The position numbers were made by a program, and so were the translations under genes. Below are positions 1 through 64,000 of a DNA stretch of 64,000 nt, in pieces (position 1 is the first letter of the stretch; every line of letters begins with the position of its first letter). Source of the DNA: Amphibalanus amphitrite (taxonomy: Eukaryota > Arthropoda > Thecostraca > Balanomorpha > Balanidae); the NCBI RefSeq assembly GCF_019059575.1, contig NW_024881568.1, positions 992,001 to 1,056,000 of the forward strand, written 5' to 3'. The notes under the pieces were generated by a model. The model was not told the origin of the DNA. It saw only the letters and a list, made by a program, of their open reading frames with translations, and made no database searches.

Positions 1-960
1 CGTCCTGTCCTTTTATCAGTAGAGCTCAACCAATGTATCAGATATCAACGTTCTGTCCATGTATCAGGCATCACAGCATCGGATATCAGCGACTTTCTAG
101 GTATCACGTATCATAGTACCAGTATAACGCCTTTTGGGGCGACTAACGGAGCGAGCGAGGGGGTGAGTCTTGCACGTGCGAAATTTCGAGGGGGTACCTC
201 CAACTGACTTGTGCACGGCACCCTACTGACCGGTTTCTAGCGATGTGCCAAATTTGAGCACAATCGGCCCAGCCGTTCTCGAGATCTGGAAGTGGCACCC
301 TGCACGTGCGCACGTGCAAAATGGGTCCCAACTGACTTGTGCACGGCACCCTACTAACTGGTCCCTAATCGTGTACCAAATTTGAGCGCCATCGGTCCAG
401 CCGTTCTCGAGATCTGGAAACGACCCCTGCACGTGCGCACGTGCAGCAGCACCCCAACTCTGGCACATGGATATGCAGTGCCTAGTGGGTGCCTATCTAC
501 ATGCCAACTTTCAGCGCAATCGGCCAAGTAGTTACCGAGATATTGCAACAATTACAAAACTGACACCTCTTCGTTTTGCACGTGGCACGTGCATAAGGGG
601 TCATCCACATGCATCGGGAATAGTCCAATACTTGGTAGAAGGAATGAAGCTACCCTACAAAATTTACCGCGTGTAAATCGGTCAAGTGGTTGCTGAGATA
701 TAAGCCTCGCAAAAGCGTCCGCACGGCCGGCCGGCCGGCCGGCCGCTCATACTCAGAAATTTCTGTTAATCTAAGGAAAGACTACGCTCGCTTCGCTCGC
801 TCCGTAATCAAAGATCAGCGACTTCCCAGTTCCCGTGTATCAGGTATCATAGTATCAGATATTAGCGACTCCATGTAACAGGGGTCATAGTATCGGATTT
901 CAGCGACTGTCTGTGCATCAGGTATCGCAGAGCTCGTCTATGCATAAGGTATCAGAGCCC
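1..960. repeat. Degenerate tandem repeat around element E1
   Basis: Positions 1-117 and about 816-960 consist of diverged ~33-36 bp units built on phrases such as catgtatcaggtatc and cggatatcagcgac. The E1 element (118-815) sits inside this array, so the array looks like its target. Because exon 1 of the downstream gene follows in mid-gene phase, this whole block probably lies in an intron of that gene. No coding potential is seen. Confidence 0.6.
118..815 (+). mobile_element. Repeat element E, copy 1 (twin E-box element)
   Basis: About 0.7 kb, closely matching an inverted copy at 60580-61274 and a more diverged copy at 61408-62303. The ends are related in inverted orientation (taacggagcgagcgag near the left, ctcgctccgtaa at the right). 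Inside are ~120-bp degenerate units, each with caaatttgagc, ctcgagatctgg and, twice, the exact 16-bp palindrome gcacgtgcgcacgtgc (302-317, 429-444). A (CCGG)-rich palindromic run lies at about 721-743. Class unknown; apparently non-coding and non-autonomous. Short ORFs in it are conserved between copies only because the DNA is. Confidence 0.7.
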
Positions 961-1112
961 TGCCCATGTACCAGGTATCAAATTCATCTATCTATAGGGT
1001 GGGACATGGGACGGCAGTGAGAGTGATAGATGTCGTTGCCAGGGGGAGGTGCTCACTGCGCCCGGAGAGGTATTATTCCTCTAACGTCTCGCCCCCCCCC
1101 CCTCCCCGTCAG

Positions 1113-4100
1113 ACGGTGGTGTCTCACGTGCGTCGTGTGGAGCTGGGCGGCGCCAACTACCAGCCGCCGGCCGACTGTCCTCTGCACGGCTGCACACCGC
1201 CTCTGAAGGCGCTCGTGCGGCTCGTACACAAACTGCACGACCTGCTGGAGGAGGAGGCCGACCCGAGGTCAGGGCGGTCAGAGGGGAGGCGGGTCGGCGG
1301 GCGGACAGATAGACACATTGGTCGATCCCTGGATGAGGCGGGGACGCCTGGTTAAGCTCGTGTTTTGTGCTCTTTGCGCCTTATGCTGTTGAGCCTTATA
1401 AAGAAGACATCCGCTTGCTTGGTGCTCAATTGTAAAGACATGTGCATTATTGATTACGATTCGATTTCCATACAGCTGTGCCTCTAGCTACTGTTATTCC
1501 TCAACTGATTTTGAGCTGCTGAGTTTTCTGCTGTCACTCTGCTGGTACTCTTTACCGCCCCCCACCACTGACCCTGAACTCCTCCCCTCCGTCTCTCCGT
1601 CCCCGGCAGTAAGTGCTGCCAGCGTCTGCTCTCCGCCATGAAGGGCTGCGTGTCCCGCGGCGCGCGCCTGCGACAGTCGGCCGTGGACCGGGCGGCCGCT
1701 GAACTGAAGGAGCTGGTCGGACGGCTGGCCGCGGACGGCAGCGGCGAAACGGACACTGCAGTGGTCGGAGGACCGGCCGTGCAGGTCTGTGGGGGCACGG
1801 GCGAAGTGCTGGGCGGGTGGGCGGCGACTACGGACAGACCGAATTAGATAGCACGTATAGAATGTTCTTCCATGCATTATATCGGATATCCTGCATGCGT
1901 TATTTGTAAGATCTAATTGGTTAGTCTACACAACCATGGGCAATAACGTCTGAAGCATCATTTGCCAATTGGATTTTAAGCCCAGTTTCCAACAGGCGAT
2001 CGGCAGCGATCACTCACCAATTGTGCTATCTGCCCGCCTCTCACAGTCTAACTCCCGTGTGTCCCCCCCCCCCCGTACCACAGCTGGTGCGCCGGCTGTG
2101 TGACCGTCTGTCGTGCGCCGCTCCCCCCGTCACCGACTACCTCAGCGTTCTGGAGGACGGTGTCACCAGTCCGGGTACCCCCGGCCGGCGGCCCGCCACA
2201 CTGCCCTCAGTCGTGTCCCTCTTCAGGTCAGTGCTGCCCGTTTGGAGGCATGCTTAATGGGGTCAACAGCCATATATGTTTTTATTATAATGAGCTGATA
2301 TTTTCCGGAGTGTCAATTTAACGATACAGCAATTAAGGGCAATGGATCGTAGCCATTGTGGAATTTTAACGTCCTTCCCCTGGACGCTGAACTGCTCGTT
2401 TGTTTTCGTTTTGTATTCATTCATTCATTCATTCATTCATTCATTCATTCATTCATTCATTCATTCATTCATTCATTCATTTGGTTAGGTATTATTTCAA
2501 TGAAAGAATGAATGAATTCAGTAATTAACTACTTCATTCATGAATTAGTCCATGAATTACTTTATTTTTCATTCATTCATTTCATTCATCATTCATTCAT
2601 TCATTCATTCATTCATTCATTCATCTCTCTGTGTCAGGACTCCGCCGGAGGTGGACGGGGAGGAGAGTAATGACGGCGTCGGCCTCTCGCTGGAGGAGCG
2701 ACTCAGAAGGAAGGGCATCTCACGCACCGGCGAGACGCCCACCTCCACCAAACGGTAGGTTGGAGAGTTAAAAACCTCAAACGGTAAGGGCCATGTTCCA
2801 TGGACCGTAGCTAATGGATTTAAGATAGCTTGCACATGAGCACCACATGAGCACCGCATCTCATACGCGAACTATATCAGTAATCAGACATTGCTGAACA
2901 TTGTCGATCGCATTGTTTCTAATTTGAATCGGCATCAGGTCTCTCCCTGGTACTGATTTTGTAATAAATCTCTGTTCCACCAGTGAATGTGTCTTAAACT
3001 GGGCCTCCTGGTCCGCCGAATTGCTGATTCGCCTCTGACCTTGTTCCCCGCCCTGCCGCAGGTTCGGCGCCTCGCTGGGCTGGCTGCCTGCTGAGGACCG
3101 GCCGGCCGGGGGCGCCGGCTCGCCCCTGGAGCCCACCCCGCCCCTGGTGGCCGGGCCCACCCTGGTCTGCTCTCGGTCGGGCACCAAGTACGCCGAGGGA
3201 GAGGGGGTGCGCGCACTCCGGGAGCTGCAGGCCGCCGACCGGGCCAGGCAGAAGGTAACGCTGAGAACGGGCATAAGGGAGGGGACGGGGTCTGGGAGAA
3301 CAGAGGGAGATGGGGTACCTCGTGGAAAGCATCGAGTCGGGGGACTAAAGCTGGTAGAATTGTTGTGTGCACTAAACTTACAGGCTGACAGGCAGGTCTC
3401 AAATCTCCCCGGATAGCGCGTTGTAATATGGATTGGGTAGCTGCTTTCGTCAGTTTATCATTAGAAGTAATTTTTCTTTCATACCAATTACAGATTGCGT
3501 TGCTAAAACATTTTTTTTCTGTGGCCTTAGGCTGTAATGCACAACTATTGTTTTATTCTCCTAAAAAATAATTTTTGAGAACACGTGAAAATCTGGCATG
3601 TTAAATCAAGCCGGGTTCCATAGAAAAGTTTTCCTTGTTACCGATTTCGAGACAAGCGTGAGGAACACGTGTTAATTTTGAATTTCCTGAAACTCCCGAC
3701 GTTTCAGGAGAGTGAGATTATGTCTCCGAAGACCTCTAGGGCTCCGAAGAAGCCCAAACGTTCTCTGTTTGACCCGGCACAAAAAGCTAAGATCGGCGAA
3801 CCGAAGACCAAGGCGAGTGACGTATCTAAGAAAAAGAGCGACACAACCAAAACAACTGCGAAGAAGAGGAAGACTGAAGCGGCCCAGGACCAAGAACACG
3901 TGTCTTCTCAGTCAGCGTCTGATCAGCCATTAGCAGCCAAAACGCTGATCCTTGAAGATGACGGTAAAAGTACCAAGCCAGTGACGAAGAAGCGGAAAAC
4001 TGAGGCCGCGCTGGATCAGGAGAATGTCTCTGTTTCGTCTGACGTCAACAAGCCAAAGTCTCAGCACCCGGCCCCGGGACGCAAGGCGTCGGCTATAGCA

Positions 4101-4175
4101 GAGAAGAAGGCTAAGGGGAAGCAGATCAAACAGGTTCAGGGCCAGAAGAGCATTAGGGACTTCTTCAGGATATGA
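1113..4175 (+). CDS. Six 3' exons of an unrecognised nuclear protein with a C-terminal PCNA-binding PIP box
   Basis: Exons 1113-1267, 1610-1784, 2084-2226, 2638-2754, 3062-3254 and 3708-4175 each have an AG acceptor and a GT donor, and their phases (0, 2, 0, 2, 2, 0) match at every junction, giving 416 residues plus stop. The 5' part of the gene lies outside the window or beyond the repeat at 1-960. Exons 1-2 encode a Leu/Lys-rich, probably helical stretch (PLKALVRLVHKLHDLLEEE; CCQRLLSAMKGC). Exons 3-5 are low-complexity with S/T-P sites. Exon 6 is very basic, with two related modules, KKRKTEAAQDQEHV and KKRKTEAALDQENV, which look like nuclear localisation signals. The protein ends QKSIRDFFRI, where Q-x-x-I-x-x-F-F is a textbook PIP box. 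Inference: a DNA replication or repair factor that binds PCNA in the nucleus. I do not recognise the family. Gene reality is well supported; function rests on the motif. Confidence 0.75.
2414..2480. repeat. (ATTC)n microsatellite, intron 3
   Basis: An almost perfect tetranucleotide array of attc units in the intron between exons 3 and 4 of the PIP-box gene. A second, less regular block follows at about 2565-2625 and ends just before the exon 4 acceptor. Confidence 0.95.
2565..2625. repeat. (ATTC)n microsatellite adjoining the exon 4 acceptor
   Basis: Interrupted attcattc repeats run up to about ten bases before the ctgtgtcag acceptor at 2637. They form the pyrimidine/AT-rich end of intron 3, so length changes here could affect splicing. 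Confidence 0.85.
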
Positions 4176-4850
4176 TGCTATGTTTGCTCAGCGTTGGACG
4201 CGGAAAGTAGGGACCAAAGTTTGTACGATAGTGCTTAGTTAGGAATTGACATGTCAGATAAGTTTTATGTTGCTTGTAGCATAGGTCGTGTCTTGATTTA
4301 AGCGATGAATGGTCTGGTTTGTTCGTATCAACTGCCGATCCCGAACCATTTCGGCCTGAATATTGGGCTGTGCACAAAATCTGATCAATGATTGCTGATT
4401 ATCATGCGTTTTACGAATGAATAGGACTCGTTGCAGTGCATGAGTATGTCGATTTGCACTATTGACTTGTGATTGCGTGCTTGATCGATGTCGATAAATT
4501 AATTTGAGCGTGAACTTCATTGAACCAACGATTGATGTTTTGAACTTTGCTGACAGCATTCATGAAATGGTGGAATGACATGCTTGCTCAACGAATTTTA
4601 GTATAGGTGCGGTGTTCCTAGGATATGGAGGTTATGGAACCTGCAGTGGTTGCTATTCGTCTGGCTTTTGCCAAGACTGTGGTTACAGCTGCATTTTCAG
4701 GTTTCATTTCAAGGCTAGCTGGCGGCTGGAGCCTGACATTTAGCTAGCTTTTGTGTAATTTGATGTTATATAGTGCTGCACACATTGATACGGCATCACC
4801 ATCATCGCGCCTCGTTTTGGTAATAAACTGCATCGATATTTGTATCTTTT
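4176..4850 (+). other. Probable 3' UTR with poly(A) signal at 4822-4827
   Basis: AT-rich sequence follows the TGA stop of the PIP-box gene. The first canonical AATAAA on the + strand is at 4822-4827, with a GT-rich stretch (cagtgtgcag, gtgtgtttg) about 25-70 bases downstream. This fits a 3' UTR of about 0.65 kb. cDNA evidence is lacking. Confidence 0.5.
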
Positions 4851-5816
4851 CAGTGTGCAGCGTGATGCCCACACTCCACAGCGGGAGGGCAGGTGTGTTT
4901 GAGGCTTAGCGCTCAATTGCTGAAAGTAATAGTTAAAAACCTAGGCATTTTATCAAAGATCAGCATTCATAATCCTGGCACCTTGAAGCACTCGGTGTAT
5001 GACGCCAGTCGTTCGTTCGTCCGTCGCTCCGTGCCGCTGACAGCGCCCTCCGCAGGTGGTGTCGAGCGCTGGAACCTTAGCTTCAGCGTTGGGCGCTAGG
5101 TGGCTTAGATCCGCCGCTCCGCGATAGAGAAGCTCGTTGGAGAAACGCAAATGTTTATTTCGCCCACTAGGCGGCGCTAGCAGGCCTTTAGTGGGCTGCG
5201 GCCAGCCAGTCGGACACTGCGGGCCTCTGGGCTCCGCTCTGGGACATGGATGGGTATTGGGTATATGTGTGCCCCGAGCTGAGGGGAGAGAGGACGAAGA
5301 TTTGATCACTGGTATATGGCATGTCAAACCAACAACCATTGATGTCCGGTTCATCACGTTCTTCCCGGTTTATCGGGTTCTTCGGATTCCTGATGGTGAG
5401 CTGAGGTCTGGGGCTCGGCTCCCTCCAGCTTCCGAGGTACGATAGTTGACAGCTGACCAGGATGGTTGGTATGGAGCAGCCGCAGCCAGCCAATGAGTAG
5501 GACGCATTCACTGCAACGGTCATGAGCAGACAAATGCCGGGTCTTGTGAGTATGCTGAACCTATAGCCTTCTAGAATCTAGCTGGCCTGATCTAGATTCT
5601 CCCGTCAGCTCGGAAACGCCTAATCGGACGGTGTTCGGTGGAGGTCTGCCTCGTCCTCCGCAACAAGGCTGCTTGGAGGGCATGCTCTGCCTTCGACAAG
5701 CCTTGCATTCGAAAAGTCCGGGTTCAAGTGAAAATGTCGGTTTAGGCATGGGCTAGGATTTATCCGCCTAATTTTCTCTCTTTTTACATTTCGATGGCAA
5801 TCATGACCTAATCTAA
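4851..5816. other. Intergenic, no gene recognised
   Basis: Mixed-composition sequence. The short ORFs on both strands have no recognisable domain or splice context. Confidence 0.5.
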
Positions 5817-6400
5817 CCCTCGCCGGTCCATCTTTTTTCTACCAAGGATCCCGGCCGATGCCCGGGGGGATGGTTTGACCCTATCCCTGTTGTGGCTCTA
5901 ATTAAAATAGAGGTTTGCGTAAAACGACCTTTTACGCTTTTCGGAATGCATCGTCTGGTGCGCAGTTGTAATGTCTCAGTTCAGTCAATGACCTCTCAGG
6001 TCAGGTACGGGGACCCGCAGTTGCTACTGTACACGAACCCCAACTTCAGCCGTCTGTCCTGTCCAGTAACAACCGATAACATTGATATCGACTGCCGGTA
6101 CCTGTACAAGAGCAGCTGAGGTTTTCTGTGCGTGCCCTCTGACAGCTTATCGTTGTTCCCTGTGAGGGTGCTGGGACAATTTACTCGGGGTCGCTGTACA
6201 GTAGCAACTGCGGGTCCCCGTACCTACGACCAATAGGTCGGATCCTGCTTTTGACTAATATCTTCAAAGAAATGAGCGCAGAACATATATGAATATTTTG
6301 GCAACATCACGTTTTTCACGCCTCTCCGTGGCTAACGGAACACTTGATTCGATAAAAGTAAACGTGGGTGCTGACTGCTGACCTCAGGTCAAGGTCAAAT
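5817..6400. mobile_element. Decayed piggyBac-like MITE fragment (copy D)
   Basis: It starts ctaaccctcgccgg, matching the terminus of the intact copy at 18852 (ttaaccctcgccgg) with the TTAA damaged. It carries the same family hallmarks: bcggccga plus a G-run near the end, and internal gacctcaggtcaaggtca. No clean right terminus is visible, so the right end is approximate. It contains a 29-bp perfect inverted repeat, 6004-6032 and 6196-6224. Confidence 0.45.
6004..6224. repeat. 29-bp perfect inverted repeat with a 163-bp loop
   Basis: The left arm 6004-6032 (begins ggtacggggacccgcag) is the exact reverse complement of 6196-6224 (begins gtacagtagcaactgcgg). It lies inside the decayed piggyBac-like copy and could be the TIR pair of a small nested ~220-bp element or a foldback. 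Confidence 0.85.
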
Positions 6401-6805
6401 CAAAGCCGGCCAGGCCAGGATGTTGGCCGAGGGAAAACATGCTGCACAGCATTCGTTCTGTCAGCTCATTCTGATGTCATCGATGCCTTTCTGTCATTCC
6501 CGATGCGGATTTAACTATTGTTCATCGTTATCGTTATTTTTATTAACGTTATTAACTAGCATTTATTTTTGTGTGTCATTGAAAACTACGGCGTATAGCA
6601 TTAGCGCCAGCAAACGTGGCATATCTTGCTCAATTTTACCACGTCCCAATCCCGTGTAAAATTGGTTACCTCACTCCCAGGTCGCCTAAGATAGGTAAGT
6701 CACCTTGTTAAACCAAGAAATCGTTACCGAAAGCGCCCGCATTTTAAAAGCTCTGCTTTGTTCAACTTATATATCCCTCAGCTGACCAACCATTCGAATC
6801 GTATT
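6401..6805. other. Intergenic, nothing recognised
   Basis: AT-rich sequence between the decayed MITE and the 57-bp TIR. No domain-bearing ORF or RNA gene is seen. Confidence 0.5.
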
Positions 6806-7974
6806 CAGTCGGTGACACACCAGGGAAATAAGCTAAAATTAGAGCGCTCTATTTATTGCTCCCGCTACTTCACCGTCTCCCATAGGGTCCTGTGTTGAGC
6901 TGGTGTCGAGGCTCTAAAAATGACGCCGATTTTTGCACCCTTCTCACGAAAACCGCTCGGACCGCCTGGAAACCAATTGTTCCGCTCTAAAAATTTCATG
7001 ATCGACGGGAAAATGAATGAGGAAAAGATTGGTCCTGAAATAATTCTGAACTCCCTGTAGAACATATCGAAATATGGCTGCAAACTAGGAGCATGTCAAA
7101 ATCGACAAAACAATACAAATAAACTTACCGGGATTTTTTTATTTTCCATGCATCTGTGTATGAAATCAGTCGGTTTTTCGGAAAAATCATCTTCTGTTTA
7201 ATAAATAATTCCACAATTGCAATCGAGAAAAAAAACATTTCCGCTGTGACAGCAGTTTTGGCATTGTGCCAGTAGTGTGGCGTGCGCGGTGCTGCGTGGT
7301 CGTCGGGACGGAGTTGTGAGTATTTTCGGTGTTTTAAATGGTTGATGGCCATTTGAACCAGCTTCATATTATTTCCTACAAATTTTTACATCAAATTATT
7401 GCTTTGAAAGACCATTGAAACCCCTTATCTCTTCATGAAGCACGATCATATTCATCGTCGACGAAAATGGCGCGGGACTCCATGTGCATTCCGATAGAAA
7501 TAAATCGTAATCGACAATAAATAATACGTGAAGCGTTTCAGTTTTTTGGGATAACCGCCCAAACCACACCACCTACAGACACGATTCAACCACCAATCGA
7601 CAGCTCTCGATCGTGGCTATGTGCGCGGCACATTTTTAATCGCATTTGCACCCCCCAAATAGCCAAACTCGGCCCCTCGACTATGTCGCCCGACGCTCCA
7701 GAGATGGCGCTGACTGTCTGCGTGACGTCAGCTCACACGACCGGCGATCGCCGATCATAAAACGTTTATGTCACCGCTGGACAACCAATTCCAGCGGCCT
7801 GTCTTGCTTTTGCCCTCTTGTTCTGAAAATTTGGTCAAGAAACATGGCGTATAACCTTCATTTAAAACCAAATTTGCTCCCAACCACTTCGCCGGAAAAC
7901 ACCGCAATACGCACCAGACCATGTCATCAAGCCGTGCAGATTACCAAGGCTTATTCAAAGCACCAATGTTTGAG

Positions 7975-8046
7975 TCGTTGATGGCTCAGTTGGTAGAGTG
8001 GCGGACTTCTGAGGTGTGGGTCGCTGGTTCGATTCCAGCTCGGGAT
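7975..8046 (+). repeat. tRNA-derived sequence (SINE head or tRNA pseudogene)
   Basis: An A-box-like tggctcagttggtagag and B-box-like ggttcgattcc sit at tRNA spacing. The T arm (gctgg/ccagc) is perfect and the loop at the anticodon position reads TCT (Arg). The acceptor and anticodon stems do not pair, so this is not a functional tRNA. The downstream gtttttaaaa-cttaca phrase recurs at about 8392, suggesting a SINE body. Confidence 0.5.
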
Positions 8047-8912
8047 GTTTTTAAAACGTACTTACATCTTTAGTTGCAGTACCCGGCCGCTAGGGTCGCG
8101 ACCCCGTAGAGGTCGCTGCGGTCCTCACGTGACCGACCGGCCGCAGTCACGGGCCGGCGGCGGCGCAGTGTGGGGCGAGCGAGCGGAGGGGTTGGTGCGG
8201 TAACTGCGGTGCCGTCAGAGCGGCCGCTGCCGGACAGCGGGAATGCGGCATGATACTGACATGGGAAGGGGGGGGGGGGGGTAGGTAAATGGTGGATGGA
8301 TGGATAAAGAAATGATGGAGGGGGAGAAGGAAGGGTAAGTGAGCAAATGATTGAGTCGGTGAGAGAACAAGTACAGAGGATGCAGCCGAAAGACGTTTTT
8401 AAAATGCACTTACAGCTTAGTTGCAGCACTCGGTCGCTACGAATAACTACATTACCGATCCTGAGTGGCGGGCGGGGGGGGGGGGGGGCGAGGTACCCAG
8501 AATTGGGATAGGTTGGTTACAGAATTCCACAAAATTTATGTTTAGTGGGGACGGGGAAGGGCACAGGGAAGGGCACGGGGACAGGACGGAGACGAAGACG
8601 GAGACAGAGATGTAGCGGCCAGCAGGAGCGGGGACGGAGAAGCGGGAGCGGGAATGGGAGCTGGGACGGGAACTGGGACGGAGATGGGGATGGAATCCGA
8701 GACGACACAGATACAGAGACAAAGGCAGAGAAGGAAGACGGAGACGGAAACAGAGCAGGCATGATTATATCTTTAGCATTGAAAATATTACCGATCGTGA
8801 GTGGTGGGTCCCGGGGGGGGGGGGGGGGGGTTGCAGAGGGAGGAAGGCGGGGGAGGGTCGGGGCGAGTCACTCAGATTTGGGATAGGTTAGTTACAGAAT
8901 TCCACAAAATAC
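8045..8912. repeat. Local duplications and purine-rich low complexity
   Basis: Two pairs of direct repeats interleave. One is 8045-8095 with 8392-8440 (gtttttaaaa, cttaca, ttagttgcag). The other is 8451-8545 with 8789-8912 (ttaccgatc, a G-run, gggataggtt, acagaattccac). The sequence between is GA-rich. ORFs here only reflect composition. Confidence 0.7.
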
Positions 8913-9288
8913 TGAAAAAATAGCGATCATGTTAAGTATTACGAGCGTACCAATATACGTATAGCGTCTTGAACTGGGACATAAAAATATGTATCTGCGG
9001 CGAGGGCGGGGAAGAAGCCACTAGCCAGTACTTTTTTCAGTACCAAGAGGGGATTGGAGTGGAGGGGAGAGGAGGGGAAGGGAGGGAGTGGAGGGAAGGG
9101 GAGGAAATCGAGGGAGGGAGGGAGGGGGGGGGGCGAAGAAGTGCGATGAAGGAGACGGGGAGAGGAGGGAGAGAGACGGATGGGGAGGGGTAAGTAAGCA
9201 TACGATTGGATGAGTGATCGACAAAGTCAGAGAGCGGAGAGGAGGGAGAAAAGAGGGATGGAGGCAGGGAGGGAGTGAGAAAGGGAAA

Positions 9289-9400
<112 letters not shown>

Positions 9401-9516
9401 CGGGCATCGGGGATTTCTATATAGATGTTCAAACGACGATTAGCGCCGGTAGGCGCGGGAGGGTGACCTAGGACGGGCAGGGATTTCTATATAGATGTTC
9501 AAACCACAGTGTATAT

Positions 9517-10063
9517 TGTGGCTGGTGCCGTGGCGAGTCGTGCTCTAAGCCGGATGAAGCCGTTCCAGTGTTTGGGATTCGCAACTTGGGATTCCACACA
9601 ACGACGGGCTGGGAAGTTCCCTGATGTGGAGCCGTCTCCCCCAAACACTTAGATCGGCCAAGGATAGCGATGTATTTGAAACAGCATGAGCAAGCTATGT
9701 AGTGAACACAACGATGAAACCATAGTTCGTTTTGGCAAAGTTAAGGACAGTACAAAGCAGTGAGAAAACGTATATCAGAGCGAGAGATACTTTCTAGAAG
9801 AGTGCGTGAATGCCCACACGACGATGAACATTGTGATACATACACACGAACATACATTTCTAAAACATTAATAAATCGGACATAGAAAATGAACAAGTGG
9901 AGCAGAGCCATCTGGCGGATATCGCTGAACCTGCGCCTCGCGTCAGCTGCGACAGCAGCGCCACGTGAGGTCGACGGTGGCGCCGCCCCGCGTCGGAGCG
10001 CTCGCCAGTCGCCAGCGGCGGTAGTGCCGCGCCGCGTCGGAGAACGTGCGGCGGTGCACTACA
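9517..10063 (-). repeat. 3' LTR of the CsRn1-like element
   Basis: 547 bp, matching 14607-15153 with no difference seen. On the - strand it starts TGTAGTGCACCGC and ends CACCAGCCACA. A - strand polypurine tract, AGGGGGAGGGTGA (10064-10076), lies immediately upstream. Confidence 0.93.
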
Positions 10064-10076
10064 TCACCCTCCCCCT
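10064..10076 (-). promoter_or_regulatory. Polypurine tract (plus-strand primer)
   Basis: On the - strand AGGGGGAGGGTGA directly precedes the 3' LTR, the usual position for the RNase H-resistant primer of plus-strand synthesis. It also contains the TGA stop of pol. Confidence 0.75.
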
Positions 10077-13000
10077 AGAGACGGCACTGCGAACGTGACG
10101 TTAAGAAAACGCGTCGGTGGCCGTACAGCACGGCCGGAGCGGGTCGTCCGTAGGCACGGCGGTGGGGGCGCGGGCGGAGGCGGCGGCTGTAGCGGCAGGT
10201 CGCCACGCGGTGGCGGAAGCGGCGGCTTCGGTGCGCGAGGCGCTGGCAGGAGGAGCTCTGGGCCGGAGGCCGGTGTTTCCGAGTCGGCGGAACGCGCCGT
10301 GTCTTGGACCGCAGACGGCGATGCTGTCGGAGTTGGAGCAGGCGGGGGCCGTTCCAAGTGCGCCGGTTTGACTCGGTCGATGGAGATAACGTCTGAGCGA
10401 CCGCCTCGGTCCACAGTAACCGTCTTCGCTGATCTGTGTAGCACCTTGTATGGTCCGTCATAACGCGGGGCAAGCGGCGGCTTCACTGCGTCGTGACGCA
10501 CGAACACGTGCGAGGCGTGGTCCAGCGCGCGCGGCACGTACGACGGCGCGCTTGGTGCTGGTCGTGGTGCCGTCGGGCGCAGTGCCGCCATGGTGCGCTG
10601 AAGCTCGGCGGCGAATGATTCCGGCGTAGGAGGCGCGGTGGCGGACGGGGTGATGAGTTCACCAGGTAGGCGGAGAGGTGCTCCGTACACCAGCTCGGCA
10701 GTGCTGCAGCCCAGGTCTTGTTTGAGCGCCGAGCGGATTCCGAGCAGCGCCAAAGGAAGAGCCTCCGTCCAGCGGGCGGGCGCGGCGGCGCGCAGCGCGG
10801 CCTTAAGCTGCCGGTGCAGGCGCTCCACCATCCCGTTGGCCTGGGGGTGGTACGCGGTGGTCCGGCGCCGCGCGCAGCCCAGGAGAGTGGACAGCTCAGC
10901 CCAGAGCGCCGACTCGAATTGGCTGCCCCGGTCGGTGATGATCTCGTCCGGGACGCCGAACCGAGAGATCCAGCCGGAGATCAGCGCCCGGGCGACCTCT
11001 CGCGCCGTGATGCCACGCAGCGGGATCGCCTCCGGCCAGCGACTGTACCGGTCCACCACCGTCAGAAGATACGAGTAGCCCTCAGACGGCGGCAGCGGGC
11101 CGACCAGGTCGGCGTGCACTTGTCGAAACCTGTCGGCAGGTGGCGGGAACGAGGCGGGCGGCGCTGTCGTGTGCCGGTGGACTTTGGTGCGCTGGCACGG
11201 GACGCAGGTGCGCGCCCAGAGTGCGGCGTCCTTCTTCACCGACGGCCACACGAAACGCCGCGTGACCAGGTCGACGGTGGCGCGCACTCCCGGGTGGGCC
11301 AGATCGTGCACGTGCCGGAAGTAGGCGCGCCGGAGCGGTGCCGGGATCCACGGCCGCGGTACACCCTGGGACTCGTCGATGACCAGCGTGCGGCCGCTGG
11401 GGAGCCGGGCGTCTCTGAGTTTGAGCCCGTGCTCTGTCGAGCGGAAGCGCGCCAGCTCTTCGTCCTCTTGCTGGCAGGCTGCGAGCTCGTCGAAGTCGTC
11501 GACTGGCGGGCACGGTGCTGAGAGCATCGCCACTGTTCGACTCAGAGCGTCCGCAGCTGCGTTTTCTTTCCCAGGCACGTGCCTGATGTCGGTGGTGAAC
11601 TGGGAGATGAAGTCCAGGTGCCGGATCTCCCTCGGCGAGTAGCTGGCTGACCCGGACGAGACTGCCGACACGAGGGCCTTGTGGTCGGTGAAGATGGCGA
11701 ACTGGCGGCCTTCCAGAGTGTGCCGGAAGTGCTTGACCGCCAGATACGCCCCGAGCAGTTCGCGGCCGAAGGTGCTGTAGCGTGTCTCTGCTGGTTGGAG
11801 TGACTTCGAGAAGAAAGCCAGCGGCGTCCAGGTCCCGTGCGAGTGTTGCTGCAGGACAGCGCCGACGCCGGTGTCAGAGGCATCGACCTGCAGACTCAGC
11901 GCTGCGCCGGGAGTGGGGTGCGCGAGCTGCGTGGCCTGAGCCAGGGCAGCCTTCACGCGTTGGAAGGCGTCCTCAGCGGTTGGCGTCCACTCCACCGGCG
12001 CCGCGCGTTTGCGTTTCTGGTCCAGCAGGCGGTGAAGTGGTCGGAGGAGGCCGGCAGCACCAGGCAGGAACCGGTGATAGTAGGTCACCAGGCCGATGAA
12101 CCTACGCAGTTGGCGTTGCGTGGTCGGCTGCGGAAACTCCTGGACTGCGGCGACCTTCTCCGGCAGCGGGGCGATGCCGTCCGGGGACACATCGTGACCG
12201 AGGAAGCTGATACGGTTGACGCCCAGCACGCACTTCTTTGGGTTGATCGTGACGCCGAACTGGTCGAGACGTTCCAGTACCTGACGGAGGTGACGGCGGT
12301 GCTGCTCGACGGACGTGCTGGCGATGAGGATGTCGTCGATGTACACGTAGCAGCACGTCAGTCCGCGCATCACCTCGTCTATAAAGCGCTGGAATGTCTG
12401 ACTGGCGTTGCGAAGACCGAAGCTCATCCGCTGCATCTCGAATAGCCCGAACGGTGTGACGATGGCCGTCTTCGGGATGTCAGCGGGTTCGACCGGGATC
12501 TGATGGTACGCGCGGACGAGGTCGATCTTCGAGAAGATGGTACAGCCGTGCAGGTTCGCGGAGAAGTCCTGCAGGAACGGTATGGGATACCGGTCCGGGA
12601 CGGTGGCGGCGTTCAGGGCGCGGTAGTCGCCGCACGGGCGCCACTGTCCGGGCTCCTTCTTGGGCTCCATGTGGAGGGGCGACGCCCAGCTGCTCTTGGA
12701 TGGGCGGGCGACCCCGAGTCTGATCAGCTTGTCGAACTCCTGACGGGCGATGCGGAGTCGGTCGGGTGGCAAACGCCGAGGGTGCCCCACACGAGGAGGT
12801 CCACGTGTCACGATGTGGTGAGTGACGTTATGGCGCACGGGCAGGAGTTGCGCAGATGTGGCCGTCACTCGAGGGAACTCTCTAAACAAGTCTGCGAGAG
12901 TGGGCGCCGCGCACATGCGCACACCGACGGAGCCGATGTCGGCTCGGGTTCCCACGGCGCACGTCGTGCCGTGTTCAGCCTGGAGGAGCTGACGGCGCAT

Positions 13001-13360
13001 GTCCACCAGCAGACGATGATGGGCGAGAAAGTCCGCTCCCAAGATCGGCATCGATACGTCAGCGACCATGAAAGTCCACGGGTAGTCCACTGTTCCGAAA
13101 CGCACCGAAGTCGAAATAACGCCATGGAGCTTGATCTCTGTGCCGTTGGCTGCTTCCAGTCGAGGCGCGTCGGGCTGCTGCACGGTGGTGCCGTCGGCCA
13201 CGACTCGTGGTGGGACGACACTCACCTGTGCGCCGGTGTCGACGAGGAACCGCCAGTTCCGGGCAAGGTCGGTGACATAGAAGAGGGGCGCCAGTGTTGG
13301 CCGGCCCGTCTCCGCTGGCGCTAGCGCGGACAGGCGGGCTAGTTTCCCGACCAGGAGCAC
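10064..13360 (-). CDS. Pol polyprotein: protease, reverse transcriptase, RNase H, integrase
   Basis: An open frame of about 1098 codons. Counted from 13360: aspartic protease VDTGAQ at about 40-45; RT with YIDD at about 340-343 preceded by the usual [13 protein letters not shown] block; RNase H VDASDTG near 490, FTDHKAL and the [15 protein letters not shown] end; integrase H-H-C-C finger (HVHDLAH ... CVPC) near 680-715 and D-D-E residues near 748, 807 and 844 ([21 protein letters not shown]). The C-terminal tail is proline-rich. All catalytic residues I looked for are present. The frame has no ATG at its start; it overlaps gag in the -1 frame, so Pol is probably made as a Gag-Pol fusion by -1 frameshifting at 13342-13348. 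The stop codon abuts the 3' LTR. Confidence 0.93.
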
Positions 13361-14259
13361 GGCGGTCTGCAGCGGTGGGCCTCCGCGCCGTACTTCTGGT
13401 GGTACCAGCAGTACCCTTCATCAGGTGTCACCGATGCCGGTTGAGAACTGCCAGACGAGGCAGGTGCGGGTCGGCGCGGACGGGAGCGGGAGCGACCACG
13501 CCGAGGAGCGTCGGCACCGCCCCGCTGGAACACGGCTTCGATTCGTGCTACCGCAGCGGTGAGGGCGGTGACGGCAGCGGCCATGCCGGCGTTACCGCAC
13601 CCGCAGGCGGCGGGCGGTCCGGCGGCGGCCACCGCGCTGGCCGGCGGGGCGAGCGTGACCCCAGGGCCGGCCGGCGGGCCACAGGCGGCAGCGACACCGG
13701 CCGTCGGCGTGCAGACAGCAGTCACGGCGGCGCCGCCAGAGGCCTCCTGGAAGCGGTCGGCCGCGCTGGCCAGGTCATCAATGCCAGTGGCCTCCGGCAG
13801 CAGCGCGAGGGCGGCGCGGGTCGTCGGCGGCAGGCGCTGCAGGAACAGCGTCCTGAGAAGGCCGAGGTCGTGGCCCGCGCTGCCCAGCATGTGTTGCATG
13901 CTGCGCAACAGCTGCGTGGGCTTCCTGTCGCCCAGCTGGTGGTCGCGGAGGAGTGCCTCGAGGCGTGAGGCGCGCGACTGGGCCAGGCGCGTGCTCAGGG
14001 CCCCTTTTAGTTCTGAGAACGAACCGGTCTCGGCTGTTATCACGTCTCGAACTTGTGAAGCGACATGGACAGGCAGGTTGGCCACCAGCAGCCGGAACTT
14101 GTCGTGGTCATCCGTGATGCCGGCGACGGCGAAGGCACACTCGACCTGCACCAGCCAGAGCTCGGCTTCTTCAGGTGCGTAGGCCGGCAGCCGGAACGAC
14201 GCGAATGGCCGCGTCGGCGCGTCCTGGGCGGCACTCTCCGGCTCGATGGGTGACGGCAT
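13339..14259 (-). CDS. Gag protein with CHCC-type zinc motif
   Basis: 306 codons from the first true ATG (14259, MPSPIEPES). The frame is open further upstream only through a non-ATG codon. The N-terminal half shows the Ty3 capsid-like start ([19 protein letters not shown]) and a helical middle ([16 protein letters not shown]). The C-terminus has C-x2-H-x9-C-x3-C (CWYH ... HRC ... PC), the unusual CHCC form typical of CsRn1-like elements rather than the CCHC knuckle. Gag packages element RNA into particles. It overlaps pol by a few codons. Confidence 0.88.
13342..13348 (-). promoter_or_regulatory. -1 ribosomal frameshift heptamer GGGAAAC
   Basis: In the gag frame the - strand reads G GGA AAC TAG: a canonical X-XXY-YYZ slippery heptamer immediately followed by the gag stop (13339-13341). 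Slipping back one base gives AAA CTA GCC, exactly the pol frame. A GC-rich stretch with gcgctagcgcc follows downstream and could supply a stimulatory structure. Confidence 0.75.
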
Positions 14260-14277
14260 AGTCACTATATACAGCAA

Positions 14278-14586
14278 ACACTAACACTAGAGGCACACTG
14301 AAAGACTGTCGGTAATCACTAGGCGCTCGCCGCGCTCACTGTGCTGGCGCTCGCTGCGCTGCACTGCGTTGGCGCTCGCTGCGCTGCACTGCGTTGGGCG
14401 CTCGTTGCGCTGCACTGCGTTGGCGCTCGCTGCGCTGAGGCTAGGCCGCGTCACCAGCGCACTATTCACTGTTCGCGGCAGCGGAAGCCGGGTGAAGATC
14501 ACCCGTTCTTGCCGAGGCGATAGGGAGGCCAGGTCAAAGATGACCTCTTCTTGCCGAGGCGGAGACGATGACTTCTTGAGCTACCG
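14278..14586 (-). repeat. Element leader with 25-bp tandem repeats
   Basis: The untranslated leader between primer-binding site and gag. About 14330-14440 holds roughly four copies of a 25-bp unit built on ggcgctcgctgcgctgcact. Short ORFs through it are repeat artefacts. Confidence 0.75.
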
Positions 14587-14604
14587 ATCACGTCGGGGTC
14601 ACCA
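14587..14604 (-). promoter_or_regulatory. Primer-binding site, tRNA-Trp
   Basis: The + strand reads atcacgtcggggtcacca, equal to the CCA-tailed 3' end of animal tRNA-Trp, so the element RNA can pair with that tRNA over 18 nt. Two bases separate it from the 5' LTR. Confidence 0.85.
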
Positions 14605-14606
14605 TT

Positions 14607-15153
14607 TGTGGCTGGTGCCGTGGCGAGTCGTGCTCTAAGCCGGATGAAGCCGTTCCAGTGTTTGGGATTCGCAACTTGGGATTCCACACAACGACGGGCT
14701 GGGAAGTTCCCTGATGTGGAGCCGTCTCCCCCAAACACTTAGATCGGCCAAGGATAGCGATGTATTTGAAACAGCATGAGCAAGCTATGTAGTGAACACA
14801 ACGATGAAACCATAGTTCGTTTTGGCAAAGTTAAGGACAGTACAAAGCAGTGAGAAAACGTATATCAGAGCGAGAGATACTTTCTAGAAGAGTGCGTGAA
14901 TGCCCACACGACGATGAACATTGTGATACATACACACGAACATACATTTCTAAAACATTAATAAATCGGACATAGAAAATGAACAAGTGGAGCAGAGCCA
15001 TCTGGCGGATATCGCTGAACCTGCGCCTCGCGTCAGCTGCGACAGCAGCGCCACGTGAGGTCGACGGTGGCGCCGCCCCGCGTCGGAGCGCTCGCCAGTC
15101 GCCAGCGGCGGTAGTGCCGCGCCGCGTCGGAGAACGTGCGGCGGTGCACTACA
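14607..15153 (-). repeat. 5' LTR of the CsRn1-like element
   Basis: 547 bp, apparently identical to 9517-10063. It should contain the promoter and poly(A) signals; aataaatcgg is on the + strand only, and I see no clear TATA box on the - strand. Confidence 0.93.
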
Positions 15154-15157
15154 ATAT

Positions 15158-17491
15158 AAATAGTTCAAACGACGATTAGCGCCGGTAGGCGCGGGAGGGT
15201 GACCTAGTTTAAATAATATTCGATGATAATTATCATATTCTAGTGACACATTTTCATAAAATAAGGCATAAACTTTGCAAGGAAGTCAACATTGGATAAT
15301 TGAATTCTTATTTTTCTCAAATATCCTTGTAGTAGTCAAATGGCTCAATTGTTAGATAGATGTAAGTATATGTTTTGGCTTGATGTTTGCTGTGAAACCA
15401 CCCAGCCACTTGCTGGTTGAGTGGTTTTCTGATAATTACCTGATAATCATTTCTCCTTTTCCTTAAAAGAAACTAAAATTCCTTTCAAAGTAATCCATTT
15501 TAAGGAAAGGCGGCCTGCTCATTGCATTTCATGTTCTTGTTTTGTTATTGCTGGCAGTATTTTGATACAATAATGCAATAGGTATGAATTTTTTGCAATA
15601 ATAAAACCTAAGACGAACTTAGTTAATGCGTCAATCAAACACCCAACAGAAAGATTGTGAGTCCTTGTGACGTGAAGTAGAATATTCTATGAATGTGTTA
15701 TAAAGAATATGCCAAATATTAAATTAATTATTATTTGATACCAATAGCTGAGCAGGTGAATTATGCCACAATATAATTTCATTTTCTGGTTTTGAAATAG
15801 CCGGCAGTATTTTACTTCAACAAATGTAATATACATGGAATACATGTTGTTATGTTACCTATGTTAAAAGTTTAATAACAGCCAACAGAAGGAGCTGTTT
15901 CAGCAGATAATGTTTGTACCTTATGCATTACCTTTCTTTTCTGCAGGACCATGCTTCCGCTGGGTGGTCGACATTTGCCTCCTGAAGAAGTTGAGCAACA
16001 TGAAGACCACCAGATGAGGTGTCTGCAGTTCATGTGGAACTCTGCAGACTACAAGTGTTATGCCAACCACAACCAAAGTGCTGTGATCATGGAGGTATGA
16101 ACCTCATGACAACACTTCAGATTTGCAGTTGAACCAAAGTGTGATTCAAACCACCTGTGGCATCTCACTCAATGTGTGAACAGTGTGATTATTGTGCAGT
16201 GTTCAGCTGCAACTAAGACATTTATTAGTGACTTGTTTTGCAATTAGCCACCAAAAGCATTTTTTGGGCTGGCTGCTGTAATTTGTTGTGCACTGCGCAA
16301 TAGTGGTAGTGTTTTGTCACTTGTCAAGTTGTCAGTTGTGCATGTTGCATGTTTCTCTTCCCTCGGCCCTCATTATCAGTTAAGTGGTGAATTGGCATCA
16401 CTCAGTCTCCCCAGATCTCCATTGACTGTCTGTCAACCACCTAACTTGAGATGGTATTTGCTAATAGTGTCAGAAAAGAAGTGATTGTAGACATTTTTAG
16501 GAATATGAGCTCCGTTTCATGCGTGTTCCAGTGGTCATTTTGTCACATGTCCCATAGTGTAATAAATGGAAACTGTTGTTCCCTTTTGAAGGTACTCGCG
16601 GATGCAGAAAGCGTTGGGCCTAATTATTAAACGCACCCTCCTATCAGCGACGCACGAAATCGACAAATATCATCCTTTTTAGAACAGGAGAAAACGAAAA
16701 CTTGTGAACATAGCTGTACCTACAACAGTGCATAAGGAATTGAAATTCTGGGAGTTTTTGAAATTCGGAGAAACTGAAGTTGTCGACAGGTATGCCCCCT
16801 GCACGTCAAAGACCGCCTAAAAAACAAACGTCTACAAATGAAGGCAGTATTCGTATGTTCGTTGTAATTGCAGCAGCCTAGCAACATGTATTGCGGTCCG
16901 ATTGCGAATTACACTCGTGCTCAAAAACTATGCCGGTAATTGCCAATGCACTTAGGTCATAGGTGAGGAGAGGAAGGGTTATGTCATATGTCAACATCAT
17001 AGAAATGGCTTCATCTGAGCTGTGCCTATTGTAGTTGTACATAATTCAACCAATCTATGCATTTCGTTTCTTGCAATCTACTCATGCTTTCACTCCAGCT
17101 TCAGAGTAATCATTCCATATTGTACGTCTTAAGATATTGATTTCTATGGCGGTTTGCAATTACTAGCCACGTCTCACCTCAGTTTGGTGGCCCCGCATCG
17201 GCCCACTCGGCCGCTCTAAAATTGACTTACGGAGGAGGATGGTGGCTTTTATTTTAGCTTCTCCGCCGACTGCGGGGAGCGCCGTCGCCGAGGTAGGAGC
17301 AATAAGTAGCTTATGTTTGGGACTAATTTCCACGTTTAATTAACATTTTAATGTTATTTTAATTAATTCATGTTAATCTTTGACGCATTCTCTTTCTATT
17401 GATACCATCCACCGGTCTGAGAATTACTGCCTTGCTGCGTAAGGGCCGATAAAAGATCACGTTTTTAGGGGTATCTCTTCAACATGGGGCA
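15158..17491. other. AT-rich interior of the 57-bp-TIR element
   Basis: It begins with a second copy (about 15163-15207) of a 45-bp phrase also found at 9428-9471, on the other side of the LTR element. The rest is AT-rich with no long ORF. One exon-like segment is listed separately at 15947-16094. Confidence 0.5.
15947..16094 (+). CDS. Candidate isolated exon, unknown protein
   Basis: A pyrimidine-rich acceptor (ctttcttttctgcag) is followed by a 148-bp segment open in one frame and then a donor (GAG|gtatga). The reading from the internal ATG at 15951 starts MLPLGGRHLPPEEVEQ and continues with Cys, His and Trp residues to AVIME. No family is recognised. It could be a relic transposase exon of the surrounding DNA element or chance. 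The phase at its end is 0, at its start 2. Confidence 0.25.
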
Positions 17492-17548
17492 GGAGCAATA
17501 AATAGAGCGCTCTAATTTTAGCTTATTTCCCTGGTGTGTCACCGACTG

Positions 17549-18504
17549 TATTGGCCTGCTATCACTCGCTCTTGTCGCCGCTGTCCTTGTTTGTGGTGAT
17601 CTGGTTCTGGTGGTCGGTGGTCGCTCCGCCGTCTTTGTCTGGTGATCGGGTTGTGGCAGCGCTCCTCCATGCTCTATTCACACCTCTGCGGCCACAATCC
17701 TGGTGCAGCTGCCGGCTATAGCAGTGTCCGGCACCCGTTCGCAGATCGCCGCTCTCCGGTCAGTGGACGAGACAGATCGGACGCTTTGTGGAGCACCCTC
17801 CGACCGGCGCTCGGCGCCCTCTCCTGTCCATCTGCCCCCCTTTCTGCCCCCTCATCAGGTCACGTGCTCGACAAACACCCAACTGGGGCGGTCTGCACTC
17901 GTGGGGGACGGCGGGCCCGGGCCGGTCAGCTGCCGCTGTTTATTCTGCGTCCATCCGCGTCTGTTTTGGGGCGCGCGCTGACCAGGGGCCGGCGCCGGGT
18001 CAGACAAAGGTCACACAATGGACCTCTGGCCGCTGGCCCGTCCACCTGGCCGGCCAGTGTCCCCGGGTCAGGGAGATCGGCCCGGACCGCGGTCAGCCCG
18101 CGCGCTCTGCGTGTGCGTGCCGCGGGAGGGGGTGACCCAGTTGTCGGTTTTGCGGGTCAGCTGGTCGGCCAGCGTGAAAGGGCTGGCCGCTGGGGAGCGC
18201 CGTGCGGCCGCGCTGAAAAGGCGCGCTGACCGGTGCGGTGTTGCCGTTCTGGCTGGCCGGTTGTGATGACCGCGGTCGGCACACATCTGCCCGACATACG
18301 CTGCCGGTCCGGGGAGCTGAATGCCGTCCACCCTGGGACGTCGGGGAGGGGCTGCATTGCGGGGTGGACGGGGCACGTCAAACAGCCGAATACAAATTAG
18401 CAGTCTGTTCTGCATATTCAGTGTCGGGTTAGACATTTGTTTCCTGCAAAGTGAAAAATATTATCTGTCTTCTTAGTGCTTTTGCAAGGAGCATTTGTAC
18501 TTTA
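17549..18504. other. GC-rich intergenic island
   Basis: About 17640-18370 is CpG-rich with several overlapping ORFs on both strands, none showing a domain. It may be a regulatory CpG island. Nothing further is recognised. Confidence 0.4.
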
Positions 18505-18851
18505 AAATACTTTGTGAATGACCTGTCCTTGAAATTGTATGCAGGATATATTTTTTAATATTTTTTTTAATATAGGGGAGAGTGGGGTAAGATGCCCAGG
18601 GTGGGAAAGACGCCCCACCCCCTCTAGCGGCGAAACAAAGAATCGAAACTGGAAATTAATGTTCTTAGCGTAAAGCGGAAGCCTGCCTTGTTAACTGCAC
18701 AAAAATTTGCGAGGCTCACTTGGGCAACGGTTGGCTGGTGATTGCATATTTTTTATTTGCTGCTTTCAAAAAATATTTTGGTGTCAAAACATTGTAAATA
18801 TCAAAGAAGGTAGATAATTTTGCGTCCCTTGCTATAGTCGTGATAAATTAA

Positions 18852-19885
18852 CCCTCGCCGGACCTATTGGTTTTCTACATACGCGCCGGCCGAGGGGGGG
18901 GGGGCGGGTACGACCCCCCCTCGCCGTTTCGCCCCTGGTGGAGCTAGCGCGTCGCGGAAAAAACGAGTGTGTGCGCCGTTACGAGACGCAGAGATTGGTA
19001 CCCGATTTTAAGGTCCTAGGTCAACCGGTGACCTCTGAGGTCAGGTCAAGTGCCCCAGGGTACGGTTCAGTTTTTGGTGAATAACTTCGCATAAAACGGC
19101 CGCAGAGCCGCGATTTTAGCAGCATCGTGTTCGCCTTGCTCAGGCGCGTCGAATGATATACTTTTTGTTCGGGTCAGGTCAACTTAGGGTGTTGACCTCA
19201 GGTCAAGGTCAGGTCAGCACCCCCAGGTCACGAAGTTGGTCGAAAGAGGTCATGCCGCATATCATTCGATTCGGCAGGTCTTCCTGAGTCCATTGGTGGC
19301 TTTCCCGACTCGCTAGCTCAATTTGATCGGGAGTTATTGACGAAAAACTAATATGACCTTGATGACGTCATAAATGACGTCACGGAAGGTCAACATTGCA
19401 AAAGTGATGCATCTAACCTTGCAAGGAGTGCATCAAATCACGATTCTATATGCTTGATATAGTTGGAGATCGTTTCCGGCGCCAGAATAGCAGTTTGAAT
19501 TTTTCCCCATTGACTTATAATGGTGAGGTCACGAAAATGACCTGACCTCATATGACTTTTAGGAAAAATCCGAGATATACAAGTTGTGAGACTCATAATG
19601 GATACTAGATCCTGCAAGTTTCATTTCCCTGTGACATCTCCTCTGGCAGTGAGGGCGTTGCGAAGTTGCGACATCTGAAGACCGTGCAGAGGTTCACTTA
19701 TGACGTCATAGGTCAGTGACCTGACCTGACCCAAAAATGCGGTTGGTGTCAAAAGATGCGGCTTGGATCAAAGGTCAGGTATGCCAAGTTTCAGCTCTCT
19801 ATCGCCAGCGTGTTCGGAGCTATCGCGAAAAAACCCTATGGGGGGGGGCGGCACCCGCCCCCCCCCCCCCCTCGGCCGGCGAGGG
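18852..19885. mobile_element. piggyBac-like MITE, copy A
   Basis: Termini CCCTCGCCGG / CCGGCGAGGG are flanked by TTAA on both sides (18848-18851, 19886-19889), the piggyBac target signature, with C/G homopolymer tracts just inside each end. The 1034-bp interior is non-coding and full of AGGTCA-type half-sites, e.g. ttgacctcaggtcaaggtca at 19193-19212. It is nested in element G. Confidence 0.8.
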
Positions 19886-20139
19886 TTAACATGCGTGTAC
19901 TGTGTCCCAAACAGTTTGTTTCAGGGTGTAGTTTTATGGCTAACAAATTGTACTGATTTAATGTTACCTCGGTACCTTGGGGTAAGATGCCCCCTGTCCT
20001 GATGGGGAAAGACGCCCCCCTAAATCCGTAGGCTGTCCTTCAAGCAGCCCGTCAAATCATTTATTACATACCTGTGATGAGAGACAAAAGCCGATCTGGG
20101 ACTATTGAGAGTCCAGTACGGTCGGGTGCTCCCCATGCC

Positions 20140-20470
20140 GGTCTCTCGGCCCACACAGCGACTTTTTGGGCGGCATCTGACTCTGAGAGCCCTTACGACG
20201 GCCTCTGTGGGCCACATTATTGGCTCCAGGGCCCCTCACGACATCCTTTGAGGGCTCCCACGTTGGCTCCACGGGCCGCACTGGCATCTAAGGTCCCCAC
20301 GATGGGCTCGAGGGCCCTCAAGCATCATGAAGACCTATAAGGGCCCCACAGTGGTCTCCGAACGCCACCACGGAGGCTTGTTTGGCCGCGCTGGACTATG
20401 ATGGCCCTAACGCTGACCTCTGAAGCCCCTTACGACTACTTTTGAGGGCCCTTACGATGACGTTTGGTGT
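20140..20470. repeat. Degenerate ~28-30 bp minisatellite
   Basis: Diverged units of the type gagggcccy-acgatggcctc. They resemble the monomer of the large array at 42735-44460, although the two sit in different transposable elements. Confidence 0.6.
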
Positions 20471-20838
20471 CTACTGCAGGCCCGAAGGGACTACTGATTC
20501 GTTCAGGCGATTCACGTGCCCATTTATGTCACTTATAGTGCAGGGGGCATCTTACCCAACGCCAGGGGGCGTCTTTCCCTCCCTGTGGGGTAAGATGCCC
20601 CCTTTCACTTCTTCAGGAAAATGCTTAATAGCAAAAAAAGTTATCATATTTCAAGCACGAAAGTGTGATATTTTTGGAGAAAAATGATGTCGGCTTCCGT
20701 TGAAACTACAAGTTTTTGCTTTCCGATCGTCATTTTCGAATAATATATGACATAGTAAAACCCTGGGCATCTTTCCCCACTCTCCCCTATCCTACATACA
20801 ATTTCAAGGAGAGGTCATTCACAAAGTATTTCAAAAAT

Positions 20839-23005
20839 ATTTTCTGTTTGTCCGGTTCCACATTCCGCGTTTATTCATTAGATACTCGGCGTTTGTGCCT
20901 GTTTTCACGCTCACGTGTTCTTAGGTAATTTTATGGTTAATTTTTTTTGCCCAACTTCTTAGTCCTGTCACAATAAAAAACCAGCCTTCGCATTTTTAAC
21001 GGAGGCAGTGATCCGTGGCCGTGCTTTTCATTGATGAGCAATCCAAGGCTGTTGCACCGTCAAGAAAAGCCACATGTGATTCTAACTGCTGAAGCAGGCT
21101 AGGTATGGCGTTGTAACGTTTTCTACAAGAAACAAGTTATTGACATGGCCGGAAAACCGTTTCATGAATGAACTTCAACTTGCAAACAAGGTCCGTTCGG
21201 CTGGCGCTCATTCAGAAGAGCCGTGCGCGGGCGTCACTGCAACCGTTCACTGCTTTGATACCGCACGTGGACGACCCGACAATAAGGCGGTAAGCAGCAG
21301 CAGGCTCGCCGATCGCATTACGTTTGAATTCAGGAGCGTTCCGCCCACATATCTGAGCGGATCGGTGGGTGGGTGTCCGTCGGCCTCAAGTATTTCGGCG
21401 TGTAAACAGCCGTTTGGAACAATGCGGCAGGTGCGAGAGCGCCGGCCCGCGCCGGTGACGGACAGTTGGCCGGCCGGCCGGCCGGTCGGCGGGGGCGGGG
21501 GCGGGCTATAATAGCGGGGGCGGGCACGGGACGGCCCGGCAGCCGGGAGGGCCGCGGAGGGGCCGCAAGACGGCCACAGCCTCGGAGCGAATCGGAGACG
21601 CCTGGGTGGGGCTGATTTGGGCGTCACTTAGGAATGATGCTGCGCGGAATTGAAACGAATCAATTCGCTGCAATAACAGTTCATCAACTTCAAATCTTCT
21701 GCGCCTTTTTACTTTTATCTCCTTGCTACTCACCTATAAAAATGTACCTAATGCTGTGTAAAAAGAACTTAATAAAATGTTCTGACACCGTAAAGATTGT
21801 GTTACTCTTGTTTTATTTTTGCAATTGCCGTTTTTGCTTCAGCAAAACATAAAATATTATTTTTGCTTTTCAATACACTATGTTTCAATTACGTAATTTT
21901 TGTACCTATACTTTCACCAGCCTGCAACTGAAGGGGTGAGTGGACACACGATCAGAATGTAACACGATTCCCGATAAACATCTCTCCGTTATCTTTTGGC
22001 ACATTTGTCGGGTTGTTTTTGCCGCTCTATGGACGGCGGCCGGCGTCTGTTTGAAGAGTCTGCTGACCACAGCTGACCCGTCCAGTGTCCGGGGAACCGG
22101 AGCCCAGTGGACACTGCTCGGTTCACAGGCTACACTGCGGAAAAACACCGCGCCGGCCGCAGATGGACCGCACATGGCCCGCTCCCTCCCCTAGCTCACC
22201 CTGTCTCAACCCTTGCGCCGGTCATTTTATCAGCGCCTGTTGTTGCCGCGTCGGCGTCGACAGCGGCGTAGCGCGCCCGCGTCGGTCGCGCTTTGTGCGC
22301 CGTCGGACGGCGGACGGGAGCGACGGGCGCGGCGATGGCGGCGCTCCAATGATGGACGATGTAAATCAGACCGATTGTGAGCCGGCCGACAGCCGCGTCC
22401 GATCGGCTCCGTCAACAATACTGACCGCCGTCCAGTCCGGGTGTCTGTGTGTGCGTCCGTCCCCTGCGCTCCCCCAGGGAGGCGGTCCTCTGACCCTCCC
22501 CGGGAAGCGTCCCGGGAACACTGGACGCTGCTCCCCACCGATAGCAGCAGAGAGCAGCGCTGCGTTTAAACAAATATTGATTCGACTCCAAACTTTACTC
22601 CCCCGCTGTAGACCAATCTGCACCGTGATGGATGCTACGGGGGATGTGGCGGTGCCCATTATGCATATGCGACATAAAATAATGCAAATAATGCATAAAT
22701 CTTTGTGCTTGATTAAAATCATTAAGCAATAAGCGTACCGAGAACCCTACACGTTTGTTTTCGGGATAAGAATTGAGAAGACATGAGAAGAACAGAGGAA
22801 TCCTTGTTTTTGTGCCTACACAAAATCGAACTCGTTTCACATATCTCTTATCTTTTCATGTACATATTTTTCATTCAGCTTCGAATCACAAAATTTATAA
22901 TGCATTAAAGTCCAACGCTGGGTGGGACAGCGTTACGTAGGCTGCGTTCCGTTTCACTCGATCGTAACATTGACAGGCTGGATATGAAGGCACAGCCCGT
23001 GCATT
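20839..23005. other. Intergenic with CpG islands
   Basis: Two GC-rich islands (about 21420-21620 and 22070-22560) lie in AT-rich sequence. The first contains ctataatag at about 21506-21514, a possible TATA-like box followed by very GC-rich sequence. ORFs on both strands in the islands (up to 215 codons) have low-complexity composition and no domains. Confidence 0.4.
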
Positions 23006-23087
23006 GTGCTTTTACTTTTTAACTCCGTCTTTCATTGGGTTTTGTACCTGTTGACGGTTTCAATAAAATACAATAATACAAATACAA
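23006..23087 (+). repeat. Retroposon-like 3' tail, copy 1
   Basis: It matches 46504-46580 in reverse orientation over about 75 bp (tttttaactccgtctt, cctgttgacggtttcaataa) and ends in an AT-rich tail rich in atacaa. This looks like the shared 3' end of a LINE or SINE family. Confidence 0.6.
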
Positions 23088-23174
23088 TTGGGGAATGAAA
23101 AACTTCATCTGTCCTGTGGACACTGGACTGAATGCCATTTCACCGCAATCTGCGATTGCTCATGGGGAAATATC

Positions 23175-23256
23175 GAGCGCCAAAGTGGCTCGAACCGGGC
23201 TCTTTTCCCACTCGATTCACGGACCCTGCTCTCACCAGCCTGAGCTACGGAGCTGG
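23175..23256 (-). repeat. tRNA-derived SINE-like unit
   Basis: On the - strand it shows tagctcaggctggtgagagc (A box) and cccggttcgagcc (B box) at tRNA-like spacing, sharing gtgaat, gtgggaaaa and gcccggttcga with the unit at 37702-37777. The stems are poor, so it is not a functional tRNA. Confidence 0.5.
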
Positions 23257-24832
23257 GCTGATTTATATTGCAGCCAACTCTAAAACTGTGATCTTGGGTG
23301 TGAAAACTGTCCTATACATATCGCATTTGAACTTACGCCGTCCTTTAGGTAAAGGTTTATCCGTGGATAATGAATGACTTTTCGTGCAGTAAAACCCTTG
23401 TACGAAGTATCCCTATAGATCCTCGTTCCAAAGAAGGAACCCAACTCCCAAGAAAAGACGGCCACTCTCTAAGCCGTCCATCGCGAATTTCCTCCTCCAT
23501 TTTCCACTCCGTTAAACCGTCTTCGGATGAAATACGTCACAAACACCCACGTCGGTCAAAGGGATTCCAGAATAAGAAAAGTCTCGTCTCAGACGCGGGA
23601 CTGGGAAGGTTGAATTTGCGGTCCTCTTTTTGAGCTGAATTCCAATCTCATTTCCTCCCCATATATTAGGTAGGACAGGCGCTGGATGGCCTTTATTCCG
23701 ACTCGCGTGTTTTACATAAAGAGCTCGCTACCACTCACCGAATCACACGCGACCAGCGCCAGGTGCCCCACCAAAAACGACGCCCCAGCGACAAAAGTAA
23801 ATCCCCGCTCTGTTCCTGTTTTTATTTCCATTTCCTATTCAAGTCGGCACCGATAGTCCCTGCTTTAGTACCACGAATTTATGAAAACCGTTATGCAAAT
23901 GTTCTGCTGCTTGTCAAGCTGAGCTTTTTTTGCACTGAGACAGAGGGGAGTGGCTTCAAAGTCTAAGCTAAGAAAAATGTAGACGTGCAAAGTTATGTGA
24001 AGATTTTGCGTTGACTATTTAGGCACGAACGCACGGTGCACTCAACCGTGCCACCGAATTCAGCTCCCAGCCCGCACTGCTCCCAGCACCCATATGCCAC
24101 TATCGGGCCGAGCCGTCCTTTCTACGTCGCTGCTGCCCAATTTTTGTCGTGCTTCAATAGTAAAAATTATTGGTTTTCAAAGCCAATAAAAAGAGAGGTG
24201 GTCGTGTGAATGGGGCGGCGCGCGCGGCTGCCGCCAGAAACGTGGCCGGCACCTGCCGACCGGGCCACAATGGCGGCGCCGGCCGGCCCGGGACCGCCGG
24301 CGACCCAGCGCGACGGTAAAACGTGGAAAATGAGGCTGCATTGCTGGCCAGACGCCCACGAGTCGGCGGCATTGTGCCTCGCAGAATGGTCAGTGGCAGC
24401 AGCGGTCGGTGGCGCGCGCGACAAAGAAGCCACGGCTATAACTCATGACCAGTGCCCGGCCCAAGACGGTAGCGAGTCACAGCTGAGACGGGCGAGTTAG
24501 AGGCGAGTCGAGCGAGTCTCGTCGAGACTCGACTCCGTTTCACGGCGCACAGCCGGATTACATGGGGCGTAAAACGGCGCACCGCAGCGGCGCTGAAGTG
24601 GGGGAGGCCGCCAGCGGTTCTCCGGACCACTTGTGCGTCCCGCGACAGATGGGTGTCTGGTGGGTGGCTCAGCTGGAGATAAGAGGATCTTCTCGGCTCG
24701 ATGTGTCGACTCAACACAGTGGCTCGTCGGCTTGGAGGAGGAATGAATTGACTCAGAGGAGGCATTCGCACATGGCCTCATCCTTTACGTAAAGTTTTCA
24801 TCAATGCTTTCGTATGACATCCAATCTCTCGA
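23257..24832. other. Intergenic with CpG island at about 24200-24600
   Basis: The island carries several overlapping ORFs without domains. Just before it lies gccaataaaaag (24181-24192), an A/T-rich core in GC-rich surroundings. No RNA gene is seen. Confidence 0.4.
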
Positions 24833-25888
24833 TTAATTCCGTTTTGTCCATTTTCTCCATTTTCTCTTTGAAGTTAATGTAAAATCCCAGACGGCAATAT
24901 TGTTTTTTAGGCCTTCAATAGTTCTACAGGTAGCCAATGACATCTGCACGTGAACATGGTTGCCTGTGAGAGGTGCACATGGGACCGATCGCGGCTGGAG
25001 GAGCTGGTCGAAACGGATGTCTGGGCCTGTGCACTGCAGTGGTGACCGGGGAGAGAAACGGAGCGGGCCGGCGTGCAGCATGGCCCACCTGCAACCCCTC
25101 CTCGACCCACCCACATACCCTCTCCGTCCTCAGCGACCCACCCCAACCCGCCAGAGCAGCGCGGGTCACACGTAAATAAATACCCCGAGCCGTCACCCGG
25201 CCGACTCAGCCCGCCGCTAAAGCCCGACAGCACCGGCTCAAACCCGACAGTCGTCCACAAGTGGGTGGGGATAAGGAGATATGAGGGAAAAAACGAACAT
25301 ATGCTATACGTCAACTGTCAGATCTGTCTGAGATTGATGTCAGTGGAAAGGGATTGCAGTTGGCCAAGAGTTGGTCAAGTTGGCAACTGTCACCGTTAAT
25401 TTCGAACAAATCATTAATTGCATATTCACGCAGTAATGCTTGAAAGTGTTACAGACTGGCATGTATTTGCTAATTCCACATTGATTATGCGAATGCTGCA
25501 CGGTTAAAAACAATATAAGGAACAGCAAAAAAGGAAAATCAGCGATATTTTGATTAAAAAATATTTACGGTGAGCAAATTTGCCATGATTCAAGCACGAG
25601 TTAATTATTCCCTATAATCTCAATCATGATTACCTACATGATAACATAGATAATATGTTTAGGTAGGTAATTGAAAACACTCCTTTAGCATAACCATTTT
25701 CTTTTTTGTATGGCCTCCGCATATTTCATGACTTTTTTGGTCAAGAGTCAGTGCCTACCTACTTATTTATGGTGCGTATACGGAAAATTGATAATACGAA
25801 ACTACATTCATTTACAAGCAATAATGCTGTCTAGAATTTTACGTTTACTTCAAAGAGAGAATGGAGAAAATGGAGAAAACGGAATTAA
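24833..25888. repeat. ~58-bp inverted repeats about 0.94 kb apart
   Basis: 24833-24892 (attaattccgtttt, ccattttctccattttctc, tttgaag) and 25829-25888 are inverted copies with a few mismatches. They bracket a CpG-rich segment (24960-25280). They may be TIRs of a ~1.06-kb element or the result of a local inversion. Confidence 0.6.
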
Positions 25889-26038
25889 TTTTCAGGATGC
25901 AAGCATCCATACTGTCATGTTTTGCCATATTTGAATGGCTACCTTCTCTGAGGCTATGTTAGCATTTTTAATGCGAATTTCTACAAAGTAACTGACGAGC
26001 AGTGGCGTTTCAACTCAGTGTTATCAGCCAGAAATAGT

Positions 26039-26152
26039 CGTTTTCACGACGGCCATCTGGTACACATCTGGTGCACATTTGGTGCAGATTAGGTGCATAT
26101 TTGGTCAAATTAGGTGCACTCGCCAGTCGCCGGATAGCCCGTCGTGAAAACG
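26039..26152. repeat. Short inverted-repeat element
   Basis: The ends cgttttcacgac and gtcgtgaaaacg are inverted. The interior has tandem ggtgca-ttt words. A possible ~115-bp MITE; no target duplication is clear. Confidence 0.5.
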
Positions 26153-26205
26153 GCCAATACCTACATATGTACGTAGTTTGACAGAATTCCCGCACAAACA
26201 TGGTT

Positions 26206-26402
26206 TCCGTGTTAGTACCGACACGACCCTCCATCGTTACCACCCATCAGTACTATCCCTCCATCGGTACCGTCATAACCCCCATCGGTACTATCCCTCC
26301 ATCGGTACCGACACAACCCTCCATCGGTACTATCCCTCCATCGGTACCGTCATAACCCCCATCGGTACTATCCCTCCATCGGTACCGACACAGCCCTCCG
26401 TC
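26206..26402. repeat. Minisatellite of ggtac-centred units
   Basis: About ten alternating ~19-20 bp units of catcggtaccg and catcggtactatccctc type, combining into a higher unit of about 75-80 bp. An in-frame ORF across it is a repeat artefact. Confidence 0.85.
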
Positions 26403-27596
26403 GAGCTCGGCGATCAGGGGCGCCCGTGCGGACGCGCGGGTGAAAATAAACCGAAAATCAATACGGCCGCGGCGACTGCCCAGCGGTCAGGGGACGCGAA
26501 GGGTGGAGGGGACGGCAGGGCCGGCCAGCGACGCTGTTTTTACGAGGGGACCTCCCCAATGGCGGCCAACGAGCGCGTGACACCCCGCCGGGGCCGACGG
26601 AGCGACGAGACGTCGACGGCGGCGGCGGCGGCGGCGATCTTTGCCCCGTTGGCGCCGGCGGGCGATCGGGTGTCACCGACCCGTCCCTGTCCGCCGGCCG
26701 ACAGTCAGTGGCGACACGCACAAAACGCACACGGCCGCACCGCCGACCAAGACACGTGGGCGGCCGGCCAGAGACGGGTGGGGTGGCCGACCGTCCATCC
26801 CTGCTCCCCCGGCTCCGATACGGGGCACTACGTCCCTCTCAATCATTCAGCCGTTATATTGTTGATTTGCGTCGCAGCGTGAGTTATTTATCCGGCGCAC
26901 CTCGGCCCGTCCCTACCCACTCCTGTGACGATGTGTTTTATTGACCGGGAAGGTAGTCCCATGACGGGTCACTCACTTCCTGAATACAAACTCATCGATA
27001 GACTGAAGTGATCTAAGCCACTTCAGCGTTCTCTCCCGCCACTGATATCCATCATCAATCTCACTTTTACCAAAGACCTTGATCGCTCATCTCCCCGCGC
27101 TACGGGCCGGTCGCCAAAATAAGACCCGTCCAAGCGGCCGTCATGCGTGTACGCAGCCGGTGTGCGGCGGGGCCGGTGCGTCGTCCGGCCGGCCGGCGCG
27201 GCGCGGCGACCGTCAGCTGACGGCAGTGCGCCCGCCGACCGCGGCCGCCGGCGCTGCCCGCGGCGGTTCCTTCCGGCTGTCTGGGGGAGCTACTCGTCCC
27301 ATGTGAGTACCGAGTACCCGATTGAACCGCGGTGACCCGCCTACTCGCCTCCTTTGCGGTCCTCCCCGGCGGGTTAGATACCGGACTTCCGGTTAGAGCC
27401 GCCCCTCGGCCGCTCCGTCCGGCCGCGGAGGGACCGAGTGTATGGGTGACGTCATAGCTGTGCGTATGGGCAGTCCACGGCCGGTCGATCGGCCCGTATC
27501 CCCCTCCCCTCCCCTGTCACCTCCCACTATGTGACCAAACCGGATATTGAATAGCGTGGTGTGCAGACCACATGATGTATTTCTGCAGGGTGTATA
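26403..27596. other. Intergenic, CpG-rich blocks
   Basis: GC-rich blocks at about 26430-26800 and 27090-27330 are separated by AT-richer sequence. ORFs lack domains. Confidence 0.4.
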
Positions 27597-27646
27597 CATT
27601 CTGCACTCTGCAGAATGTAGCAGACATCAGTATACTGATGTCTGCT
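27597..27646. repeat. Adjacent hairpin and perfect 28-bp palindrome
   Basis: 27597-27617 is a 9-bp stem (cattctgca/tgcagaatg) with a 3-nt loop. 27619-27646 is a perfect 28-bp palindrome with half-site agcagacatcagta. No surrounding element is recognised. Confidence 0.9.
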
Positions 27647-28502
27647 CTATTACCCTTCTATGTGCGTATCTTATGCATGTCTTGACCAAAGCTTCTAGAC
27701 ACAGAACACTCGCAGCGAAGAAACCACCGCGTTATAGTCCACGTATCAGTACAGTGCACTGGAAAACACCCTCCTGAAAACAGCGGCGTCTTAAAAACAG
27801 CTGACAGCGTGCTCCAGAGGGCATTGGCCCTCACTCCAACGGTTAGTTCCCCGACAAAAACAATCACAATCATCCGCCTTCAAGCGCGCGGCTAAAGCTG
27901 AATAAGACCCGCCGAGCGGCCTGAAAGCATTTCATCGACAAGCATTTCCTTCAAGGAAAAAGATGGCCGAATTGAAAACATGTTTACGGCTGGGGCTGAA
28001 GCGTCTCGTCTCCTCGTTACCAATGTCTGGGCCGGTGCCGGTCCTCCGCGCCGTCCTCTTTGAACTAGCGTGCCCTGTCACGTGGTATAACGGTGAGTAA
28101 CGGTCGGCCAACCCTTCCGACCAGTGCAGCGCTCCCAGGCGGCCGCACTGTGGCCCAGATTTTTAGCGCAAACAACTCGGTGGTATGGAGGCCGGGGCGG
28201 GGCTCAGCGCAGCCCGGCCCGAACTGCCCCGCCCCGCCCCGTCCCGTCCCGCTCAGTCCGACCCGGCGCAGCGCGGTCCCTCGCCCTCTGACTCTGTCAT
28301 CGGTGGGTAGACGGCGCAATCCTAGCATTAGCTTTTTTTGCTTTAATGAATGGACAATTTGTGTTCAGTAGGTCAAAAGGAAAACATATGTACCTTATAA
28401 GCTAGGATATACGTCGTAATTTTACCTCCGTTGACTTCAGCAGCTCAAGATGCGATTGTCTCCATCTGTCATATTATTCCTCCTTTCACCCTCCTACATA
28501 GG
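27647..28502. other. Intergenic
   Basis: Mixed composition with a CpG-rich patch at about 28020-28300. A strong donor-like word (aacg|gtgagt) lies at about 28092, but no exon could be supported. Confidence 0.4.
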
Positions 28503-28758
28503 TGTGAGGTTTCCTAGTTAGTCGGGAGACGTTATTGTATTGGCATTTGCCATGGTGTTGGACCCCGCATGTTATTTCACGTGTTCACCGTTTCCATGGT
28601 TACGACTTTGGATTTGTATGAATGAACAGGGTCGGGGGATTGATACTGGCCGGGCTGAGTCCGAACATGTCTGTGCTCCTTCTTTTGTTTACATTGTGAA
28701 CCGCCAATACACGTAGCCGGTTCCATGTGGCATTTCTCAACACCAAGAAGACCTAACA
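28503..28758 (+). repeat. 5' LTR of the second retrotransposon
   Basis: 256 bp, TGTGAGG ... CTAACA, apparently identical to 33622-33877. Confidence 0.93.
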
Positions 28759-28776
28759 TGGCGCGGTCGGTAAGCT
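28759..28776 (+). promoter_or_regulatory. Putative primer-binding site
   Basis: It begins with the canonical TGG directly after the LTR (TGGCGCGGTCGGTAAG). The matching tRNA is not recognised. Confidence 0.5.
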
Positions 28777-29035
28777 GAGCCAAGACTCCCGACCACAAAT
28801 CAAGAACGACATCGGCATTACCTACCTCTCTACGACGGCCGACACTTCATCGCCGTGAGTTACACATTGACATTCACTGCGGTCGTGGCCAGCGGAAGTT
28901 CAATCGTGAGGTGAAATCGCATGTCTGAATTTGTAATGCCGCATTGTGTACCGTGCTTACTCTCGAAAGGATCGCTAGCGCAGCCGGAACACACTGAGTT
29001 GATATAGAAGACAATATACGCCACTCAGTTACAAG

Positions 29036-29107
29036 TGCCTCGATGGTCTAGCGGTTAGCGTACCCGGATTTCACGCGTGGGTACCGAGTTCGAATCTCGG
29101 GGAGGCA
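29036..29107 (+). pseudogene. tRNA-Glu(TTC)-like sequence in the retrotransposon leader
   Basis: It follows animal tRNA-Glu through the D arm (tggtctagcggttag), has atttcac at the anticodon loop (TTC) and a good T arm (ccgag ttcgaat ctcgg). The acceptor gcctc/gaggc pairs for only five to six bases. The anticodon stem is replaced by a longer gtaccc/gggtac stem, and there is a length mismatch in the acceptor. It therefore looks tRNA-derived but probably not functional as a tRNA. It lies between the primer-binding site and gag. Confidence 0.6.
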
Positions 29108-29123
29108 GGAATTTTTTAGCGTG

Positions 29124-32100
29124 ATGTCTGCAGGAGAAGAATTCGCCGCTGCAATCGCCAGTCTCACCAGCCTGCTGAAGGACCAGGCTGAGGCCGCCAA
29201 CCAGCGGGAGCAGCGGATGGCCGATCTCGTCACCCAGGCTCTACGAGGCAGGCAAGGGAGCGCATCGGGAGACGGTGACGACTCCCAGACATCGGACACC
29301 ACGAACAGCAGACCCCGCCTGCCGCCGTCAGCCACTCCAGCGCCGCGTCTGGTCTGTTCGGCCAGCCTCAGAGAGTTCTCGTCATGGCGTGAGAAGTATA
29401 AAGGCTACCGTCTTCTCACTGGCCTCGACTCCCTCGACATCCCTGAACAGCGGGCGGCCTTATTAACACTCCTTGACGACGAATGGACGCGTGTAATACG
29501 CTACTCGCTGGACGTGACAGACGCCACACCTATCGACACTCTGCTAACAAAGATGGAAAGTCACCTCAGGAGCCAAAGGAACGTCATCGTCGACAGAAAA
29601 GAGTTCCATACCAGACAGCAAGCAGACGGCGAGCCATTCGACGAGTATGTAATGGCCTTAAAGGAACTGGCAGAGTTCTGCGACTTCTGCGTCCACTGCG
29701 CAGACGACCGGCTCCGAGACAGGATCGTGACGGGCATCAGATGTGAGGAAACAGTGCGACTCCTCCTCGCCGAATCGTCATTGACACTGCAAAAAACGAT
29801 CGACATCTGTCGGGCAAGAGAAAACGCGACGCAGGACAGTGAAGCGATCCGTGGTAGTCACGCTCGCCCCGTGTCCGCCTACCGGCAGCGACGAAGCCGG
29901 GACAGCAGAGCCGGCCGGAGTCACGGTCCAGACGCCCGAGACACGTACCGAGAAGGCCGATACGGACGGGACGGCCAGGACAACCGGGAGAGAGGCTATG
30001 ATAACGACCGACGGGACTACCGATCTGCCAGCCGTGGCAGGCGATGCGGCTACTGCGACGGACCATGGCACACCAAGGAGCAGCTAGCCTCCTGCCCTGC
30101 CAGAGGCACCACGTGCCGATCATGCGGCATCAAAGGGCACTACACATCCGTCTGCAGGAGATCTAGGCGGAGGCACACGCGGTCAGGCTCTGAAGACAGC
30201 CAGACATCTGACGGACCCCACCTGAACGGCGTGCAAATCCTAGGCGTCACAGCAAAGAAAACACCACAAGTCTCCCTCCTGGTTAGTCATCAGCGTGGAC
30301 AGGGATCACTACTGTGGACGCCAGACACTGGAGCCGAAGTCTCTGTCATCGGCTCCAGAGAAGCGGAGCGGATTGGCATCGACACAGCACATCTGACACA
30401 GCCGGCAGACCGGCTCCTGGCCGCTGGAGGACACCAGTTGAAGTGTGCCGGCTCGCTCCAGTGCACACTCACCATGGGACAGCGCCAAACGTCCACCACC
30501 GTAACCGTCATACCGGGTCTCCAGGCAGCCCTCCTCTCATGGTACGACGCCATCGCCCTGGGGATAATCTCGCCGGACTTTCCGAAGCAGATCTACGGCA
30601 TCACGGAAGCAACCGGAACGTCGCCTCCTGCTACCGGACACACGACAGCAGCGCCGGTAACGGCGCGCTCTCACACGGCGGTGGATGGCGACTCATCTCT
30701 CCCCACATGGGATCCAAGGAAAGGTGATCCGACTCCAGCACAGAGGCAGGAGCATCTAGACGCTCTGAAGAAGGCGTTCCCGATGGTGTTCAACACTCAG
30801 CCACCACTACGAGAGATGGCAGGCGGCCCAATGCGGATCGAACTAAAGCCAGATGCTCGCCCGTACGCGGTGACAGCCGCCAGAAACATCCCGCACGCAT
30901 GGAAAGACGACATCAAGCGCCAGCTGGACGATCTGATCGCACAAGACGTCATCATGCCCGTGTCCCACCCGACCGAGTGGTGTCACCCGATGGTTCCGGT
31001 ACCGAAGCCGCCGACAGACGGAAGCGGCGGCAAGACTTCCGTGAGGATGTGCGTTGATCTGACCAAACTCAACCTCTACGTCCGACGTGGAGCCCATCCT
31101 GTCACCACTCCTCACGATGCCGTCACCGGAATCGAGCAAGGCAGCCGATTCTTCACGAAGTTGGACGCGAAGTCAGGGTACTTTCAGATCCCGATCGCAG
31201 AGGAGGACCAAGACCTGACGTGTTTTATAACACCCTGGGGGCGCTTCAGGTTCAAGCGCGCCGTCATGGGCCTCTGCACGTCCGGTGACGAGTACGGACG
31301 GCGCGGAGACACAGCACTAGCTGGCGTGCCGAGAACGAGCAAGGTGGTAGATGACATCCTGGCATTTGACGACGACTACTCAAACCACCTCCAGCATGTT
31401 ATCCAGATCCTCCAGCGGTGCGACAGCCACGGAATCACCCTGAACCCGGCGAAGGTGACGTTTGCCGCCGAGACGCTGGACTTCTGCGGATACGTCATCA
31501 GTCCTGACGGCTACACGGCAGACCAGCGCAAGGTGCGGGCGATAGCCGACTTCCCGACCCCAGAGAATCTCACCGACCTGAGAAGCTTCATGGGACTAGT
31601 GAACCAGCTCGGAGCGTTCTCAACGGACACAGCCAGAACGGCCGAGCCTCTGCGAGACCTGCTAAGGCCCCGCAACCACTGGGCATGGACTACAGTACAC
31701 CAGGCAGCGTTTGAAGCCGTCAAAGCAACGCTCATCGAGCCACCGATCCTGGCTTACTTCGACCCATCGCTGCCAACAACAGTCCACACAGACGCCTCGC
31801 GACTCAAAGGTTTGGGCTACGCGCTGCTGCAGCGTCACGGTCAGGACTGGAAGCTAGTGCAGTGTGGCTCCAGATTTCTCACTGACGTCGAGTCACGGTA
31901 CGCTGTAGTGGAGCTCGAGATGCTGGCAGTAACGTGGGCAGTGCGCAAGTGCCACGTCTACCTGGCCGGGATGCCGGAGTTCAGACTCATCACCGACCAC
32001 AGACCTCTGGTTCCCATCCTGAACACCAAGTCTCTGCCAGAGATAGAGAACCCAAGGCTCCAGCGACTGCGGGAAAAACTCATGTCCTACAGCTTCACAG

Positions 32101-33626
32101 CAGTGTGGAAAGCTGGCAAGACGCATCAACTCCCAGACGCACTATCAAGAGCACCGGTGGACCACCCGAGTCCCGAGGACGAAGAAGCAGAGCACGAAGT
32201 GGCACACCAGACGCGCAGCGTCCTGCTGGCACACATCAGGAACGGCGAAGACGACGACGGAGAAGGTCCACCATTTCGTGACGTCATTCTAGACAAGATC
32301 AGGGAGGCCGCCAGAACGGACGAGACCTACCAAAAGCTGACAGATGTAGTCCTGCACGGGTTTCCTGATCACAAGGCGGACCTCTCCAGCGTGATTCACC
32401 CCTACTGGAGCGTCCGCGAGCGACTTTCCGTGGACGACGGACTCCTCGTCTGCGGGGCCAGACTGATCATTCCGCACAGTCTCCGACGAGAAGTGCTGGA
32501 CCGTCTCCACGACAGCCATCAAGGTGTGGCCCGGACGAAGCGGCGCGCCAGGCAGTCCGTCTTTTGGCCCAACATCTGTCAAGAAATCGACAACCTCGTG
32601 ACATCATGCCAGCTCTGTCACGAGCGGCTACCCAGCCTTCCGAAGGAGCCGCTCATGACCGACCCTCTGCCGACGAGGGTGTTCCAGTCGGTATCGGCGG
32701 ATTTCTTCCAGCACGCAGGGAAGACATTCCTCGTGTACGCCGACCGACTCTCTGGCTGGCCAATCGTCGTCTCCTGCAAATGGGAAGCAACATCACGAAC
32801 TCTCGTCCGCTACCTGCGCGAGATTTTCTCTTCCACAGGCGTGCCAAACATTCTGAGAAGCGACGGAGGGCCACAGTTCTCTGCGCATCACACGAGGGAC
32901 TTCCTGAAACGCTGGGGGGTCGAGCACGTGCTCTCAAGCCCCCACTATCCACAGTCGAACGGCCACGCCGAGGCCGCAGTCAAGCTCGTCAAACGCCTCC
33001 TGCAGAAGACGTCGGTGGCTGGGAACACGGACTGTGACGAGTTCGCTCGAGGCATCCTGGAGATCAGAAATACACCTGGGGCAGACGGACGCTCTCCCGC
33101 CCAAATTCTGTATGGGCATCCAGTGCGGTCGGCAGTCCCGATGCATCGTCGAGCCTTCGACAAAGTCTGGCAGAAGGCCGCAGAAGACTGCGACCGAAAG
33201 GGAGAGGAGAGACAGAAGAAAGCGGAAGAAGCGTACAACGAGCGAGCCAAGCCATTGCGGCCACTGCGCATCGGCGCGCACGTCTCCGTCCAGGACTCGA
33301 CCACGGGCCTGTGGGACAAGATGGGACTCGTGGTGGGCATCGGACGCCGCCGAGACTACCTCGTCAAGACGCCGAGCGGCCGTATCTTGTGGCGCAACAG
33401 GAGGTTCATCCGCCCCTACCGCCCAATCATCGCAACACGAGGAGGTCTGGCCCGCAGAGACAACAAGGACGGGACGCCCGCCCCAACTCGAAAGACGGTG
33501 CGGTTCTCGGAGATGCCGCCGGAGACAATGGCACCGCGGCGCACCGGCCGACGGCGTCAGCCCCCGGGGAGGTTACAGGTCGACCCGGAGCTGAAGACCT
33601 ACCGGTCGACCCGGGGGGAGATGTGA
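29124..33626 (+). CDS. Gag-Pol polyprotein of the second retrotransposon
   Basis: 1500 residues from ATG 29124. In order: Gag with a helical capsid-like N-terminal part; two Cys/His fingers near residues 306-345 (CGYCDGPWH ... [15 protein letters not shown], the second a standard CCHC); protease [11 protein letters not shown] near 400; RT with the catalytic box VVDDILAF near 740 instead of the usual Y[IV]DD; RNase [10 protein letters not shown] near 888 and TDHRPL; integrase finger (HDSHQG ... CQLC) near 1128 and D-D-E near 1191, 1245 and 1281 ([23 protein letters not shown]). The C-terminal tail is basic. Gag and Pol form one frame without a frameshift. The TGA stop (33624-33626) lies inside the 3' LTR. 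Confidence 0.93.
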
Positions 33627-33877
33627 GGTTTCCTAGTTAGTCGGGAGACGTTATTGTATTGGCATTTGCCATGGTGTTGGACCCCGCATGTTATTTCACG
33701 TGTTCACCGTTTCCATGGTTACGACTTTGGATTTGTATGAATGAACAGGGTCGGGGGATTGATACTGGCCGGGCTGAGTCCGAACATGTCTGTGCTCCTT
33801 CTTTTGTTTACATTGTGAACCGCCAATACACGTAGCCGGTTCCATGTGGCATTTCTCAACACCAAGAAGACCTAACA
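33622..33877 (+). repeat. 3' LTR of the second retrotransposon
   Basis: 256 bp, apparently identical to the 5' LTR. Its first bases supply the last codons and stop of gag-pol. Followed by the ATAGG target duplication. Confidence 0.93.
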
Positions 33878-33882
33878 ATAGG

Positions 33883-36800
33883 TATATAAGTATCTAGCAT
33901 AGCACTAGCTAGCTGACCACCAATAATCTAGTTTTTGAAATTTGAATCACTTATATAATTTGCGAATGTGCATTGATTTTCGGCCGCAAGTTTCGGCACC
34001 TCTGTAGCTTTCACTGGCGCCAGTTTGATGTCTTGCGAATAATTCACCATTTCCAAAAATCCACCACCGCGACCGGTTGGCCGATGCCATCTGTGGTCCC
34101 AGGTGCGAGTCTGGCCCGCCCGCGGTGTTATTTTGGGAGCCCCACGCGATACCACGACTATATATCATATAGTCAGATATCGCGAGCTGTTTCAGCTGAA
34201 GGTGTGCGTGCCTATAATGTTGAAATCTCACACACGGTGGCTTCACGCGAGAATACCTATGCATTAACGACGCAGATGTTGGCTCCACGTAATGATTCTG
34301 TAGCTTTGAAAACACTGGAGGACAGAAAATTATGTCGTCAACAATGTCACAATATTTATCCGATTTAATATCAATACCAGTACCATTTGCTCCGGCCGAT
34401 TCACACAACAGTAGAGTGGAAATGAAGTAAGTCGAGGCTACTGAAAGTTTCGTCACGATAGGCTGATTTTTTACCTTAGTTATTCGCGAAAAACCGAGGG
34501 GTTCCATCCAACCCCTAATAGAACCAGGGTAAAATTTGGGGTTATCATTTCAAAGAAATAAGATAATATATCCACAACCTTACATATTAAAGCTACGTTC
34601 ACTACAGCAGTCAAAACACTTAGTTCGGGGACGTGAAGCCTACTCACCATAAGGCGCCATGTTCGGAGCCCGCGGAGGTTCTTCGCGTAACTTTTCCCGA
34701 TGTGTCGTCGTCCTTAGGAGCTGGGAGTGCCGGGCCGATGTGCCGGTCAGTCACCCTCAGTTGTAAACCAGCGGGATGTTACTTAACGCCTAGAGGATGA
34801 TGAAAGAATTAAATGACGCTCTTACATGGAGAAATGGGCTGATTCAAAAAGTCATAAAACAGCCTCAATTGATACGGTGTTCGACGTGAAACGCAATACG
34901 TTTATGAATGACGAAAAATGAGCTAGTAACATTTTACCTATTTTCGATACCTAAATGGCAATGTAAAATGTTTCCGCCAGTAATCAACTATCATGCTTTA
35001 TTTTGCGGTCAACCGCTAAAGTAGCGCTCGGTATCCTCAGATGACCTTCTTTCACCCCGGCCGACCGGTCACGGCCGCCACAGAGCCGCCCCGTGACCCC
35101 CGGCCACTCCTCCCGCCCCCTCCGGCCAGGTGGTGAGTCAGCTCGCCCTGACGAGCCGACGACACCGTCCGGTATCGGCGGCCTCCGCGGCCGGGCGCCG
35201 GGGGCCATCTCTGAGAAAACACGTCTAAAATTATCAGCGCCGCGTGCCGCGCTCGGCCGCCTCACGCGCGTGCGTGTCGGCCCTTCCGGTGTGTGCGTGC
35301 GCCGGGGCGGAGGCGGCGCCGGGCTGGACTGGCCGGCAGAGCTGTTTGTCGGCTCTCTGGTCACCAGATGAGCGGATGTCGGTCCGTCCACGGTCAGACA
35401 GATGCCTCCCCGCCGACGCCACTCCGGTAATGGGGTGAAATGCAGCGGCGGCCCGGGAGGATGTGCTCTGTTAGTTGGCTTGTTTGATTCCGTTTGTTCT
35501 TTGCGGACTCGTCGATATTGAGCTTTAATCATGGGTAGATTTTTCGTTAGTCTTCATTTTATTTAATGGTTATCAAGCGGTGATTGTGGTACCTATATTT
35601 TATTTTATTTCATTATGATTTATTTTCACGGAAAACAAATATTTTTTATCCATCCAGATTCCAGACTACCGCTATCGGTTTTTGCGGACGATACGTCCGC
35701 TTACAAAATGAAATTCCACAGAAAGATTTGAAAACGCTTGATAGGGTAGCTGTGGATCCTTACACTGTGGAGTGTGGCCTATAAATGGGGAAAAAGCCGA
35801 AGTCTAAGTAGTTGCATAAACGGCAACAGAAAAAACGAGCAACAATAACTGATTGATCATTCTTAGATGCAGTGTATTGCTGCATATAATTGAAGGGCTA
35901 ATTTTACTGTCATCTCAGTGTATCGGTACGGTTTGATCTGTCATGTTCTGGCCTGTCTGACGCGGGTTTCCGGCTTCACACGGAAGTGCAGGGCCCGGCA
36001 GTGGGGGTTACTGGGGAGTTTAACTCGGTCTAATCTGCCGCCGACTCTGTCTGGGCTGCTGACCATTAATTAGCTGCTGCGGCTGACCCATAATTGGCTG
36101 CGGCCGGCAGCTGGCTCCACTGACCGGTCAGGTGGGATAACTCCGCAGAGGGCACGGGTCAATCAAACAGCGCCGTCTCCCCCCGCCCCCGCCCCCGCCC
36201 CGCCGGGCACCAGGCCGGCCGGCCGGCAGGGGCGGAAGTGCCCCACTAATGACCGTGTTTGTAAACGGCCGAGACGACGAGAACAGCGGCCGATCTAATT
36301 AGGATCCACCGAATGCAAGCACACAACGATGGAAATTAAAAACAAACCCGAACGCTGCCGATCAGCGCCGCTGGTTGCCATGGCAACAGAAGTCGCTGCC
36401 GGGTGCCTGTCATACCAGCGTCGAGAGCGGTGCCTGTTGCGGAAGCGGTCGTATCGGAGGTTAACCAACCTGCGGTAATGGCAGGCGATGGCGGTCAGTT
36501 ATTTATTAGGGAGCTGAAGGGGTGGAGGGTTTGCCCAGGGAATGAGTACATACCTGGGGTATTACAGGGGGTGTGGACAGCTGCTGTTGGCGGTTTTGCC
36601 ACGGGCACGGGCGCGCGGGCCGGCCCCGGCAGCACGGGATCACCCTGATCTGTAATGAGACGGTGGGTTATCCGCATGACTGCAGATGCGGCCTCAAACA
36701 CCAGCCAGGTATGGGCGAGCACGGCGAATCAATTACGGGGGCAAGGCCGCCGAAAACCACCAGGGTAATCTTTGAGCGCCGCCCGTGATGGAGCGAGCGC

Positions 36801-36928
36801 TGAGCGCCATTTTGCAGACCGTGCAGCTGGCTCTGTTCATAATGAGCCGACTGGCATCGGGAGAGCAGAGTGAAACATAATTTGTGGGCGATGCAGCTCC
36901 AACTGAAGCTCGTCACAATCTACTGCAA
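33883..36928. other. Intergenic with CpG islands
   Basis: AT-rich sequence to about 35000, then CpG islands at about 35050-35460 and 35980-36300. Around 36061-36110 the A/T-rich cores ccattaattagctgc and cccataattggctgc sit in GC-rich surroundings. ORFs (up to 186 codons on the - strand at 33947-34507) show no domain. Confidence 0.4.
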
Positions 36929-36960
36929 GCCGAAAACGCATTTGCGTATGCGTTTTCGGC
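36929..36960. repeat. 13-bp perfect hairpin
   Basis: gccgaaaacgcat and atgcgttttcggc pair perfectly around a 6-nt loop. It lies just outside the TIR element at 37001. It is not followed by a T-run, so it does not look like a Pol III terminator. Confidence 0.9.
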
Positions 36961-37701
36961 CTATCTATGTTCAATGTTGGTTAGTTGGATAGATAAGAAT
37001 AGGGGAGACCCGGGAGGTATGGGTCTCCGGGAGGTACACTCGGGGGCAGATTGATGTTCCACAACTCTTTATCCACCGGGTTCCTATGGCTCAGCATTGG
37101 CAGCAGCCGCCTGGTACCGGTAGACTGTGCCGCTTCACTTACTTGTCAAGCGGCACAGCCTACCCACCTGTATGACACCGGTCTGGGTCGGTGGCTGGAA
37201 GGCGATGTGGGCCGCCTGTGACGTCAGCGCAGCGGTGAGGGCCGAGCCCGGAGGCATGGCTCGGGTCGGCGCGGCGCGGCGGCTGGCGAGGACTGGGGAG
37301 TGAGGTGGGGTCGCATCTCAAGGCGCCAATTATTCTACCTAACAATTGCGCTAAAGCAGTTGTTAAAATGTCCTATCCCCAAGACAGCGCCTATCATCAT
37401 GCTTGCAATGCACATTACGACACACTTAAGCGTGGCAATGGGACAGCCGATAGAACTTATGTCACTCGTGCATCGAGGTGCGGAGCTATATTTTGTATAA
37501 CATATTAGTATTAAGGCCTTGATCGAGCAGATTGGTGTCTATTGTTTCGCACGGCAATCGTCCAGAGACGTGGGAACTGGGGGTTATGAGTAGTGCCGCA
37601 GCCAACGCTCCAATTTAAAGCGATTATTACTGTTGCTCTAATATGTGGTCGCAGCCTCCAATAGCAAACCGTTCCAACTAGGAGCCAAAAAGCCGGCCAC
37701 T

Positions 37702-37777
37702 CAGGGGGGTTCGAACCGGGCTTCTCCCACCGGCCAATTCACGACACGAGCGTTCATCCACTGAGCTACCGAGAATG
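37702..37777 (-). repeat. tRNA-derived module, left arm
   Basis: On the - strand: ggtagctcagtggatgaacg (A box), gtcgtgaattggcc at the anticodon region, and cccggttcgaaccc (B box). Spacing is tRNA-like but pairing is imperfect. Probably a SINE head or Pol III promoter relic. Confidence 0.55.
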
Positions 37778-37869
37778 GTCCTCGTCCGCACAAAACAAAA
37801 TGACATCCACCCGCTGACCGCCAATGACAGTATTGTGACATTTGATCGCGTTTGATCGCGGCGGGTGGT

Positions 37870-37946
37870 CGCTGGTTTCGGCAGCTCAGTGGATACACGC
37901 TAGCGTCGTGGGGTGACCGGTTGGAGAAACTCGGTTCGAAACGTCC
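37870..37946 (+). repeat. tRNA-derived module, right arm
   Basis: ggcagctcagtggatacacg (A box) and ctcggttcgaaacg (B box), the mirror partner of 37702-37777 within the palindrome but diverged. Functional tRNA unlikely. Confidence 0.55.
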
Positions 37947-38055
37947 CAGGTGCGCGACTTATTTGTTCCTAGATGGAACGGTTTGCTATTGGTGGCTGCG
38001 ACCACACATTAGAGGAACATAAGAGTTGCTTTGGGACGCCGCGCTATCCAAAAAC

Positions 38056-38217
38056 CAGAGGCGGATCCAGCTCAGAGTTTTTTTGGGGGGGGGCAAACCA
38101 TAACAATTTATCGATTCTTTCCATGCCTCGTCCATAGGCGTAATGTTAAAATTATGCCGTTGGGGGGGGGGGGGGGCAAATGCCCATTTTGCCCCCCCCC
38201 CCCTGGATCCGCCACTG
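38056..38217. mobile_element. hAT-like MITE 1
   Basis: 162 bp, CAGAGGCGGATCCAG ... CTGGATCCGCCACTG, with a perfect 8-bp target duplication ccaaaaac (38048-38055, 38218-38225). The core has ttctttccatgc and taatgttaaaat, shared with the MITEs at 47632 and 50810. G- and C-tracts lie inside the ends. Confidence 0.88.
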
Positions 38218-39773
38218 CCAAAAACCCCAGTTCCCACGTCTCTGGACGATTGTTGTGCGAAATAATAGACACCAATGAGCTCAATCAAGGCCTTAATACA
38301 TATCTGTTAAAAACAATGTAGCTCCGCAACTCGATGCACGTGTGATATAAATTCTATCGGCTGTCCCAATGTCACGTTTAAGTGTGTCGTAATGTGCATG
38401 GCAAGTATGATGATAGGCGCTGTCTTGGGGATAGGACATTTTAACAACTGCTTTAGCACAATTGTTAGGTAGAATAATTGGCGCCTTGAGACGCGAAAGT
38501 TAACTACACTCGCTCAGCCGCGCGATGGTCCGTGCTCCCACCCCACCTCACTCCCCAGCCCTCGCCAGCCGCCGCGCCGCGCCGACCCGAGCCATGCCTC
38601 CGGGCTCGGCCCTCACCGCTGCGCTGACGTCACAGGCGGCCCACATCGCCTTACAGCCACTGACCCAGACCGGTGGCATACGGTGTGGGTAGGCTGTGCC
38701 GCTTGACAAGTAAGTGAAGCGGCACAGTCTACCGGTACCAGGCGGCTGCTGCCAATGCTGAGCCATAGGAACCCGGTGGATAAGGAGTTGTGGAACATCA
38801 ATCTGCCCCCGAGTGTACCTATGGGCCAGCGCAGTTTTGAAGAAGTGTTGCGTATTTTTACACATTTGACCGCGTAAACTGGTAGCAGCCATTTCGTTAT
38901 ACAACCCATGTGATTTCCAAAATCTTCCTCGGTTTTCTTTGGCAATGAGCGGCGATCATGCGTTTTTTGCCCTCTTCGAGTAAAATACGGTACATACAGA
39001 AAATTCGTGATAAAATTGAACCAGGCTCGTTTTACTATGTCACGCCAACGCTAACATAAAGTTTAAAGCACACAAAGTAAGACTGGATAGACAATTTGAA
39101 GCTTTCTTGCAAGATTATGATATGAGCTGAGATGCTAACCGTCCTAACCGGGAGGTTCGGGCCACCCACCCCCGGTGATCCTAAATAATTGAAATGATGC
39201 TTTCATTGAATGTACTCTTCAATAAGTTTTATTTTTGTCGCACAAGGACGAAAATTTAAGTACAAATTGCATTCGAACAGATAAATATTATTTATCTTAT
39301 TTCATGGAACATTATTAGAGTTTGCCAAAATACATATGTGCCCGCAAGTGACCTCCATGAAGTAAGCTGTTGAGCGCTTATGCGGTACCTGGGCTCTAAG
39401 AAAGCTCAAGGTAGAGCCCAGCTACAAGTATTATCTCAATGTCGAGAAAAGAATGTGAAACATGACACCGACCCATACGTCCCGGGCATGGCCCATCCTC
39501 CCGGTGTATTTTGATGGATCGAAAAAGCGCATGATTTATTTAAAGTTATCTCGAGATAAAATAGTTTATCCCAAATACCTAATATCAGGGCCACTTTAAA
39601 GGCGAAAGGCAATCTCACGTACACAGAGTGAAAAACCGGGTCTAGCCCCTGCCCAATGGAAGAAAATTGCCTTTTCACAAAACCGGCCCATACCTCCCGG
39701 GTCTCCCCTACGTAACGACATTTTAGGACTATGATGATTAGCGAATATCTTGAACTTTGTAACCATCATTTAA

Positions 39774-40955
39774 CCCTCGCCCCGTTGGGGGGGGCCATTT
39801 TGGCCCCCCCCCTGTGGTTTTTCCTGAATAGCAAGAAAACGGCGGCGCGCAGCGCCGCCAAATTTTCAGTACCTTTCCGGGCATCAATTTGACACCTTCA
39901 CACCAAATTTCAAGTCTTAGGTCACCTTAGGTCAGGAGTTATTGAGGTCAAACTGAGGTCATGTTCGAGCAAAAATGAGCAAAAAACGTGCAATCTTGAA
40001 ATGCTCACCAAATCTACAGTTATCAAGCAATTTCAAAGTTCTTTATATGGTCTAATAGACAAAAAGCGGCGCTACAAAACTGCTATCTCGGATTTTCAAA
40101 ATTTTGGGTTTTTGACCCAAAAAATTCAAAAAAATGATTTTTTTTAGAAAAACTAAAAAAAAATCCAAAATTTTTCCGAATTTCGAAAAAACCGGAATAT
40201 ATGTGATAGTCCCTGCGCTCTTCTATATACATACCAAATTTCAGATCGATATCTCGTTTTTTGGCCAAGTTATAGCGAAAAAACTGTTCAAAAATGATGA
40301 CGTCAAATTTTTGAACTCAATTTTTAGCGATTCTAGACCTCGTACGGCAAAACAAAGACCACCATTGAACTCCCCGTGACGAGCTGCATCGATTCGATAC
40401 CCATTTTATGCAAAAATATCAACTTTGAAATTTGACCTTTTTTGACCTGACCTTGACCTGACCTTGACCTGACCTTGACCAAAACGTGACCTAAGCTGGC
40501 CCCAAAGGCTGCCTGACCCACATAATCGCATTTGTCATGTAAAATGGACCATAAAACATGTATCACACGACACTTTCATATTGTGACCCCCCAGTGACCT
40601 GACCTCAGTGACCTGACCTGGTATCAGTGACCTCAACTAGCAAAATATGTGTTTGAAGAACATTTCCCCATCAATGATTTTCAATGAAATGCATTTTACT
40701 CGATTTTACAACGCATTTCTTGAAATGCCTGTAAACGGTGAAAATTGGACCTTTGACCTGACCTGTGACGTCATCGGTTTGACCTAGGTCAATAAAATTG
40801 GGTCACAAGGTAGTTCCCTGATAGGGCTATCCAACACCGTTTGCCGCTTGTCGCTACGTTGCGTGGTTCTCGAGATCTTAGGGGGGGGGGGCCAAAATGG
40901 CCCCCCCCCCCCCCCAACGGGGCGCGTTGCTCGGCAGAGCCCAACGGGGCGCGGG
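39774..40955. mobile_element. piggyBac-like MITE, copy B
   Basis: Ends CCCTCGCCCCGTTGGG / CCCAACGGGGCGCGGG are flanked by TTAA (39770-39773, 40956-40959). 1182 bp, non-coding. G-tract hairpins sit inside both ends (about 39786-39811 and 40880-40914). The interior has many AGGTCA half-sites, including three tandem 11-mers tgaccttgacc at 40448-40480. Confidence 0.82.
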
Positions 40956-40959
40956 TTAA

Positions 40960-42547
40960 TAGTGATCTGATAAGTATGTATGGCTTTGATATCAGATCAA
41001 CACCAAGATACAGAGAAAGTCTTAGATCGGGAGACCGTATCTTACACTCCTCATTACTGACGCTGCATATTTCCACTCTGTCCGCAAGCCTTCCGTTTTC
41101 TCTGTGCCCGTTTTCCACGCTGTGCTGTGCGCGCCGGTAGCGCTGGCCCACATATCGGCGATTTGCCGGGGCCGTGAGAGGGCTGTTACCCCGGTCCTGG
41201 ATCCCTCGGGGCACGGCCATGTGCGTACCGGCTCGCTCCACTGGGACAGCACGCATGGCGAGGGTTCACCGGCGACCGGAGCTCTGGGCGAAGTAGGCCG
41301 CTGTTTTCGAGTAAACATGGTCGGAAAGTCGGCCCGTCAGGTGGATTCCAGGTCACCGGCTGGACCAGGACCCAAGGGCCGGATGCACGCGAGATTGCCG
41401 CCCGTTTTCACCCGGTTACTGGTTACTGTTTGCTTCCCTGGGTCGCTGCCGCCGCCCGGCCGCCCGGCGAGCCGTCAACAGACCACCAACGCTGCCATGA
41501 ATTCTGCCTCACAGTTGAACCACCATTGCTGCAATGCCGACCATCCGATCAACGGATGAAATTATCTGTTGTCGACAATGAGTGCTTTTAAACATGCTTT
41601 TTATCTTGGAAACAAGATCGTGAGTCTTCCATTGAATAAAGTATTGGATAAACAATAACCATCTCCGTCTGATTGCATCCATGGATCACCGGCCACCGAT
41701 CGCTCTGATTATTCAATATTCTTATCAGTGTACCGAACTCGTTCTTATAAGTAAATCATAGGGATGCTTCTTCTTCATAAGCTCATGAAGGGTTTGATGA
41801 GCTTTGAGGCTTGGGAGTCGAGTTGCTGTCAGTTGTTGTTTCACTCAGGCAGTCATTAATCTGGTTTTTGGTTTTGCACTCTGAGCACATCCGCCCCGGG
41901 TTCCTGTGCTTTCTCAGTGCAGTGGACCGGCAGACGAGGTCAGAGGTCAGCTCTGGGCCGACGGGCGGGGTCAGAGGTCAGCACTCGGCTCGTGCCAGAC
42001 GCTGCCTCCCCGCTTCTGGGGGACCGGGCGCCGCCGGTATTTTGTCCATCCGTCATGTCTCGGCCGGACGGCGGCCAGCCTCGGAGGAAGTCCGCAGGGG
42101 GAGGGAGAGGGGTGGACGGGTGTCGGCGGGTATGGCAGGGGCACGCGGCGTTTTGACGCCATGAGCGGAGGAGTTGTCGCGTCAACAAGCATCTTGGCAC
42201 GTGGCGGGGAGCCGGACCGGATGTGAGGCTGTTCCCCGGCCGGGGATGGACGGGAAAGGCCGGGGAGGGCGCCGGAACCGACCTGGGCCGGGGTGGCCAT
42301 CCCCCTCCACCCCCGGCTCCGTCTCTGTCTCCGTCAACGGCCCCGGCTCTTGATACAAGGGTGAAGACTCGTCAGCTGTTTAGAAAATGAGATGCACCAG
42401 AAAGTAAAAATCTGAAACCATACTGAAACTTGGCATCAAGCGATTTATTATCTTTTCCATTTTATTCCGCATAACCGTACTAATTTTCCCCGTTCAGCAT
42501 TTGACTAACTTGTTCTGATGTCAGCATTTGAGAGACGACTTGTCCGT
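40960..42547. other. Intergenic with CpG islands
   Basis: GC-rich blocks at about 41090-41500 and 41890-42360 with overlapping low-complexity ORFs. A short direct repeat (gaggtcagctctgggccgac type) lies at about 41936-41990. A possible AATAAA is at about 41635. No domain recognised. Confidence 0.4.
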
Positions 42548-42734
42548 AAGGTATTCAGTGGCGGTCGCAGGGGGGGGGGCCATCAGGGCCATGGCCCCCC
42601 CCAAAGGCAAATCAGGGGGGCCATCATATCATTTGGCCCCCCCCCCAAACAACCGATGGGCCCCCATGGCCGTATGGGGCCCTGGCCCGTATTCGATTGT
42701 CACGAGGCTCGAGAAACCCACGCCAGCTATTAAC

Positions 42735-44460
42735 AGCTCCCATACCAGTCTTTGAGGGTCCTACACTGACCTCTGAGGGCCCTTCAGTGGCGGTCAAGCG
42801 TCCACATTGACCGCTGAGGACCTGTATTGACCTCTGAGGGCCCTCCACTGGCCTTTGAGGGCCCCTAAACCGGCCTCAGGGGCCCAACCGGCGTCTGAGA
42901 GCCTCACACCGGCCTCTGGTGGCCTCATTTCTGTCTCTCGAGTCCCAAGACTAGCCTTTAAGTGTCTCTGAGGGCCCCGCACTGGATTCTGAAGACCCGA
43001 TGTCGAGCCAGCATCGGCCTCTGGGGGGCCATCTTGGCCTTTGAGGGCCCTCCGCTGGTCTCTGGGGTCCAACGCCGGCCCATGCCGGCCTTTTAGGGCC
43101 CCACACTGACCTCTAAGGGCCCATGCTGGCCTGTAAGGACCCACATTAGCCTCTAAGGGCCCCCCGCACTGGATTCTGATGACCCAATGCCGGCCGCTCA
43201 GGGCCCGCATCGGCATCTGAGGGCCCATCTTGGCATGAGGGCCCTCCGCTGGCCTCTGGGGTCCAACGCCGGCCCATGCCGGTCTTTTAGGGCCCCACAC
43301 TGACCTCTGAGGGCCCATGCTGGCCTGTAAGGATACACATTAGCCTCTATGGGCCCCACACTGGATTCTGTAGACCCGATGCCGGCCTCTAAGGGTCCGC
43401 ATCGGCCTCTGAAGGCCCATCTTGGCCTTTGAGGGCCCTCTGCTGGCCTCTGGGGTCCAACGCCGGCCAATGCCAGTCTTTTAGGGTCCCATTCTGATCT
43501 TTGAGGGCCCCATGCTGGCCTGTAAGGGCCCATATTAGCCTCCGAGAGCCCCCCGCACTGGATTCTGAAGACCCGATGCCGGCCTCTAAGGGTCAGCATC
43601 GGCTTCTGCGGGCCCATCTTGGCCTTTGAGGGCCTTCTGTTGGCCTCTGGGGTCCAACGCCGGCCCATGCCGGTCTTTTAGGGCCCCACACTGACCTCTG
43701 AGGGCCCGTGCTGGCCTGTAAGGACCCACCTTAGCCTCTGAGGGCCCTGCACGGGCTTCTGAAGACCTGATGCCGGCCTCTAAGGGCCCACATCGGCCTA
43801 GTCTGAGTGCCCATCTTGGCCTTTGAGGGCCCTCTTCTGGCCTCTGGGGTCCAACGCCGGCCCATGTTAGTCTTTTAGGGCCCCACCCTAACCTCTGATG
43901 GCTCCATGCTGGCCTGTAAGGACCCATATTAGCCTCCGAGTGCCCAATTCGGTCTCTGATGGTCTCAAACTGCCCTTTGCAGGCCCTGTACTGGTCTCTG
44001 AGGGCTCTAAACTGGCCCCTAAGAGCCCAAACCAGCCTCTAAAGGTCCCACGACCCACACCGGCCTCTGATGGTCCCATTTCTGTCTCTGGTACCGAAAC
44101 TGCCCTTATGTGCCTCTGAGGGCCCCGTACTGGCTTCTGAAGGATCGATGCCGGCTTCTGAGGACCCATACCGGTATTTAAGTGCCTCATAGCGACACCT
44201 GAGGCCCCACACTAGCCTCTGAGGGGCCCGCAAACTGGCCTATGAGGTCTCTACACCGGCCACTGATGGCCCTATTATGTTCTCTTGGGGGCTCAAGCCT
44301 TACCTTTGGGCGTCACGCACTTGCTTATGAAGGCCCACATCAGCCTCTGGGGCCCTACCTGGGGCCTTTGAGGCCCTTCGCTGACCCTTGGGTCCAACGC
44401 CAGCCTCTGGGGGTCTGACACCGTACTCTAAGGGCCCCATTGCAGCCTCTAGGCGATAGG
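42735..44460. repeat. Higher-order minisatellite
   Basis: ~28-bp monomers (ggcctctgagggccc type) are arranged in a higher-order unit of about 194-197 bp. The marker tctggggtcc occurs at 43061, 43255, 43449, 43646 and 43843. The flanks of the array are more diverged. Long repetitive ORFs (GPQRPAEGPQRP type) on the - strand exist because monomers avoid stops; I do not regard them as genes. Confidence 0.9.
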
Positions 44461-44799
44461 TATCGCCGAAGCGCTATCGATGGGCCCATAAGTGTAGGAA
44501 CCATGGGTGCAGTGGGCGCAGTTGCACCAACAATAATTCTGCAGTGAGTGCAGACAATGTATTCTGCATCCACAATAATCTGGAACAAAACCCCCTTTCC
44601 TCAGCAATACTACTTTCCATGCAGCACGACAAATTTAGGATATTTTGCCCACTATCCGTCTTTCGAAGCATTTGCTACTGTAATGGTCTTCAAAATTTGC
44701 ATTTGTGCTCAAGTGAAAAAATATTAAACGGAAGTCGGAACACATGTGTGAACAGATACCGATGAGCCACTGTTAAAAGTTTTAGCACGATGATCTTAA

Positions 44800-45974
44800 C
44801 CTTCGCCCCAGTGGGGGGGGGGCATATGTTACCACCCTGTCGCGTTTTTCGCGTGTGAATAAAAAACCGCGGCGCGTAGCGCCGCGCCGCTTGGGGTAGC
44901 TTTTGGTACATCAATTTTGGACAATGTGTGAAATTTTTGACCCCAGGTCATGTCAGGTCAGGTCACCAGGTCAAGTTAACTGACCAAGCCTTAAAAAAAG
45001 TTTGCAATCATGTCCAGCCTGCAGTGTTTGTCAGAAAGGTTTTAAACTTGGTGGATTGCATGCTGTTATGGGAGCCTACAATTTGTATATCTCGGATTTT
45101 TTATATCCGTGACCTAAGGTCAGGTCAGTGGCATGACCTTTCCATTACAAGTCAATGGAGAAAAATGAAAATGCCTCTAGATCCGTGTGTACGCATAGGA
45201 ACAGTCCAAATATTTCAGAATCACAATGATTTAGTCCACTCGTGATGACCAAGGTGTCATTTTTGCTGATAACCTCTAGAAAGGTCATCCGAGGTCATTT
45301 GAGGCTACAAACAGTTTTTTGCCAATAACTCGCGATTGGAAAGAGATAGAACGCTGGGGATGGTCTCATTGTGTTTGTCTTGTTGAGACGCATCGACTGA
45401 TATGCAACATGACCTTTTCCGGTCAGGTCATGACCTTGACCTGAGGTCAAATTTTTAAGTTGACCTTTCAAGGTCAAATTATAGTTCATTCGACGCGTCT
45501 CGGTGAGGGGAACACGATTCTGGCAATAGAAATGTCGTGGCTTTTTGTAGTCGAAAGTTATTGACGAAAAACACTTTTCGTAAAAACAGCTATTTTTTGA
45601 GTTTTTGCCCTCTGGAGGTTAAACCGTTGACCTGAGGACAATATTGATAATGAGCTTTTCAAAAGAAGAGCTCAAAAGCTATCGAGTGCTTTTCCATGCG
45701 TTTTTCTAGCTACCATAGTTCCTGAGATAGCGGCATGTTTTCTGAAAAATATAATGACAATTGGCAAATTTTGACCTTTGATGACCTCTGGTGACCCCAA
45801 TATTGCTCTAAGGTGAAAAATGACCGAAATACTTTCAAACGTACGTATTGAGAGCTATCGACTGCTTTTTACCGCGTCTTTCTAGCCCTCTTAGTTTTTG
45901 AGTTAGAGGTGGGTGGTAACATATGCCCCCCCTCACTAGGGCGAAGTTGGCCGAGACCGCCACTGGGGCGCGGG
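44800..45974. mobile_element. piggyBac-like MITE, copy C
   Basis: Ends CCTTCGCCCCAGTGG / CCACTGGGGCGCGGG are flanked by TTAA (44796-44799, 45975-45978). 1175 bp, non-coding, rich in AGGTCA half-sites (44939-44975, 45421-45476). It shares gttattgacgaaaaac with copy A. Nested in the hAT-like element. Confidence 0.8.
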
Positions 45975-46503
45975 TTAAAAAATTGCAAAGTTTTTTTTTT
46001 TTGCAAAGAAAATTGCAAAGTTAGCCGCCTTTACTTTTGCGGTAGTCCATTCACAGTTGCGTGAATTATTGACAAAATCAATGCTTCAAAATGCACTTTT
46101 CGGTACCTTTTCGACATGGTGCACCCTCAAAGCTCTCAATGAGCCTCCGCTCGGGTGCCGCTCCCTACCCCCCCCCCGCTTCACTGGTCATGGCCTAGAT
46201 TTCTGCACCCGTGCACTACGCCCGTGGGCCCCTTTAAGCTAGCACCGGGCCCCCCGGATCAGCGCAGGGGCCCCTTTGCCAAGTTGGCCCCCCCAAACTC
46301 CAAGTCTGCGACCGCCCCTGAAGGTATTATGGTTATTTTTAACAGAAAAAAATGCTTCTGATGCTTTACTCTTTTCAATCGTTCCGATACATCAATATTA
46401 AAAATTATTTTGCGCCGTCCTCAAACTACCTTTGCAGTGAGTAGGTACACAACGCCAATAACGGCTGTTCGGCCTAACTTCAAATTACCGGATAAATTTT
46501 GCT

Positions 46504-46580
46504 ATATTTGTATTTATTGAAACCGTCAACAGGCACAAAACCCAATAAAAGACGGAGTTAAAAAGTAAAAGCACAAATAA
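46504..46580 (-). repeat. Retroposon-like 3' tail, copy 2
   Basis: Reverse-orientation match to 23006-23087 over about 75 bp. Confidence 0.6.
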
Positions 46581-47328
46581 CACTAATAAAAAATGCCACA
46601 TTTATGTTATACATTTGATCAAACTTTACTCGTTTTGTTCCTGCCAGCTCTAAGCTACGCCACAGCCGGCCTACACTGAAAACAAGCCCACACAGACTGC
46701 AGACAATGGCGATACTGTGTGAACCGGCGGGGGAGTGCAGCGTCCTGTCAGCTTATTGAAATCGGCGGCGGAGTCGGGGCCGGACCGGCAGTCCGGTCCA
46801 CAAAGGCCCCAAACGGCGCCGGACACTGACCACTCAATGGGGCGGCGCGCATAAAGCCGCCAATGGCCGGGATGCATTGCAGTGTCAAAACGGTCAAGCG
46901 TGCCATTTTAGTGTCGGGGCCGGGCCGGACCAGGGGAGGGTCGGTGCCGGAGAGTGGAATAAATCAGCGCCGGCGCAGCTGTGCCGCGGCAGCTGCGGGA
47001 GCGCTCCGCCGCTGACCAATGGCCACTTTTTGTCGCCGCTGACCGGCGCTTTGTGACCGCTGTCGGCGCAGCTTTGTCGCCCCCGACGCCGCGCCTAAAA
47101 ACGGTCCACCCCGCGCGCCGGACCCGCGGCGCGAGATGCGGCGGTTCTCACGCGGCCGGCGCCGCCAGAGGTGCATTTCAATGCAAAACTGGCCAGTGGC
47201 CAGCGGCGATTCGCACGGTCGCATTCTTCGTGTCCGGTGGAGGCTGGGGGCCGCCGGACCCGCCGGGCTGGCGCAGGGGGACCCGGTGTAAAAAATGCGG
47301 AGGGACACTGCAGGCAGCCTGCGTCCAC

Positions 47329-47380
47329 CGGGCGTCCACCGGGCGTCCACCGGGCGTCCACCGGGCGTCCAGGGGCGCCC
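47329..47380. repeat. 11-bp tandem repeat (gggcgtccacc)
   Basis: About four and a half copies inside the CpG island. Confidence 0.9.
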
Positions 47381-47631
47381 GGTGCCGACCGCAGCACCGG
47401 GGCGCCGTCAAATTTCACAGGGAGAGCCGAACCATGCAGCTGCACGGTACTTGGGTGGGGACGTTAGACCGTGATTCTAGACCATGAAAATGAGAAAAAA
47501 TGTGCAAAAAAACGTTTGCTATATAAAATCACAAGTTTTATCTATGCTCCAATGAATAATGGCCTTTTACTAAAAATAAGACGCCCACTTTTGGCTGGGA
47601 TGGAGAGAGGTGTCAGGTGGCTAATGATAGT

Positions 47632-47779
47632 CAGTAGCGGCGGAACACCTTTGATTAAGGGGGGAGGGGGGGGGGCACCGCCGACTTTTGGTCCCATTCT
47701 TTCCATGCAACGCCCATAGGGCTAATGTTAAAATGCCAAAATCAAAGGGCCCGGTGCCCTCCCCGTTCCGCCGCCTATG
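47632..47779. mobile_element. hAT-like MITE 2
   Basis: 148 bp. Ends cagtagcggcggaac / gttccgccgcctatg; perfect 8-bp duplication atgatagt (47624-47631, 47780-47787). The core ttctttccatgc / taatgttaaaat is shared with MITEs 1 and 3. Confidence 0.87.
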
Positions 47780-47787
47780 ATGATAGT

Positions 47788-48821
47788 GACAGTTATGCCA
47801 GTGATCTAATTTTCAGCATCGTCTAACATCTTTGCCGCTCTGTCACTCCGTTCCGGGGGCTCAGCCTTACTTAACTTAATATCACTATCTCGGCCCGCTT
47901 CTCCTTCGCCAGCCCGTCCAGCCGCGAATCCAAGAATGGCGTGGCTCTTCCGGCTGTCTGTATGTCTGTGTGCGCGCGTGTGTCTCTCTCACTCTCTGTG
48001 TGATGGCTTTCATTAGTGTCAAAATTGGCCGTAGCCCTCGCGTTTGTGGCCCCCAGTGCATCAATCATCCACGGTGCGGCTGAAAACGGACCAATAAAAA
48101 GCGTCCGCGACGCGGCGCCGCCAATCGGGGCCGGCCGACCGCTGAATGGGCGCCCGGCCGGATTTTTGTCATTGGCAGCCGCCCGGCGGCCCGCCGATCA
48201 AAAGGCCGGCCCGTGGCAGCGCGTGCGTTTTTAAAAGAGCTCGAGTTTTGGGTATTTTTATTGTGAATAGCGCGCGCGGCGCCGTCCGTTGAAATCTAAA
48301 AAGGGAGGGATATTCAGACAGTTGGTGAAATATCGATGGTTTCTGTGAAGGGAGGACGGTTGGAATATAGCGGACCAATGTCGACCCGTCGACTGTTCCC
48401 CAGTGTCGCCTTCGCTGTAACGGCTCGGGCATAACGTGGGCCCGAGAGGAAACGCTTGTCACTGCGACAGTTTCTTGAAAATATGTCTTATCGAGGCACG
48501 ACTTTGTGGCAGCGGCAATGCTCCCGCATGTCGCTCGCACTTCACGGCGGTTACTCGTCCTAAAAGCTGCGCGCCCAACGTGCCATGATCTATAGGTTTG
48601 ACATTCGTAGATGCCAGTCGATAATCGAAATGTATAATGCATCTTCTCTAATTGATCGTGTAAGACCCGAGGACAGGTGCAGCATGCAGCAATGGACGTC
48701 TTCCCGAGACGGTGTTACGCTGGTCATGGACGTTTGAACAAATTGCGCTACATTGTTTTTTTGGGCATCTGTATGTATATGTTCGCACATGAGCTTGCAA
48801 GTAAAAATGACTGTCCCAGAG
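47788..48821. other. Intergenic with CpG island (about 48040-48240)
   Basis: The island contains accaataaaaagcg (48088-48101), gccaatcgggg and cattggcag. No gene recognised. Confidence 0.4.
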
Positions 48822-48827
48822 TCCTGA

Positions 48828-51474
48828 CCAGACATGTGCTTGGATCCGGAAAAATGGATCTGAGATCCGATCCCATGGATCCCGATCCGAGATCCATTCA
48901 GATCATAGATCCAACCCCTCAATTTTGTCGAGAGATCTACTGGGATCATAGATCTGACCCTTCAATTTTGTCGCTAGATCCACTCGGATCATAGATCTGG
49001 CTCCCCAATTTTGTCGTGAGATCCATTGGGATCATAGCTCATAGGTGCTCAAAATGTTAACAACTTTCTTTCATAAGAAGTTTTGAATACCAAAGTATGG
49101 TTAGAAACAAACAATCTTATACAAAGGACATATTAGTAAAGGCATCCAGTTACATTATACAGAATACAAAATAAAGGAGGCTCATGACGGTCACAACTTG
49201 AGAGAATTGAGTGACATGAAGATTGTTCACAGTTCACATACCTACCAACAGAAAAGTCCTCCCACCTTAACATTAGATTTGAGTTGAGATAGCCAAATTG
49301 GTGGCCATGACCTGAAAATACCGGTTTGGGCACTCACAACATCGAAAAATGCTTTAATTCGGAGATATCGAATTTCAAACTTGCAGTTTTCGGATTCTAA
49401 GGGGCTAATGCATTGGTATGCCCCCTTAGAATTTGTGACGTCAGCGGAGATCTAACGATTTTAAATCTTTTACTAAAACGTTTGGTAGCACGCGGTGGTA
49501 TATGCTGCTTTGCGCGCAACAAATGCCGCACTTTCAAATAAAGTCGCTAGGAACAGCGGAGATCTCAAAAAGTAAACAAAAGTAAAAGTATAATATCTTG
49601 AAAACCGGTGAATATTTTTCGATGAAATTTGGTAGATATTCGTTTTTGCTCTTTCTGAACCGAGCGACATCACTTTCATGCCAATTCATTAACTTTTTTG
49701 AAGGTGGGAGGGTCCCTTTAACAATTAACATAGAGGTAAGTCAAAGTAATGACTAATGAACAATACATAACTAGGTACCTACCACATCACAATTCATGTT
49801 AGAATCTACATAATGATATTGATAAGACAATCTTGCATTAGACAACCATGAGGCTTTCCAGTTTCCACTTTCCAGCTACCACAATTGATTGATAAACAAT
49901 AAAAGATGATAATGACACATGTGGCTTGGTTAGGTAAAGGTATTTCAATCTATTGAAAGAAATATTTGATAAAATAAACTGAGATATAAACAAAAGTATA
50001 AAAATATTCAACAGCCTGCGGAAGCGATGGGAAGCGAAATATCAATTGTAATGGCCTTGGATATTTACCGTAAAATGATTATTCAGTATATAAATAGAAC
50101 TCGTGACGTCATTTCAAATGACAAATGAGCTAGGCGTTCTACCTTCGAGTATAATGAAAATAAATAAAAAATCAAACTGGAAATTCAAAAGTCTGGAGTT
50201 TTTTTTTTTAAAGAATGTTCATTTTTTCTGCCTCACATAATTTTACGATACGATTGTTTGTGAATATCATCTTTGTAGCGTTGAATTTAATGACGTAAAC
50301 GTAAGCTGAAACGGTATTATATGGCCCAGAGCGGTGTGCGCCTTGCATTTTTGTTTTATTCATTTTTCAAAAGAATAACAATATCTTACGTCATTAGTTT
50401 AAAGAGCCTATTACGGGGAATCTTTTGGAATCATTACGGTTTTGGTCAAATTAAGATGTTTCATTGGTCAAACGACAATGACGTAATAAAACCATATTAC
50501 CAAAACGTGAGCTGTGAATTTCGTTTGTCTTTTTTTGGGAGGCTCTCTCATAACAAAAGCACAGCATGGCACCACACACGTGGCACGGTGCCAAATGTAG
50601 GTAATCTGAAGAAGTTGATGCCATTTTATTTGGAAAGTATTAGAGGTTGGTTGCTTTTCTTACTAAATCGAAATTGTGTTGCACATACTAATAGCTCATA
50701 CGAACATTCTGGATTGGGATTTCATACCTACCTGGCAGAAGTGGATTGCTGCATGTTTTTAACAAAACTGACCTATTTGGCTTCCAGGTTTGATTCCCTA
50801 ACATCTGTCCATAGGCGGCAGAACAGGGGGGGGGGGGTGGCACCAGGGTACAGTGCCCCCCATAGATTTTGGCATTTTAACATGAGCCCTACTGGCGTTG
50901 CATGGAAAGAATGGGACCGAAATGAAAATCTGCAGTGCCCTGCTGCCACTGCATCTGTCTGTACTGCTTGTTCATTGAATTAAAGTGGCTGTAGCTTGTT
51001 GATAAGATTGTCATCAGTGCTGTCATGAAAAAGTTACAATTGGTCACAAAAAGTAGCAATATGCATGTTCTTGGTTTATTTTAAATGTAGTACAAATGTT
51101 GTTTATTTAAATTCAAATTTAATGATGATATCTAATGATTACTAGTGGTCTTAACCAATAACCATGTCCACAAGTGATAATTCTCAATTGTATTGCACTG
51201 TAAGTTGTACAATTATGTAGGATAGGGGTTTCATTGGCTACATGTTGTCGTGAGATCTATACAGATCATAGGTCCTCCACAAATTTTTGCCCGCTGGATC
51301 CACAGAGATCATAGATCCGACCCCTAAATTTTGTCGAGAGATCCATTCGGATCATAGATCCAACCCCTGAATTTTGTCGAGAGATCCACCCGGATCATAG
51401 ATCCAACCCCTCTATTTTGTCGAGAGATCCACTGAGATCATAGATCCAGCTCTCGGATCCAAGCACATGTCTGG
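48828..51474. mobile_element. DNA element F with 21-bp TIRs and subterminal 43-bp repeats
   Basis: 48828-48848 (ccagacatgtgcttggatcc plus g) and 51454-51474 are perfect inverted copies, flanked by tcctga on both sides (48822-48827, 51475-51480), a 6-bp target duplication. Inside each end lies an array of ~43-bp units (gatcatagatccaacccc, attttgtcgagagatcc) at about 48890-49045 and 51240-51450, in inverted orientation to each other. The AT-rich interior has one ORF of 220 codons with no recognised domain. Superfamily unassigned. Confidence 0.82.
50810..50951 (-). mobile_element. hAT-like MITE 3
   Basis: 142 bp nested in element F. Ends cataggcggcag / ctgctgccactg; perfect 8-bp duplication catctgtc (50802-50809, 50952-50959). 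Its core is the reverse complement of that in MITEs 1 and 2. Confidence 0.87.
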
Positions 51475-51480
51475 TCCTGA

Positions 51481-54400
51481 CTGTCCCAAGAGTGGTTTTA
51501 TCGATCTGTAGATGGTCTTCGAGCGGATACCTAGGTATGCGTGGCTTAACTATGTTTTTATTTGTAAAATATTTCACCGCTTACAATGATTCCAGCTCAA
51601 GCGGCCATTTCGCTCTATTCTAGTGGAGGCTGTCTGGTTGGTCCCTGCAGTACGCTGGCACGCTCAATGCGACGTATAGTCGGCACGCTGTGGCATTGAC
51701 CACGCACTGGCGACGAATAGTGCGCGCTGTCGATAAAAGACTGTGGTGAATGACACGACCCCCACTGACATATAGTGCGTGAGGAGCCGCACTTCTATAC
51801 GCACACTGGCACAGCTGTGCCATCCACGGGATGTCTAAGGGACTAGAAAACGGCGCGACATCGCTCGCTGTTTGGTAGGACCTTCTTCGGCATATTTGTT
51901 CGTTGCATCCACTATCCAGCCTGAACTACCATGATTTATTGAATAGATAAATGAAAAAAAACATAACGGAGACCTCCCACTTTTTATTTTATAATGTCTT
52001 ATGCCGCAGATTGCCTGGGAATCGGGTCTGTTCCCGTCGGATGACAATGGTTGAATCGTGGGTTTCGTGGTGCTCAAAACGGGTCGGTCTCCGTGGCCCA
52101 TTGAGACAGCAGCCGGACACTGAGACAGGAGCTGGACACTGAGACAGTGCCTCACACCGGTCGGCAGTTTGTCACCTCACACAGAGCGGAGCCGCCACTA
52201 TCCTACTGCCAACGGAAGCCTGGCCGCCGGCGCCGCCGCCCCTCCCCTCCTCCCCCACACAGACCGCGTCTGGGCCGCGATTTGTTACCGGTGTTTTTTG
52301 CCGCGTCTGGTCAGTGGGCCAGCCGGCCACCACCGGAAGGTCGGTCTGCAAGGCGCTCTGCGGCCTCCCACGGTGACATGAGTTCAGCTGCTCGCCAAAA
52401 AACGCCGCCGACTGACCCTCCAGAGGGGGGGGGGGTCTGGTGAATGAACGGGGAGGGGAGGGGGGGGGGGCACCCCGCGGAGAGAGGACAGCTGGGTCCA
52501 GTGGAACCAGTGGTCCGTCAGTTTGGACACGGGCTACCCCCGCATACCAGGCCCTTTTGGTGACAAAAAGCGGCTCTGGAAACGGACAGGAGGTAGAAAA
52601 TTCCTTAGTGATTGGTTCTGTTCTTCCAAAGCTCGTGACTCGTGAGTTGTAGTACGTATTTGTTTTATGATGCTCGTAAGATCTTGGAGTAAAGGGAGTG
52701 GGGACTATGACATAAGACTGAACTGAGGCGAGATAATGTTTTTCTTTTCTTCTTAGGGAGGTTAGTATCACTTGTTTGTGTATGTAGGTACTTACTTGGT
52801 ACGATTAGTGCTCGCTTTCAATTAACAATTACCGAACGTTTTCGTATTATCGGCAGCGCTCGATGCCTAGCGTTGTCCAGAAACAACTGCTTCATGCGGT
52901 GCATTTCAGCGCAGCCATTGTCAAGAACCGCAAAACGGTTTCGCACCCTGTCCAGTGTCCATAGTCCGTCTCCTCACATAATGCCTTCATTGACCGTTAA
53001 TACCGTCTTGTTAACGATTGGTTTGGACTTGGAGCCGTTCTGTCCATTCACACCACACCTGGGTGACAACACAGGGAAACAGCCGGCGTGGCGGCTCATC
53101 CCTTCTGTGACCGAGGAGTTGCAGCTGGTCAGTGCCGCGGTGTTTGTCGCTGAGGTCTCCTCTCTGAGGCGCCGTCGGGGGGCACGTGCGCCCGTCTCGG
53201 TATTTCCGCGGCTGCACCGACCGGCCATCCGCCCCAGCCGCGGCGGCGGCGACCCCTCCGGCCCGGGGCGGGCTGTTTTCTCCCCACTGATCGAACTGGT
53301 CACCGCTGCCGTCCACACAGATGTCGGTGAACAAAAGTGTCGCTGTCGGCCCGCGGCGATCCGCCGGCGGCTGGCGGTGACCATTGTCCAGTCTAGGGGG
53401 CCGAGTTTGAGCCGCTGTCCGCTGGGCGGCGCTGCGCTCGCCGAGGGGGCGGCCGCCGCCCGTAGGACGTGCCGCAGGGGATGGCGGTGCGTGCTGATCT
53501 CGAGAGGGGAGAGGAGGCCGGCCAGAGGTGACGGGGTGGCCGCCGGCGCCGGACACCACCGCTGTGAGTGAGTTCAGAGAGTGGGATCGGAGGACGGAGC
53601 CGGGGTGACACGGCGAGGAGCGCGGCACAGGTAGGTGTCCCAGGGAGGGCGTGCTCGGGTGGAGCCGTGACACGGCGCGGAGAGACGGGTGATCATGATG
53701 TGATTGATCACTCGGACGACCCTGCTGTTTGGTGGATCGGCAGTGGTCTGGGGCGGACTCCAGTGTACGGACTTGTGTGGTGATGGTTGCGTGGTGCTTG
53801 GGCTGTGGTTTGGCGGGCTGGGATGGTAGGCTTGTTGAGATGAATGAAGGCCACACTAAAGTTTACACAGTTCCGTGATGTTTGGCATCTTTTTCTGCAG
53901 CACTAAAAATTCGGTGTTCGATACTTCGCTACGATTGGTGCTTTGCCATTGCTCTTGGCTGTTATTTGGTCTTGGAATGGCTGCTTCTAATGTGTCATGT
54001 CATATATAGGCATCGTGAATTCGGAATGTGCTCGGGCTATAACCATTGCACTGGTTTTAAATCACATTAAATGTTTCTATGACTGCAGGCTTCTATTTCG
54101 CGGATAATTTGTGCTTATTTGGATCTTATCTCACGACACGCATGTTGTCCATCAACCAGATGACGGTTGAAGTGCGGTAATTACTGTTCGAACATTTTTT
54201 TCTCTGTCTTCCTACATGTATTCAGAAGGCGTACCTATAATTAGCTAAATATCAAGGATCGTAGGCTCTAGCTGTCAATGGTGATTCTTGTTTTATATTG
54301 TTGCATTATCTGCCGGGGACAATGAATATGCTTTCTGGCTGTCATCGATCAGTTATTCAATCATATATCTGCCGGCTCTGGCAGATAAATTCTTGGGTCA

Positions 54401-56039
54401 TCCGCACGTTTGTCCGTCTCCGTTGGGGTATGGTATTAAGTTGTTTTTGCATTAGCTGACTCAGAATGGCGAGCCATACTTGAGTCGAATATCGTCTCTT
54501 ATCAAATGGGGACAAAGTATTTGAAGTAAGTGTAACGTCTAGAAAATTTGATTTGTCAGCAGTCCTTAATCTTACATCAATAGCGCGGCATCGTAAGCAT
54601 AATCGCAAGCACCTCATAAAAATCGTATATCATCAGCATCCTAAGCAAGCAATAGGTATGCATTTAAGCGCAAATGTTCTTATCTTTAAATGCCGGGAGC
54701 AATGGCACTATAACTAGTGGTGCCAGCTTTAGAAAATATTCGTCCAATGTCCGTCCGCGATGTCCGATATTTTCGTCGACTGTCAGTCCAAAATGTCTAA
54801 GCCTGCCATTTTTCCAAAGATGTCCGAAAACTATGCAACATTCAGTGCTCGCCAAAATTGTCATTTACTTTCCTTTTATTGTACTATCTGGCCAAAAGCT
54901 GAATAACACCGAAAGCAGGGTTTTCTGTTAAGATATATACGACTATATTTTAAAAGGTTGAGATGCAGTCAGTGATTGTCCGACTTTGTCCGAATCCTGC
55001 TGTCTCTGCCCAAGAATTGTTCCGTATTGGACAGTGGACAAAGCCCGAATTCCGAATGTCCGAGTTCCGATTAGCATCTCTGGATCTAACAAATTATCTT
55101 ATGTCTCGGAGCGTCCAAACGATTAGTGATTACAGACTTCTTTTTCTAGTGATTCCACACAGACTTTTATTGAACTTCTGTGCCTTGACTCGACAGCGGA
55201 TATCGGACACATTTGACCAAATGGCCGTTGTTATTGGCGACTTCTTTGAGTTCCATATAATAAATCTGCCCCTCCCCGACTGTATATTATACAGTATGTA
55301 TAATAAATCTGCTTAGTCGGCGTGGGTGAAATTTCATGGGTCAAACAAACGTCAGTCGTATTATTATCTGAATGCTCTTTCAACATGCAACGTCTTCGAA
55401 ACACGGGAACTGTGGTTGTAAATAATACAAAGGAACGTAGTTAGGCTGTGCCGCAATGACGGGTGTTGTGCGGCGCAGTCTACCTACTGTCTCTCGTTGC
55501 GCGAAGCCAGCTTTACATTGCCGGTTGTGTTCATCAAGGAACTTGGTCAGGCTGACAACGTATTTCCATAAACGATTACTTGACAGGCTTCCAGTGTGCA
55601 GTCAGGTTTCAGTTTACGTCAGCTTTATTTGTTGTTGTTGGGAAGGGTTAGATTGCACGACATTCGCTGTTCATCATTTTTATTACGCCGGGGACAAAGT
55701 ACGCAAGTTTGAAAATGCAGCATTGAATAATGCATTGCTTTTTGTCAGGTTATCTGCTATTTTTTATTTCATACTAATGCTCTGATTGTAAGTTGAAAGT
55801 GCATTTTATGAGGCATACTTTTCCTATTTCCTAACATTTCAACTAGATTTGATCACTTGTCAAATGCTTGCTGGAGGAATCTGAGTTTGATGCAAGCGGC
55901 TTTTCGTCAGCTTTGGAAACTTCTCACAGCACCGACTTTCCTGGGAAAAGATGCTTATTGCGTTTTGCCCAATCATTCTATTCAAGAGGTGTGCGGCACG
56001 AGCACGGGATTCACTTTGGCGTTAGACGAAGTCCGCCCA
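51481..56039. other. Intergenic with CpG island (about 52180-53650)
   Basis: A GC-rich island has G-runs near 52425 and 52465. Donor-like words (ct|gtgagt near 53562, cag|gtaggt near 53630) could belong to an untranslated first exon, but nothing confirms one. A 232-codon ORF through the island has low-complexity composition and no domain. 53880-56039 is AT-rich with nothing recognised except a hairpin near 55443. Confidence 0.4.
55443..55484. repeat. Hairpin module shared with element H
   Basis: aggctgtgccgc ... gcggcgcagtctacc repeats the stem of the hairpins at about 37123-37160 and 38692-38729 with a different loop. Confidence 0.6.
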
Positions 56040-56089
56040 TCAGTCAGTCCATCTAACTCCGTCTGGCTGTCCGTATTTCTGTTGATCCG

Positions 56090-56500
56090 TCTTGCCGTCT
56101 GTCCGTCTGTCCGTCTGTCCGTCTGTCCGTGTATCTGGCCGTGTACCTGTCAGTCCGGCTATTCGTATTATATCCGTCTATCCGTCTGTCCGTATGCTCG
56201 TCTGACTGTCCGTATGTTCCTCTGTCCGTCTTTCCGTCTGTCCATCTGTCCTTCCTGTCTGCCATCTGTACGTCTGTCTGCTATCTGTCCGTCTGTCCGT
56301 CTTTTCGTCTATCCGTCTGTCCGTGTGGCTGTCTACCTACTGTCCGTCTGTCTGTTCGTGTATCTGCCTGTCCGTCTGTCCGTCTGTCTGTCCGTCTGTC
56401 CGTCTGTCTGTCCGTCTGTCTGTCCGTCTGTCTGTCCGTCTGTCTGTCCGTCTGTCCGTCCGTCTGTTCGTCCGTCTGTTCGTCCATCTGTCCCTTTACT
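56090..56500. repeat. (CCGTCTGT)n-type microsatellite
   Basis: Imperfect tetranucleotide mixture of ccgt and ctgt, most regular at 56340-56490. ORFs encoding SVCPSVRL-type repeats come from it. Confidence 0.95.
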
Positions 56501-56960
56501 TTCTTTATGTGCTTCGCTATCCTACTCGTATCTGCCAATGTTGCATCCCATATGCCGAACCGTTCTCTGTTCCGCCGACTGCCGCGGCTGCTGAGTGCTG
56601 GTGGGACTCCGCTCGCGGCCCGGCCCTCCCCTCTCCACTGCAGCCGCCGCCGTGTCGCCGTCCATTTTCCCCGGCGCGCTCCCCTCCGACCCTCCTGTTT
56701 AATTTACATTTTTATCCCTGATTTAATATTCGGCGGCCGGCGCGGGGCGCAGACGGCACGTGCCGGCGGCGTCGCGTGCGCCGCTCGCGCCGCGCCGCCG
56801 CCCCGACCATAAAGGGCCGCTAAAAAAGCCGGGCGGCCGCCCGCCGGCCGGCAGCCAATCAGCTCGTCTGATGCCACCGCGCCGGCGGCGTAAAAAGCTG
56901 CACACCATCAAAAATGGCCGACTAATAGCGGCCCCCGCGGCGCCATTATGAAGGGTTGCC
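56501..56960. other. CpG island upstream of a candidate TATA box
   Basis: Very GC-rich sequence with embedded A/T-rich cores (ccataaaggg at 56808-56817, aaaaatggcc, ccattatgaa). It may be a promoter-proximal regulatory region. Confidence 0.4.
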
Positions 56961-56969
56961 TATAAAAAG
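56961..56969 (+). promoter_or_regulatory. Candidate TATA box
   Basis: tataaaaag sits in a CpG island, followed by GC-rich sequence and, about 50 bases on, an ATG in the arthropod-like context caaaatg (57013). There is no transcript evidence. Confidence 0.4.
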
Positions 56970-57012
56970 CCCGGGCGCGAGCTGGATCGCGGGTAATAGA
57001 GGCACGATCAAA

Positions 57013-57078
57013 ATGTCGGACAGACCTGGTGGTTTTAGTGATGCTTTAGTGGGTAAAGTGGCAAATGATTTTTATTAA
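57013..57078 (+). CDS. Small ORF or first-exon candidate after the TATA box
   Basis: 21 codons, MSDRPGGFSDALVGKVANDFY. A donor-like g|gtaaag at 57053 would alternatively end a first coding exon after about 13 codons. No family recognised and no downstream exon found. Support is positional only (TATA box and start context). Confidence 0.2.
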   Translation: MSDRPGGFSDALVGKVANDFY

Positions 57079-60000
57079 CGGGACTGATAATAAAGGTACA
57101 GCATCTGACGCCGTTAGTGCTGATGGTGAGCCTAATCAAACACTTTTTATTTGATAAAAAGAAAATAACACTGGTGCGTGGTCTAGGATTCCCCTGGTGT
57201 GGTAGTCACGACAGTTGCAGTCCAGTTGCGAAGGGATGCCGTTTATTAATTTACCTTCACGACAAAAAGAAACGTTTAATTTAGCATATTTTTGCTTTTA
57301 TTTATTTTTGCTCAGACATTGAATTGATCGTTAGGACTACACGCCACGTTTGTAATTCTAAGTTTTCAATTCAGCCAAGCCAAACTTTTAAATTGTGTTC
57401 AGATTTTGCTCTGATTTGCTATGCATGTGCAAGGAAGGCAGGCACATCGTATATTCATTGATTTGTCGAGTTCGTGTCACCGTCGTCAGTGATGCCTAGG
57501 TATATGTATCTGGCGGAGTAATCAGACCACCGCCCCTTCGTTCCATCCCGTCCCCTTGCCTCCGTCAGACGAAATTCTCTGGGATTTTATCGGAGACTCG
57601 GTCGATGCTTACGGTAGTAAAACCACCAGACTTGGCCGTTTTAAGAATTCCTCTTCTTCCCACCCGGCTCCGTGCCAGTAGCCGTCCGTTTGCGCCGCTC
57701 CGGTCCGCAGTGCGCCAATATCGTCTGTTCCGCGGCGCTATCGCCGGCTGCGCGCCGCGGCCGCCGCTGACTCAGACGCCGCCCCCGCGTACAATCACCA
57801 CTTTATCATAGTTTATTGGCCATTTTATAAGGGAGGGTATTTTAGGAATAATAGGAAAACGCGCCGGCGGCGCGCGGCGACTCGGGGCGGCGCGGCTGCG
57901 GCGGACGGCCGGGGGCGAGAGTAGTGGCGGCGCGGAGCGCACGGGGGGGGGGGAGGTCTCAGGAGACCGGTGGCAGAGAGGCTAGATGGCTGCGCTGCAG
58001 ACCCCAGCTCGGCGGCCCCCTGCCAGCTGAAAACAGCCACCAATAACCACCGCCGGCGCCCCTCACCCATTCAAAATTGGAAATATGAGATTATTTAGGG
58101 TGTGCGGATGAGGGAGGGCCGATCAATCGGCGGCGATGGCCGCGACGTGCCGCGTCCGATCGCGCCGCGTCGGTCGCGACGGCGCGGCCAAAGGGTGCGC
58201 CCGCCGCCGGCCGTCGATGAGTCAGCGAACGGCGGCCATTTTTGGGAGCGGCGCTCCGCGATGGCGGGACGGCTGGTGAAAAAGCTAAACAGCTGAGGGC
58301 GGCGCCCGTTGCACGACCGGCCTCCGCGCTGTGCAACGGACCGCGGACGGCGGCGATGGCGGCAGCGGCCGCAGTGGGCTGTTATGGGAGTAGCGATGGT
58401 TGCTGGGTTTCAGTGTGCCTGATAATTCGCCAGTAATATTTTTGAAAGCTTTTCGTTGCCTGAACTCCTCACGAATGGATTTAGCTTTAAATGAACGGAT
58501 TATTCAGCTCGTGGATCACGATCAAAATTTATGCATTCATTGGTTGAGGCATTTAAATCTCCAACATCTTGCAACACCCTTCTACTCGTAAAGATGTCAT
58601 CGCTGTGTGGTGTTTCAACTCCCTTCACCTGTCTGAGCTGACGGGACGCTCCAGTGGCGGCGGCATGATGCCCGGGGGATCACGAACCCACGGGGTCACG
58701 GCCTGGGGCGGCTGTCCAATCCGCAGTCCACATGACCGGTCTACCGCCGTCCGGTACTTCTCGGACCATCCAGTACCAGCTGTTTACCGGTCCTCAACCG
58801 CCGGCCTGGCCCACTTCTGAGCCGGCACAAGAATGCGATTTCCCCGGGCCCCATTGTTTATTCCTTTCTGTGCCCTCTCGCTCTCACAGAGAGCATTTCC
58901 TTGGTCGGGGAGCACAACAACATGCCCTGACGGGCCGCGCCCGGGGCGGGCGACATCCTGCTCCGAGCGCAGCCTTCCGCGCCGCCGCGCGCGCGCACCA
59001 GCGCACCAGCGCACTGCCGGGACTGGACCAGCCAGAGCCACCATAACCACTCCAGGTGGTGCAGTTACCGACTGGCACAGCCGCCATGGCTGGAGTCGCA
59101 GAGGGACAACCTGTTTGGTGTGGTGATCTGGAGTCGGTCAAAATGTCTCAAAATAGACGCAGCAAGTGACAGCGCTGTCGGTCGAGACGGGAACGTAAAC
59201 GTCCTATGTCCTCTTCTCCGCCTGGTTTTGCTGACAGTTCGCATGGTTCGTCTGGTTCGCCTGGTTCGCGTGGTTCTGGCGTTTCTACTGCGTCTGTTGT
59301 ATTCTACCGCGCTCGAGAACATCCTACATATATTCGACTTATTCTTACTGGCTGGGGCCGTTCGAATGAAGCTGTTTTACCGTATGATTCAAATGATAAG
59401 AGGCTCAAAAAAGCATTTTCATGAGGCCACATACGCTATGTAGTTTATTTAATTGAGTTAAATGATGTTCATTGCTGGACGCAGTTATAAAAACATATCA
59501 AACGGTATTTTAAATGAATGTCAAATGAAATATCATTTATCACTATCGGATAAGGTTAAACTTTATGATAAAACGTCATATTTTTGTACCTTATACTTTA
59601 CTTTGAATGCATTTTGAATTTATTCAGTTGTGTATATGTGGGATTTTCGTTTAAAAGGAATGATTTTAAATTCATTTGATTCTCTTCGTGAAGCACCATA
59701 AAGCTTATTTACTCTTTGCAATTATTACGGTGGATAAATGCGTGGATAAATGGATCTCGTAAAAAGAAAAATAATTCAAACAAACTTAGGTATCTGTTCA
59801 CTTTGTGGTTATCTCATTGTGCTAAACACAGCATCAAAAGCGGGGTCGCACTCTATCTTCCGTCCGATCTTAGCGGGCTACCCTACCGAATTAGTCCCGT
59901 CCCGGTCCGGCAATCCCTCCATGGCCCACCGCCGCTCCACGCCGGTCCCGCTAGACCGGCCATGCTGTCACCCTTTCGAAAGTGTTACACGCAAACGCCC

Positions 60001-60220
60001 ACATCCGCACGCGCTCCGCGCACATGCGTCGCTGCCTGGGATGTGGGTCACCGTTTTAACCCACTTTACCCCACAAACAAACAACAATGGCGGAGCGGGC
60101 GGCGGGCGGACGGCGAGCGGCGGCTGCGGCGCGGCCCGCAGAAGGGTTGTGCGTGCGCGTGTGCGTGCGTCGCCGACGTGTCGCTCCCGGCGCGGGCCTG
60201 CTCTCGGCTGCCTGTCGCCG
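57079..60220. other. Intergenic with several CpG islands
   Basis: Islands at about 57640-58020, 58110-58380, 58620-59060 and 59880-60290. The first includes ttatcatagtttattggcc. AT-rich sequence lies between. No domain-bearing ORF or RNA gene is recognised. Confidence 0.4.
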
Positions 60221-60272
60221 CACTGTCGCACCGTCGCACCGTCGCACCGTCCGTCCGTCCGTCCGTCGCCGC
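60221..60272. repeat. Tandem cgtcgcac / (CCGT)n repeat
   Basis: Four gtcgcacc units followed by about four ccgt units at the edge of a CpG island. Confidence 0.85.
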
Positions 60273-60579
60273 TCTCCGTCGGAAGCTTAGGTGAGGACAC
60301 ATTGGTCTCCTCAGAGTGAACGTTCAGGATTGTGGTGTTTTGAATTGACATGCATAAACATTTATTGCATTGTAGTGCAGTGTACTCTGTTAAAAAAAAA
60401 ATATTCCTTATCATGTTTATTTTTATACGCAAGGTAAGTGGTCGAAAACTTTTAGCTAATTGGCCATATTGATTGTTATAGTCGAGGAGGTATCATGGAG
60501 CTTCTTTGAAGCCTTTAATGCATTTTGCATTTTTACATGCATGATTAAATCATGCACATCATTAGGTTCGTGCCGGTGC

Positions 60580-61274
60580 TTTATTACGGAGCGAGCGAAG
60601 CGAGCGTAGTCTTTCCTTAGATTAACGGAAATTTCTGAGTATGAGCGGCCGGCCGGCCGGCCGGCCGTGCGGACGCTTTTGCGAGGCTTATATCTCAGCA
60701 ACCACTTGACCGATTTACACGCGGTAATTTTTGTAGGGTAGCTTCATTCCTTCTACCAAGTATTGGACTATTCCTGATGCATGTGGGTGACCCCTTATGC
60801 ACGTGTCACGTGCAAAACGAAGAGGTGTCAGTTTTGTAATTGTTGCAATATCTCGGTAACTACTTGGCCGATTGCGCTGAAAGTTGGCATGTAGGTAGGC
60901 ACCCACTAGGCACTGCATATCCATGTGCCAGAGTTGGGGTGCTGCTGCACGTGCGCACGTGCAGGGGGCGTTTCCAGATCTCGAGAACGGCTGGACCGAT
61001 GGCGCTCAAATTTGGTACACGGTTAGGGACCAGTTAGTAGGGTGCCGTGCACAAGTCAGTTGGGACCCATTTTGCACGTGCGCACGTGCAGGGTGCTGCT
61101 TCCAGATCTCGAGAACGGCTGGGCCGATTGTGCTCAAATTTGGCACATCGCTAGAGACCGGTTAGTAAGGTGCCGTGCACAAGTCAGTTGGAGGTACCCC
61201 CTCGAAATTTCGCACGTGCAAGGCCCACCCTCTCGCTCGCTCCGTTAGTCGCCCCAAAAGGCGTTATACTGGTT
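60580..61274 (-). mobile_element. Repeat element E, copy 2
   Basis: Close inverted copy of 118-815, including both twin E-box palindromes (60947-60962, 61074-61089) and the CCGG run at about 60648-60669. Outside the element the flanking sequences differ, so the boundaries are real insertion ends. Confidence 0.75.
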
Positions 61275-61407
61275 TCATCATTCGAATGAAATGCTCTCCG
61301 GAGTTGTTAGTCCATTTTACACTCCATTCGGTACCTACTCCTTATTCGAAACAATAGCATTCGGATTTAAAAGTGTCTTGATTTTGCGTAACGTTCATTT
61401 TAGTTTA

Positions 61408-62303
61408 CCAGTAAAACGCCTTTTGGGCGAAGAACGAGCGAGCGAGATAGTGAGCCCTGCACGTGCGGAAGGGCGAGAGGGTACTAACAACGGGCTTGTG
61501 CAAAGCACCCTTCTAACCGGTCGCTAGCGGTGTGCCAAATTTGAACGCAATCGGCCCAGCCGTTCCTGAGATCTGGAAGCGGCATCCTGCACGTGCGCAC
61601 GTGCAAGCGGGGTCCAAAATGACTTTTGCACGGCACCCTACTAACCGGTCCCCAACCGTGTACCAAATTTGAGCGCAATCGGCCCAGCCGTTATCGAGCT
61701 CTGGAAACGCCCCCTGCACGTGCGCACGTGCAGTAGCACCCTAACCGCAACACATTGGAATGCATTGCCTGGTGGGTGCCTACCTCTATGCCAAGTTTCA
61801 GCGAAATCGTCCCAGTAATTACCGAGTTATTAAAATGGGAACAAATTTGACACCTCTTGTTGTTGTATTTTGCACGTGCACTGGGGGTGACCCACATGCA
61901 TCGAGAGTATCCTATTTTTGGTAGAAGGGATGCAGCTACCCTACAAAACTTACAGCAAGTCAATCGCCCAAGCGGCTGCTGAGATATGAGCCTCTCAAAA
62001 TCGCTACTTTTGCAAAACAGCTTGAACACCCTTGACTTTTCACGTGGCACGTGCCACGACGGTCACTGAGACGTATCAAAAGTAGTCACTTACGGGGTAG
62101 AAGGGATGGGGCTACCCAACAAAAAAGACCGCAGGCCAATCGGTCCAGCGGTTGCTGAGATATAAGCCTCTCAAAAGCGTTACAGGCCGGGCCGGGCCGG
62201 GCCGGGCCGGGCCGGGCCGGGCCGGGCCGGGCCGCTCATACTGAGATTTTTCCGTTATATTGAAAAGACTTCGCTTCGCTCGCTGCGCTCGCTCGCTCGT
62301 AAT
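61408..62303 (+). mobile_element. Repeat element E, copy 3 (longer, diverged)
   Basis: Same architecture in + orientation, with twin E-box palindromes at 61589-61604 and 61716-61731. An additional internal unit makes it about 0.2 kb longer than copies 1 and 2. In place of the CCGG run it has a (gggcc)n run at 62186-62234. Confidence 0.7.
62186..62234. repeat. (GGGCC)n array in element E copy 3
   Basis: About ten pentamer units at the position where copies 1 and 2 carry a CCGG palindromic run, suggesting replacement or expansion at a preferred site. Confidence 0.95.
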
Positions 62304-64000
62304 CATCTACTTTTGACCCGAACGCTTATTCCTTCTTGTATTATTTTATAGATAAATGTGTTGCTAATTTTAAGCGAATACGTTTTATACCTATTATTCG
62401 CAACGCCTCTGCGATTAAATATATGAGAATCGTTTGTTAATACTTTTCTCATATATTTACCTTTAAAATATATCATGTGTCGTCATAAATCATGCGTAAA
62501 ATTCATTTTTATATTATTAGCTCTATCATACATTTTTGTTTTTGATAATTTCATATACACTGAACAAAATATCCCGGTACAATTAGGTACGTCCGGCTAT
62601 TGTTGGTTCGCTGATCGTTATTCTTTTTGCTGGTTCTCGTTATGAAAATTCAGGAAATAATATCGAGAGCTAACACAGTAGAGCTACAATTCGAATGTAA
62701 TTGACTCTCTGAAGGTGGACTATAACGGTTGAAAAAGTGATCCCATATATTAAATATGACAGGTTCTATAGCGATTAGTCACACACTCGCATTATTTTAC
62801 ATTTCCTGTGTCATTATTCTGAGCGCTTTTCACTGTAAAATTCGGAAAGGTTTCTTCATTCGGTTGTAGTCTCCTTGCGGTGGTATGAAATTGCTTAGCA
62901 AGTATCTGAAGAAGCATTGCTTAGTTTCATTTCTCAGTGAAACATATTCCCATCATTTGCCGCTACCTCCGCTCGTGTGATCAGCTGTGCTCGCTTCAGT
63001 TCTGTCCCCATGGTGCCACCCCGCTCGCTGCTGATGGCCCGCTCACTTTCGCTAACCATATTTGCCGGCTGCCGTCCGTCCGCTCCTTCCGCGAATCATA
63101 CGCGCCGCGGGAGGCAGCTTTCACTTTTGACGACTATTTCGGTCCGCGGCGACAGGGAGCAACGGCCGGCCACAAAACGCTGTCCGCGAGCGGCGCAAAG
63201 GGTTCGGTCCGCACTACCTACAGCCGAGGACGGGCTGGAAAACACCCCATATACCGGGCACGTGTCGCGCGCCGCAGCCGGCCGGCGCACCGCCTGTTCC
63301 GCTTCCCGGTCGGCACAGGTGGGGCGGCGCCCGTTCGGCCGCCTGCCCGCCTGCCCGACTGTTTGCCGATCCATATTTTTGTCATTGCGGAAGGCGCGGC
63401 GTCACCGAGCGGCGCCGGGGGGTGGCATGTCGCCGGCCGCTGACGAAAACAGACGGCGGCCGCAGCGCCTCTGGCGGAGATCGCCGGCAGCTCGTGTAGC
63501 GTCGGACCGTGTTGGAACTTCGTCATGAGGTCTTTAGCAATCAGTTCCGGATTATGACTGCCTCGTGGCTTTCAGAAATCAGCGTCCAAATCTGTTGGAA
63601 ACGCGGATAAAGACTCTTCGGTGAAGGCGGGGGAGGAGACGCTCTGAGGCGTTATAAATCGGTAACGGTCACGGCTTATTTCCCACGATCAGGCGAGACG
63701 TTTCAGCGAAAGGATTCCACTCCACGCTCTTATCCCTCTTACGGGTCTGACTTGTGGCCATGCTGCTGCTTGCTTGTGTTCTGATTAGCCTGTGGCCGAT
63801 TTTTCCGGCACTTACCATTCATACGCGGGCGGCTTCTCTTCCGGTTCGCTCAGATGGGTTCCGCGGTCGTGTTTCCATTACCTATTTTTTTATGCAGGGT
63901 TTGTGATTATTAGGGTAGAACATGTAATCACCTATACTAATCATGAGGTGCGGAATAGCTCACCATATTCTCTCTTGAACGAAGAACTGAACTAAACTCA
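62304..64000. other. Intergenic with CpG island (about 62990-63500)
   Basis: AT-rich sequence, then a GC-rich island with overlapping ORFs of up to 183 codons lacking domains. gttataaatcgg near 63651 is a possible TATA-like word. Nothing further is recognised to the window end. Confidence 0.4.

Follow-up and report, generated by a model that had tools for sequence, protein, structure and literature searches.

A short sequence phrase, in which an AAATTT-like word is followed exactly 31 nt later by a GAGAT-like word, recurs in repeats of the Amphibalanus amphitrite genome, and this fixed spacing is real, genome-wide and common to elements of different construction. The window analysed is a stretch of 64,000 nucleotides from contig NW_024881568.1. 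The exact spacing, its sharing across element classes and an uneven conservation of the columns of the phrase are described below, together with a candidate explanation and its alternatives.

Fixed spacing inside and outside the window

The spacing had been proposed from eight places in the window by a sequence-only reading, and direct inspection confirms it at all eight, with an exact distance of 31 nt between the starts of the two words. AAATTT is the first word at 250, 378, 61537, 39905, 40236 and 49630 (minus strand), with AAGTTT at 19786 and AACTTT at 506, and the second is GAGAT for the starts 250, 378, 506 and 61537, GAGCT for 19786, GAGTT for 39905, AAGTT for 40236 and AAGAT for 49630 (minus strand). 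The scan suggested by the same reading, AARTTT followed by RAGNT on both strands at spacings of 10 to 60 nt, gave 12 matches at 31 nt, the sole peak, against a runner-up of 4 and a mean of 1.08; 50 first-order shuffles of the window gave a mean of 0.64 and at most 2 at spacing 31, and at most 5 at any spacing.

By reading, units of a single element, here called E, account for 7 of these 12 matches, and the spacing was therefore retested on DNA that had not been used in forming the idea, namely 20 stretches of 10 kb (200 kb) from other contigs, with element E and the L041 satellite masked. In this sample AA[ACG]TTT followed at 31 nt by [AG]AG[ACT]TA has 14 matches in 10 sequence families, one of them (L036, minus strand, 9721) chance-like and located at the end of a copy of element F, compared with a mean of 0.80 families (SD 0.91, maximum 3) for the same pattern at 60 other spacings. 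The looser words AARTTT and RAGNT gave 9 families at 31 nt versus a mean of 3.3 and a maximum of 7. When the 200 kb are left unmasked, the peak at spacing 28 is larger (35 matches versus 22 at 31), with one L041 satellite array supplying 9 of the 12 rows shown. Genome-wide, AAGTTT-N6-GAT-N16-GAGT has 9,138 matches, mostly from one family; shortening the pattern by one base leaves 207, and reversing it leaves 26. The excess at 31 nt, on which the proposal depended beyond the window, is present both in the unseen 200 kb and genome-wide.

Elements that carry the phrase

The features of the window are as follows.

118..808 (+): element E, copy 1, delimited by alignments of copies
250..287 (+): phrase, E unit a
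301..318 (+): palindrome TGCACGTGCGCACGTGCA, 51 nt after the phrase start of E unit a
378..415 (+): phrase, E unit b
427..446 (+): palindrome downstream of E unit b
506..543 (+): phrase, E unit c, kept in flanks unlike those of units a and b
577..593 (+): palindrome TGCACGTGGCACGTGCA downstream of E unit c, 71 nt past the phrase start
660..701 (+): degenerate phrase in E unit d, with its first word out of register; a CGGCCG palindrome follows near 724-745
18848..19889 (+): MITE A, including TTAA at both ends, with ends CCCTCGCC...GGCGAGGG
19786..19823 (+): phrase in MITE A, adjoining the right end
19840..19866 (+): G-run/C-run hairpin of MITE A, between phrase and right end
34445..34482 (+): degenerate copy of family G4, second word one base later, hairpin at 34497-34516; TTAA not seen at the end of this copy
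39770..40959 (+): MITE B, including TTAA at both ends
39828..39865 (-): left-end phrase of B, with TTGCTAT as second word and a hairpin at 39787-39811
39905..39942 (+): phrase B1, internal, without hairpin
40236..40273 (+): phrase B2, internal, hairpin at 40286-40316
40862..40881 (+): second half of a phrase (GTTCTCGAGATC) next to the G/C hairpin at the right end of B, with the first word shifted out of register
49258..49721 (-): element F, with TTAA at 49718-49721 but not at the far end in this copy
49593..49630 (-): phrase in F, pointing inward, without hairpin
60580..61273 (-): element E, copy 2, with three good phrase units
61406..62305 (+): element E, copy 3, a divergent subtype, phrases at 61537, 61665 and 61793

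Among the alignments listed, near full-length copies of E run from about 114-118 to about 807-813, with the left end ACCAGTATAACGCC and the right end CTCCGTAA. Inverted ends and a target duplication were not seen by eye in the 24 usable of 25 listed left ends (one row at a locus edge was dropped) and the 13 right ends, as would suit a Helitron. Helitrons terminate at the 3' side in CTRR after a hairpin, a signature not found in E, which ends in ..CTCCGTAA or, on the other strand, in ..ATACTGGT. Each E carries three good phrase copies and one or two degraded ones, the weaker phrases of copy 3 lying near 61950 and 62122. In the four blocks spanning -4 to 38 the match between unit c and units a and b is 0.6-0.9, and in the other ungapped blocks it is 0.05-0.5, except for -24 to -12 (0.5-0.67); identity in the downstream flanks is lowered by small indels, a versus b falling to 0.09 at 48-70. 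Across 15 near copies of E, where units a and b had themselves been fetched with the phrase, variation in the three phrases is 0.014, 0.037 and 0.030, against 0.033 over the whole element. A comparison of E with phages gave only 27-base matches at an E value of 0.7, in five records.

MITEs A and B have TTAA at both ends together with matching inverted ends, which is the target duplication of piggyBac-type elements, and they also have the CCY...RGG ends of that type (CCCTCGCC...GGCGAGGG in A and CCCTCGCC...GGCGCGGG in B). TTAA is found at both ends of A, B, G3, G4, G8 and F and at the near end only of G2, G7, L005, L007 and L009; many phrase families form one TTAA class. In the TTAA-type MITEs the phrase lies just inside the terminal hairpin, with the TTAA 89-101 nt after the phrase start. 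Four other copies of F, at L loci, have TTAA at both ends, as a duplication, and 17-bp inverted ends (AGGGACCCTCCCACCTT); in F the phrase is oriented away from the element end. The phrase also occurs in a tandem repeat with a unit of about 153 bp (152-153). The description of the carriers as unrelated thus stands in part, given that E without inverted ends, the TTAA MITEs and the 153-bp tandem repeat differ in construction, and full independence of F and the MITEs is not supported, given that F, A and B all have TTAA at both ends.

Profiles were also tested across families. One built solely from TTAA-end families and their close relatives scored the six E units at 20-30, above all 525,942 reversed-control positions, whose top five scores are 7.5, 8.4, 9.0, 9.5 and 16.6; B1 (15.3), F (13.0), B2 (10.7) and G6 (10.6) were each above all control positions but one, and G5 and the satellite L041 failed. 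An E-only profile recovered G1 (27.6), F (23.5), A (17.1), G2 (16.9) and G1b (8.6) against a control maximum of 7.9, with Bend, G3, G3b, G4, G4b, G7, G8, B2, G5, G6 and the satellite L041 at or below that maximum. A seeded profile search, in which E-like copies were set apart, returned 104 real and 0 reversed matches at score 11, the 104 including about 30 satellite copies and the seeds themselves. The weakest family in a further family survey scored 10.5, no better than the control at 10.3.

Anatomy of the phrase and the downstream palindrome

The phrase extends over about 45-75 nt and consists of AAnTTT (position 0), T at 14, TT at 26 and RAGnTAT (31-37), often followed by A-rich sequence to 48. 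The middle had been described as variable, which is partly correct, but conservation extends to T at 14 and TT at 26-27; T14, T26 and T37 are kept across families and none of them belongs to the word pairs used for finding. In all, 8 of 46 columns are kept in at least 13 of 14 families, against 0.9 (maximum 4) in simulated neutral star descent. Families in this column profile were found by AARTTT/RAGNT or RAGWTA words (columns 0-5 and 31-35, with A36 in one word pair) or by a profile seeded from the word-found families, which yielded Bend, G7 and G8, and the uneven conservation is partly ascertainment because these search columns and the seeded profile chose the families. The satellite L041 and G4c were excluded from the column profile, the phasing tests and the test for conserved pairing.

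The AT-rich words of the phrase repeat about every 10.5-11 bp, and both column information and AT content across families show a period peak at 10.6-10.9 bp, with phasing covered to about 80 bp. When the search columns are removed, P ranges from 0.0005 to 0.028 within the band 10.2-10.9 and from 0.015 to 0.19 for any period, and one of the four period tests, the wider AT one, peaks at 6.2 bp. The earlier remark that 31 nt is about three helical turns fits the peak, but the evidence is modest, with P for any period reaching 0.19; a phasing of the words at 10.5-11 bp is suggested.

The recurring unit exceeds 31 nt, and a palindrome follows it in several groups. The phrases were divided by judgement into 12 groups (L006+247 could be a variant of E), and in 5 of these a palindrome, its sequence varying, begins 49-59 nt after the phrase start; these five include two from E and L041. 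The palindromes are unlike one another (TGCACGTGCGCACGTGCA, CGGCCGG.., GGGGGG..CCCCCC and GTTCAAAAAT..ATTTTTGAAC). In the 12-group test the palindrome is absent from B1, F, G6 and two L006 cases; E unit c and the 153-bp repeat are borderline. A downstream palindrome is thus suggested in several groups.

A candidate docking site, its alternatives and known systems

We tentatively favour the explanation that a DNA-binding protein, or an assembly of proteins, docks on the phrase as a composite site. It would contact a single helix face across about 45-75 bp, jointly with a downstream palindrome in several groups. In the TTAA MITEs the phrase would most likely belong to an end complex recognised by a piggyBac-like transposase or a host derivative of it, and the module was probably part of TTAA-element ends originally. 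Such a transposase would not be expected to move E or the 153-bp tandem repeat as such, and the presence of the phrase inside both therefore points to capture of the module or to a host factor exploited by the repeats. That such a protein exists, what it may be and how the elements would profit from it are inferred.

An explanation by ancestry, without present function, is possible though unlikely: the phrase and hairpin, as the old terminal module of a single TTAA lineage, would have come down by descent to A, B, F and the other MITE families, and recombination or template switching would have carried the module into E and the tandem repeat, the rigid spacing reflecting ancestry alone. The TTAA at both ends of A, B, G3, G4, G8 and F and at the near end of five more families, the combination of phrase, G/C hairpin and RGG-TTAA common to many families, and the significant flank similarity of several pairs (e.g., A-G8, A-G3 and G2-G3) agree with it, but the flanks of E have no similarity above z 5 to the other 14 representatives while the core is kept, the spacers are far less conserved than the (partly ascertained) anchor columns, and the ends of F, E and A/B are unrelated. 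That the AT-rich words every 10.5-11 bp merely place a nucleosome, as bendable DNA and without a sequence-specific protein, is improbable: AAnTTT, RAGnTAT and T14 are more specific than a choice of AT versus GC, and the wider AT test moves to 6.2 bp once the search columns are removed, even though AT content is phased near 10.6-10.8 bp and the tandem units measure 128 and 152-153 bp.

A structured RNA transcribed from the repeats, with the phrase followed by a 3' stem-loop, would explain why 5 of 12 groups have stems that differ in sequence yet lie at nearly the same distance, and the good folds of some single copies (Bend, z -4.0; G8, z -3.3). It is nevertheless very improbable, as no conserved helix was found in the phrase (best excess 0.60, against maxima of 60 permutations with a mean of 0.55 and a largest value of 0.69), the fold z is above -2 in 18 of 20 phrases, and no Rfam family reaches its gathering score in the window. 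The least credible alternative is a core promoter, with an initiator TCA and a downstream DPE at fixed spacing. TTTCAG is initiator-like and AG[AT]T[AC] is DPE-like, and these consensus elements require 27 nt from A+1 to +28; by reading, AG[AT]T lies 25 nt from the A in TTTCA, two off the requirement, and E units a and b have TTTGA. Two other candidates were rejected by reading only: coding, with stops in the best frame of several families and the most variable AAnTTT base at a second codon position, and a tRNA-type A box, whose consensus matches only a few families.

Returning to the docking site, a broader form of it is doubtful: a host protein, perhaps a domesticated transposase, would recognise a composite site with helical phasing, about 75 bp long and followed by the palindrome, and elements of different classes as well as satellites would keep or acquire this site. 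Docking would then operate throughout the genome, on a scale well beyond that of the CENP-B box. Should one protein read the site, that factor would be tied to many thousands of repeats across the 807-Mb genome, which would bear on the multiplication of non-autonomous elements of different classes and on the sharing of motifs by satellites and transposons; the spacing rule is a sharp prediction for binding assays.

The CENP-B box, with its 17-bp consensus TTCGnnnnAnnCGGG, is not enriched in the window (9 matches with at most one mismatch versus 18.7 expected), and none of the matches lies on the phrase. Close spellings of the phrase, searched outside this genome as six patterns against viral contigs and two against genome contigs, gave no matches; strings like it presumably occur in repeats of other arthropods. 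The portions of the literature available to us yielded nothing pointing to the phrase.

Several known systems resemble it in part. As in piggyBac-type elements with subterminal repeats, A and B combine TTAA and CCY...RGG ends with a phrase near the end, but here the phrase also lies inside elements, in E without a TTAA duplication, and in a tandem repeat. The CENP-B box is a short satellite motif read by a pogo-transposase-related protein, and the available part of one report describes a similar motif in two divergent nematode satellite monomers (PMC5139131); both box and phrase are short motifs in satellite DNA, but the phrase measures about 45-75 bp and has another consensus. In the accessible text of the same source, the pearl elements of bivalves, with their linked satellites, are likewise modular and contain tandem units; one of them has a palindrome close to the junction of its repeats, and related satellites keep conserved motifs, but a fixed-spacing phrase common to TTAA MITEs is not described there (PMC5139131). 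DINE-1/mini-me elements of Drosophila, likened here from an excerpted description, have a conserved core of 33 bp, later extended over 90 bp and thought to be functional for transposition (PMC2374699); as here, the core resides in non-autonomous elements, but in that description it belongs to one element type. The Lepidoptera specific core sequences are, according to the part of the source available, short and repeated like the phrase and stand beside many microsatellites, LSCS1 differing in that it is the coding 3' end of RTE retrotransposons (PMC2887409).

Spacing of the two words

The phrase joins a first word, AAnTTT at columns 0-5, to a second, RAGnTAT at 31-37. The sequence-only reading had the second word start exactly 31 nt past the first at eight places, and direct reading bears this out at all eight; the spacing scan it proposed likewise gave 12 pairs at 31 within the window versus a mean of 1.08 across spacings 10-60, and 50 first-order shuffles of the window gave at most two pairs at 31. 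A position-by-position search of the window located three copies of element E that contain the core; each has three good phrase units at intervals of about 128 bp, plus one or two that are degraded:

118-808, plus strand, E copy
60580-61273, minus strand, E copy
61406-62305, plus strand, E copy

Across the assembly (807,550,619 bases, 2,644 contigs), the E form of the phrase has 16,576 matches (8,231 + 8,345) and a second form, CCAAATTTC...GTT-N3-GA, has 819, E-like in all of the first ten listed; neither reversed pattern has any. AAGTTT-N6-GAT-N16-GAGT gave 9,138 matches (26 reversed), with new families among those listed (e.g. C1:257953, C1:1423139, C1:2334544), and the same pattern made one base shorter gave 207 (21 reversed), most of the listed ones resembling one-base deletions within one family. 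GATCGG-N6..20-GAGTTAT gave 10,830 (105 reversed), and among the first 100 places listed the gap was equivalent to 31 in 78, was 11, 12 or 14 in five, and was 16 in 17, all of one other family, GATCGGGTCATGTCAGGTCACGGAGTTAT (e.g. C1:1375220), in which three more bases separate the two words. Because a single family, G4, predominates among the places listed for AAGTTT-N6-GAT-N16-GAGT and for GATCGG-N6..20-GAGTTAT, the family count rests instead on 20 stretches of 10 kb on 20 other contigs, in which 7,652 of 200,000 bases, belonging to E and one satellite, were masked. There, AA[ACG]TTT..[AG]AG[ACT]TA at spacing 31 had 14 matches in 10 sequence families, versus 0.80 families on average at 60 other spacings (SD 0.91, maximum 3). 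Phrase patterns tried as close spellings against prokaryote and viral contigs had no match.

Elements carrying the phrase

TTAA stands at each end of the piggyBac-like MITEs A and B, whose inverted ends read CCCTCGCC..., and families G3, G4 and G8 have TTAA at both of their ends, which are related to those of A and B and lie 0.9-1.2 kb apart. Copies of element F also have TTAA at both ends, but their 17-bp inverted ends, AGGGACCCTCCCACCTT, differ from the A/B type; the copy in the window has lost its far end. The independence of F and the MITEs, as argued in the earlier reading, is therefore weak. TTAA was seen at the near end only in G2, G7, L005, L007 and L009; G1 has the hairpin with no TTAA seen, and none was found in G5 or G6. 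In the ten families where a TTAA was found, it lies 89-101 nt past the phrase start. E differs in construction from these carriers: inspected by eye, its left ends (24 usable) and right ends (13) show neither inverted ends nor a target duplication. In a tandem repeat of about 153 bp (L051, L052), GATCGGCCCAGTAGTTCCTGAGTTAT keeps the register of the phrase, and most units have TATTTT or TGTTTT in place of the first word.

With a profile built only from TTAA-end families and close relatives, six E units score above all 525,942 reversed-control positions. With a profile built from E only, G1, F, A and G2 score above control and G1b just above; B1, an internal phrase of B, equals the control maximum, which a further eleven representatives do not exceed. 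Neither profile recovers satellite L041 or family G5.

Conserved columns and a putative protein site

Over 14 weighted families, the columns that stand out are AAnTTT (0-5), T14, T26, T27, A32, G33, T35, A36 and T37, followed less strongly by T at -29 and -6 and A/C at 45-48; T14, T26 and T37 are in no search word pair and A36 is in one. Eight of 46 columns are retained in at least 13 of the 14 families, versus 0.9 (maximum 4) when neutral star descent was simulated at the same mean conservation, an excess for which ascertainment accounts in part. The profile has a periodicity of 10.6-10.9 bp. With the search columns removed, the 10.2-10.9 band gave P 0.0025 and 0.0205 for information and 0.0275 and 0.0005 for AT content, and any period gave 0.076 and 0.189 for information and 0.103 and 0.015 for AT content, the first of these AT tests (0.103) peaking instead at 6.2 bp. 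No conserved RNA helix was found inside the phrase across the aligned families. In two TTAA-end families (window 39828-39865 minus; L033 8033 minus), the phrase middle is a GC palindrome (GGCGGCGC..GCGCCGCC) and the phrases fold strongly (z -4.0 and -3.3), unlike those of other families.

Downstream, in 40-nt windows from 50 nt past the phrase start, 11 of 16 representatives have a perfect stem 7 bp or longer, versus a probability of 0.051 for a random window. Grouped by likely common origin, five of 12 pass (TTAA ends, E units a/b, E unit d, B2/G5 and satellite L041), which gives P 0.0007 at a base rate of 0.067, an uncorrected value for a window chosen after looking and with three E groups counted separately. 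Stem sequences are unrelated between groups and differ even within E, between units a/b and unit d. The palindrome is borderline in unit c of E and in the 153-bp tandem repeat; B1, F and G6 have none, nor do two cases from L006.

The placing of the words on one face of the helix, the variability of the spacers, the lack of RNA pairing and the palindrome often found alongside are the expected look of a multi-contact protein site, and the phrase may be such a site, contacted across several turns. The module adjoins a terminus in both A and B; B has a full module at its left end and the second half of one beside its right-end hairpin, an arrangement that is consistent with an end complex. Since the module also occurs in the interior of E and within a tandem array, a candidate factor able to act on many repeats is favoured, and capture of the module would account for these two locations nearly as well.

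Other features of the window and sample

Three further elements were recorded in the window, the label "retroelement-like" being a reading of open frames:

9516-14905, minus strand, retroelement-like unit, long open frames of 1098 and 312 aa between direct repeats
28500-33877, plus strand, retroelement-like unit, open frame of 1501 aa between direct repeats
48828-51474, larger element, inverted ends CCAGACATGTGCTTGGATCCG, TCCTGA duplication

The direct repeats of the first two have a reported 100% identity over 300 nt and 259 nt, so these insertions are apparently recent. The third carries arrays of a 43-bp GATCC repeat at either end, and F is nested within it.

MITE interiors (L031-L050; also window 19000-19800 and 40440-40800) look dense in putative bZIP-like and nuclear-receptor-like sites: in 200 kb, TGACGTCA occurs 67 times versus 2.9 expected, AGGTCA 506 versus 92, and AGGTCAGGTCA 55 versus 0.1. 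The top over-represented 10-mer of the sample without L041 is GAGGGCCCTC. Shortly after a phrase copy at L006 1114 plus (AAATTTCACGCCGATACGCGG...) comes CAGACGCAGGCACGCACAGACA, presumably a microsatellite-like tail as in insect repeats. Words of the GAGGGCCC type stand in tandem arrays, about 21-bp and 194-197-bp ones (window 42750-44250 and 20140-20490; also L031-L050).
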